Assembly (NCBI GenBank): GCA_029255645.1
Contig: JANLJE010000039.1
Span: 1-42,913, forward strand
DNA from: Comamonadaceae bacterium
Lineage (GTDB): Bacteria > Pseudomonadota > Gammaproteobacteria > Burkholderiales > Rhodocyclaceae
Length of the DNA stretch: 42,913 nucleotides
Direction of reading: 5' to 3'
The stretch's first letter is position 1; every line of letters begins with the position of its first letter. This document shows, one piece after another, positions 1-42,913 of the stretch. The notes under the pieces are model-generated. The model did not search any database, was not told the DNA's origin, and worked only from the letters and a program-made list of their open reading frames with translations. A program made the translations under genes and the position numbers.

Positions 1-60
1 GGGCATCAGGTGGGGCATCAGGTGGGGCATCAGGTGGGGCATCAGGTGGGGCATCAGGCG
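1..60. repeat. 12-bp tandem repeat array at the window edge
   Basis: Five contiguous copies of gggcatcaggtg fill the first 60 bases; the last copy ends in cg instead of tg. There are no spacers, so this is not a CRISPR array. It probably continues left of the window. It lies 18 bases beyond the stop of the leftward hydrolase gene but does not copy that gene's end. No reading frame of its own is convincing. Confidence 0.95.
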
Positions 61-78
61 GGGGCGGCGAAGCTCCGG

Positions 79-954
79 TCAATCCCGCCCCAGAAAGCTT
101 TCCAGGGCCGCTGCCACCTGCTCCGGCTGGTCGTGCTGCAGATTGTGGCCCGCCGCGCGGATGGTCTCTAGGCGCACATCGGCAAAGCTGCCGAGGCGGC
201 GCTGGAATTCTTCCGGCGTATGGCCGAAGCGCTGCTGCACAAAGCCCTGGTCCGCCACCAGCATCAGCACCGGGGCGGTAATGCGCCGCCAGCAGGCCAG
301 GGTATCGTCGATCCGGTAGGGGCTGGGCGAGGGAATCTTGTGCCAGGGATCGCAGGCCATTTCCACCTTGCCATCGCTACGCACCCGGCCTACATGCCGG
401 GCCAGATAGTGGGCCCGGTCCTCCCGCAGACGGGGATTGACAAGCATCAGGCGCCGGGCCAGGGCGGCATGGTCCGGGTAGGTCCGCAGCCGGGGCTGAG
501 ACTGGACGGCCGCCAGCCAGAGACTCAGCTGAGTGGGCGCATCCACCTCCCCGGAAGGCTTCAGGCCAAGAAAGTCGAGCATGACCAGCTGCCGCACCCG
601 CTCCGGCTTCAGGCCCGCATAGATGCTGGCGATATTGCCGCCCATGCTGTGCCCCACCAGCCGGGCCGGCTGATCCGGGGAATAATGGGCCAGCAGGCTG
701 TCCAGGTCGGCGTAATAGTCGGGAAACCAGTAGGGTCGCCCCTGCCATTCGGAAGCCCCGTACCCACGCCAGTCCGGGGCGATGACGTGCCAGGACTGTT
801 GCAGGGCATCGACCACGAACTGAAAGCTGGGTGAGGAATCCATCCAGCCGTGCAGGAAAAACAGCCGCGGCGCCCCCGCCTCGCCCCAATGCCGGATGTG
901 GTAACGCAGGCCGCGAAGGGAAATGGTCTCGCTGCGGGATTCAATCAGGGCCAT
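79..954 (-). CDS. Alpha/beta-fold hydrolase
   Basis: A 291-residue soluble alpha/beta hydrolase. The oxyanion motif HGW is at residues 35-37, the nucleophile elbow GHSMGG has Ser103, and the likely catalytic His270 sits in AAGHNLQH near the C-terminus; the acid is probably the Asp of VADQG. The family includes esterases, haloperoxidase-like and epoxide hydrolase-like enzymes, and the substrate cannot be read from sequence. I chose the ATG at 954 (MALIESRSET) because the open frame upstream is made of 12-bp repeats coding HPTW three times and does not look like protein. No strong ribosome binding site precedes either start. It is divergent from ahpC, and no operon partner is visible in the window. 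Confidence 0.85.
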   Translation of the reverse strand: MALIESRSETISLRGLRYHIRHWGEAGAPRLFFLHGWMDSSPSFQFVVDALQQSWHVIAPDWRGYGASEWQGRPYWFPDYYADLDSLLAHYSPDQPARLVGHSMGGNIASIYAGLKPERVRQLVMLDFLGLKPSGEVDAPTQLSLWLAAVQSQPRLRTYPDHAALARRLMLVNPRLREDRAHYLARHVGRVRSDGKVEMACDPWHKIPSPSPYRIDDTLACWRRITAPVLMLVADQGFVQQRFGHTPEEFQRRLGSFADVRLETIRAAGHNLQHDQPEQVAAALESFLGRD

Positions 955-1012
955 GGCAATCAGGGGCAGGGAAAAGAGCAGGGATTGTAGAAGGAAGGCC
1001 GCTTGCGCCCAA

Positions 1013-1045
1013 GTCGGATGCCACGTCGGATGCCACGTCGGATGC
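1013..1045. repeat. 12-bp tandem repeat between hydrolase and ahpC
   Basis: gtcggatgccac occurs twice and then partly a third time. On the minus strand it would encode repeated His-Pro-Thr-Trp in front of the hydrolase, which gives a spuriously long open frame. Unlike most arrays in this window it lies on the 5' side of both flanking genes. Confidence 0.9.
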
Positions 1046-1084
1046 AAGCCCGGCGCAAGTCAGACAATCCCCCTCGCCGGCCCG

Positions 1085-1121
1085 ATAGGAAGAACCTATC
1101 CCCAACATACCTAGAATCAAT
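1085..1121 (+). promoter_or_regulatory. OxyR-type operator upstream of ahpC
   Basis: Two ATAG-N7-CTAT-like elements are separated by exactly seven bases. The first, 1085-1099, is ATAG-N7-CTAT. The second, 1107-1121, is ATAC-N7-CAAT and keeps the conserved inner T and A. This matches the known OxyR pattern of tandem half-site pairs. It ends at the first base of the -35 element of the ahpC promoter, the usual place for OxyR to contact RNA polymerase. The oxyR gene itself is not in the window. Confidence 0.75.
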
Positions 1122-1150
1122 TGGAAGGCATTGGAAAATCTCTTTAATAT
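1121..1150 (+). promoter_or_regulatory. Putative sigma-70 promoter of ahpC
   Basis: TTGGAA (1121-1126) and TAATAT (1145-1150) are spaced by 18 bp, directly next to the OxyR-type operator. The start of transcription would lie near 1157, about 30 bases before the ahpC start codon. Confidence 0.6.
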
Positions 1151-1186
1151 CCGTCCTGCCTTCAACACAACCCAAGGAGATAAACG

Positions 1187-1750
1187 ATGTCACTGATCAA
1201 CACCCAGATTCAACCGTTCAAAGTCAATGCTTTCCACAACGGCAAGTTCATCGAAGTCACCGAAGCCAGCCTGAAGGGCAAGTGGTCCGTGCTGATCTTC
1301 ATGCCGGCCGCGTTCACCTTCAACTGCCCCACCGAGATCGAGGACGCCGCCGAGCACTACGCCGAGTTCCAGAAGGCCGGCGCCGAGGTCTATGCCATCA
1401 CCACCGACACCCAGTTCTCCCACAAGGTCTGGCACGAAACCTCTCCTGCCGTGGGCAAGGCAAAGTTCCCCCTGATCGGCGACCCCACCCATCAGCTGAC
1501 CAACGCTTTCGGTGTGCATATCCCCGAAGAAGGCCTGGCCCTGCGCGGCACCTTCATCATCAACCCGGATGGCGTCATCAAGACCCTGGAAATCCACTCC
1601 AACGAGATCGCCCGTGACATCACCGAGACCCTGCGCAAGCTGAAGGCAGCCCAGTACACCGCCGCCCACCCCGGCGAGGTGTGCCCCGCCAAGTGGAAGG
1701 AAGGCGCCAAGACCCTGGCACCCTCCATCGACCTGGTCGGCAAGATCTAA
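1187..1750 (+). CDS. ahpC: Alkyl hydroperoxide reductase subunit C (peroxiredoxin)
   Basis: A typical 2-Cys peroxiredoxin of 187 residues, the usual AhpC length. The peroxidatic Cys47 lies in FTFNCPTE and the resolving Cys166 in GEVCPAKW, matching Cys46 and Cys165 of the E. coli enzyme. It reduces hydrogen peroxide, alkyl hydroperoxides and peroxynitrite in the cytoplasm and is re-reduced by AhpF, encoded next. A good ribosome binding site (aaggag) precedes the ATG. The OxyR-type operator upstream implies induction by peroxide. A hairpin between ahpC and ahpF probably lowers expression of ahpF relative to ahpC. Confidence 0.97.
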   Translation: MSLINTQIQPFKVNAFHNGKFIEVTEASLKGKWSVLIFMPAAFTFNCPTEIEDAAEHYAEFQKAGAEVYAITTDTQFSHKVWHETSPAVGKAKFPLIGDPTHQLTNAFGVHIPEEGLALRGTFIINPDGVIKTLEIHSNEIARDITETLRKLKAAQYTAAHPGEVCPAKWKEGAKTLAPSIDLVGKI

Positions 1751-1805
1751 AGCAGCAGCGGCCATCCGCTGACCGCCTTTCCGGGGCGGTCCCGGATTGC
1801 AGCAC

Positions 1806-1838
1806 AAAGGCGCCAGCGCTGCCCGCCCTGGCGCCTTT
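1806..1838 (+). terminator. Hairpin between ahpC and ahpF, likely partial terminator
   Basis: An 11-bp perfect stem (aaaggcgccag, 1806-1816, with its complement at 1828-1838) encloses an 11-base loop. The stem ends in TTT followed by ctatt, a short U-tract. Because ahpF follows with no obvious promoter of its own, this looks like an attenuating or RNA-stabilising hairpin rather than a full stop. Confidence 0.65.
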
Positions 1839-1876
1839 CTATTGCACTTCAATTTGAAACAGCAAGGGAATTCATC

Positions 1877-3448
1877 ATGCTAGATGCAAACATCAAAGCC
1901 CAGCTCAAGGCCTACCTGGAAAAGCTCGTGCACCCCATCGAACTGGTGGCCTCCCTGGATGACAGCCCCAAGTCCGGCGAAATGCGCGAGCTGTTGACCG
2001 ACATCGCCAGCCTCTCCGGGCAGGTCAGCCTGCGCGAGGATGGCAACTACCCGCGCCGCCCCTCCTTTGGCATCGCCCGCCAAGGCCAGGCGCCGCGCAT
2101 CCACTTTGCCGGCCTGCCCATGGGCCACGAATTCACCTCCCTGATCCTGGCCCTGCTCCAGACCGGCGGTCACCCGCCCAAGCTGGAAGCGGACGTGATC
2201 GAGCAGATCAAGAGCCTGGAGGGCAAGTTCAGCTTCGAGACCTTCATTTCCCTCTCCTGCCACAACTGTCCGGACGTGGTGCAGGCCCTGAACACCATGG
2301 CCGTGCTCAACCCGGGCTTTGAAGCGGTGATGATCGACGGCGCCCTGTTCCAGCAGGAAGTGGAAGCGCGCCAGATCATGGGCGTCCCCGCCGTGTATCT
2401 GAACGGCGAACTGTTCGGCCAGGGCCGCATGAGTGCCGAGGAAATCCTCGCCAAGCTGGACATCGGCGCCAGCGCCCGGGAAGCCGCCAAGCTCGGCCAG
2501 AAAGAAGCCTTCGACGTGCTGGTGATCGGCGGCGGCCCCGCCGGCGCCGCGGCCGCCATCTACGCGGCGCGCAAGGGCATCCGCACCGGCGTGGTGGCCG
2601 AGCGTTTCGGCGGCCAGGTGCTCGACACCCTGGGCATCGAGAACTTCATTTCCGTGAAGGAAACCGAAGGCCCCAAACTGGCCCAGGCCATGGAACAGCA
2701 TGTGCGCGAATACCCGGTGGACATCATCAACCTGCAGCAGGCCACCCGCCTGGTGCCGGGTGAGCCGGGTGAAAACGGCGGCCTCACCCAAGTGCATCTG
2801 GCCAGCGGCGCCGTGCTCAAGAGCAAGACCGTGATCCTCGCCACCGGCGCCCGCTGGCGCGAAATGAACGTGCCCGGCGAAGCCGAATACCGCACCAAGG
2901 GCGTGGCCTACTGCCCCCACTGTGACGGCCCCTTGTTCAAGGGCAAGCGGGTCGCCGTGATCGGCGGCGGCAACTCCGGCGTGGAGGCCGCCATCGACCT
3001 GGCCGGCGTCGTCGCCCAGGTGACCCTGCTGGAATTCGGCAGCGAACTCCGGGCCGACGCGATCTTGCAAAAGAAGCTCTACAGCCTGCCCAACGTCACG
3101 GTAATCAAGGAAGCCCAGACCACCGAGGTGAACGGCGACGGCCAGAAGGTCACCGGCCTCACCTACCTGGATCGGTCCAGCAATGAACGGCACCAGATCG
3201 AACTGGAAGGCATCTTCGTGCAGATCGGCCTGGTGCCCAACACCGACTGGCTCAAGGGCTGCGTGGAACTCTCCAGACAAGGGGAAATCGTCGTGGATGC
3301 CAGGGGCCAGACCTCGGTGCCCGGCGTGTTCGCCGCCGGCGATTGCACCACCGTGCCCTACAAGCAGATCATCATCGCCATGGGCGAAGGCGCCAAGGCC
3401 AGCCTCTCGGCCTTTGATCACCTGATCCGCACTTCGGCCCCGGCTTGA
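1877..3448 (+). CDS. ahpF: Alkyl hydroperoxide reductase subunit F
   Basis: A 523-residue flavoprotein that passes electrons from NADH through FAD and two disulfides to AhpC. The N-terminal double thioredoxin-like domain carries Cys128 and Cys131 (SCHNCPD). The thioredoxin reductase-like part has the FAD motif GGGPAGAAA near 218-226, the redox pair Cys346/Cys349 (CPHCDG) and the NADH motif [10 protein letters not shown] near 363-372. All four redox cysteines are present and the length is normal, so it should be active. It lies 126 bp after ahpC, beyond a hairpin, and is probably co-transcribed. A strong terminator follows. Confidence 0.97.
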
Positions 3449-3464
3449 CGGCTGGCGCAACGGA

Positions 3465-3500
3465 AAACGGGGTGCAGGCGATGCGGCCGGCACCCCGTTT
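3465..3500 (+). terminator. Terminator after ahpF
   Basis: A perfect 11-bp stem (aaacggggtgc, 3465-3475, with its complement at 3490-3500) closes on a 14-base loop and ends in TTT. It starts 17 bases after the ahpF stop. Confidence 0.75.
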
Positions 3501-3540
3501 CATGTTCCGGACGGGGAATTACCGGCCCTGCGACACAGGA

Positions 3541-3585
3541 CGCACGGAAAACCAGCGCACGGAAAACCAGCGCACGGAAACCCGG
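3541..3585. repeat. 15-bp tandem repeat downstream of ahpF
   Basis: cgcacggaaaaccag occurs twice, followed by a degenerate third copy. The unit resembles the sequence just after the ahpF stop (gcgcaacggaaaacg, near 3455). It lies between the ahpF terminator and the 3' end of the tRNA-Thr gene. No gene is visible from 3501 to 3638. Confidence 0.85.
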
Positions 3586-3638
3586 GGCCTGACAGGATCA
3601 AGGGAATGAGGGGGAATGAGGAACAGGAAACAAGGGAA

Positions 3639-3713
3639 TGGTGCTCATGGGCAGGATTGAACTGCCGACCTCCCCCTTACCAAGGGGGTGCTCTACCACT
3701 GAGCCACATGAGC
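3639..3713 (-). tRNA. tRNA-Thr (anticodon GGT)
   Basis: The minus strand folds into a full cloverleaf of 75 bases with an encoded CCA. The acceptor stem GCTCATG pairs with CATGAGC, the D stem GCTC with GAGC, the anticodon stem CCCCC with GGGGG around TTGGTAA, and the T stem GGCAG with CTGCC around TTCAATC. It is the most downstream of three leftward tRNA genes. Confidence 0.97.
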
Positions 3714-3752
3714 AAACCTGATGGGCCAGCAAGGCTGGCTTGCAACACGACC

Positions 3753-3828
3753 TGGCTCCCCGACCTGGGCTCGAACCAGGGACCTACGGATTAACAGTCC
3801 GGCGCTCTACCGACTGAGCTATCGAGGA
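3753..3828 (-). tRNA. tRNA-Asn (anticodon GTT)
   Basis: A 76-base cloverleaf on the minus strand with encoded CCA. The acceptor stem TCCTCGA pairs with TCGGGGA (one U-G pair), the anticodon stem CCGGA with TCCGT around CTGTTAA, and the T stem CCTGG with CCAGG around TTCGAGC. The 39-base gap to tRNA-Thr contains a perfect 6-bp hairpin (3725-3739) that may serve in processing, so the two are probably one transcript. Confidence 0.97.
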
Positions 3829-3832
3829 ACAG

Positions 3833-3879
3833 ACATACAACTCACATACAACTCACATACAACTCACGACATACAACTC
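3833..3879. repeat. 11-bp tandem repeat just upstream of tRNA-Asn
   Basis: acatacaactc occurs three times in direct succession (3833-3865) and a fourth time after three extra bases (3869-3879). It begins four bases before the 5' end of the leftward tRNA-Asn gene, where its promoter should be. On the minus strand each copy reads gagttgtatgt, so a TTGTAT element recurs about every helical turn. Confidence 0.9.
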
Positions 3880-3894
3880 ACCCATCTCATCAAC

Positions 3895-3918
3895 AAAAAA
3901 CCCGGTTGATCGACCGGG
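3895..3918 (-). terminator. Terminator of the initiator tRNA gene
   Basis: On the minus strand CCCGGT-cgatca-ACCGGG is followed by six T residues. It lies 57 bases beyond the 3' end of the initiator tRNA gene, so that gene forms its own leftward transcript, separate from tRNA-Asn and tRNA-Thr. Confidence 0.85.
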
Positions 3919-3975
3919 CTGATTGTGTCTCTGACGCTTTGCCAACTGTTCTGCAACTATTTTGCCAACTGCGGC

Positions 3976-4052
<77 letters not shown>

Positions 4053-4069
4053 TCCGTCAAAGAAGCAAC

Positions 4070-4098
4070 ATTATGGGGAACCGGAAGCTTTCTGTCAA
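4070..4098 (-). promoter_or_regulatory. Promoter of the initiator tRNA gene
   Basis: On the minus strand TTGACA (4093-4098) and CATAAT (4070-4075) are spaced by exactly 17 bp. Transcription would start near 4063, about ten bases before the mature 5' end of the tRNA. Confidence 0.8.
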
Positions 4099-4122
4099 GC
4101 CTTTCGAGGATTTTTCGAAGAT

Positions 4123-4740
4123 TCAATCTTCCAGCCACTCCAGCAGCCTGGCCCATTGATCGGCATCCCGCTTGAATCTGGAACGGGGGGCATCAAAGAT
4201 GGTCTGGCCGCTGGCCGCCACATTCACGTAGTTCTGCGTGTTGCGTAGATAGGCCAGGATGGGAATGTCGAAGTGGCTCAGGAATTCTTCCAGCATGGCG
4301 GCCGCCCGGGTACGCGGGTCTACGCGCATGGCGACGATGCCGATCCTGGCGGCCCGGCCGCGCATTTCCTGGCGCAGGATATTGAGAAAGTCTTCCGTCG
4401 CCGCCATGTCGAAGATGGAGGGCACCACGGGAATCACCACCCGATCCACCGAACGCAGGTAGTCGTTGAGTTTGTAGCCCTGAAAACCCGCCGGGGCATC
4501 GAGCACCACCCAATCCGGATCCTGGGGCAGATTGATGAGCATCTGGTTACCGCCGAAATACCCGGTGATGGAAGGCAGGGCCGGGTCACGGAAGGCCATC
4601 CAGCGCAGGGCGGATTGCTGACGGTCCAGGTCGCAAAGGCTGACGCTGAAGTCCCGGTTGGCAAAATAGCCGGCCAGGTTGGTTGCCAGGGTCGTCTTAC
4701 CCGCCCCGCCTTTGGGATTTGCCACCATGACTGCACGCAT
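4123..4740 (-). CDS. Orphan ParA-family ATPase
   Basis: A 205-residue cytoplasmic P-loop ATPase of the ParA/MinD (deviant Walker A) superfamily. The motif KGGAGKTT is at residues 10-17 with the signature lysine Lys10, the switch-I-like CDLDRQQSA is at 36-44, and the Walker B-like VVLDAPAG at 78-85. The size and lack of an N-terminal DNA-binding domain fit short ParAs that position plasmids, chemoreceptor arrays or other cargo. There is no parB beside it. Its natural partners may be the two small genes divergent from it, one a ribbon-helix-helix protein. Its promoter has a perfect TATAAT on the minus strand (4793-4798) but a poor -35, and ggggag precedes the start. The cargo is unknown. Confidence 0.88.
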   Translation of the reverse strand: MRAVMVANPKGGAGKTTLATNLAGYFANRDFSVSLCDLDRQQSALRWMAFRDPALPSITGYFGGNQMLINLPQDPDWVVLDAPAGFQGYKLNDYLRSVDRVVIPVVPSIFDMAATEDFLNILRQEMRGRAARIGIVAMRVDPRTRAAAMLEEFLSHFDIPILAYLRNTQNYVNVAASGQTIFDAPRSRFKRDADQWARLLEWLED

Positions 4741-4933
4741 CGATCTGTCTCCCCTTCATTCACATTCAATATGGGCTTGCGAAGCCGCCGACATTATAGG
4801 CGGACTAGGCGGACGGCATTCCACCCTGTTGAGGAGTTTGACTCTGCGCACCCCAGGAATGAAAGCAAGGCGGCTCTCCCAGGTGCGGAGGTTGCGGTTT
4901 GTGCAAAACCGGCTTGAAGGCTTGAAGGCGGAC

Positions 4934-4961
4934 TTGAATTTCCGCGGCATCCCCCTATACT
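4934..4961 (+). promoter_or_regulatory. Putative sigma-70 promoter of the small two-gene operon
   Basis: TTGAAT (4934-4939) and TATACT (4956-4961) are separated by 16 bp, about 40 bases upstream of the ribbon-helix-helix gene. The 260-bp gap also carries the leftward promoter of the ParA gene, so the two transcripts diverge without overlapping. Confidence 0.6.
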
Positions 4962-5000
4962 GCGCATGTGCTGACCATGTTCATGAGGAGTGAATAGGCA

Positions 5001-5279
5001 ATGGCAACCTCGACTGAACGTATCCCGGTCCTCGTCACTTCAGAGGAGAAAGCAATGATCTCCAGGAGGGCCCAGGACGCCCATTTGTCGATGGGCGAAT
5101 TTTTGCGCCGCGCGGCTGCGTCGTTCCACCCGGATGAGGACGAGAAAATGCTCGAGGGGATGATCGACCAGATGCTGAAAACAACGGCCCAGGCCAGTGC
5201 CGCGATAGACGACGCCTTGGCCTGTGTCGAAGTCTCGAATCAGCGCATTTCGGCCATGGAAGCCAGGCGGGCCCACTGA
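5001..5279 (+). CDS. Small ribbon-helix-helix-like DNA-binding protein
   Basis: A 92-residue protein. Its N-terminal half (IPVLVTSEEKAMISRRA followed by HLSMGEFLRRAA) has the strand-helix-helix pattern seen in MobC-like and Arc/MetJ-type ribbon-helix-helix proteins. The C-terminal half is predicted helical. Such proteins bind DNA as dimers and serve as repressors, antitoxins, mobilisation accessory factors or centromere-binding partners of ParA. It is divergent from the ParA gene and overlaps the next gene in a TGATG junction, so the two are translationally coupled. A centromere-binding or ParA-adaptor role is inference from context only. gaggag lies about ten bases before the ATG. Confidence 0.7.
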   Translation: MATSTERIPVLVTSEEKAMISRRAQDAHLSMGEFLRRAAASFHPDEDEKMLEGMIDQMLKTTAQASAAIDDALACVEVSNQRISAMEARRAH

Positions 5280-5485
5280 TGGGGATCACTGACAAGATGT
5301 GGGATGCGCTCACCACGGTCATCAAGATGAACGACAACATAGAGCGCATGGCCGGGACCATGAAAGGTCAGCAGGAAAAAATCGAGAATCTGACGGAGCG
5401 GGTCATCCGGCTGGAAACGGCGCTGGAAATTGCACGATCGCATCCAGTGCCCCCCCGGACTGACGCGACCCGACCGGAAGATTAG
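5279..5485 (+). CDS. Small coiled-coil protein coupled to the ribbon-helix-helix gene
   Basis: A 68-residue hydrophilic protein. Residues about 15-52 (NDNIERMAGTMKGQQEKIEN and on) show a heptad-like spacing of hydrophobic residues expected of a short coiled coil, followed by a Pro-rich tail. I do not recognise the family. Its start ATG shares bases with the preceding stop (TGATG), so it is probably made in fixed ratio with the ribbon-helix-helix protein. With the divergent ParA it may form a three-part positioning or regulatory module. No enzymatic motif, signal peptide or membrane segment is visible. Confidence 0.6.
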   Translation: MGITDKMWDALTTVIKMNDNIERMAGTMKGQQEKIENLTERVIRLETALEIARSHPVPPRTDATRPED

Positions 5486-5525
5486 TTTCAACAACCAGCG
5501 ACGGGTCGGTTCGTGGCTGGGAAAT

Positions 5526-5553
5526 ATGTGCATTCCAACCTCAGAATGCACAT
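5526..5553. promoter_or_regulatory. Palindromic operator before the IclR gene
   Basis: ATGTGCATTC (5526-5535) and GAATGCACAT (5544-5553) form a perfect 10-bp inverted repeat with an 8-bp spacer, 15 bases before the start codon. IclR proteins commonly bind such dyads and repress their own genes, so this is most likely the autoregulatory site. Confidence 0.7.
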
Positions 5554-5568
5554 GTCCAGGAGTTTTTT

Positions 5569-6378
5569 ATGGAAAGCAACACCCGCGATGAACGACACGG
5601 CATTCAGTCCATTGAACTGGGTTTCCTCCTGCTCAAGGCGCTGGCCCAGCATGGCCGCCCCATGATGCTGAAGGACCTGGCGGCAGAGACCGGCATGGCG
5701 CCAGCCAAGGCGCACCGCTACCTGGTGAGCTTCCTGCGCACCGGCCTGGTGGAACAGGACCGGCGCTCGGGCCGTTACGACCTCGGCGGCTGGTGCCTGG
5801 AACTCGGCCTGGCCGGCCTGGCGCGCCTGGATCCGGTACGGCTGGCGGAGCCCATTCTGGAAGACCTGTGCGAAGAAATCCACGAAAGCGTGGCGCTCGC
5901 CGTATGGGGCAACCGGGGTGCCACTATCGTGCGCTGGGTCGATGCGGGGGATACCATCACGGTCAACCTGCGCCCCGGCGCCGTGATGCCGCTGACCAAC
6001 TCGGCCACCGGACGGGCCTTTGCCGCCTTCCACAAGGGGCCCGCAGTGAAAACCATGCTGCAGGCAGAACTGCAGCAGAACGCCAAAAACAGCGGCGTCG
6101 CCGTGGGTACGCTGCGCACCCAGATAGAAAAGATCCTGACGGAAATCCGCAAGCGCGGCATTGCCCGCGCCAGCGGCAGCCTGATCCCGGGCATCAACGG
6201 CTTCAGCGCCCCGGTTTATGACTACAGCGGCACCATGGTGGCCACCATCACCTCCCTGGGTTCCGTCGGAAATTTCGACAATGGCTGGGACAGCACCATT
6301 GCCCTCGCGGTCAAAGCGGCAAGTAAAGCGCTTTCGCAGCGCCTGGGCGCCCCCCAACAAACCGAAGAAACGGCTTAG
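5569..6378 (+). CDS. IclR-family transcriptional regulator
   Basis: A 269-residue protein with the two-part IclR architecture: an N-terminal winged helix-turn-helix (about residues 12-75, including LKDLAAETGMAPAKAHRYLV) and a C-terminal GAF-like effector domain (about 90-260). It binds DNA as a dimer or tetramer and responds to a small carboxylate or aromatic compound; the ligand is unknown. The next gene (rlpA) is convergent and the upstream gene unrelated, so no target pathway is adjacent. aggag lies six to seven bases before the ATG. The perfect palindrome just upstream suggests autorepression. It is a single-gene unit. Confidence 0.9.
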   Translation: MESNTRDERHGIQSIELGFLLLKALAQHGRPMMLKDLAAETGMAPAKAHRYLVSFLRTGLVEQDRRSGRYDLGGWCLELGLAGLARLDPVRLAEPILEDLCEEIHESVALAVWGNRGATIVRWVDAGDTITVNLRPGAVMPLTNSATGRAFAAFHKGPAVKTMLQAELQQNAKNSGVAVGTLRTQIEKILTEIRKRGIARASGSLIPGINGFSAPVYDYSGTMVATITSLGSVGNFDNGWDSTIALAVKAASKALSQRLGAPQQTEETA

Positions 6379-6387
6379 CGGCACCCC

Positions 6388-6527
6388 CCGCCGTTCGTGG
6401 CTGCCCTTCCTCGCCCTGAACGGCGGAGCTTGCCGCATCCGGTCATTGGCGGCCTCGCAGAGGCACTTCGGCCATGCCCGGAAACAAGGCCGCCTCGCCT
6501 CTGAAGCAGCCGGCCCGGAATGGCCGG
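6388..6527 (+). other. IclR-rlpA intergenic region with inverted repeats
   Basis: This gap between two convergent genes holds no convincing reading frame. A 9-bp inverted repeat (ccgccgttc, 6388-6396, with gaacggcgg at 6418-6426) follows the IclR stop by nine bases. A 6-bp one (ccggcc, 6510-6515, with ggccgg at 6522-6527) is followed by TTT. Either could end the IclR transcript, weakly. The rlpA-side repeat array begins at 6556. Confidence 0.45.
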
Positions 6528-6555
6528 TTTCATGGGATGACAACCGGCTTCGACC

Positions 6556-6621
6556 TCAAAGGCTGGCTTCGGCCTCAAAGGCTGGCTTCGACCTCAAAGG
6601 CTGGCTTCGGCCTCAAAGGCT
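6556..6621 (-). repeat. 19-bp stop-codon-anchored repeat at the 3' end of rlpA
   Basis: Reading along rlpA, the unit ggccgaagccagcctttga ends in the gene's own TGA (6594-6596). Two further copies follow, each ending in TGA (6575-6577 and 6556-6558), and a partial copy precedes inside the gene. Copies differ only by a C/T change. Because 19 is not a multiple of three, the three TGAs fall in three different frames. Confidence 0.95.
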
Positions 6622-7130
6622 TGAAGACAGATGGCCGGCTCCACCCCGGGAGCACCGCGCAAAGCCCGAGCCTCGACCTGCACCACCCCGGCCGACGCCA
6701 GCTGAATCGACTCGGCCGCCGCCAGGGAAAGGTCGACAATACGCAGCTGCTGGCGATCATGCATGCGGTCATTGACCCATGCCACCACGCAGTGATCGGT
6801 CCCCGGGCGACGCACCGCGATCCAGCTCCCCAGGGGAAAACGGTTGCTGGCCGCCGTGAAGGCCCGGCGGTCGAAGCGCTCCCCGCTGGCCGTGCGGCGC
6901 CCCTGGAATCTTGGGGTCTTGCCGTAATAACTGGCCTTGCCCCGCAGGATGGGGCCCAGGACTTCAGGCTCCACCTTGAGCACTGGCTCCCGCTCCACGG
7001 CTAGCCATTCCAGCCCGGGGTCTGGACGCAGTTCCGCCCCCGGGCCGTGCAATCCCTCTTCGGCCGCCAGGGGGAGGACCCCCAGGGCGAGCAGCATCAG
7101 CCCGCCTGCAATCCGTCGAATCGAGCGCAT
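6594..7130 (-). CDS. rlpA: RlpA-like double-psi beta-barrel protein (septal lytic transglycosylase family)
   Basis: A 178-residue exported protein with an N-terminal signal peptide (hydrophobic core LMLLALGVLPLA) and a double-psi beta-barrel domain (about 63-157). The family signatures KASYYGKTPRFQGRRTASGE and IVDLSLAAA are present. Asp133 in the second matches the catalytic Asp of RlpA enzymes that cleave naked glycan strands at the septum. There is no lipobox Cys and no C-terminal SPOR domain, so it is a short soluble periplasmic version rather than the classic lipoprotein. I chose the ATG at 7130; longer frames upstream run into the purM repeat array. The last coding bases belong to a 19-bp repeat. 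Confidence 0.85.
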   Translation of the reverse strand: MRSIRRIAGGLMLLALGVLPLAAEEGLHGPGAELRPDPGLEWLAVEREPVLKVEPEVLGPILRGKASYYGKTPRFQGRRTASGERFDRRAFTAASNRFPLGSWIAVRRPGTDHCVVAWVNDRMHDRQQLRIVDLSLAAAESIQLASAGVVQVEARALRGAPGVEPAICLQAFEAEASL

Positions 7131-7137
7131 CAAGGCT

Positions 7138-7207
7138 TCAACACCATGCGGCCTCACACCACCCGGCTTCACACCACCCGGCCTCACACCACCCGGCCTC
7201 ACACCAC
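7138..7207 (-). repeat. 15-bp stop-codon-anchored repeat at the 3' end of purM
   Basis: purM ends in gtggtgtga (Val-Val-stop). The unit ggccgggtggtgtga, containing that same ending, then follows three times with stops at 7184-7186, 7169-7171 and 7154-7156. A degenerate fourth copy ends at about 7138. The 15-bp unit keeps all copied stops in frame. The array occupies nearly the whole 68-bp purM-rlpA gap. Confidence 0.95.
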
Positions 7208-8251
7208 GCGCGTCTGGGCTTCGCCGCCCTGGCGGGCTTCGATCTTGCCGATCCGCCAGGCCTGCTCGCCGGTGCTCTGGAGCTGGGCCAGGGCGGCTTC
7301 AGCCTGGTCGGCGGCCACCACGATCACCATGCCGATGCCGCAGTTGAAGACCCGGTGCATCTCGTCCTCGGCCACATTGCCTTCGGCCTGCATCCAGTCA
7401 AACAGCCGGGGACGGGGCCAGGCGGCCTTTTCCAGCACGGCCACCACGTTGCCGGGCAGCACGCGGGGCACGTTTTCCAGCAGGCCGCCGCCGGTGATGT
7501 GGGCCATCCCCTTGACCGTCACCTTTTTCATCAGGGCCAGGACAGATTTGACGTAGATGCGGGTCGGAGCCATCACCACCTCTTCGAGGCTGCGCGCATT
7601 TCCGTCCACCACGTCGAAGGGTGCCTTCAGGTCGGGGCGGGAACGGTCGATGATCTTGCGCAGCAGGGAATAACCGTTGGAGTGGGCGCCGGAAGAGGCC
7701 AGGCCCAGGACCACGTCGCCGGGCAGGATGGTGGTGCCGTCGATGAGCCTGGACTTTTCCACCACGCCCACGGCAAAACCGGCCAGATCGTATTCACCGT
7801 CCGGATACATGCCGGGCATTTCGGCGGTTTCGCCGCCAATCAGGGCGCAGCCGGCCAGTTCGCAGCCCTTGGCGATGCCGCCCACGACGCTGGCGGCGAT
7901 CTCCACATCCAGCTTGCCGCAGGCAAAGTAGTCAAGGAAGAACAGGGATTCGGCGCCTTGCACCAGAATGTCATTGACGCTCATGGCCACCAGATCCTGG
8001 CCCACGGTGTCGTGGCGATCGAGCAGGAAGGCCAGCTTCAGCTTGGTGCCGACTCCATCGGTACCGGACACCAGTACCGGCTCCTGATAATGCCTGGGCA
8101 CTTCAAACAGGGCGCCGAAGCCACCGATGCCGCCCAGCACGCCGTCGCGCAGGGTTTTCCTGGCCAGGGGCTTGATGCGATCCACCAGCGCATCACCGGC
8201 GTCGATATCGACACCGGCGTCACGGTAGGAGAGGGAGGTCTGTGCACTCAT
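7199..8251 (-). CDS. purM: Phosphoribosylformylglycinamidine cyclo-ligase (AIR synthetase)
   Basis: A 350-residue cytoplasmic enzyme of purine synthesis that closes the imidazole ring of AIR using ATP. Family signatures are clear: [16 protein letters not shown] at the N-terminus, [13 protein letters not shown], the segment [31 protein letters not shown] and [15 protein letters not shown]. The length is normal. A good ribosome binding site (aagga) precedes the ATG. It is divergent from hda, a common arrangement, and rlpA follows 68 bp downstream in the same direction. Its last codons and stop are copied in tandem downstream. Confidence 0.97.
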
Positions 8252-8350
8252 TTACTTGATCCTTGGGAGTTTCCCGATAAAGCCTGGACGGGGTGATAAA
8301 ATCTGGCGCCCGAAAAAAACCGGATTCTACCCTAAACAGGCTCTTGCCCC

Positions 8351-9016
8351 ATGCGCCAACTCCTGCTCGACCTGATACCTGCCGCGCCGCCTTCCCTGGA
8401 CAATTTCGTCCCGGGTGGCAACGGCGAGACCCTGGCCGCCTTGAGCCTCTGGCGGGCGGGAGCCAACCCGGAATCGAGCTTTCTGCTCTGGGGCGAACCC
8501 GGTTCCGGCAAGAGCCACCTGCTGCTCGCCAGCGGTTTCGTTTACCGGGATGCCCGCCAGACCCCGGACCTGGCCGACCTGCCCGAGCTGCTCGAAACTC
8601 CGGAAACCCTGGCCGTGGATCATGTCGAAGCCCTTTCGGAAGCCGGCCAGATCGCCCTGTTCAACGCCTTCAACCGCATCCGCGCCAGCGGTGGCCGGCT
8701 GCTCACCGCGGCCAGCCAGGCCGCCGCGCATCTGACTTTGCGAGAAGACCTGCGTACCCGTCTGGGCTACGGCCTGATTTACCGCCTGCAGCCCCTTTCC
8801 GATCCGGAAAAGATCGCCGCCCTGAGCAATCAGGCCCGTGAGCGGGCCATGAAATTCCCCCCGGAAGCCATGGACCACCTGCTGCGCCACGCCCCCCGGG
8901 ACATGCGCAGCCTCTCTGCCCTGGTAGAAGCCCTGGACCGCTACTCCCTCGAACACAAACGCCCCATCACCCTGCCCCTGCTCAGGGAGGTGCTGGCCTC
9001 ACCCCTGGAACACTGA
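8351..9016 (+). CDS. hda: DnaA regulatory inactivator Hda
   Basis: A 221-residue DnaA-related AAA+ protein. The N-terminal QLLLDL (residues 3-8) is a clamp-binding motif, as expected for Hda, which works with the DNA-loaded beta clamp to stimulate ATP hydrolysis by DnaA and prevent re-initiation. Walker A is GEPGSGKSH (48-56), and the Walker B-like segment is TLAVDHVEAL near residue 90. It lacks the DNA-binding domain IV of DnaA, so it is not DnaA itself. It is first in a rightward cluster with the HAD phosphatase (1-bp gap), pcnB and folK, an order common in Betaproteobacteria. Confidence 0.93.
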   Translation: MRQLLLDLIPAAPPSLDNFVPGGNGETLAALSLWRAGANPESSFLLWGEPGSGKSHLLLASGFVYRDARQTPDLADLPELLETPETLAVDHVEALSEAGQIALFNAFNRIRASGGRLLTAASQAAAHLTLREDLRTRLGYGLIYRLQPLSDPEKIAALSNQARERAMKFPPEAMDHLLRHAPRDMRSLSALVEALDRYSLEHKRPITLPLLREVLASPLEH

Positions 9017-9017
9017 C

Positions 9018-9701
9018 ATGGAACTTGCACTTTTCGACCTGGACAACACCCTGCTTTCGGGAGACTCGGATTTCGAGTGGGCCCAGTTCCTGATCAGCAA
9101 AGGGGTGCTGGATCGTGAGGTCCAGGAAGCCAGGAACCTCCAGTTCTACGAGCAATACAAGGCCGGCACCCTGGACATCCATGAATTCCTGGCCTTCCAG
9201 CTGGCGCCCCTGACCCGCTATCCCCGTGCCAGGCTGGATGCCTGGCATCAGGAATTCATGGCCCGGCATGTACGCCCGATCATGGGGGACGCAGCCCGGC
9301 AAAAGGTGCAACAGCATCTCGAGGCCGGCCACCTGTGCGCCCTGGTCACCGCCACCAACAGCTTTGTCACCGGCCCCATCGCCCGGGAATTCGGCATCGG
9401 CAACCTGATCGCCACCATCCCCGCCTGCAAGCAGGATGCCCAGGGTGCCTTTACCGGCCAGCCCCGCGGCACCCCGGCCTTCAAGGAAGGCAAGGTCAGC
9501 CGGGTCGAGGCCTGGCTGGAATCCCTGGGCCTGTGGTGGGGCAGCTTCGACAAGACCTGGTTCTACAGCGACTCCCATAACGACCTGCCCCTGCTGGAGC
9601 GGGTCAGCCACCCGATCGCGGTGGACCCGGACGACAAACTGCGTCAGACCGCCCAGGCAAAAGCGTGGCAAATCATCAGCCTGCGTGCGAATGCAGTATG
9701 A
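9018..9701 (+). CDS. HAD-IB family phosphatase (SerB-like)
   Basis: A 227-residue haloacid dehalogenase-superfamily hydrolase, subfamily IB. Motif I FDLDNTLL contains the nucleophile Asp7 and acid Asp9, motif II is VTATNSF, and motif IV is SDSHNDLPLL. The helical cap lies between motifs I and II. The family includes phosphoserine phosphatase-like and histidinol phosphatase-like enzymes; the substrate here is unknown. It starts two bases after the hda stop and lies 27 bp before pcnB, so it is probably part of the same transcript. Confidence 0.88.
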   Translation: MELALFDLDNTLLSGDSDFEWAQFLISKGVLDREVQEARNLQFYEQYKAGTLDIHEFLAFQLAPLTRYPRARLDAWHQEFMARHVRPIMGDAARQKVQQHLEAGHLCALVTATNSFVTGPIAREFGIGNLIATIPACKQDAQGAFTGQPRGTPAFKEGKVSRVEAWLESLGLWWGSFDKTWFYSDSHNDLPLLERVSHPIAVDPDDKLRQTAQAKAWQIISLRANAV

Positions 9702-9728
9702 TGACGCCCTTTCCAGAATGACCATCGG

Positions 9729-11102
9729 ATGATTCGCAAATTCATCAGCCGCGTATTCGGGGGCAAAAGCAACGGCGCCCCCCTCCAGAAAACGGGTTCC
9801 GCCTCCGCCAAAGACAGCAAGGCTGCGGTAATCCCCCGTTCCACCCACGGCATCAGCCGGGACCAGATCAGCAGCGGCAGTCGCCGGGTCTGCGAGACCC
9901 TGCAAAGCCACGGTTACAAGGCCTACGTGGTCGGCGGCGCCGTGCGCGACCTGCTGATCGGCGCCACCCCCAAGGATTTCGACGTGGCCACCAATGCCAC
10001 ACCGGAGCAGGCCAGGCGCTGCTTCCGCCGCTCCCGGGTGATCGGTCGCCGCTTCCAGATCGTCCATGCCTACATGGGCCAGGAAATCATCGAAATCACC
10101 ACCTTCCGGGGTGGCCTGGTCGATGATGCCAAGACCGATGCCCACGGCCGGGTGCTGCAGGACAACGTGTTCGGCACCCAGGCGGAAGACGCCGCACGCC
10201 GGGACTTCACCGTCAATGCCCTGTATTTCGACCCCGCCACCGAGCAGATCGTCGATTACCACCACGGCGTGGCCGACCTGAAGCAGAAAACCCTGCGCAT
10301 GATCGGCAATCCCAGGCTGCGCTACCGGGAAGACCCGGTGCGGATGCTGCGGGCCGTGCGCCTGGCCGCCAAACTGGGACTCTCCATCGACCCGGAAGCC
10401 CGGCACCCGATCCGGGAAATGGCCGAACTGCTGGAAAACGTGCCCGCCTCCCGCCTGTTTGACGAAATGCTGAAGCTGCTCACCTCCGGCCATGCCGTGA
10501 AGTGCCTGCAGCAATTGCGCGCCGAAGGCCTGCACCACGGCGTACTGCCCCTGCTGGACGTGATTCTGGAACAGCCTCTGGGCGAAAAATTCGTGCTGCT
10601 CTCCCTGGCCAATACCGATGAGCGCATCCGTCAGGGCAAGAGTTCCTCTCCCAGCTTCCTGTTTGCCACCCTGCTCTGGCATGAAGTGCTGAGCGTTTGG
10701 GAACGAATCAAGGCGGGCGGCGAATCCTCCATTCCCGCCCTGTATCAGGCCATGGAAGAAGTCTTGAATATCCAGGGCGAAAAACTGGCCATCACCCGCC
10801 GCATTGCAGGCGACATCAAGGAAATCTGGGCCCTCCAGCCCCGTTTCGAGCAACGGGCCGGCCGGCGCCCCTATGCGGTACTGGAACACCCGCGCTTCCG
10901 GGCCGCCTATGACTTCCTCTGCCTGCGCGCCCAGGCCGGCGAACTGGATGCGGAACTGGCCGACTGGTGGACCCGCTTTCAGGATGCGGACGGCGAAGCC
11001 CGGAGCCAGATGCTGCTGCCCGACCAGGGCGCCAGAAAGAAACGCCGGCGGCGCAAGCCCAGGGCAGCCAGCGCCCCCACCGCTCCAGCAGAACAAGGAT
11101 GA
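9729..11102 (+). CDS. pcnB: Poly(A) polymerase I
   Basis: A 457-residue class II nucleotidyltransferase. The active-site segment VVGGAVRDLLIG is followed by PKDFDVATNA with metal ligands Asp83 and Asp85. The region GRRFQIVHAY and a long helical body follow. The C-terminus ends in a very basic tail (RKKRRRRKPRA) that resembles the RNA-binding tail of PcnB rather than a CCA-adding enzyme. PcnB adds poly(A) to RNA 3' ends and promotes decay. Its stop overlaps the folK start by four bases (ATGA), so the two are coupled. Confidence 0.93.
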   Translation: MIRKFISRVFGGKSNGAPLQKTGSASAKDSKAAVIPRSTHGISRDQISSGSRRVCETLQSHGYKAYVVGGAVRDLLIGATPKDFDVATNATPEQARRCFRRSRVIGRRFQIVHAYMGQEIIEITTFRGGLVDDAKTDAHGRVLQDNVFGTQAEDAARRDFTVNALYFDPATEQIVDYHHGVADLKQKTLRMIGNPRLRYREDPVRMLRAVRLAAKLGLSIDPEARHPIREMAELLENVPASRLFDEMLKLLTSGHAVKCLQQLRAEGLHHGVLPLLDVILEQPLGEKFVLLSLANTDERIRQGKSSSPSFLFATLLWHEVLSVWERIKAGGESSIPALYQAMEEVLNIQGEKLAITRRIAGDIKEIWALQPRFEQRAGRRPYAVLEHPRFRAAYDFLCLRAQAGELDAELADWWTRFQDADGEARSQMLLPDQGARKKRRRRKPRAASAPTAPAEQG

Positions 11103-11587
11103 ACCCCGTTGTTGCCTACATCGCCCTGGGCGCCAACCTGGGCTCCCCCAGGGAGACGGTGCGCCAGGCCATGACCGGCCTGGACCACTTGCCGGAAACC
11201 CGGCTGCTCAAGAGTTCTTCCCTCTACCAGAGCGCTCCGCTCGGGCTGCTGGACCAGCCCGACTTCATCAACGCCGTGGCCGCAGTGGAAACCACCCTGC
11301 CGGCGGTAGCGCTGCTGCAGGCCCTGCTGGATGCAGAACAGCGACAGGGCCGGGTGCGCAGCATCGCCAACGCCCCGCGCACCCTGGATCTGGATCTCCT
11401 GCTCTACGGCGATCTGGTCCTGGACACCCCGGCCCTCACCCTGCCCCACCCCCGCCTGCACCTGCGCGCCTTCGTCCTGGAACCCCTGGCCGAAATCGCC
11501 CCGGATCTGACATTACCCGGCCGGGGCAGCGTCGCCGCCTGGCGGCCCGCCTTGCGCAACCAGACGATCCGGCGCCTGCCATGCTGA
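11099..11587 (+). CDS. folK: 2-amino-4-hydroxy-6-hydroxymethyldihydropteridine pyrophosphokinase
   Basis: A 162-residue folate-pathway enzyme that transfers pyrophosphate from ATP to 6-hydroxymethyl-dihydropterin. The start of the fold is IALGANLG, and the signature APRTLDLDLLLYGD contains the Mg-binding Asp97 and Asp99, matching Asp95 and Asp97 of E. coli HPPK. I chose the ATG at 11099, which overlaps the pcnB stop and begins exactly at the domain. Its end overlaps the start of the next gene by seven bases. Confidence 0.96.
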   Translation: MNPVVAYIALGANLGSPRETVRQAMTGLDHLPETRLLKSSSLYQSAPLGLLDQPDFINAVAAVETTLPAVALLQALLDAEQRQGRVRSIANAPRTLDLDLLLYGDLVLDTPALTLPHPRLHLRAFVLEPLAEIAPDLTLPGRGSVAAWRPALRNQTIRRLPC

Positions 11588-11931
11588 ACCAGCCGGTATT
11601 CTGGCAGGCGGCCGGGCTGCTGGTGCTCTCCAACCTGTTCATGACCTTTGCCTGGTACGGGCACCTGAAACACCTGGCCGACCGGCCCTGGTGGATCGCC
11701 GCCTTGCTGTCCTGGGGCATCGCCCTGTTTGAATACCTGCTGCAGGTTCCCGCCAACCGGATCGGCCACACGGCCCTGAGTCTGGCGCAACTGAAAATCC
11801 TGCAAGAAGTGATCTCCCTGTCGGTATTCATCCCTTTCGCGCTAAGCTACATGCAGCAACCTTTGCAACTCGATTATCTGTGGGCCGCCCTCTGCCTGCT
11901 GGGCGCGGTCTACTTCATTTTCCGGGCCTGA
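11581..11931 (+). CDS. DUF486 (DMT superfamily) membrane protein
   Basis: A 116-residue integral membrane protein with four predicted helices (about 10-27, 39-56, 66-86 and 95-114), matching the DUF486 family of small drug/metabolite-transporter-like proteins. The characteristic segments [12 protein letters not shown] and [12 protein letters not shown] are present. The function is not established. It overlaps folK by seven bases and is probably translated from the same message. Confidence 0.85.
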
Positions 11932-11975
11932 GGGCCACCCTGAAAAACCCCTGGACAACAACGAAGGAGACATGG

Positions 11976-13103
11976 ATGTTTGGTTTGTTCGGCCCCCGCC
12001 AGGATCCAGCTGCCCTGGCCCGCATTGCCACCCTGGAACAGGAAAATGCCACCCTGACCCAACACCTGCACGACCTGGAGCATCAGGTCGAAGATGCGGA
12101 AAAACGCTGTAACGCCGCCCTTGACGTGACCCAGGGCTGGGAACACCTGCTCAAGAACCTGGATAATTTCGGCGGCAGCCTGGGCGTCTCCCAGCAGACC
12201 CTGGCCCTGCTGGCCGAGGAGCTCAAGGAGGAGAAGAGCGAAGCCCTGCGGGCAGCCAACATCTCCGCCGCCAGCCGCGACCTGATGCAGAAGATCAGCC
12301 ACGATCTGGCCACCCTGGCCCAGGAATCCCGCCAGACCATGAGCATCGTCGATGGCCTCAACAGCAGCACCGTGCAGATCGGCAACATCCTTTCCCTGAT
12401 CAAGGAAATCGCCGACCAGACCAATCTACTGGCCCTCAACGCCGCCATCGAGGCCGCCCGGGCCGGAGAAGCCGGACGCGGATTTGCCGTGGTGGCCGAC
12501 GGGGTGCGCAAGCTGGCAGAGCGCACCAGCAAGGCCACCAGCGACACCTTCAACCTGGTGAACAACATCCAGCGCGATACCGCCAACGCCCATTCCAGCA
12601 TGGAAAATCTGGCCCGGATGTCCGCCGATTTCGGCAATGCCGGCGCCGAGGCCGCCGAACGCATCGAAGGCATCCTGGAAACCTCCCACAAGATGGAATT
12701 CGCCATCGCCGTGGCCGCCCTGCGCAGCTTCACGGAACTGGCCAAGATGGACCACCTGGTCTTCAAGTTCGAGATCTACAAGGTGTTCATCGGGGTTTCC
12801 GGGAAGAAGCCTGGCGATTTTTCCGACCACTGCATGTGCCGGCTCGGCAAGTGGTATTACGAGGGCGAAGGCAAGCAGTGTTTCTCCCGCCTGGATGGCT
12901 ACGCCGCCATGGAAAAACCCCACATCGCCGTACACCAGCATGGCCGCGAAGCCATCGAGAAACTTCATGCCGGTGATTTTTCCGGCGGCACCGAGTGCGT
13001 GGCCCGCATGGAAGCCGCGAGCATGGAGGTGCTCGACTGCCTGGAACGAATGGCCCGGGCCGGCGCGAACAACCCCGACATCCTCTGCATGGAGCACGGA
13101 TGA
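11976..13103 (+). CDS. Soluble methyl-accepting chemotaxis-type receptor with CZB zinc-binding domain
   Basis: A 375-residue cytoplasmic receptor with no membrane segment or periplasmic domain. After an N-terminal coiled coil (about 12-46) comes a short signalling hairpin whose tip reads [20 protein letters not shown] (144-163). The C-terminal domain (about 255-360) is a chemoreceptor zinc-binding (CZB) domain with the ligand pattern His260, Cys288 ([12 protein letters not shown]), His316 and His320. Such proteins sense zinc-linked or oxidant signals and can act in chemotaxis or with diguanylate cyclases. The near-invariant Glu of the tip motif VVADEVR is Gly176 here. No che genes are adjacent. 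A good ribosome binding site (gaaggaga) supports the ATG at 11976. Confidence 0.9.
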
Positions 13104-13146
13104 GCTTTCGCTGTTAGGATAATGCCCCCAACTTCCGGATAGACCC

Positions 13147-14791
<1,645 letters not shown>

Positions 14792-14827
14792 CCCGAATTC
14801 GACCGGAAAATACCGGGAATTCTCTGT

Positions 14828-14855
14828 TTGACAGCGGGGATTTAGTCGCTACAAT
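14828..14855 (+). promoter_or_regulatory. Promoter of panD
   Basis: TTGACA (14828-14833) and TACAAT (14850-14855) are spaced by 16 bp, close to the sigma-70 consensus. Transcription would start near 14862, so panD can be expressed independently of panBC. Confidence 0.8.
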
Positions 14856-14889
14856 GCCAATCCCTCAACACCTTGTGACGGATGACGCC

Positions 14890-15273
14890 ATGCAAAGAAT
14901 GATGCTCAAGTCCAAGTTGCATCGGGTAACCACTACCCATGCCGAACTGCACTATGAAGGCTCCTGTGCCATTGACGAGGACCTGCTGGAAGCTGCCGAC
15001 ATCAAGGAATACGAGCAGATCGACATCTGGAACATCAACAACGGCGAGCGCTTTACCACCTACGCGATTCGTGCCGAACGCGGTTCCGGCATCATCTCCG
15101 TCAACGGTTCCGCGGCGCGCAAGGCCGCCCCTGGCGACCTGCTGATCATCGCCACCTTTGTCGGCATGAACGAGCAGGAAATCGCCAGACACGAACCCAA
15201 GCTGGTTTATGCGGACGCCAACAACCGCATTTCACACACCAGTCAGCAGATCCAGATTCAGGCCGCCGCCTGA
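14890..15273 (+). CDS. panD: Aspartate 1-decarboxylase precursor
   Basis: A 127-residue pro-enzyme that makes beta-alanine from aspartate for pantothenate. The self-cleavage site Gly24-Ser25 ([12 protein letters not shown]) is intact, so Ser25 can form the pyruvoyl cofactor. I chose the ATG at 14890 ([13 protein letters not shown]) because it places cleavage at residue 24/25 as in E. coli. It has its own consensus promoter, and a repeat array followed by a strong terminator after it. Confidence 0.96.
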
Positions 15274-15338
15274 ACCCTGACTGATCCCTGACTGAACCCT
15301 GACTGAACCCTGACTGAACCCTGCCTGATCCCTGCCTG
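15271..15338 (+). repeat. 11-bp stop-codon-anchored repeat after panD
   Basis: The panD stop is followed without a gap by six 11-bp units of the form accctgactga, of which the first five end in TGA and the last is degenerate. Because 11 is not a multiple of three, successive stops fall in all three frames. The array ends 12 bases before the panD terminator. Confidence 0.95.
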
Positions 15339-15350
15339 GGACGCCCCATC

Positions 15351-15388
15351 AAAAAGCCCGGCTCCGCACCCTGCGGACCGGGCTTTTT
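15351..15388 (+). terminator. Terminator after panD
   Basis: aaaaagcccgg (15351-15361) pairs with ccgggcttttt (15378-15388). Inside, TCCGCA pairs with TGCGGA around a three-base loop, with one bulged C. This is a long, stable stem ending in five T residues. Confidence 0.93.
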
Positions 15389-15454
15389 CCTGGCTTGCTG
15401 CCAGAACCTGACAGAACCCACCAGAACGCGCGAAACACGCCCTCGTTCCGTAGG

Positions 15455-15484
15455 AAAAAAAACGCGACTCCGGGGAGTCGCGTT
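15455..15484 (-). terminator. Terminator of the minus-strand small RNA
   Basis: On the minus strand AACGCGACTC pairs perfectly with GAGTCGCGTT around the four-base loop CCCG and runs into eight T residues in all. No annotated protein gene ends here, which is what points to an RNA gene. Confidence 0.9.
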
Positions 15485-15561
15485 AAATCCACACCAAAGG
15501 AGGAGGGTGGAGGAGACAAAGGTCAAAACAACTTGAAGGAGACACCACAACTTGTTTCGAT
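15455..15561 (-). ncRNA. Probable small RNA with anti-Shine-Dalgarno tract
   Basis: A minus-strand unit of about 107 bases with no credible reading frame, bounded by its own promoter (15568-15596) and terminator (15455-15484). The start is placed seven bases after the -10 box and is an estimate. The middle of the RNA (15496-15522) is pyrimidine-rich and contains CTCCTCC and CCTCCTCCTTTGG. The second resembles the 3' tail of 16S rRNA and could pair with ribosome binding sites. A further TCTCCTTC lies at 15535-15542. By analogy with trans-acting RNAs that carry C/U-rich seed regions, it may block translation of several mRNAs. I cannot assign it to a known family. The 553-bp gap from panD to the OsmC-like gene holds this unit and no protein gene. 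Confidence 0.6.
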
Positions 15562-15567
15562 GGGTGA

Positions 15568-15596
15568 ATTATCCCCCACAAACAGGATCGAGGCAA
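15568..15596 (-). promoter_or_regulatory. Promoter of the minus-strand small RNA
   Basis: On the minus strand TTGCCT (15591-15596) and GATAAT (15568-15573) are spaced by exactly 17 bp. It faces the terminator about 110 bases away. Confidence 0.7.
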
Positions 15597-15599
15597 GAA

Positions 15600-15618
15600 A
15601 ATTGTGCGGCGCACAATT
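15600..15618. promoter_or_regulatory. Perfect palindrome upstream of the small RNA promoter
   Basis: AATTGTGCG-G-CGCACAATT is a 19-bp perfect dyad whose edge lies four bases from the -35 box of the small RNA promoter, a typical activator position. The pattern resembles LacI/GalR-family operators in form, but the binding protein is unknown. The AT-rich stretch from 15619 to 15800 shows no other structure I can support. Confidence 0.65.
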
Positions 15619-15826
15619 CCTTGAAAATGACTGGATAAAATAAACTTATCGTTAATATCTTGTTGATTTTATTGCGAATTGTAGTCATTAAAGAAACGAC
15701 TGAAGCACTCTTTAAATCCTGCCTCCGGGTCCAGCACGCCAATCTGCCAGAATTTTTGGTGCATGGCAGCAAAACAGTGGTTCAGCTATTCAGCTAAAAT
15801 AGCGGCTGCTTACCTGGAGAATGAAG

Positions 15827-16255
15827 ATGCAATGCACCGTAAAGTGGATGGGCGCCGACAGCGGCATGTCCTTCGTCGCGGAAACCGGCAGCGGCCATAT
15901 GGTGACCATGGATGGCGCGCCTGAAGCCGGCGGCCGCAACCTGGCCCCCCGCCCCATGGAAATGCTGCTGGCCGGCACCGGCGGATGCACGGCCTTCGAT
16001 ATCGTGATGATCCTGAAAAAAGGTCGCCACCAGGTCAGCGGCTGCGACGTCCGCCTGGAGGCCGAGCGGGCAGACAGCGACCCCAAGGTTTTCACCCGCA
16101 TTCACTTTCACTTCCGGGTCAGCGGCAAGAATCTCAAGCCCGAGGCCGTGGCACGCGCCATCGACCTGTCCAAGGACAAATACTGCTCCGCCTCCATCAT
16201 GCTGGGCAAAACCGCCGCAATCACCCACGACTTCGACATCATCGAAGTCGCCTGA
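15827..16255 (+). CDS. OsmC-like (YhfA-type) thiol peroxidase-family protein
   Basis: A 142-residue protein of the OsmC/Ohr superfamily. The two conserved cysteines are Cys54 (TGGCTAFDI) and Cys120 (KYCSASIML). Members reduce organic hydroperoxides through these thiols, although the YhfA branch, which this most resembles along its whole length, has no firmly established substrate. I chose the ATG at 15827 over the one at 15821 because ggaga ends seven bases before it and because E. coli YhfA starts at the same point (MQ..VKW). It stands alone, convergent with coq7. Confidence 0.88.
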   Translation: MQCTVKWMGADSGMSFVAETGSGHMVTMDGAPEAGGRNLAPRPMEMLLAGTGGCTAFDIVMILKKGRHQVSGCDVRLEAERADSDPKVFTRIHFHFRVSGKNLKPEAVARAIDLSKDKYCSASIMLGKTAAITHDFDIIEVA

Positions 16256-16299
16256 AGCCCCCAACTGCAGCCCCCAGCTGCTGCCCCCGGCTGCTGCCT

Positions 16300-16341
16300 T
16301 CAGACCCGCTACTTCAGACCCGCTACTTCAGACCCGATAAG
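16300..16341 (-). repeat. 14-bp stop-codon-anchored repeat at the 3' end of coq7
   Basis: coq7 ends in cgggtctga (Arg-Val-stop). The unit agtagcgggtctga then follows twice, so TGA recurs at 16314-16316 and 16300-16302. The 14-bp period puts the three stops in three different frames. Confidence 0.95.
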
Positions 16342-16954
16342 CCACCCGGGTCATGAGCCGGGCCGAGAGCTTCATCAGCAGCTTCACCGGACCCGGCAGG
16401 GGCGCAGCCCCGAGCCGCACGGCCGTCTCGGCGTGCTTCACCTCGTCCACCTTCATCTGTTCGAGGATGGCCCAGGACTTCTGATCCTGAGCCGGCAACT
16501 TGTCCAGATGGCGATCCAGATGCGCTTCGACCTGGCGCTCCGTTTCGGCCAGAAAACCCAGATTCCACCTGTCTCCCAGACGTCCCGCCGTCATGCCGAT
16601 GGCCAGGGCACCTGCATACCACAGGGGATTGAGCAGACTCTTGCGCCCCCCCATCGCGCGGATACGCTGCTCCGTCCAGGCCAGATGTTCGGTTTCCTCG
16701 TGGGCCGCCTCTTCCAGGGAAGCCCGGATCCGCTCGTTGGGCGAGGTCATGGCCTGCCCCTGGTACAGGGCCTGGGCACACACCTCCCCGACGTGGTTGA
16801 TACGCATCAGGGCCGCCACATGGCGGCGCTCGGCATCATTGAGCCCGGCTTCGGGCAATTGCGCCCCGGGCACCGGCCGGACACTGCGAGCCTCGGCAAA
16901 AACGGTCCGCAAGCCCTTGTCGATCGCCACGATCAAGCTGTCACTCCAGTTCAT
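16328..16954 (-). CDS. coq7: 2-nonaprenyl-3-methyl-6-methoxy-1,4-benzoquinol hydroxylase (demethoxyubiquinone hydroxylase)
   Basis: A 208-residue di-iron hydroxylase of the Coq7/CatA family, which carries out the last ring hydroxylation in ubiquinone synthesis. The iron ligands are all visible: Glu57, Glu87-x-x-His90, Glu139 and Glu171-x-x-His174. The C-terminal half contains weakly hydrophobic helices suited to interfacial membrane association. I chose the ATG at 16954 because aaaggagagg precedes it ideally and the family begins here. Its last codons and stop are copied in tandem downstream. Confidence 0.95.
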
Positions 16955-17332
16955 TTCCTCTCCTTTCAAAGCCATGCGCTTCGGGTTCGGGATCTCCGCT
17001 TCATCCAAACGCAGCCACCCGCAGCCACGTGAACCAAGCGCTACTGTTTTCCTGACCCGCATCCTGGCCCAGGCCGTCCTGATTCCCGCTGGCCCAGGAG
17101 GGCTGGCAGGCATGCACCCTGCAGATAAAATGCCAAGCCCCCGACAAGGTGAGCGGTGCAAGCAGGATCGCCGTCCAGGGCAATAGCGCCTATCACGGCA
17201 AAATCCTCATGCGCATTCAACTCAGGGAGAAGGCCCGCGGGAGAGGGAACAGGACTCCCGCGCCCGATATTCAGCGCAAAATTCAGCGCAAAATGGGCTG
17301 GCAACTGGGTCGGCAACGCCAGACAAGCTGGA
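16955..17332. other. Gene-free region between coq7 and the CNP1 gene
   Basis: I see no convincing gene in this stretch. It holds an 8-bp inverted repeat (cgcgggag, 17236-17243, with ctcccgcg at 17255-17262) and a tandem duplication of attcagcgcaaa (17269-17292). The promoter of coq7 must lie at its left end. Short open frames crossing it have no ribosome binding site or recognisable content. Confidence 0.6.
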
Positions 17333-17403
17333 TCAAGGAGGCCGGATCAAGGAGCCTGGATCAAGGAGCCTGGATCAAGGAGGCTGGATCAAGGAGCCTT
17401 GGA
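17333..17403 (-). repeat. 14-bp stop-codon-anchored repeat at the 3' end of the CNP1 gene
   Basis: The gene ends in tccaaggctccttga. Four near copies of tccaggctccttga follow directly, with stops at 17375, 17361, 17347 and 17333. The copies are one base shorter than the coding version, so the period is 14 and the stops cover all three frames. Confidence 0.95.
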
Positions 17404-17907
17404 TAAAGGCCGCCCCTCCTTCTTCAAGGCTCGCAGAATGTCGCTGACCCGGAAGGCAATCACCCCATCGGGACAGAGCAGATCGGTAAACAAGGCCGCA
17501 TGCTGGCGGTTGGTGACCTGCTCGCGAACAGGCTTCCACTGGTTGCTCCGAGCCTTGGACCAGCCTCCATCCGGCCGCCCTACCGCATAAATCCGCCATT
17601 CCCGGGTCTGGCAGCGCATGCCTTCAAAAGTGATGTTGCGCACTCCCGAATCACTGAGCGCCAGCAAGACGTAACGCACCACGCCGTCACTGCCGACAGA
17701 AAGACTTTCGGTGTCGAGAAAGAAACGGTTGGTGGCCGTGGGGCTCACATAAAAGCTGAGGAAGTTTTCGTCCTTGGGAAAGGGAGGCAGCTGAACGGCA
17801 ATCTCCTCCCAGGGTTTTTCCTCAAACTCCTCATCAAAGGCGGCCTGAGCCTGCACGGCAAGCCCCGCCAGGAACAGGGCACACAAGGTACGGACGAAAC
17901 TATTCAT
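17389..17907 (-). CDS. CNP1-like family exported protein
   Basis: A 172-residue protein with a signal peptide ([20 protein letters not shown], cut after AQA) and a mature part resembling the CNP1 (cryptic neisserial protein 1) family: [12 protein letters not shown] near the start, [18 protein letters not shown] and [15 protein letters not shown]. The family is found next to rppH and proS in many Betaproteobacteria; its role is unknown, presumably in the periplasm. Two cysteines in the mature part (GMRCQT and LLCPDG) may form a disulfide. Its start overlaps the rppH stop by eight bases, so translation is probably coupled. The 3' end runs into a stop-copying repeat array. Confidence 0.85.
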
Positions 17908-18445
17908 CTTCCCTTCCCTCCGCCGCTGGCGGTGTGGATGATGGATTTTCCTGGCGCAGGCGCCTGCGCTTGTCGGCTTCGAGAAAACGCGCCAGCTCAT
18001 TCAAGGCCTGGGAATAAACCCCACGCTTGAATTCGATCACGGTGTCCAGGGGAATCCAGTAGTCGTGCCAGCGCCAGGCGTCGAATTCGGGATGGGAACT
18101 GGCCCGCAGCGAGACATCACTGTCCCGTCCCACCAGGCGCAGCAAGAACCAGATCTGCTTCTGCCCCCGGTAAGATCCCCGCCATTCACGCTTGACCCAA
18201 TGTGTCGGCACTTCATAACGCAACCAGCCCTTGGTACGTCCCAGGATGGCCACATGCTCGGGAAGCAAACCGACTTCTTCGTGCAGTTCCCGATACATGG
18301 CCTGTTCCGGCGTTTCGCCCCGCTTGATGCCGCCTTGCGGAAACTGCCAGGAATGCTCCCGAATCCGTTTACCCCAGAAAACCTCGTTTTTTGCGTTACA
18401 AAGAATGATGCCGACGTTCGGGCGAAAGCCCTCTTTGTCGAGCAT
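17900..18445 (-). CDS. rppH: RNA pyrophosphohydrolase
   Basis: A 181-residue Nudix hydrolase that removes pyrophosphate from 5'-triphosphorylated RNA and so opens mRNAs to decay. The Nudix box spans residues 38-60 ([20 protein letters not shown] and VGL), with the metal-binding Glu residues of REL-HEE present. The start [17 protein letters not shown] is typical of RppH. The C-terminal basic segment (DKRRRLRQ) also fits. It is divergent from proS and overlaps the CNP1 gene. Confidence 0.95.
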
Positions 18446-18560
18446 AGCTAAATCCTGCTAAATATTTGGTTGAAGCGAATTCTTTCACAACTGTGACGCC
18501 CATGCAAAATTACCGCCCGGTGTAAAATCGAAGTTTTACCGGATATCGGACTCGTTGCTC

Positions 18561-20291
18561 ATGCGTTCCTCTCGATTTTTCTTCGCCACCCTCAAGGAAG
18601 CCCCGGCCGACGCCGAGGTCATCAGCCAGAAGCTCATGCTGCGCGCCGGCCTCATCAAGCGCGCCGCCGCGGGCATCTACACCTGGATGCCCCTGGGCCT
18701 CAGGGTCCTGCGCAAGGTAGAGAACATTGTCAGGGAAGAGATGAACAAGGCGGGCGCCCTGGAACTGCTGATGCCCGCCGTGCAGCCTGCCGAACTCTGG
18801 CAGGAATCGGGCCGCTGGGATAAATATGGCCCCGAGCTGCTGCGTTTCAAGGATCGCCACCAGCGCGACTTCGTCATCGGCCCCACCCACGAGGAAGTCA
18901 TCACCGACGTGGTGCGCCGCGACGTAAAGAGCTATCGTCAGCTGCCCTTGCACCTCTATCAGATCCAGACCAAGTTCCGGGACGAGATCCGGCCCCGCTT
19001 CGGCGTCATGCGCGGCCGGGAATTCCTGATGAAGGACGGCTATTCCTTTCACAGCAGCTTCGAGGACCTGAAGCGGGAATACCAGTCGATGTATGACACC
19101 TACAGCCGCATCTTCACCCGCCTGGGCCTGCAGTTCCGGGCCGTGGCGGCGGATACCGGCTCGATCGGCGGCACCGGCTCCCATGAGTTCCACGTCATTG
19201 CCGAGACCGGCGAGGACGACATCGCCTACTGCCCGGAATCCGGCTACGCCGCCAACGTGGAACTGGCCGAGGCCCTGGCGCCTGCCACGCCCCGCCCGGC
19301 CGCTACCGCAGAACTGGCCAAGGTGAGCACCCCGGGCCAGACCGCCTGTACCGACGTGGCCGGCTTCCTGAACATTCCGCTCTCCGGCCTGGTCAAGGCC
19401 ATCGCCGTGGTCAGCGAACCCGAAGAGGGGCCCCGGACCTTCGCCCTGCTGCTCCTGCGCGGCGACCACGAACTCAATGAAATCAAGGCGGGCAAGATCG
19501 CCGGCCTCAACCCCTTCCGCTTTGCCACGGAAGAAGAGGTGGAACGATTCCTGGGCTGCAAGCCCGGTTATATCGGGCCGGTCGGGGTGGATCCAGAAAA
19601 GGTGCGGGTCATTGCCGACCGGAGCGTCGCCGTCATGGCCGATTTCGTCTGCGGCGCCAACGCCGCGGGTTTTCACCTGAGTGGCGTGAATTTCGGCCGC
19701 GACTGCCCGGAACCCGAGCTGGCCGACCTGCGCAAGGTGGTGGCCGGCGACCCCTCCCCGGATGGCAAGGGCAATCTCGCCATCTGCCGGGGCATCGAAG
19801 TGGGCCACATCTTCCAGCTGCGCAGCACCTACGCCAAGGCCCTGAACTGCAGCTTCCTGGATGAACAGGGCAAGAGCCAGATCATGGAAATGGGCTGCTA
19901 CGGCATCGGCGTGTCGCGCATCGTCGGCGCCGCCATCGAACAGGGCCATGACGACAGGGGCATCATCTTCCCCGCCGCCATCGCCCCCTTCCAGGTCACC
20001 ATCGTGCCCATGGGCTACTACAAGAGCGAAATCGTGAAGGCCGCCGCCGACCAGCTTTACGAAGCACTCGAGGCCGCCGGCCTGGACGTGTTGCTGGACG
20101 ACCGGGACGAGCGGCCCGGCTCCATGTTCGCCGACATGGAACTGATGGGCGTGCCCCACCGCATCGTGGTGGGCGAGCGGGGCCTGGCCAACGGCCAGCT
20201 GGAATACAAGGGCCGCCAGGATGAGGAAGCCACCATGATCCCCGCCGATACCGCCCTGGCCTTCCTGCAGGAAAAGCTGTGCGCCGCCTGA
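18561..20291 (+). CDS. proS: Prolyl-tRNA synthetase (bacterial type with editing domain)
   Basis: A 576-residue class II aminoacyl-tRNA synthetase. The N-terminal catalytic core includes [20 protein letters not shown] and the motif-2 region [22 protein letters not shown] long insertion (about 225-405) is the editing domain that clears Ala-tRNA(Pro). Then come motif 3 ([13 protein letters not shown]) and the anticodon-binding domain. The length is that of the bacterial (non-archaeal) type. I chose the ATG at 18561; no strong ribosome binding site is visible. The stop lies inside the next gene, which overlaps by 13 bases. Confidence 0.97.
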
Positions 20292-20899
20292 TCGCCCTGT
20301 TGCTGCCATGCCTGGTTCCCGCCCTGGTATGGGCGGGAACCCAACAGTACGAACCCATGTCGGCCAGCGTCCAGGCGGCCCTGTCGGGCGCCATTGCCGA
20401 CAGGAAACCCCCTGCCAGTTCCTTCAAGGATTATTCGGAAGCCGTGGACTGGCTCTCCGCCATGTCTCCCCGGCTGGCCAGGCGCATTCCCGATCAGGAG
20501 TACCGCCTGGAACTGCTGCGCGCCATCCATTACGAAGCCACCCGGGCCGGACTGGACCCGCAGCTGGTGCTGGGCCTGATCCAGGTGGAATCCGGTTTCC
20601 GTAAATATGCCGTGTCCTCGGCGGGAGCCCGGGGCTACATGCAGGTCATGCCCTTCTGGCTCAAGTTGATCGGCCAGCCCGATGACAACCTGTTCCACAT
20701 GCGCACCAACCTACGCTATGGCTGCACCATCCTGCGCCACTACCTGGATATCGAAAAGGGCGACCTGTTCCGCGCCCTGGGCCGCTACAACGGCAGCCTG
20801 GGTCAATCCGGATACCCGAATCTGGTCAGGGGCGCCTGGAACCAGTGGCGCTACGAGCGCCAGCTGGCCATGGGCGAACCGGCGTCGCCCAAACCCTGA
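20279..20899 (+). CDS. Lytic transglycosylase (SLT domain, family 1)
   Basis: A 206-residue exported peptidoglycan lytic transglycosylase. A GTG start overlaps the end of proS by 13 bases and gives an ideal signal peptide ([20 protein letters not shown]). The SLT domain (about 88-190) has the catalytic Glu104 in LIQVESGF, followed by [17 protein letters not shown] and [12 protein letters not shown]. It cleaves the glycan between MurNAc and GlcNAc in the periplasm. Proximity to proS is common in Betaproteobacteria. Its stop is copied twice by an 8-bp repeat. Confidence 0.9.
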
Positions 20900-20919
20900 A
20901 TCCCTGAATCCCTGAATCC
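20893..20919 (+). repeat. 8-bp stop-codon-anchored repeat after the transglycosylase gene
   Basis: The gene ends in accctga. It is followed by atccctga twice, so TGA recurs at 8 and 16 bases past the true stop, closing all three frames. The rest of the 26-bp gap to the ffh stop is featureless. Confidence 0.9.
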
Positions 20920-20925
20920 CCTGGC

Positions 20926-22284
20926 TCAGCGCCCCATGCCGGGCAGCATCCCCTTCATGCCGCGCATCAGCTTGCCCAGCCCCCCCTTGGTGAATTGCTT
21001 CATCATCTTCTGAGTCTGTTCAAACTGGTTGAGCAGGCGATTCACCTCCTGCACCTGCACCCCGGCTCCCATGGCAATGCGGCGCTTGCGGCTTGCCTTG
21101 ATGAGTTCCGGCTTGGCCCGTTCGGTCGGCGTCATGGAATTGATGATGCCCTCCACCCGGCGAATCATCTTGTCCTCGGTCCCCACCGGCAACTGACCGG
21201 CCGCCTGGGCGATCTGGGTCGGCATCTTGTCCATCAGGGCGGAGATACCGCCCATCTTGCGCATCTGGCCGATCTGCTCCTTGAAATCGTTCAGATCAAA
21301 GCCCTTGCCGGATTTCAGCTTCCTGGCAAAGGCCATGGCCTTTTCTTCGTCCAGCCCCTTCCTGGCCTCTTCGATCAGCGACAGCACATCGCCCATGCCC
21401 AGAATGCGGGAGGCCATGCGTTCCGGATGAAAGGGTTCCAGCCCGGTGAGTTTTTCGCCGATACCGGAAAACTTGATGGGCTTGCCGGTCACATGGCGCA
21501 CCGACAGGGCCGCGCCGCCCCGGGCATCGCCATCGAGCTTGGTGAGCACGATGCCGGTAAGCGGCAGGGTTTCGTTGAAGGCCCGGGCCGTGTTGACCGC
21601 ATCCTGACCGAGCATGGCATCCACCACGAACAGGGTTTCGATCGGTTTCAAGGCCTCATGCAGGGACTTGATCTCGGCCATCATGGCCTCATCCACCGCC
21701 AGACGGCCGGCCGTATCCACCAGCACCACATCAAAGTAATGGCGCCTGGCCCAATCCACGGCACCCAGGGCAATGGCCTCGGGCTTTTCCGCCGTCGTGG
21801 AAGGGAAGCACTCGACGCCCGCCTGCCCGGCCACGGTCTGCAACTGCTGGATGGCGGCCGGACGGTACACATCGCAGGACACCACCAGCACCTTCTTCTT
21901 CAGCGTTTCCTTCAGGTACTTGCCCAGTTTGCCCACCGTCGTGGTCTTGCCCGCCCCCTGGAGGCCCGCCATCAGCACCACGGCGGGCGGCTGGGTGGCA
22001 AGATTGAGGCCCTCATGAGCCCCGCCCATGAGCCGGGTCATTTCCTTATGGACAACCCCGACCAGGGCCTGGCCCGGCGTCAGGGAAGCAATGACCTCCT
22101 CGCCTACGGCCTTTTCCTTCACGGCTGCAATGAAATCTTTCACCACCGGCAGGGCCACATCGGCCTCCAGCAGGGCCATGCGCACTTCACGGAGGGCCGC
22201 CGAGATGTTCTCTTCGGTCAGGCGAGCCTCTCCCCGCAGGGTCTTCATTACTTTGGCAAGGCGTTGCGTCAGGTTGTCGAGCAT
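20926..22284 (-). CDS. ffh: Signal recognition particle protein Ffh
   Basis: A 452-residue SRP54-type GTPase that binds 4.5S RNA and signal sequences and directs nascent membrane proteins to FtsY. The N domain (1-95) is followed by the G domain with GLQGAGKTT (107-115), DTAGRLAVDE, TKLDGDARGGAALS and the later GIGEKL segment. The Met-rich M domain ends in MMKQFTKGGLGKLMRGMKGM. The length is normal. It is divergent from the cytochrome c assembly-like gene, the usual betaproteobacterial arrangement. Confidence 0.97.
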   Translation of the reverse strand: MLDNLTQRLAKVMKTLRGEARLTEENISAALREVRMALLEADVALPVVKDFIAAVKEKAVGEEVIASLTPGQALVGVVHKEMTRLMGGAHEGLNLATQPPAVVLMAGLQGAGKTTTVGKLGKYLKETLKKKVLVVSCDVYRPAAIQQLQTVAGQAGVECFPSTTAEKPEAIALGAVDWARRHYFDVVLVDTAGRLAVDEAMMAEIKSLHEALKPIETLFVVDAMLGQDAVNTARAFNETLPLTGIVLTKLDGDARGGAALSVRHVTGKPIKFSGIGEKLTGLEPFHPERMASRILGMGDVLSLIEEARKGLDEEKAMAFARKLKSGKGFDLNDFKEQIGQMRKMGGISALMDKMPTQIAQAAGQLPVGTEDKMIRRVEGIINSMTPTERAKPELIKASRKRRIAMGAGVQVQEVNRLLNQFEQTQKMMKQFTKGGLGKLMRGMKGMLPGMGR

Positions 22285-22313
22285 GGCAAATGGGCTTCGA
22301 GTAAAATTTTGGA

Positions 22314-23156
22314 ATGGCGACTATTGTAAATCAGCTCATCCCCCTTGGCCTGGCAGGCTTCATGTATCTGGTCCTGGGCATTCATTTCTGGCGAACCCGC
22401 TGGACCGAAGCAGCCCCCCTGGCTCCGGTCGGCGTCAACGCGCCTGCCTGGGAGAAACTGGCCATCGGCATCACCCTCGCACTCCATGGAGCGGGCCTGG
22501 AATCCTCCCTGTTCGAGGCCTCCCGGATGCAGTTCTCCTTTAGCCTCGCCTTCAGCCTGATGATCTGGCTGGCGGTCCTGATTTACTGGCTGGAGAGCTT
22601 CCGGGTTCGCATGGATGGCCTGCAACCCTTGGTGTTGCTAGGAGGAGTCGCCGCCTGTTTGCTGCCACTGCTGTTCAGCAAAACCCACCTGATCAGCAAT
22701 GCCGGCAGCCTGGGTTTCCGCCTGCATTTCCTTGCCGCCATGCTGGCCTACAGCCTGTTCACCCTGTCTGCCGCGCACGCGGTATTCATGGGCTTTGCCG
22801 AGAAAAAACTGCACCAGCGCCAGCTTTCCCGGCGCATGGCCAGCATGCCGCCCCTGCTGGCCATGGAAACCCTGCTGTTCCGCATGCTCACCCTGGCCTT
22901 TGCCCTGCTGACCCTGACCCTGGGCAGCGGCCTGCTGTATTCGGAAATCCTGTTCGGCCAGCCCTTCCGCCTTGACCACAAGACTTTTTTTGCGATTTCT
23001 TCCTGGGTGATTTTTGCCATTTTGCTGACAGGCCGCCATATTTATGGCTGGCGAGGCCGGATCGCGCTACGCTGGACCCTGGCGGGCTTTGCCGTTTTGC
23101 TGCTGGCCTATGTGGGCAGCCGTTTTGTGGTCGAAGTGCTGCTGAACCGTGCATGA
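22314..23156 (+). CDS. Cytochrome c assembly-family inner membrane protein (YpjD/CcsA-like)
   Basis: A 280-residue polytopic membrane protein with about eight hydrophobic segments. It resembles the CcmC/CcsA-type cytochrome c assembly family, in particular the shorter YpjD-like members found between ffh and pilB in Betaproteobacteria. Candidate haem-contact histidines lie in ALHGAG, FRLHFLAAM and GRHIYGWRG. A heme-handling role is inferred from family membership, not shown. A 237-bp gap without a gene separates it from pilB. Confidence 0.8.
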   Translation: MATIVNQLIPLGLAGFMYLVLGIHFWRTRWTEAAPLAPVGVNAPAWEKLAIGITLALHGAGLESSLFEASRMQFSFSLAFSLMIWLAVLIYWLESFRVRMDGLQPLVLLGGVAACLLPLLFSKTHLISNAGSLGFRLHFLAAMLAYSLFTLSAAHAVFMGFAEKKLHQRQLSRRMASMPPLLAMETLLFRMLTLAFALLTLTLGSGLLYSEILFGQPFRLDHKTFFAISSWVIFAILLTGRHIYGWRGRIALRWTLAGFAVLLLAYVGSRFVVEVLLNRA

Positions 23157-23393
23157 GCGGACAAGCCAGCCCTGGCGCATGAAAACGGCGCATTTCAAGC
23201 CCCACGGAAATTCCATCCGGCCAGGCCGTCGCGCAACCCCGGGATGAAATTGGGCGGCCATGACCGGACAGCTCCCCTCCATTGAGCGCAGCAACCTCAC
23301 ACGACCACGATCGATGCCCCGATCCATGCTTTACAAACCAGGATCCTCGTTGCATCATCGGCAGTCATTTATTTTGCATTTAACTCTTTTGTC

Positions 23394-25112
23394 ATGACCG
23401 CAACTCTTCCCTCTTCCAATTTGAGCGGTTTGGCTCGCGCCCTGGTCCAGGCCGGTCGCCTGAAAGAGAACGAAGCAGAGCAATTGCTGGGCCAGGCCCA
23501 GGCAAACAAGGCCACCCTCGCAGAGGAAATCGTCAATGGCAAAAAAATGACGGCGCTGGAACTGGCCCGTTTTGCCTCCGATACTTTCGCCACCCCCTTG
23601 TTCGACCTCTCCGCGCTCGAAGAAGCCCATATTCCCAAAGAGGCGGTGGACCCCAAGCTCATCCGCACCCACCGGATCGTTCCCCTGTTCAAACGGGGCA
23701 ATCGCCTGTCCGTCGGCACGGCCGATCCGGCCAATCTGCATGGCCTGGAAGAAATCCGCTTCCAGAGCGGCCTGGCCATTGATCCCATCGTCGTCGAAAT
23801 CAGCAAGCTGTTGCCGCTGGTCACCAAGCTCACCGAGTCGACCGCGGAATCACTCAAAAGCATGGCCGGGGATGATTTCAACCTTGACTTCCTCGATGAA
23901 GCCGCTGAAGACGATGCCGCCGAAGAGGGCGAGGGCAGCGACGTCGACGACGCTCCGATCGTCAGATTCCTGCAAAAGATCCTGCTGGATGCAATCAGCG
24001 AGGGCGCCTCCGACGTCCACTTTGAACCCTACGAAAAGTACTACCGCATCCGTTTCCGGGTGGACGGCAATTTGCGCGAGGTCATCACACCGCCGCTCGC
24101 CATCAAGGATAAACTCGCCTCCCGCATCAAGGTCATCTCCCGCCTGAACATCGCCGAAAAACGGGTTCCCCAGGATGGCCGGATGAAATTGGTGCTCTCC
24201 AAGACCCATGCCATCGACTTCCGGGTCAGCACCCTCCCCACCCTCCACGGGGAAAAGATCGTGATGCGGATTCTCGATCCCACCTCCGCCACCCTGGGGA
24301 TCGAAGCCCTGGGTTACGAGCCGGAACAACAAGCGGTTCTGCTCGATGCCATCCGCCGCCCTTATGGCATGGTGCTGGTGACCGGCCCCACCGGTTCGGG
24401 CAAGACCGTTTCCCTCTACACCTGCCTGAACATCCTCAACGAACCCGACATCAACATTTCCACGGCAGAAGACCCGGCGGAAATCAATCTGGCCGGCATC
24501 AACCAGGTCAATGTGGACGACAAGTCGGGGCTGACCTTTGCCGCTGCCCTCAGAGCTTTCCTGCGCCAGGACCCGGACATCATCATGGTGGGCGAAATCC
24601 GTGACCTGGAAACGGCAGAAATCGCGATCAAGGCGGCACAGACCGGCCACCTCGTGCTATCGACGCTGCACACCAATGATGCGCCACAAACCCTGACCCG
24701 CCTGATGAACATGGGGGTCCCCACCTTCAACATCGCCTCCAGCATCCTGCTCATCACCGCCCAGCGCCTGGCGCGGCGGCTGTGCCATTGCAAGCAGCCC
24801 CTGGAAGTCCCGCAGCAGGCCCTGCTCAATGCTGGCTACAAGGAAGCGGAACTCGATGGTTCCTGGACGCTGTACGGCCCCGGCAGCTGCGACCGTTGCA
24901 AGGGCAGCGGCTACAAGGGGCGGCTGGGCATCTATCAGGTCATGCCCGTCACGGAAGAAATCCAGCGCATCATCATGGCCAATGGCACCGCCCTCGATAT
25001 TGCCGCCCAGGCCGCGCGCGAGGGCGTCAAAACCTTGCGGGAATCTGGTTTGATCAAAGTCAAACAAGGGCTGACCTCCCTCGATGAAGTGCTGAGCACC
25101 ACCAATCTCTAA
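23394..25112 (+). CDS. pilB: Type IV pilus assembly ATPase PilB
   Basis: A 572-residue GspE/PilB secretion-type hexameric ATPase that powers pilus extension. The N-terminal MshEN-like region (about 10-150) is followed by an acidic linker (about 160-186) and the ATPase core. Walker A is GPTGSGKT (331-338), the Walker B region reads DPDIIMVGEIRD, and the His box region is HLVLSTLHTNDA. The C-terminal zinc-binding cysteines (RRLCHCKQ and SCDRCKGSGYKGR) are present. It leads a pilB-pilC-pilD cluster. Pilin and pilT genes are not in the window. Confidence 0.97.
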   Translation: MTATLPSSNLSGLARALVQAGRLKENEAEQLLGQAQANKATLAEEIVNGKKMTALELARFASDTFATPLFDLSALEEAHIPKEAVDPKLIRTHRIVPLFKRGNRLSVGTADPANLHGLEEIRFQSGLAIDPIVVEISKLLPLVTKLTESTAESLKSMAGDDFNLDFLDEAAEDDAAEEGEGSDVDDAPIVRFLQKILLDAISEGASDVHFEPYEKYYRIRFRVDGNLREVITPPLAIKDKLASRIKVISRLNIAEKRVPQDGRMKLVLSKTHAIDFRVSTLPTLHGEKIVMRILDPTSATLGIEALGYEPEQQAVLLDAIRRPYGMVLVTGPTGSGKTVSLYTCLNILNEPDINISTAEDPAEINLAGINQVNVDDKSGLTFAAALRAFLRQDPDIIMVGEIRDLETAEIAIKAAQTGHLVLSTLHTNDAPQTLTRLMNMGVPTFNIASSILLITAQRLARRLCHCKQPLEVPQQALLNAGYKEAELDGSWTLYGPGSCDRCKGSGYKGRLGIYQVMPVTEEIQRIIMANGTALDIAAQAAREGVKTLRESGLIKVKQGLTSLDEVLSTTNL

Positions 25113-25123
25113 AGGCAGACACC

Positions 25124-26353
25124 ATGGCGAGCACAGGGAAATCCAATTCAACTTCTGGCGTCAAGGAATTCACTTTCCTCTGGGAAGGCAAAAACAAGGA
25201 CGGCAAGATCGTCCGGGGTGAGATGCGCGCGGCCACGGAAACGGTGGTGCAGACCACCTTGCGCCGCCAGGGGATCATGAACGCCAAGATCACCCGACAA
25301 CGCTTCAAGCGGGGCGGCAAGGTCTCCGACAAGGACATCACCCTGTTTACCCGGCAACTGGCCACCATGATGAAGTCCGGGGTGCCGCTGTTACAGTCTT
25401 TTGATATCGTCGGGCGCGGTCACGCCAATCCAGCAGTCGGCAAACTGCTGCTGGACATCAAAGCCGACGTGGAAACCGGCAGTTCCCTTTCCGCCGCCTT
25501 TCGCAAATATCCGCTCTACTTTGACCCGCTCTTTTGCAATCTGGTGAGCGCCGGTGAACAGGCCGGTATTCTCGATTCCCTGCTGGACCGGTTGGCCACC
25601 TACAAGGAAAAGATCCTTGCCATCAAGAGCAAGATCAAGTCCGCCCTCTTCTATCCCATCGCCGTGATCGTCGTGGCTTTCATCATCACCGCCGTGATCA
25701 TGATTTTCGTGATTCCCGCCTTCAAAGACGTCTTCAAAAGTTTTGGCGCCGACCTGCCCGCCCCTACGCTGATCATCATTGCCATCTCGGATTTCTTCGT
25801 GGCCTATTGGTATGCGATCTTCGGCATCATCGGCGGAGGCCTGTACGGTTTCTTCTATACCTGGAAACGCTCCGAAAAAATGCAGATCGTCATGGATCGT
25901 CTGTTATTGCGGATGCCGATCTTCGGTGAGCTGATCCGCAAGGCCGTCATTGCCCGCTGGACCCGCACCCTCTCCACCATGTTCGCCGCCGGCGTCCCGC
26001 TGGTGGAATCCCTGGAGTCGGTGGGCGGCGCAGCGGGCAACCATGTCTACAAACTGGCCACCCGGGAAATTCAGACGGAGGTCAGCACCGGTGCCAATCT
26101 GACCAGCGCCATGCAGAACACCAACCTGTTCCCCAATATGGTCACCCAGATGGTGGCCATTGGTGAAGAATCGGGGGCGCTCGATTCCATGCTCTCCAAG
26201 GTCGCCGACTTTTTCGAGGCCGAGGTCGATGATGCAGTCGAAGCCCTCTCCAGCCTGATGGAACCGATGATCATGGTGATTCTTGGCACCCTGATTGGCG
26301 GCATGGTGGTCGCCATGTACCTCCCCATCTTCAAACTAGGAGCGGTCGTTTGA
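25124..26353 (+). CDS. pilC: Type IV pilus inner membrane platform protein PilC
   Basis: A 409-residue GspF/PilC platform protein with two repeated cytoplasmic four-helix domains and three membrane segments (about 180-205, 228-248 and 383-403). Conserved motifs include FTRQLATMMKSGVPLLQSF in the first repeat and RWTRTLSTMFAAGVPLVESL in the second. It couples PilB to pilin assembly. It lies 11 bases after pilB and overlaps the pilD start. Confidence 0.97.
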   Translation: MASTGKSNSTSGVKEFTFLWEGKNKDGKIVRGEMRAATETVVQTTLRRQGIMNAKITRQRFKRGGKVSDKDITLFTRQLATMMKSGVPLLQSFDIVGRGHANPAVGKLLLDIKADVETGSSLSAAFRKYPLYFDPLFCNLVSAGEQAGILDSLLDRLATYKEKILAIKSKIKSALFYPIAVIVVAFIITAVIMIFVIPAFKDVFKSFGADLPAPTLIIIAISDFFVAYWYAIFGIIGGGLYGFFYTWKRSEKMQIVMDRLLLRMPIFGELIRKAVIARWTRTLSTMFAAGVPLVESLESVGGAAGNHVYKLATREIQTEVSTGANLTSAMQNTNLFPNMVTQMVAIGEESGALDSMLSKVADFFEAEVDDAVEALSSLMEPMIMVILGTLIGGMVVAMYLPIFKLGAVV

Positions 26354-27207
26354 TGCTCTCCTTGCTATCAGAGCCGATACCATTCACCGCCATCCTGACT
26401 CTCCTGGGTTTGCTGGTCGGCAGTTTCCTCAATGTGGTGATTCACCGTCTGCCCCGCATGATGGAACAGGAATGGCAGGCCCAGTGCGCTCAATTGCAAG
26501 GAGAAGCGCCGCCGTCGCCCCCCCCTCTGAGCCTGGCCCGCCCCGGCTCGCGCTGCCCCCAGTGCGGACATCCCATCCGCGCGCTGGAAAACATCCCCAT
26601 CCTCAGCTATCTGCTGCTGGGCGGAAAATGCAAGGCTTGCAAGGCGCCCATTTCCCTGCGCTACCCCCTGACCGAAGCCGCGGCCGCCCTCCTGGCCGGG
26701 TTTGCCGCCTGGCACTTCGGCCCCGGCTGGCAGGCCATCGGAGCAACCCTGCTGCTGTGGACCCTGCTGGTCCTGGCCATGATCGACCTGGACACCCAGT
26801 TGCTGCCAGACAGTCTCACCCTGCCCCTGCTCTGGCTCGGTCTGCTCTTCAACCTGAACGGCCAGTTCGTTCCCCTCTCCAGCGCCGTCATCGGCGCCAT
26901 GGCGGGCTACCTCTCGCTCTGGTCGGTGTACTGGCTATTCAAACTCGTCACCGGCAAGGAGGGCATGGGCTACGGCGATTTCAAACTCTTGGCCGCCCTG
27001 GGAGCCTGGATGGGCTGGACCATGCTGCCCTGCATCATCCTGCTGTCTTCGGTAGTGGGCGCCATCGTCGGCATCACCCTGATGATCGTCGCCCGGCACG
27101 GGCGCAACATTCCCATCCCCTTCGGCCCCTATCTGGCCGCCGCCGGCATCATCGCCCTGTTCTGGGGTGAGTCGCTGAACCGCCTGTACCTGGGTTCGGG
27201 AGCTTGA
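26353..27207 (+). CDS. pilD: Prepilin peptidase and N-methyltransferase PilD
   Basis: A 284-residue aspartyl membrane protease that cleaves and N-methylates type IV prepilins. Four zinc-ligand cysteines (Cys68, Cys71, Cys93, Cys96) mark the N-terminal cytoplasmic domain. The catalytic aspartates are Asp145 (AMIDLDTQLLPD) and Asp209 (GMGYGDFKLLA). The ATG at 26353 shares its A with the pilC stop (TGATG). Unlike many relatives, coaE does not follow; the next genes are fmdB and a DUF502 gene. Confidence 0.96.
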   Translation: MLSLLSEPIPFTAILTLLGLLVGSFLNVVIHRLPRMMEQEWQAQCAQLQGEAPPSPPPLSLARPGSRCPQCGHPIRALENIPILSYLLLGGKCKACKAPISLRYPLTEAAAALLAGFAAWHFGPGWQAIGATLLLWTLLVLAMIDLDTQLLPDSLTLPLLWLGLLFNLNGQFVPLSSAVIGAMAGYLSLWSVYWLFKLVTGKEGMGYGDFKLLAALGAWMGWTMLPCIILLSSVVGAIVGITLMIVARHGRNIPIPFGPYLAAAGIIALFWGESLNRLYLGSGA

Positions 27208-27303
27208 TTCCCGCCGATCAGCCTCCATCTATTGCGCCGCGAGACACCTTTCAAGTAGGTGCCAGCACTCGGTTATAATGCGCAACCCTTCTGGAGATTG
27301 ACC

Positions 27304-27555
27304 ATGCCCATCTACGAATATCGCTGCACCTCCTGCGGTTTTCAGAAAGAACACCTGCAAAAGCTCAGTGACGCCCCGCTGAGCATCTGTCCTGAATGCG
27401 GCCAGGCAAGCTATAACAAGCTCCTGTCTGCCGCCGGTTTCCAGCTCAAGGGGAGCGGCTGGTACGCCACCGACTTCAAGAGCAAACCCGCTAGCCCGCC
27501 CCCCTGCCAGGGTGGGGAAGGCGCCTGCCCCTCCGGCGCCTGCTCGACCAGCTGA
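27304..27555 (+). CDS. FmdB-family zinc-ribbon protein
   Basis: An 83-residue protein with the FmdB zinc ribbon at its N-terminus: MPIYEYRCTSCG (Cys8, Cys11) and CPECGQ (Cys29, Cys32). The C-terminal tail is Pro/Gly/Cys-rich and variable. Such proteins are small putative regulators of unknown target; the conserved location upstream of the DUF502 gene and aspS is typical of Betaproteobacteria. I chose the ATG at 27304 because the domain begins at once. Only two bases separate it from the next gene. Confidence 0.88.
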   Translation: MPIYEYRCTSCGFQKEHLQKLSDAPLSICPECGQASYNKLLSAAGFQLKGSGWYATDFKSKPASPPPCQGGEGACPSGACSTS

Positions 27556-27557
27556 CC

Positions 27558-28211
27558 GTGTTCAAGCGCTACTTCATTACCGGGCTCCTGATCTGGATTC
27601 CCCTGGCCATCACCGCCTGGGTACTGTCCATGATCGTCGGCGTCATGGATCAATCCCTGCTGCTGCTGCCTGAGGCCATCCACCCCATTCATCTGCTCGG
27701 TTTCGATCTTCCGGGTGCAGGCACGGTCCTGACCCTGATGATCATTTTCGTCACCGGCTTGCTGGCGGCGAACTTCATCGGCCAGAAACTGGTGAGTTGG
27801 TGGGAACAGATCCTGGCCCGCATCCCGGTCGTGAACTCGCTTTACAACGCGGTCAAGCAGGTCTCGGACACCATCTTGTCGCCCAATGGCAACGCCTTCC
27901 GCAAGACCCTGCTGGTCCAGTACCCCCGTCAGGGCAGCTGGACCATCGCCTTTCTGACCGGCAAGCCGGGTGGGGACGTGGCCAACCACCTCGATGGCAA
28001 CTATGTCAGCGTTTATGTTCCCACCACTCCCAACCCGACTTCCGGATTCTTCCTGATGATGCCGGTCGAGGAAGTCGTGGAACTCAAGATGAGCGTGGAC
28101 GAAGCCCTCAAATATATCGTCTCGATGGGGGTGGTCCCCCCCTCCCCCAAGAGCAGCCGCCGGCACGGCAAAACAGATCCTCTTCAAACCATTTCTTCCG
28201 GAACACCCTGA
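27558..28211 (+). CDS. DUF502 membrane protein
   Basis: A 217-residue protein with two membrane segments (about 6-28 and 54-76) and a soluble C-terminal domain, matching the DUF502 family, related to plant LIKE-COV proteins. Characteristic segments are [30 protein letters not shown] and [18 protein letters not shown]. The function is unknown. It starts with GTG, two bases after fmdB, and its stop overlaps the aspS start (TGATG), which suggests coupled expression of the three genes. Confidence 0.88.
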
Positions 28212-30019
28212 TGCGTACTCATTACTGCGGCCAACTCAACGCCACCCTCTGCGACCAGATCGTCACCCTCGCCGGCTGGGCGCACCGTCGCCGCGACCAT
28301 GGCGGCGTCATCTTCATCGACCTGCGCGACCGCGAAGGCCTGGCCCAGGTGGTGTGCGATCCCGACCGTCCCGACATGTTCAAGATCGCCGAAGACGTCC
28401 GCAACGAGTTCTGCCTGAAGGTCACCGGCAAGGTGCGCATGCGCCCGGAAGGAACCCGCAATCCCCACCTCGCCTCCGGCGAGATCGAGATCCTCTGTCA
28501 TGAAATCGAGGTGCTCAATCCCTCCATCACCCCGCCGTTCCAGCTCGACGACGAGAACCTGACCGAGACCGTGCGCCTCACCCATCGCGTCATCGACCTG
28601 CGCCGCCCGCAGATGCAGAACAACCTGATGCTGCGCTACAAGACGGCGCGCGCCTTCCGCCGCTTCCTTGACGAGCACGGCTTCATCGACATCGAAACGC
28701 CGATGCTCACCAAGTCCACGCCGGAAGGCGCGCGCGACTACCTCGTGCCGTCGCGCGTGCATCCCGGCCAGTTCTTCGCCCTGCCGCAGTCGCCGCAACT
28801 TTTCAAGCAACTGCTGATGGTGGCCGGCTTCGACCGCTACTACCAGATCGTCAAGTGCTTCCGCGACGAAGACCTGCGCGCCGACCGCCAGCCGGAATTC
28901 ACCCAGGTCGATATCGAAACCTCGTTCATGAGCGAGGCCGAAATCATGGCGCTGACGGAAAAACTGATCCGCTCCGTGTTCAAGGAAGCCATCGACGTGG
29001 ACCTGCCGGACTTCCCGCGCCTGACCTACGCCGAAGCCATGCACCGCTTCGGCTCGGACAAGCCGGACCTGCGCGTCACCCTCGAACTCACCGAAGTCAC
29101 CGACGCCTTCAAGGATGTCGCCTTCAAGGTCTTCTCCAGCGTCGCCAACAGCGCCGGCGGCCGTATCGCCGCCCTGCGCATTCCGGGCGGCGCGGCTTCT
29201 GCCACCGCTCTGACGCGCGGCGAGATCGACGCCTACACCCAGTTCGTCGGCATCTACGGCGCCAAGGGCCTGGCCTACATCAAGGTCAATGACGTCACCC
29301 AGATCAACGAAACCGGCCTGCAGTCGCCGATCGTCAAGAACCTGTCCGAAGCCTCCCTGAAGACCGTCATCGAGCGTACCGGGGCCCAGTCCGGCGACCT
29401 GATCTTCTTTGGCGCCGACAAGGCCAGGATCGTCAACGACGCCCTCGGCGCGCTGCGCGTCAAGATCGGCCATGAAAAAGGCTTCGTCACCGGCGCCAAG
29501 TGGGCCCCGCTCTGGGTCATCGACTTCCCGATGTTCGAATATGACGACGAATCCAGGCGCTGGACCGCCTGCCACCATCCCTTCACCAGCCCCAAGGACG
29601 AGCATCTCGATCTGCTGGTGACGGATCCGGGCCAGTGCCTGGCCAAGGCCTATGACCTGGCGCTCAACGGCTGGGAACTGGGCGGCGGCTCGGTGCGTAT
29701 CCACCGCGCCGACGTGCAGGAAAAAGTGTTTGCGGCCCTCAACATCGGCCCGGAAGAGCAGCAGGCCAAGTTCGGCTTCCTGCTCGATGCACTGAAATAT
29801 GGCGCCCCGCCACACGGCGGCCTGGCCTTCGGCCTGGACCGCATCGTCACCATGATGGCCGGCGCCGAGTCGATCCGCGACGTGATCGCCTTCCCGAAGA
29901 CCCAGCGCGCCCAGTGCCTGCTCACCAATGCGCCCTCCAGCGTCGATGAAAAACAACTGCGTGAACTGCACATCCGCCTGCGTCAGAAGGTCGACACCCA
30001 GGTCGAAGTCGGTCAGTAA
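28211..30019 (+). CDS. aspS: Aspartyl-tRNA synthetase
   Basis: A 602-residue bacterial-type class IIb synthetase. The N-terminal OB fold that binds the anticodon includes [20 protein letters not shown]. The catalytic core has motif 2 near [19 protein letters not shown], a GAD insertion domain (about 290-420) and motif 3 ([11 protein letters not shown]). I chose the ATG at 28211 ([10 protein letters not shown]). Codon use is unlike its neighbours: proline is mostly CCG and serine often TCG, while proS and most nearby genes use CCC and TCC. This hints at replacement by recombination with a related strain. Confidence 0.97.
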
Positions 30020-30038
30020 GCATCACGCCCCACCCTAC

Positions 30039-30062
30039 CGATGCCCGCCGGTGCGGGCATCG
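30039..30062 (+). terminator. Hairpin after aspS
   Basis: cgatgcccgc pairs perfectly with gcgggcatcg around the loop CGGT, 19 bases after the aspS stop. There is no T-run after it, so it may stabilise the mRNA end or terminate weakly. Confidence 0.55.
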
Positions 30063-30097
30063 TGCTTGAAGGCCCCTTCACGATCCGGGCAAACGCC

Positions 30098-30463
30098 ATG
30101 AAACCCTGGTTCCGCTTCCTCCTGCTATCGGCAGCACTGCTCCTCGGAAATGGCAGCCACGCCGTCCCCGGCTTCGACTCCGGCGCCATCCGTGTCGACC
30201 AGCTTCCCCCGGAAGGCCGGGAGGTGCTGCAGCAGATCAAGCAGGGCGGTCCCTTTGCCTATCCCAACAAGGACGGCAGCATCTTCAACAACTTTGAAAA
30301 GCACCTGCCCCAGCGAGCCCGGGGCTATTACCTGGAGTACACGGTTCCCACCCCCGGCGCCAGAAACCGGGGCGCCCGCCGCATTATCACCGGGGGCAAG
30401 CCGCCTGTGGAGTTCTATTACACGGACGACCACTACCGCAGTTTTCGCCCGATCAAGGAATGA
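30098..30463 (+). CDS. Secreted guanyl-specific ribonuclease (RNase Sa/barnase family)
   Basis: A 121-residue exported microbial ribonuclease. After a signal peptide (core FLLLSAALLLG) the mature domain closely follows RNase Sa: GPFAYPNKDGSIFNNFE, YYLEYTVPTPGARNRG, RRIITGG and YYTDDHYRSF. The catalytic triad is Glu80, Arg95 and His112. It cleaves single-stranded RNA after guanosine. The barstar-type gene three bases downstream supplies the expected cytoplasmic inhibitor. The pair lies between aspS and nudB, genes often adjacent in relatives, so it looks inserted. It could serve in competition or nutrient scavenging; this is inference. Confidence 0.92.
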   Translation: MKPWFRFLLLSAALLLGNGSHAVPGFDSGAIRVDQLPPEGREVLQQIKQGGPFAYPNKDGSIFNNFEKHLPQRARGYYLEYTVPTPGARNRGARRIITGGKPPVEFYYTDDHYRSFRPIKE

Positions 30464-30466
30464 GTC

Positions 30467-30892
30467 ATGAGCACCGCCCGCCAGCCAGCACTGGAAGACA
30501 AGACGCTTTCCGGCCCTTACCGTCTCCCCCCGGGAAGCGAGTCAGACATCACGGCAGCCGCCCACGCCCTGGGCTGGTCCCTGATCAGCTATCGCCCTGA
30601 ATCCGCCACCGATGCCCGCACCTGGCTGGCCGGCCTGGGCCAGGCCCTGGGCTTTCCCGAGCATTTCGGCGCCAATTTCGATGCCCTCTACGACTGCCTG
30701 ACAGACCCGGGCGTGCTCAACTCCCAAGGACAGGTTCTGATCCTCGGCAACCTGTCCCCCCTCGGGGACGAAGTGGATATCCTCATCGCCGTTCTCCAGG
30801 CCGCCAGCGATGAATGGCGGGACCAGGACCGGGCCCTGTGGGCCCTGCTCGACGCCCCCCGCCTGGATCTGGACCCGCTTCCCCGGGCCTGA
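30467..30892 (+). CDS. Barstar-family ribonuclease inhibitor
   Basis: A 141-residue cytoplasmic protein. The barstar core (about 50-130) is recognisable from LGQALGFPEHFGANFDALYD, where the helix and acidic residues that fill the RNase active site occur, and from the later VLILGNL segment. The N-terminal 40 residues are an extension without clear homology. It begins three bases after the RNase gene and would protect the cell from enzyme that folds before export. The partnership is inferred from adjacency and the known barnase-barstar system. Confidence 0.92.
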   Translation: MSTARQPALEDKTLSGPYRLPPGSESDITAAAHALGWSLISYRPESATDARTWLAGLGQALGFPEHFGANFDALYDCLTDPGVLNSQGQVLILGNLSPLGDEVDILIAVLQAASDEWRDQDRALWALLDAPRLDLDPLPRA

Positions 30893-30895
30893 AGC

Positions 30896-31339
30896 ATGCC
30901 CTATAAAAATCCGGTTTCGGTGCTGGTGGTGATCCACACCCCGAAGCTGCAAATCCTGCTGCTGGAGCGGGCCGCCCACCCCGGCTACTGGCAATCGGTC
31001 ACCGGCAGCCAGGAGGCCGGCGAAACCCTGCTGCAAACCGCCTGCCGGGAGGTCCGGGAAGAAACCGGCATCCCGGTGCAGCCGGCACAGCTCAAGGACT
31101 GGCAACTCCGCCAGGAGTACGAAATCTTCCCCGAATGGCGCCACCGCTACGCCCCCGGCGTCACCCGCAACACCGAACATGTCTTTTCCCTGGAGATTCC
31201 CTCTGCCCAACCGGTACGGCTGGCCCCCCGGGAACACCGGGAGTACCGCTGGCTGGATCTGGCCGAAGCCGCCCGGCGCTGCTTTTCCTGGAGCAACCGC
31301 GACGCCATTTTGGCCCTACCCGCCCGCCTCGGCCGCTGA
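30896..31339 (+). CDS. nudB: Dihydroneopterin triphosphate diphosphatase (NudB)
   Basis: A 147-residue Nudix hydrolase. The Nudix box is residues 37-59 (GSQEAGETLLQTACREVREE then TGI) with all metal ligands present. The motifs KNPVSVLVVIHT at the start and ERAAHPGYWQSVTGS resemble NudB, which removes pyrophosphate from dihydroneopterin triphosphate in folate synthesis. It starts three bases after the barstar gene, so it is part of the same transcript. The last 24 bases overlap the convergent small Cys-rich gene. Confidence 0.9.
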   Translation: MPYKNPVSVLVVIHTPKLQILLLERAAHPGYWQSVTGSQEAGETLLQTACREVREETGIPVQPAQLKDWQLRQEYEIFPEWRHRYAPGVTRNTEHVFSLEIPSAQPVRLAPREHREYRWLDLAEAARRCFSWSNRDAILALPARLGR

Positions 31340-31570
31340 CCAGGCCCTCAGGCAGTCCGGGCAGAGGCAGTCCCGATAGGGAGGCGGATGCTCCAGAGCT
31401 GGCAGCTCCATGCACCAGCAACGCCCGGCCCGGACACCACAGGAAAAGCCCCGGCCACAGGCAGGACAGACTTTTTTCTCCTCATTCTCCCCGGCACGGC
31501 CCCCCTTGAAATCACCTGGCCCAGACCCACATTGGTGATGTAGCAGTTTGTTTGAAGCTAATCGTTCCAT
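31316..31570 (-). CDS. Small cysteine-rich CWC-family protein
   Basis: Up to 84 residues, with a clear cysteine-rich core: VCPACGRGFSCGV, GRCWCMELPAL and CLCPDCLRAW. This spacing matches the CWC family, presumed zinc- or metal-binding proteins of unknown function. The ATG at 31570 is the only in-frame candidate I see but has no good ribosome binding site, so the start is uncertain. The stop lies inside the convergent nudB, giving an overlap of 24 bases. It is divergent from hsp20. Confidence 0.65.
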   Translation of the reverse strand: MERLASNKLLHHQCGSGPGDFKGGRAGENEEKKVCPACGRGFSCGVRAGRCWCMELPALEHPPPYRDCLCPDCLRAWSAAEAGG

Positions 31571-31590
31571 GACATTTCAAGGAGAAAAAA

Positions 31591-32013
31591 ATGAGCAACA
31601 TTATCCGTCACGATCCCCTGGATGAACTGTTCCGGGGCTTCTTCGTCCGTCCCATGGATCTCAACGCCGGCAATGCACCCGCCACCGCGCCCTCCATCCG
31701 GATGGACGTGAAGGAACAGGAAAATGCCTACGTGGTCCACGCCGAACTGCCCGGTGTCAAGAAGGAAGACATCCACGTCACGGTGGATGGCAATCAGGTC
31801 TCCATCAGCGCCGAAGTCCGCCAGGAGAACGAGGAAAAGGAAGGTGAGCGCATCCTCCGGTCCGAGCGCTATTTCGGCAAGGTATTCCGCTCCTTCCAGC
31901 TCGCCCAGGACATCGACGACAGCCAGGCAGTGGCCAAATTCAACGACGGGGTGCTGGAACTGACCCTGCCCAAACGGGCCGCCACCAGCAGCAAGCGCCT
32001 CGCCGTACAGTAA
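31591..32013 (+). CDS. Small heat shock protein (Hsp20/alpha-crystallin)
   Basis: A 140-residue chaperone that holds unfolding proteins for later refolding. The alpha-crystallin domain spans about residues 29-125, with the segments VVHAELPGVKKEDIHVTVDG and FNDGVLELTLPK, the second being the conserved end strand. The N-terminus (LDELFRGFFVRPMDL) and short C-terminal tail are normal, though the usual I-x-I motif is not obvious. aaggag precedes the ATG at nine bases. A strong terminator follows, so it is a single-gene unit. I could not assign a sigma-32 promoter with confidence. Confidence 0.93.
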   Translation: MSNIIRHDPLDELFRGFFVRPMDLNAGNAPATAPSIRMDVKEQENAYVVHAELPGVKKEDIHVTVDGNQVSISAEVRQENEEKEGERILRSERYFGKVFRSFQLAQDIDDSQAVAKFNDGVLELTLPKRAATSSKRLAVQ

Positions 32014-32046
32014 GCCCCCGCCTCGGGCAGCAAGCCCGGCGTGAAG

Positions 32047-32076
32047 AAAAAGACCGGAATCCTTTCCGGTCTTTTT
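32047..32076 (+). terminator. Terminator after hsp20
   Basis: aaaaagaccggaa pairs with ttccggtcttttt around the four-base loop TCCT and continues into a T-rich tail (ttcttt). It separates hsp20 from argB. Confidence 0.9.
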
Positions 32077-32082
32077 CTTTAA

Positions 32083-33060
<978 letters not shown>

Positions 33061-33066
33061 GCGGAC

Positions 33067-33930
33067 TTACCCCGCGGCCGGCAGGAGATCCTCCCATTCC
33101 TCCTGAATGTCCTGGAGATCCTGCTCATCGAGCCCCAGATGTCGGAGGGCCTTGCTGAACAGCGGGTTTACTTCCACATTCCCTGCCCCGAGCCTTGCTG
33201 ATGCCAGATGCTCTGCCACCTGAGTCACGGCAATCAGGGAAACCGCCTCATGAGGAATGACCGGCTCCGGCAGCTTGTAAAGTTGATAGTCATGATGATG
33301 CCGGATCGCCCTGGCCAGCAGATCCGGCAGCCCCCAGGTCCTGGCCAGCAAGGCCCCGACGATGGCGTGATCGCACTGGAAGCGCTGCATTTCCATCTGG
33401 GCCAGGGGCCAGCCCTGGGCCAGTACCGCCTCGAACATGGCCGGATAGCTCTTGAACCGGCGCATCATCACGGGAATCGCGGCATCGTGAAACAGCGCAA
33501 AGGTAAAGGCCATCTCCCGGGAAATCCCGTACAGATGCCCGGCCACCAAACCGGCCCCCATCGCCAGGGTGGAAGCCCGGGTCCAGAACCGTTCCATCAG
33601 AACCCCCGGCAGGTCGGACAGGCTGGACTTCAAGGCCGCTGCCGCCGCCACGCAGACGATATTGCGCATCCCGAGACGGCCGATCGCCTGAGAAACCGTG
33701 CCGATGGCACGATTACCCCGGAACAAGGCTGAATTGGCCAGCTTGAGGGTCATCGCCGCCATGCCCACATCACTGGAAATGACCCCCGTCAGCTTGCGCA
33801 TGTCCGGCTCATCCCGCTGCGCCTCGGTCATGACCTGCATGATCCGGGCCGGACAGGCCGGAATATCGAAGGAACCCAGGACCTTTTCCATCTCCTCGGG
33901 ACTCAGGGTGTCTTCCTGCTGCACATCCAT
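33067..33930 (-). CDS. HDOD domain protein
   Basis: A 287-residue protein made almost entirely of one HDOD domain (about 20-215), a degenerate relative of HD phosphohydrolases used in bacterial signalling. Typical segments are FDIPACPARIMQVMT, LKLANSALFRG and LGMRNIVCVAAAAALK. The HD-like dyad lies in LFHDAAIPVMM and a HHHDYQLY motif follows. The catalytic metal site is incomplete, as is usual for HDOD, so a binding or regulatory role is likelier than catalysis. ggagag precedes the ATG at 33930. A second HDOD gene lies at 38.2 kb; the two are not close copies. Confidence 0.88.
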   Translation of the reverse strand: MDVQQEDTLSPEEMEKVLGSFDIPACPARIMQVMTEAQRDEPDMRKLTGVISSDVGMAAMTLKLANSALFRGNRAIGTVSQAIGRLGMRNIVCVAAAAALKSSLSDLPGVLMERFWTRASTLAMGAGLVAGHLYGISREMAFTFALFHDAAIPVMMRRFKSYPAMFEAVLAQGWPLAQMEMQRFQCDHAIVGALLARTWGLPDLLARAIRHHHDYQLYKLPEPVIPHEAVSLIAVTQVAEHLASARLGAGNVEVNPLFSKALRHLGLDEQDLQDIQEEWEDLLPAAG

Positions 33931-34026
33931 GTAAGCTCTCCGGCTAGTCGAATCACGAGAAGGTACGACGTCCGTACCGCCCAGACAATCCAACTTTAGT
34001 CATAGCCCGCCAAAATCCAGCCCCCC

Positions 34027-34686
34027 ATGACCGCACGACTCCCCAGACCCCCCAGACCCGTCTGGCTGTTTGACCTCGACAATACCCTGCACGACGCCAG
34101 CCCGCATATCTTTCCGCACATCAACCGCGCCATGCAGACCTACATCGAGACCCATCTCCAGGTCGATGCGGAGGAAGCCGGGCGCATCCGGAAAACCTAC
34201 TGGCAGCGCTATGGCGCCACCCTCCTCGGGCTGATGCGGCACCACGACACCGACCCCCATCACTTCCTTTGGGAGACCCACCAGTTTCCCGAATTGCCAC
34301 GGATGCTGGTATTCGAGCGGGCGGTCAATGCCATGCTGGGCAAACTGCCTGGACGCAAGATTCTTTACTCGAACGCCCCGGCCCATTACACCGAGGCCGT
34401 CCTCGACCTGACCGGCATGGCGCGCCACTTCGATGCGGTCTATCCGGTCGAAGCCACCCGCTTCCAGCCCAAACCCGACCCTCGGGGGTTGCGCCACCTG
34501 CTGCGGGCAGAAAACCTCCAGGCGCACCAATGCATCCTGGTCGAAGACAGTCTGCCCAACCTGCGCACGGCCAAGCGCCTGGGCACCCGGACCGTCTGGA
34601 TCAGCCGGGCGAGCCGCTGCCCGCCCTATGTGGACGCCCGCCTGCGTTCCGTCCTGGAACTGCCGCGTTACCTGCGCCAGCTGTGA
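34027..34686 (+). CDS. Pyrimidine 5'-nucleotidase (HAD family)
   Basis: A 219-residue HAD-superfamily hydrolase resembling the pyrimidine 5'-nucleotidases (SDT1/PHM8-like) that sit near argB in Betaproteobacteria. Motif I is LFDLDNTLHDA with Asp16 and Asp18, motif II YSNAP, motif III around FQPKPDP, and motif IV VEDSLPNL. It would dephosphorylate UMP, CMP or related monophosphates; the exact substrate is not shown. It is divergent from the HDOD gene and convergent with hemB. Confidence 0.88.
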   Translation: MTARLPRPPRPVWLFDLDNTLHDASPHIFPHINRAMQTYIETHLQVDAEEAGRIRKTYWQRYGATLLGLMRHHDTDPHHFLWETHQFPELPRMLVFERAVNAMLGKLPGRKILYSNAPAHYTEAVLDLTGMARHFDAVYPVEATRFQPKPDPRGLRHLLRAENLQAHQCILVEDSLPNLRTAKRLGTRTVWISRASRCPPYVDARLRSVLELPRYLRQL

Positions 34687-34710
34687 TACCGCCCAGGCCG
34701 ACGCCGGCCA

Positions 34711-36518
<1,808 letters not shown>

Positions 36519-36559
36519 GAAGACTCCGGATTCTGAAGGGCGCTACATAATCAATCGAG

Positions 36560-36587
36560 TTGATATAGAATAGCAGGTTTGTAAATA
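36560..36587 (+). promoter_or_regulatory. Putative promoter of the cytochrome c4 gene
   Basis: TTGATA (36560-36565) and TAAATA (36582-36587) are spaced by 16 bp, about 50 bases upstream of the start codon in an AT-rich part of the divergent gap. Confidence 0.6.
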
Positions 36588-36637
36588 TCGATACTTGGCA
36601 GGCTCTCCCGCCTCTCTCGCGTAAAAGGAGTTTGGAC

Positions 36638-37273
36638 ATGATTCGCACCATGGCGCTGGCGGCACTTCTCGTAGCCGGTTTCACCGTAAATGCAGCAGAA
36701 GAAGCCAAACCCAAGGCTGATCCGGCCAAGGGCAAGGTTGTTGCCGAAACCATCTGTGTCGCCTGTCATGGCGTCGATGGCAATAGCATGGTCTCCGCCT
36801 ATCCCCACCTGGCAGGCCAGGGGCAGGACTATATCTACAAGCAGCTGCTTGCCTTCAAGTCCGTGGATGGCAAGCCTGCCGCCCGTAACAACCCCATCAT
36901 GGCCGGCATGACCGCCGCCCTGAGCGACGAGGACATGAAGAACGTCGCCGCCTGGTTCGCCCAGCAACAGCTCAAGCCCGCCATGGCCACCCAGGAAGCC
37001 CTGATTCCCCGTGGCCAGAAACTGTGGCGTGCCGGTGATGCCGCCAAGGGCGTCCCCGCCTGTGCCGGGTGCCACGGTCCGGCTGGCAAAGGTCTGCCGG
37101 CCCAGTATCCCGCGCTGGCAGGTCAGTTCCCCGAATACATCGAACTCCAGCTCAAGAGCTTCCGCTCCGGTGAACGTGCCAACGATCCTGAATCCATGAT
37201 GCGCAGCATCGCTGACAGACTGTCTGACAATGACATCAAGTCGGTTGCTGAATACGCTGCCGGCCTGCGCTGA
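36638..37273 (+). CDS. Cytochrome c4
   Basis: A 211-residue dihaem cytochrome exported to the periplasm. A signal peptide (MIRTMALAALLVAGFTVNAA) is followed by two class I haem domains with CVACH (Cys40, Cys43, His44) and CAGCH (Cys142, Cys145, His146). The axial methionine of the first domain is in NPIMAGMTAAL; the second is near DPESMMRSIA. It carries electrons to terminal oxidases. aaaaggag is well placed before the ATG at 36638. The ccsA/resB genes that often follow are absent here. Confidence 0.94.
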   Translation: MIRTMALAALLVAGFTVNAAEEAKPKADPAKGKVVAETICVACHGVDGNSMVSAYPHLAGQGQDYIYKQLLAFKSVDGKPAARNNPIMAGMTAALSDEDMKNVAAWFAQQQLKPAMATQEALIPRGQKLWRAGDAAKGVPACAGCHGPAGKGLPAQYPALAGQFPEYIELQLKSFRSGERANDPESMMRSIADRLSDNDIKSVAEYAAGLR

Positions 37274-37320
37274 CCCCTGCCTTGCCGGACAGCCCGCCCG
37301 CACAGCGGAGACCGGCGCTT

Positions 37321-37374
37321 CGGGTTTGAGTCGCACGACGGGTTTGAGCCGCACGACGGGTTTGAGCCGCACAA
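37321..37374. repeat. 18-bp tandem repeat downstream of cytochrome c4
   Basis: cgggtttgagtcgcacga is followed by two near copies (t to c at one position, last copy ending aa). It lies 48 bases after the cytochrome c4 stop and is not a copy of the gene end. The rest of the 296-bp gap to the CBS gene has no clear gene. Confidence 0.93.
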
Positions 37375-37569
37375 GGCTCGGCGGCTGCCCGGCGGGCACG
37401 GCGGGACAAGCGACAAGATTTCAGGCTTCGATCCTCCACAGGCTGCGCTTGTGGCGCACCCGGAAGGAGCGCTGAAAATGGCACTCCCCATCTATCTGGC
37501 CCACCAGCCTGTTGCGCATTCAGCGGTCAGACGATTGGACTCCAGGCGCAGAACAACAAGAGGTAGGCA

Positions 37570-38001
37570 ATGCAGACATTGACACAGCTTCTCGAAGACA
37601 AGGGCGGTCTGCCGATCGTGGTTTCCCCCAGGGACAACGTCTATCACGCCCTGAGCGTCATGGCCGACAACGACGTGGGTGCCGTGCTGGTCATGGATGG
37701 AGAAAAACTGGTGGGCATCTTCTCCGAGCGGGATTACGCCCGGAAAGTCATCCTGAGCGGCCGCAACTCCCGGGAAACCATGATCGAGGCGGTCATGACC
37801 CACAAGGTGGCCTATGTCACCCAACGCAATAGCATTGAAGAATGCATGTCCCTGATGACCCAGCACCGGTTCCGCCATCTGCCTGTCCTGGATGAGGACC
37901 TGCAGGTCCTGGGTGTGATTTCCATGGGGGATCTGGTCAAGGCCACCATCAGCCACCAGGAATTCATCATCAGCCAGCTGGAACGTTACATCTCCGGCTG
38001 A
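37570..38001 (+). CDS. CBS-domain pair protein
   Basis: A 143-residue stand-alone Bateman module. The first CBS domain (about 12-65) includes VSPRDNVYHALSVMADNDVG and SERDYARKVI. The second (about 75-135) includes VMTHKVAYVTQRNSIEECMS and HRFRHLPVLDED. Such proteins usually bind adenine nucleotides and modulate partner proteins; no partner is adjacent. A weak ribosome binding site (agaggt) precedes the ATG. A hairpin follows the stop. Confidence 0.92.
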   Translation: MQTLTQLLEDKGGLPIVVSPRDNVYHALSVMADNDVGAVLVMDGEKLVGIFSERDYARKVILSGRNSRETMIEAVMTHKVAYVTQRNSIEECMSLMTQHRFRHLPVLDEDLQVLGVISMGDLVKATISHQEFIISQLERYISG

Positions 38002-38033
38002 TGCGATGGCAAGCGGGCCAGTCCGGTCCCGGA

Positions 38034-38057
38034 GAAGCCCGCCGCCCGGCGGGCTTC
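38034..38057 (+). terminator. Hairpin after the CBS gene
   Basis: gaagcccgcc pairs perfectly with ggcgggcttc around a four-base loop, 32 bases after the stop. There is no T-run beyond the stem. The remaining 140 bp up to the HDOD gene show nothing I can support. Confidence 0.6.
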
Positions 38058-38199
38058 GTCATTCAGTGGGCCGGCAGGGGCGAGGGGCTTGCATGCCCTG
38101 AAGCAGGTCGGCGCCGCCGCGAACAAATTCAACGGATAGGTCACACGCACCCAAAAAAGCGTTAAGTTCACCCCTTGCCGCCAACGTAATCATATTCCC

Positions 38200-39042
38200 A
38201 TGACCAACACGGTTGATTCCCTCCATTTCCGCGTCCTCGAAGACATCGCCAAGGATCTCTCCGGCGAGATCAATTTCCCGACCTACCTGGATGCCAGCAT
38301 GACCGTGCGCAATGTATTGCGCGACCCCCGGGTCTCCGTCGAGAAGGTGGCCCAGGTCATCAGCATCGAACCGCTGATCGCCGCCCGGCTACTGCGCCTG
38401 GCCAACTCGGTCACCTACAACCCGGCCGGAAAAAGCATCACCGACATCCGCACCGCCATCCACCGGGTCGGCTTTGAAACCGTGCGCACCACGGCCCTGA
38501 GCGTCGCCATCGAGCAGATGCTGCAATCCGGGAACCTGACAGCCTTCGAGGATATTGGCCGTCTCACCTGGGAACACTCCCTGCAAGTCGCCGCCATCGC
38601 CCGGGTGCTGGCCCGCCGCCTCGGCCGGGTCAATCCTGAAGACGCCATGCTGGCCGGCATGGTGCACGACATCGGCGTGTTTTACCTGCTTTATCGCGCG
38701 GCGGAATACCCGGAGTACAAGAACAACCGCGCAGACCTGCTCAGCCTGGTGATCGGCTGGCACGAAAGCATCGGCGAGAGCCTGCTCTACACCCTGGGCA
38801 TGCCCGAACCCATCATCGAGGCCATCCGCGAACATGATCAACTCAAGCATGTAGATACCCCCAGCAGCCTGGCCGACGTGCTCTATTTCGCCAACCTCCT
38901 GGCCGGAGGTAACCATGAGTGGCTAGGTTGCGATAGCGGGCTGGCCGACAGCGAACGGGCCGCCGCCGACCGGGCCCGTTATGCCGACCTGCTGGACGAG
39001 GCCTGGGACGACATCCGGGAAATCCAGGCGGCCCTGACTTGA
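38200..39042 (+). CDS. HDOD domain protein
   Basis: A 280-residue signalling-type protein with one HDOD domain (about 18-215). Typical segments are INFPTYLDASMTVRNVL, ARLLRLANSVTYNP and AIHRVGFETVRTTALS. The HD-like dyad is in AGMVHDIGVFYLLY, with a later HESIGE and REHDQLKH. Here the HD dyad is intact, unlike in many HDOD proteins, but the other metal ligands are not clearly assignable, so activity is uncertain. Its last four codons and stop (gccctgacttga) are duplicated directly downstream. Confidence 0.87.
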   Translation: MTNTVDSLHFRVLEDIAKDLSGEINFPTYLDASMTVRNVLRDPRVSVEKVAQVISIEPLIAARLLRLANSVTYNPAGKSITDIRTAIHRVGFETVRTTALSVAIEQMLQSGNLTAFEDIGRLTWEHSLQVAAIARVLARRLGRVNPEDAMLAGMVHDIGVFYLLYRAAEYPEYKNNRADLLSLVIGWHESIGESLLYTLGMPEPIIEAIREHDQLKHVDTPSSLADVLYFANLLAGGNHEWLGCDSGLADSERAAADRARYADLLDEAWDDIREIQAALT

Positions 39043-39054
39043 GCCCTGACTTGA
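39031..39054 (+). repeat. 12-bp stop-codon-anchored duplication at the 3' end of the HDOD gene
   Basis: gccctgacttga encodes Ala-Leu-Thr-stop and is followed immediately by an identical copy, so a second in-frame TGA lies 12 bases beyond the first. It is the shortest array of this type in the window. Confidence 0.9.
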
Positions 39055-39109
39055 GCCCCGGCGGCAGACCCGGGCAGCCATTTTTTCCTGGCAGAGGAAC
39101 ATGGGCGCA

Positions 39110-39421
39110 ATGGAGAACGACAACGAAATGCCGGAGCCAAGCCCGGCGAAATTGCCGCTTTTGCCGGAAGGGAAAGATGAGCGGTTTTACCTCGATGCCT
39201 TCATGGCCGGATTCGGTGCGAGCAAGCGGAAGGGCGAACAGATTTACCGGCGCCCATCAAGGCTTACCGGCGCCCATAAAGGCGAAAAGCGCGGAGGTGC
39301 TCGCGCTTTTCTGGATGGCTTACCGCTCTCGCCCTGCACGGGTTATTCCGGCTCCGTCATCCGTAACTGCGCTTCCATTCTAGGCACTTGGCTTGTCATC
39401 TCAAGCGCCAGAGGTGGCTGA
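39110..39421 (+). CDS. Hypothetical small protein, possibly degenerate
   Basis: An open frame of 103 residues from the ATG at 39110 (or 106 from 39101). The first 40 residues (MENDNEMPEPSPAKLPLLPE and on to YLDAFMAGFGASKRKGEQIY) look like real protein. After them the frame crosses a 20-bp tandem repeat and then a strong terminator hairpin, which is unexpected inside a gene. The C-terminal half is probably not original coding sequence; the duplication may have shifted the frame of a shorter gene. I do not recognise the family. Confidence 0.35.
   Translation: MENDNEMPEPSPAKLPLLPEGKDERFYLDAFMAGFGASKRKGEQIYRRPSRLTGAHKGEKRGGARAFLDGLPLSPCTGYSGSVIRNCASILGTWLVISSARGG
39244..39283. repeat. 20-bp tandem duplication
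   Basis: ttaccggcgcccatcaaggc is followed at once by the same 20 bases with one change (c to a). It interrupts the small hypothetical frame and ends one base before a terminator. Confidence 0.9.
39285..39310 (+). terminator. Terminator within the small hypothetical frame
   Basis: AAAAGCGCG (39285-39293) pairs perfectly with CGCGCTTTT (39302-39310) around an eight-base loop and ends in four T residues. It probably ends the transcript of the upstream HDOD gene or of a shorter original small gene. The 125-bp stretch from 39422 to bioC shows no gene. Confidence 0.7.
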
Positions 39422-39546
39422 CGGTATGGAATGCTTGCGCCCCGCTAGGCGCCCTTGACGCCCTTGGCGGCCCGGCCCGGGGTTTCCGGGGCGGGCCTCA
39501 AACCATCAAGTTCTTCAAGAAAAAACCGGAAAAATGAGCGCGGCGA

Positions 39547-40410
39547 TCAACGCCCGGCGAAGCGGATGATGCTGCGCCCGTCCTCGATCTGCCGGGGCTC
39601 CGGCTTCCAGGCGTGGCCGTAGATGACCTCGAAGGTGGCAGGCAGGCGGCCATCCTGGCGCAGCGCCTCGTAATGAGCCTGCAAGCCTTGCCACAGGCTC
39701 CGGCCCGCCAGACCCCGGCGCCGGTCGCGCATGGCGCAGCGGGCGCCGGCAGCGCGCAGATCGGCCACCAGGGCCGGCAAATCCTGATACGTCAGGGTGA
39801 TCACTTCCATGTCCACCACCGGATCGGCAAAGCCGCTTTCGAGCAGCATATCGCCCAGATCGTGCATATCGGCAAAGCGCTGGAGATGGGCATGACCGTC
39901 CCGGAAACCGGCCCGCAACTCTTTCAGGGTATCCGGCCCCAGGGTGGAAAACATCAGCAGGCCGCCCACCTCGAGCGTCCGCAAAGCCTCCCGGAAGAAA
40001 GGCCGGGGCTCTTCCAGCCAGGGCAGCAGCAGGTTGGACCAGAGCAGACCGACCGTCCTGGCGCCCAGGGGCAGCCGGTTGGCATCCCCCACCAGATAGG
40101 CCGGCTGACGTTCCCTGCCCGCTCCCAGCCAGCGGCGCCAGCCCTGGGCTTGTGCCACGCCGGGCAGCATGGCGCGCTCCTGATCCAGCCCCAGGCAGCG
40201 GGCGGCCGGATAGCGCTGCTGCAATCCGGACAAGGAAAGCCCGGGGCCACAGCCCAGATCCACGATCCACCCGGGCGTCAGGCGCACATAATCCAGGCGC
40301 TCCTGCATGCGCGCATCGATTTCGCGGGCCAGAAAATCGGCCCCGGCATAGCCGGGCGCGGCGCGACGGAAATTGCGCCGCACCTGCTCCAGGTCGAGAA
40401 AATCCGTCAC
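39547..40410 (-). CDS. bioC: Malonyl-ACP O-methyltransferase
   Basis: A 287-residue SAM-dependent methyltransferase that methylates malonyl-ACP to start pimeloyl synthesis for biotin. The SAM-binding motif is IVDLGCGPG (49-57), followed by the acidic LGLDQERAM and LLWSNLLLPWLEE. FSTLGPDTLKELR is typical of BioC. Its start lies eight bases after the bioB stop, so the two form one leftward operon. Other bio genes (bioA, bioF, bioD, bioH) are not in the window. Confidence 0.92.
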   Translation of the reverse strand: MTDFLDLEQVRRNFRRAAPGYAGADFLAREIDARMQERLDYVRLTPGWIVDLGCGPGLSLSGLQQRYPAARCLGLDQERAMLPGVAQAQGWRRWLGAGRERQPAYLVGDANRLPLGARTVGLLWSNLLLPWLEEPRPFFREALRTLEVGGLLMFSTLGPDTLKELRAGFRDGHAHLQRFADMHDLGDMLLESGFADPVVDMEVITLTYQDLPALVADLRAAGARCAMRDRRRGLAGRSLWQGLQAHYEALRQDGRLPATFEVIYGHAWKPEPRQIEDGRSIIRFAGR

Positions 40411-40418
40411 CAGCCCGC

Positions 40419-41414
40419 TTAAACAGCGCGTAGCCCCAGCTTCCCGAACAGGGCGTCGTCACGGGACACGTCCGGGTTGCCGGTGGTCAGCAACTGATCG
40501 CCGTAGAACATGGAATTGGCCCCGGCCAGAAAGCACAGGGCCTGCAACTCCTCGCTCATTTCCTGGCGCCCGGCAGAAAGCCGCACATGGGAAGTGGGCA
40601 TGATGATCCGGGCCGCCGCGATGGTGCGCACGAACTCGAAAGGGTCGAGCGGGGGCAGATCGCCCAAGGGCGTGCCGGGCACCGGCACCAGATGGTTGAT
40701 GGGCACGGACTCGGGCGGCCTGGGCAGGTTGGCCAGCTGGACCAGCATCGCCGCCCGGTTGCGGCGCGTCTCGCCCATGCCGACAATGCCGCCGGAACAG
40801 ACATTGATGCCGGCATCCCGCACCTGGCTCAGGGTGTCGAGCCGGTCGTCATGGGTGTGGCTCTTGATGACCTGGCCGTAGAACGCCTTGTCCGTATCCA
40901 GGTTGTGGTTGTAGTAATCGAGGCCGGCCTCCTTGAGCTTTTCCGCCTGGCCTTGCTTGAGCATGCCCAGGGTGACACAGGTCTGCATACCCAGGGCTTT
41001 CACCTCGCGCACCATCTCCAGCACCTTGTCCAGATCGCTGTCCTTGGGGCCGCGCCAGGCAGCGCCCATGCAGAACCGCGACGCGCCCTTCGCCTTGGCG
41101 ACCTGGGCTGCGGCCACCACCTCATCGATGGGCATCAACCGCTCCCGCTCCACATCCGTCTCGTAACGGGCCGACTGGGAGCAGTAACTGCAATCCTCGG
41201 AACAGCCACCGGTCTTGACGGACAGCAAGGTAGAGCGTTGAATGGCGTTGGCATCGAAATGCTGGCGATGCACCTGCTGGGCCCGGTAGATCAGGTCCAT
41301 GAAGGGCAGATCATAGAGGGCCAGCACTTCGGCCACGGTCCAGATGGGGGGGTTGGAGTGAACAGGAAATTGTTCCGGCGCCTGCGCCACAACAGCCTGG
41401 GAAACAGCGTGCAT
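40419..41414 (-). CDS. bioB: Biotin synthase
   Basis: A 331-residue radical-SAM enzyme that inserts sulfur into dethiobiotin. The radical-SAM cysteines are Cys71, Cys75 and Cys78 ([16 protein letters not shown]). The 2Fe-2S cluster region is visible in [19 protein letters not shown] and [12 protein letters not shown], and the YNHNLDT segment is conserved. I chose the ATG at 41414. It leads the bioB-bioC operon and is divergent from comF. Confidence 0.97.
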
Positions 41415-41506
41415 ATCGGGAGTCCTACGGAGGATGAACGGTGCATTTTCCGGCCCCGGCCAGGAAGCCGGAAGCCATGCGTAATTATGGATAATCGACC
41501 AAGGCC

Positions 41507-42232
41507 ATGGGAAAGTCAATTTCGACTCAGGTTGCAGCACCCGGGTTCCGGCATTTTTGCCAGCAACTGCTAAGTAGCCTGCTGCCCTCCAGCTGCCTGC
41601 TGTGCGGCGCCCGCAGCGCAGCCGCGCCGGTCTGCCCGGACTGCGAGCGGGAACTGCCGGCCCTGCCCGATTGCCATTGCCCGCTCTGCCTCGACCGGAC
41701 CACGCACGGCGAACGCTGCGGCGCCTGCCAGATGCAGCCGCCGCACTTTGACCGGATTCATGCCCTGCATGCCTACGCCTTTCCCGTGGATCACCTCGTG
41801 CATCAGCTGAAATACGCCGCCCATCTGGCGCTGGCGCGCTACTGGGGCGAGCAGCTGGCCGGCACGACCCGCGTTGCCGCCAGCCGTGTCATGCCCCTTC
41901 CCCTGCATCCCCGACGACTGGCCGAACGGGGCTACAACCAGTCCCTGGAAATTGCCCGCTGGCTGGCCCGCTCCCTCCAGCTCCCTCTGGACAGACACAG
42001 CCTGATCAAGACCCGCCCGACCCGTCCCCAGGCCGAACTGCCGCTGCGCGCGCGCAAGGCCAATCTGAAAGGCGTGTTTGAATGCCGGGAGGATCTGGAA
42101 GGCGAACATGTGCTACTCGTGGATGACGTGCTGACCACCGGCACCACCCTCGATGAAGCCGCCCGCACCCTGAAGCTGCATGGGGCCGCCCAGGTCAGCG
42201 CCTGCGTCGTGGCGCGCACCCTGCGGCGTTGA
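41507..42232 (+). CDS. comF: ComF-family phosphoribosyltransferase-like protein
   Basis: A 241-residue protein of the ComF family. The N-terminal part carries zinc-binding cysteines ([22 protein letters not shown] and CGAC). The C-terminal part is a phosphoribosyltransferase fold with the PRPP-binding signature [30 protein letters not shown] is also typical. Members help single-stranded DNA uptake in natural transformation or have unknown roles. The gene next to bioC/bioB is common in Proteobacteria. Type IV pilus genes elsewhere in the window are consistent with competence, but this is inference. Confidence 0.92.
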
Positions 42233-42233
42233 A

Positions 42234-42913
42234 TCAGCGCAGCTTGCGCTCCACGAAAGCCTGCAAATCCCCGCTGAGATTGCCAGTCCGGGCGGCCTGA
42301 CGGAAGGCCTCGCGCGCTTCGGGAGCATGGCCGGCCTCTTCGAGCGCCAAGGCCAGGCCGACCCACCAACGCCCCTGCCGGGGATCTAGGGTCAGGGCCT
42401 GACGGTAATATCCCGCCGCCTCCAGCGCTTGCTTGCGCTGGCGCAGCAGCGCCCCGGCGAAGGCCAGGTACTCGCCATCGCGGCTGGCCGCCGGCAAGGC
42501 CCGCTGCAGCGTCGCCCAGGCCTGGTCAACGTCGCCGGACTCCAGCTCCAGCCGAGCCAGCAGCATGGCCCACTGGGTCTGGCGGGGATTGCCGTTCAAG
42601 CCCTCGCGCAGCACCTCCATGGCGGGCGCCACGGCCCGCTGATCGAGCAAGAGCTTGACCCAGAACTGCCGGGCCGGGCCGTGGGTGGGGTCGCTCTGCA
42701 AGGCCAGGCGTAATTCATGTTCAGCCTCCTGCACCTGACCGCGCCCGGCCAGATCGATCGCCATGCGGTAACGCTGCTCGGCCTGTTCCGCCGCCGTGGC
42801 TTGGCGCGGAGACTTGTCGATGCGTCCAGCCGCAGCAGGGATGGCCGCCGGCGCGGGACGTGCCCCCACCGGAGGGTTCAGTCGCCCCACCTCGGCCCCG
42901 CGCGAAGCGGGAG
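42234..42913 (-). CDS. TPR-repeat protein, MshN-like (5' part outside the window)
   Basis: At least 226 residues of the C-terminal part; the frame stays open to the right edge, so the start is missing. A Pro/Ala-rich linker (VGARPAPAAIPAAAGR) precedes about four or five tetratricopeptide repeats (such as AEQRYRMAIDLAGRGQVQEA and ALEAAGYYRQALTLDPRQGR). This layout resembles MshN of MSHA-type pilus systems, which has a membrane anchor, a linker and TPRs. Only the linker and TPR part can be seen, so another TPR protein is possible. Its stop is two bases from that of the convergent comF. Confidence 0.7.
   Translation of the reverse strand, partial: PASRGAEVGRLNPPVGARPAPAAIPAAAGRIDKSPRQATAAEQAEQRYRMAIDLAGRGQVQEAEHELRLALQSDPTHGPARQFWVKLLLDQRAVAPAMEVLREGLNGNPRQTQWAMLLARLELESGDVDQAWATLQRALPAASRDGEYLAFAGALLRQRKQALEAAGYYRQALTLDPRQGRWWVGLALALEEAGHAPEAREAFRQAARTGNLSGDLQAFVERKLR

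Follow-up and report, generated by a model that had tools for sequence, protein, structure and literature searches.

A lineage-specific burst of short tandem duplications was found in the genome under study (G000), that of an uncultured betaproteobacterium, and this burst is a larger finding than the overlap of the arrays with stop codons. In gaps of 10−300 bp, 74 arrays were counted in 440 gaps (44.2 kb), compared with a single array in 267 gaps (24.0 kb) of G008, the closest sampled relative, and none in G003, G006, G018 and G022, whose 242 gaps together span 23.4 kb. The contrast is smaller over all non-coding DNA, where 9.0 arrays per 10 kb were recorded here and 0−4.0 in the relatives (G008 and G006, 0.4 each; G022, 0; G003, 1.6; G018, 4.0). 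A pool of 17 congeners gave 2.4 arrays per 10 kb. Named loci under 5 kb were excluded from one of these density counts. For perfect repeats of 9−40 bp the values were 8.9 here and 1.25 in G008. It is probable that the arrays record a tandem-duplication mutator phase, past or ongoing, that was filtered by selection.

The sample comprised 942 kb on 20 contigs, about a third of the genome, and arrays were present on 18 of these contigs. The contigs C2, C8, C9, C10, C15 and C19 (read as N) were excluded, as was the duplicate contig C41, which was identical over the shared stretch. Genes were called by a custom script rather than a published caller. Arrays with over half of their length inside genes do not enter the counts of non-coding arrays, some of which also exclude periods under 7. 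The relatives were mostly fragmented drafts.

Arrays at gene ends in the window

The window was the whole 42,913-nt contig (C39). The preliminary description had reported eight genes in it whose stop codons lay within tandem repeats. All eight arrays were recovered by Tandem Repeats Finder with the same periods, each overlapping the stop of its own gene, and a ninth array that the description had missed was found one base after the osmC stop. The nine arrays were as follows:

6546−6621, minus strand: 19 bp × 4, over the stop of rlpA (gene 6594−7202, minus)
7141−7207, minus strand: 15 bp × 4.5, over the stop of purM (gene 7199−8251, minus)
15270−15338, plus strand: 11 bp × 6.3, over the panD stop and ahead of a terminator hairpin
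16257−16298, plus strand: 13 bp × 3.2, beginning one base past the osmC stop (16253−16255)
16298−16336, minus strand: 14 bp × 2.8, over the stop of coq7 (minus)
17328−17409, minus strand: 14 bp × 5.8, over the CNP1 stop (gene 17389−17907, minus)
20894−20920, plus strand: 8 bp × 3.4, over the SLT transglycosylase stop (gene 20279−20899)
33002−33061, plus strand: 15 bp × 4, over the stop of argB (gene 32128−33015)
39031−39058, plus strand: 12 bp × 2.3, over the stop of an HDOD gene (38200−39042)

The range given in the preliminary description started at 6556, ten bases inside the rlpA array. The gene names agreed with Pfam matches, rlpA through its DPBB domain and argB through the amino acid kinase family only. 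The stop fell within the first unit in six of the eight overlapping arrays and within the second in rlpA and the CNP1 gene. Seven further arrays of the window, to which no strand was assigned, were found, the first five of them away from stops:

1−63: 12 bp × 5.2, at the contig end
1009−1045: 12 bp × 3.1, intergenic
3541−3580: 15 bp × 2.7, intergenic
3833−3881: 11 bp × 4.2, intergenic
17269−17294: 12 bp × 2.2, intergenic
37321−37372: 18 bp × 2.9, intergenic, 47 bp past a gene end
39244−39283: 20 bp × 2, intergenic

The same gene ends were compared with G008. The osmC and coq7 arrays together filled a convergent gap of 72 bp that measured 6 bp in G008. The convergent gap behind argB measured 51 bp here and 6 bp in G008, which corresponds to three additional units, and the one behind the SLT transglycosylase gene was 26 bp against 12 bp. 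The purM−rlpA gap was 101 bp against 40 bp, with the purM stop at the identical codon. The stop of the CNP1 gene was also unchanged in position, and the HDOD protein was one residue longer in G008. The present rlpA stop may have been created by its array, because the C-terminus was seven residues shorter than that of G008.

Insertion of the arrays and a probable mutator phase

Across the sample, eight of nine syntenic gaps with a stop array exceeded their G008 counterparts in length, and in six of the nine this surplus matched the additional array sequence to within 12 bp. Besides argB, such gaps measured 106 bp against 12 bp on C30 and 130 bp against 93 bp on C6; the exception, on C14, was shorter here (81 against 92 bp). 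For 111 co-directional gaps lacking arrays, the median length difference from G008 was 0. The arrays are thus insertions in most syntenic gaps. Orthologs of 15 of the 38 stop-array genes were present in the G008 sample; 12 of them stopped at the identical codon, two differed by one residue and rlpA by seven. Hence, the stop positions are ancestral for 12 of the 15 genes.

We proposed that tandem duplication of roughly 8−24 bp units was greatly raised and was followed by growth in copy number; replication slippage or local template switching would be the simplest route. Where the duplications survived would then depend on purifying selection: in genes mainly as multiples of three, and over starts almost nowhere. 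A unit containing a stop would be tolerated because the protein, promoter and terminator stay intact. Since gaps are short (6−12 bp between some convergent genes in G008), many of the tolerated placements would be forced onto stops. We infer all three elements, namely the slippage mechanism, the near-neutrality and the mutator as the cause. Slippage tolerated outside coding sequence, one of the explanations offered in the preliminary description, fitted the data best among them.

No mutator lesion was found among the eight repair families searched in G000, mutS among them, all of which were present with open frames; mutL lay outside the searched set. Both mfd and RNase HI were present. The genome set used for the dnaQ and RNase HI searches did not include G008, and polA gave no match in the G008 draft. 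Neither G000 nor any of the nine congeners searched had the exonuclease I C-terminal domain, and Ku was absent in all 23 genomes. With mutS and seven further repair families apparently intact, the roughly fortyfold difference from G008 in short-gap duplications suggests a so far unrecognized control over the tandem duplication of 8−24 bp units. Additionally, dozens of unrelated insertions whose ancestral state can be read in a relative form a natural map of insertion tolerance, in which stops tolerate insertions and starts do not.

Placement of the arrays at stops and starts

The comparison of stop overlap with a position control, suggested in the preliminary description, gave a clear excess under uniform placement: among 152 non-coding arrays, 38 covered a stop against 9.3 expected, and two covered a start against 9.9. 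In collapsed coordinates, the genome-wide null gave 37 of 137 at stops against 6.0. Array edges peaked within the 12 bases preceding gene ends and were few just upstream of starts. A cruder local test returned a threefold excess at stops (ratio 3.1) in convergent and co-directional gaps; it uses present gap lengths and was biased, because the arrays themselves inflate these lengths, and it was therefore replaced by a within-gap null. In the latter, arrays were placed gap by gap, with 0, 20, 35 or 60 bp before the next start barred. The observed 33 of 75 arrays at stops then compared with 19.0, 21.7, 24.3 and 28.2 expected, respectively (z 2.9 at 35 bp). With all gap lengths included, 37 of 116 were at stops against 25.2 (z 3.8). 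The residual was concentrated in convergent gaps of 60−150 bp (10 of 17 against 3.5 expected). In gaps of 60−149 bp, stop arrays were found at 10 of 62 convergent gene ends and at 7 of 112 co-directional ones.

Therefore, the stop overlap results mostly from short-gap geometry and from selection in the form of start avoidance, many duplications including the neighbouring stop because the gaps are so short. A modest residual excess at stops stays and is clearest in convergent gaps. The preliminary description had proposed a process acting on gene ends rather than a dispersed repeat family. The process itself was upheld, and so was the lack of a dispersed family; its specificity for gene ends was not, as 114 of the 152 non-coding arrays covered no stop.

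The units were unrelated, as first described, with four similar pairs among 148 units and 0−3 in five shuffles, so no dispersed homologous element is shared among these arrays and a dispersed repeat family was rejected. A TGA motif effect was rejected as well, since TGA or TCA occurred in 31 of 114 non-stop units against 37.5 expected. No A bias was seen: the A content was 0.198 in stop arrays (sense strand), 0.15−0.18 in other arrays and 0.19−0.21 in intergenic DNA. Arrays away from stops had a somewhat higher G+C content than intergenic DNA. Neither the period nor the number and identity of the copies differed significantly between stop arrays and the others, and the array score was slightly higher at stops (80 against 69, p 0.025). 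The periods were multiples of three in 69 of 78 coding arrays and in 15 of 38 stop arrays. Among intergenic arrays such periods accounted for 22 of 33 where the gap exceeded 600 bp and for 4 of 16 where it was below 150 bp, an excess that probably reflects genes missed by the caller in the large gaps.

An alternative that we consider unlikely is that this lineage has a mutational hot spot at translation termination sites. By this route, ribosome release would uncouple RNA polymerase, and duplications centred on the stop would be seeded at gene ends by R-loops, backtracking or fork collisions. The excess under the uniform null, the residual of the within-gap null and the peak of array edges ahead of the gene end are consistent with it, as is the crowding of coding arrays towards gene ends, where 11 of 72 fell within the final 30 nt against about 2.5 expected. 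Position, not a DNA motif, would matter, because TGA showed no enrichment in the arrays off stops. However, the gap-aware nulls remove much of the excess, most non-coding arrays lie off stops, codon bias as a proxy for expression was unlinked (p 0.53), and the presence of mfd and RNase HI also argues against this route. That stops are a genuine duplication hot spot, a defect in the coupling of replication, transcription and translation making the point of ribosome release fragile, is slightly less likely again; if true, the genome would record its translation termination sites as tandem duplications.

Selection for extra back-up stops against readthrough, offered in the preliminary description, was judged very improbable. 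TGA is often called the leakiest stop, and at gene ends with gaps of at least 20 bp arrays occurred at 31 of 335 TGA ends and at 6 of 141 TAA or TAG ends, a nominal over-representation of TGA. The next in-frame stop followed after a median of 5 codons in 13 genes with a period that is a multiple of three and after 11 codons in 19 genes with other periods, compared with 39 codons in 319 genes lacking arrays. In-frame units were nevertheless not preferred, TGA stays the main stop (375 of 501 genes) and most arrays cover no stop. At the 319 array-less ends there was no in-frame excess of stops either, with 0.38 per 20 codons in frame against 0.42 and 0.42 in the other frames.

A role of the arrays in RNA 3′-end formation, as alternative or extra terminators, appears more improbable still. 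Such a role would suit their position at 3′ ends and their higher frequency in convergent gaps, but the units have no common sequence and no array was found over the panD stop in any of the 18 relatives examined, the reading having covered 19 of 29 panD loci. The preliminary view that arrays and hairpins are largely alternative found no support: at gene ends with a gap of at least 60 bp, a hairpin with a T-run was found at 11 of 32 ends with arrays and at 65 of 319 without (Fisher p 0.07), which is the opposite direction. Nor did the remark that only panD also has a clear terminator hold for rlpA, where a hairpin with a T-run was detected both by the custom script and by a generic terminator scan. 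The hairpins after panD and the CNP1 gene were detected by the custom script only, and the generic scan of 6300−21300 returned 16 sites against 14.8 in shuffles, which is no excess.

Assembly artefacts are just as improbable. In their favour, 2 of the 31 contig ends examined fell within an array or close to one, C39 and C18 both starting inside an array, and one pair of contigs has 42,858 identical bases in common, in opposite orientation. Against them, the arrays had a median length of 41 bp with 98.7% not exceeding 150 bp, so that short reads could span them, many had copies differing from each other, they were spread over nearly all contigs, and reading frames were mostly kept inside genes.

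Comparison with known systems

Bacterial VNTR or minisatellite loci are short head-to-tail arrays in intergenic DNA. The arrays described here were likewise short, intergenic and head-to-tail, with units longer than about 6 bp. Mycobacterial interspersed repetitive units (MIRUs) are described as mobile repeats inserted at start codons (PMC12548453); they share the location at gene junctions, whereas the units here were local copies made at each site.

Several open-access searches, some with narrow phrases, found no report of unrelated arrays over bacterial stops. Within the open-access literature searched, the nearest published cases are those of the Borgs and of the Beggiatoaceae. The marine Beggiatoaceae carry TAACTGA direct repeats, which in 13 cases overlap the stop of an upstream gene (PMC4679880). 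There, as here, intergenic direct repeats are spread over one lineage, some of them on stops. However, TAACTGA is one shared heptamer located mostly just before starts (PMC4679880), while the units here differ and starts are avoided.

The giant extrachromosomal Borgs of archaea have tandem repeats that are given as perfect and A-rich in their units, with coding repeats all in multiples of three (PMC9879509). The likeness extends to many unrelated units across one genome, the Borg host genome being described as free of such repeats, to coding repeats in multiples of three and to some arrays that begin within gene ends (PMC9879509). Flanking partial repeats are a further feature described for Borgs (PMC9879509); of 38 isolated two-copy duplications here, 12 showed three or more additional matching bases, where chance would give about 6%, and 17 had none. 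Unlike in the Borgs as described (PMC9879509), copies were perfect in 53 of the 152 non-coding arrays, no A bias was present, the genome is bacterial and the starts were avoided.

Tandem arrays in the window's genome and in its relatives

All eight arrays (short head-to-tail tandem repeats) reported in the preliminary description were found with the periods as given, each spanning its gene's stop codon (rlpA, purM, panD, coq7, CNP1, the SLT transglycosylase gene, argB and HDOD), and the gene names were consistent with Pfam matches. A ninth array started 1 base past the osmC stop. The genome comprised 2.93 Mb in 72 contigs; the best named matches of the PurM protein were Zoogloeaceae, Dechloromonas and unclassified Betaproteobacteria records (82-83% identity). 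Contig C41 matched 42,858 bases of the window's contig (C39) with 100% identity in reverse orientation and was excluded from every count. Both C39 and contig C18 started within a tandem array. Given these starts and the C39-C41 duplication, perfect arrays may break or shorten the present assembly.

Arrays with a TRF score of at least 50 were counted in a 942-kb sample of 783 genes, called by our own script, and were taken as non-coding when lying mainly outside genes. Among 152 non-coding arrays, 38 covered a stop codon and 2 a start codon, when 9.3 and 9.9, respectively, would be expected if arrays were spread uniformly over non-coding sequence. In the first 576 kb, the counts were 28 of 110 over a stop (6.8 expected) and 2 over a start (7.3 expected). 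Periods were a multiple of three in 69 of the 78 coding arrays, and arrays over stops (stop arrays) showed no such bias (15 of 38). The case is a bacterial minisatellite burst, one in four of its surviving non-coding arrays lying over a stop codon.

The 440 gaps of 10-300 bp in the window's genome (44.2 kb) carried 74 arrays. The nearest relative sampled, G008 (median protein identity of 85.6% over 199 orthologs), carried 1 in 267 gaps (24.0 kb), and none were found in the relatives G003 (107 gaps), G006 (46), G018 (37) and G022 (52). Among the genomes sampled, the burst was confined to one lineage. Over all non-coding DNA the contrast was weaker, at 9.0 arrays per 10 kb versus 0.4 (G008), 1.6 (G003), 0.4 (G006), 4.0 (G018) and 0 (G022), because other genomes carry arrays in long gaps, where our caller may overlook genes. 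Perfect repeats of 9-40 bp reached 8.9 by the same density measure, versus 1.25 in G008. The 4.0 non-coding arrays per 10 kb of G018, another species of the genus, were the highest density among the individually sampled relatives; its locus L188 held perfect 7-bp arrays at 462-516 (7.9 copies) and 8640-8682 (6.1 copies), in sequence called non-coding and away from stops. In 241.6 kb pooled from 17 congeners, non-coding arrays numbered 14 (2.4 per 10 kb), and none of the 194 genes had a stop array. Among named betaproteobacterial loci, those of at least 5 kb contained 42 non-coding arrays, 30 of them in high-GC loci and 12 in low-GC ones; their 1,185 genes had 4 stop arrays, when 2.75 were expected from placement. 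The panD array was missing from all 18 relatives whose panD locus was read.

Gene ends and gap lengths compared with the nearest relative

An ortholog in the G008 sample was available for 15 of the 38 stop-array genes. The gene ended at the identical codon in 12 and differed by 1 residue in 2, the remaining gene being rlpA, whose product was 7 residues shorter in the window. The rlpA array itself possibly created the present stop. This array extended 28 nt into the gene (6594-7202).

Syntenic gaps with a stop array were longer than in G008 in 8 of 9 cases, and in 6 of the 9 the added length was at most 12 bp off the added array length.

Syntenic gaps with a stop array: length here; length in G008; added array
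argB gap: 51 bp; 6 bp; 45 bp
gap on contig C30: 106 bp; 12 bp; 92 bp
gap on contig C6: 130 bp; 93 bp; 38 bp
SLT gap: 26 bp; 12 bp; 19 bp
purM gap: 101 bp; 40 bp; 52 bp
osmC-coq7 gap: 72 bp; 6 bp; 54 bp

The other three fitted more poorly, and the one on contig C14 was shorter here (81 versus 92 bp). For array-free gaps, the median length difference was 0 in co-directional (n = 111), -25.5 in convergent (n = 6) and 3 in divergent gaps (n = 19). In most of the syntenic gaps the arrays are insertions, and the gene ends at which they sit are mostly ancestral.

Placement at stop codons

We proposed that a phase of raised tandem duplication, filtered by selection, probably produced the pattern. That stop codons were instead a duplication hot spot in this lineage was considered unlikely. 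A larger effect at stops than in the gap-by-gap test below was suggested by other results: a genome-wide null in collapsed coordinates gave 37 of 137 arrays over a stop versus 6.0 expected, array edges peaked within 12 bases before the gene end, and the local excess was threefold, as computed with present gap lengths, themselves biased by arrays. Uniform genome-wide placement does not serve well as a null, given the short gaps and the avoidance of starts by arrays. Every array was therefore collapsed to one unit, and all placements leaving the genes intact were enumerated per gap. In co-directional and convergent gaps below 300 bp, 33 of 75 arrays covered the stop; 19.0, 21.7, 24.3 and 28.2 were expected when 0, 20, 35 and 60 bp before the downstream start were spared (z of 4.7, 3.8, 2.9 and 1.7, respectively). 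For all gap lengths, with 35 bp spared, the count was 37 of 116 versus 25.2 expected (z of 3.8). Geometry and tolerance thus account for most, but not all, of the stop pattern. A process acting specifically on gene ends, as claimed previously, was not supported, though a residual excess remains, located mostly in gaps of 60-150 bp between convergent genes (10 of 17 versus 3.5 expected). A genuine hot spot, with termination sites recorded as tandem duplications, was judged rather improbable. Array coverage was level from the stop to ~50 bp past it. Within genes of the 942-kb sample, 11 of 72 arrays lay in the last 30 nt (about 2.5 expected), a crowding compatible with tolerant C-termini and with a hot spot alike.

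Function, origin and known repeat systems

Arrays and hairpins had been regarded as alternatives; however, at gene ends with gaps of at least 60 bp (the SLT gene and argB, with shorter gaps, being left out), hairpins occurred at 11 of 32 array ends versus 65 of 319 others (p = 0.07), which is the opposite direction. Nor was panD the only gene of the window with a terminator-like hairpin, since our script placed one after rlpA, panD, CNP1 (weak) and HDOD; it placed none after purM or coq7. The suggested selection for back-up stops was not supported, as in-frame stops were not favoured; the next in-frame stop was closer when an array was present. Codon bias did not differ between genes with and without arrays. 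The units were unrelated to one another, as described before, and the arrays had no A bias. Those away from stops were somewhat above intergenic DNA in G+C and not enriched in TGA.

The mutS, polA, recJ, sbcD, xseA, mfd, dnaQ and RNase HI families were all found without internal stops in the window's genome. A search of this genome and nine congeners gave no exonuclease I C-terminal domain, and Ku was missing from each of the 23 genomes searched for it. Extra matching bases were absent in 17 of 38 isolated two-copy duplications and numbered three or more in 12, hence short homology may assist some duplications and is not a requirement. Replication slippage or template switching would be the simplest mechanism.

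MIRUs are described as apparently mobile elements located at start codons (PMC12548453). The Beggiatoaceae repeats share one common heptamer, mostly directly upstream of start codons, overlapping the stop of the upstream gene in 13 cases (PMC4679880). Borg repeats are dispersed over one genome, some beginning inside gene ends, and are described there as virtually absent from the host; their units are perfect and A-rich, and those of the window's genome differ in both respects (PMC9879509).
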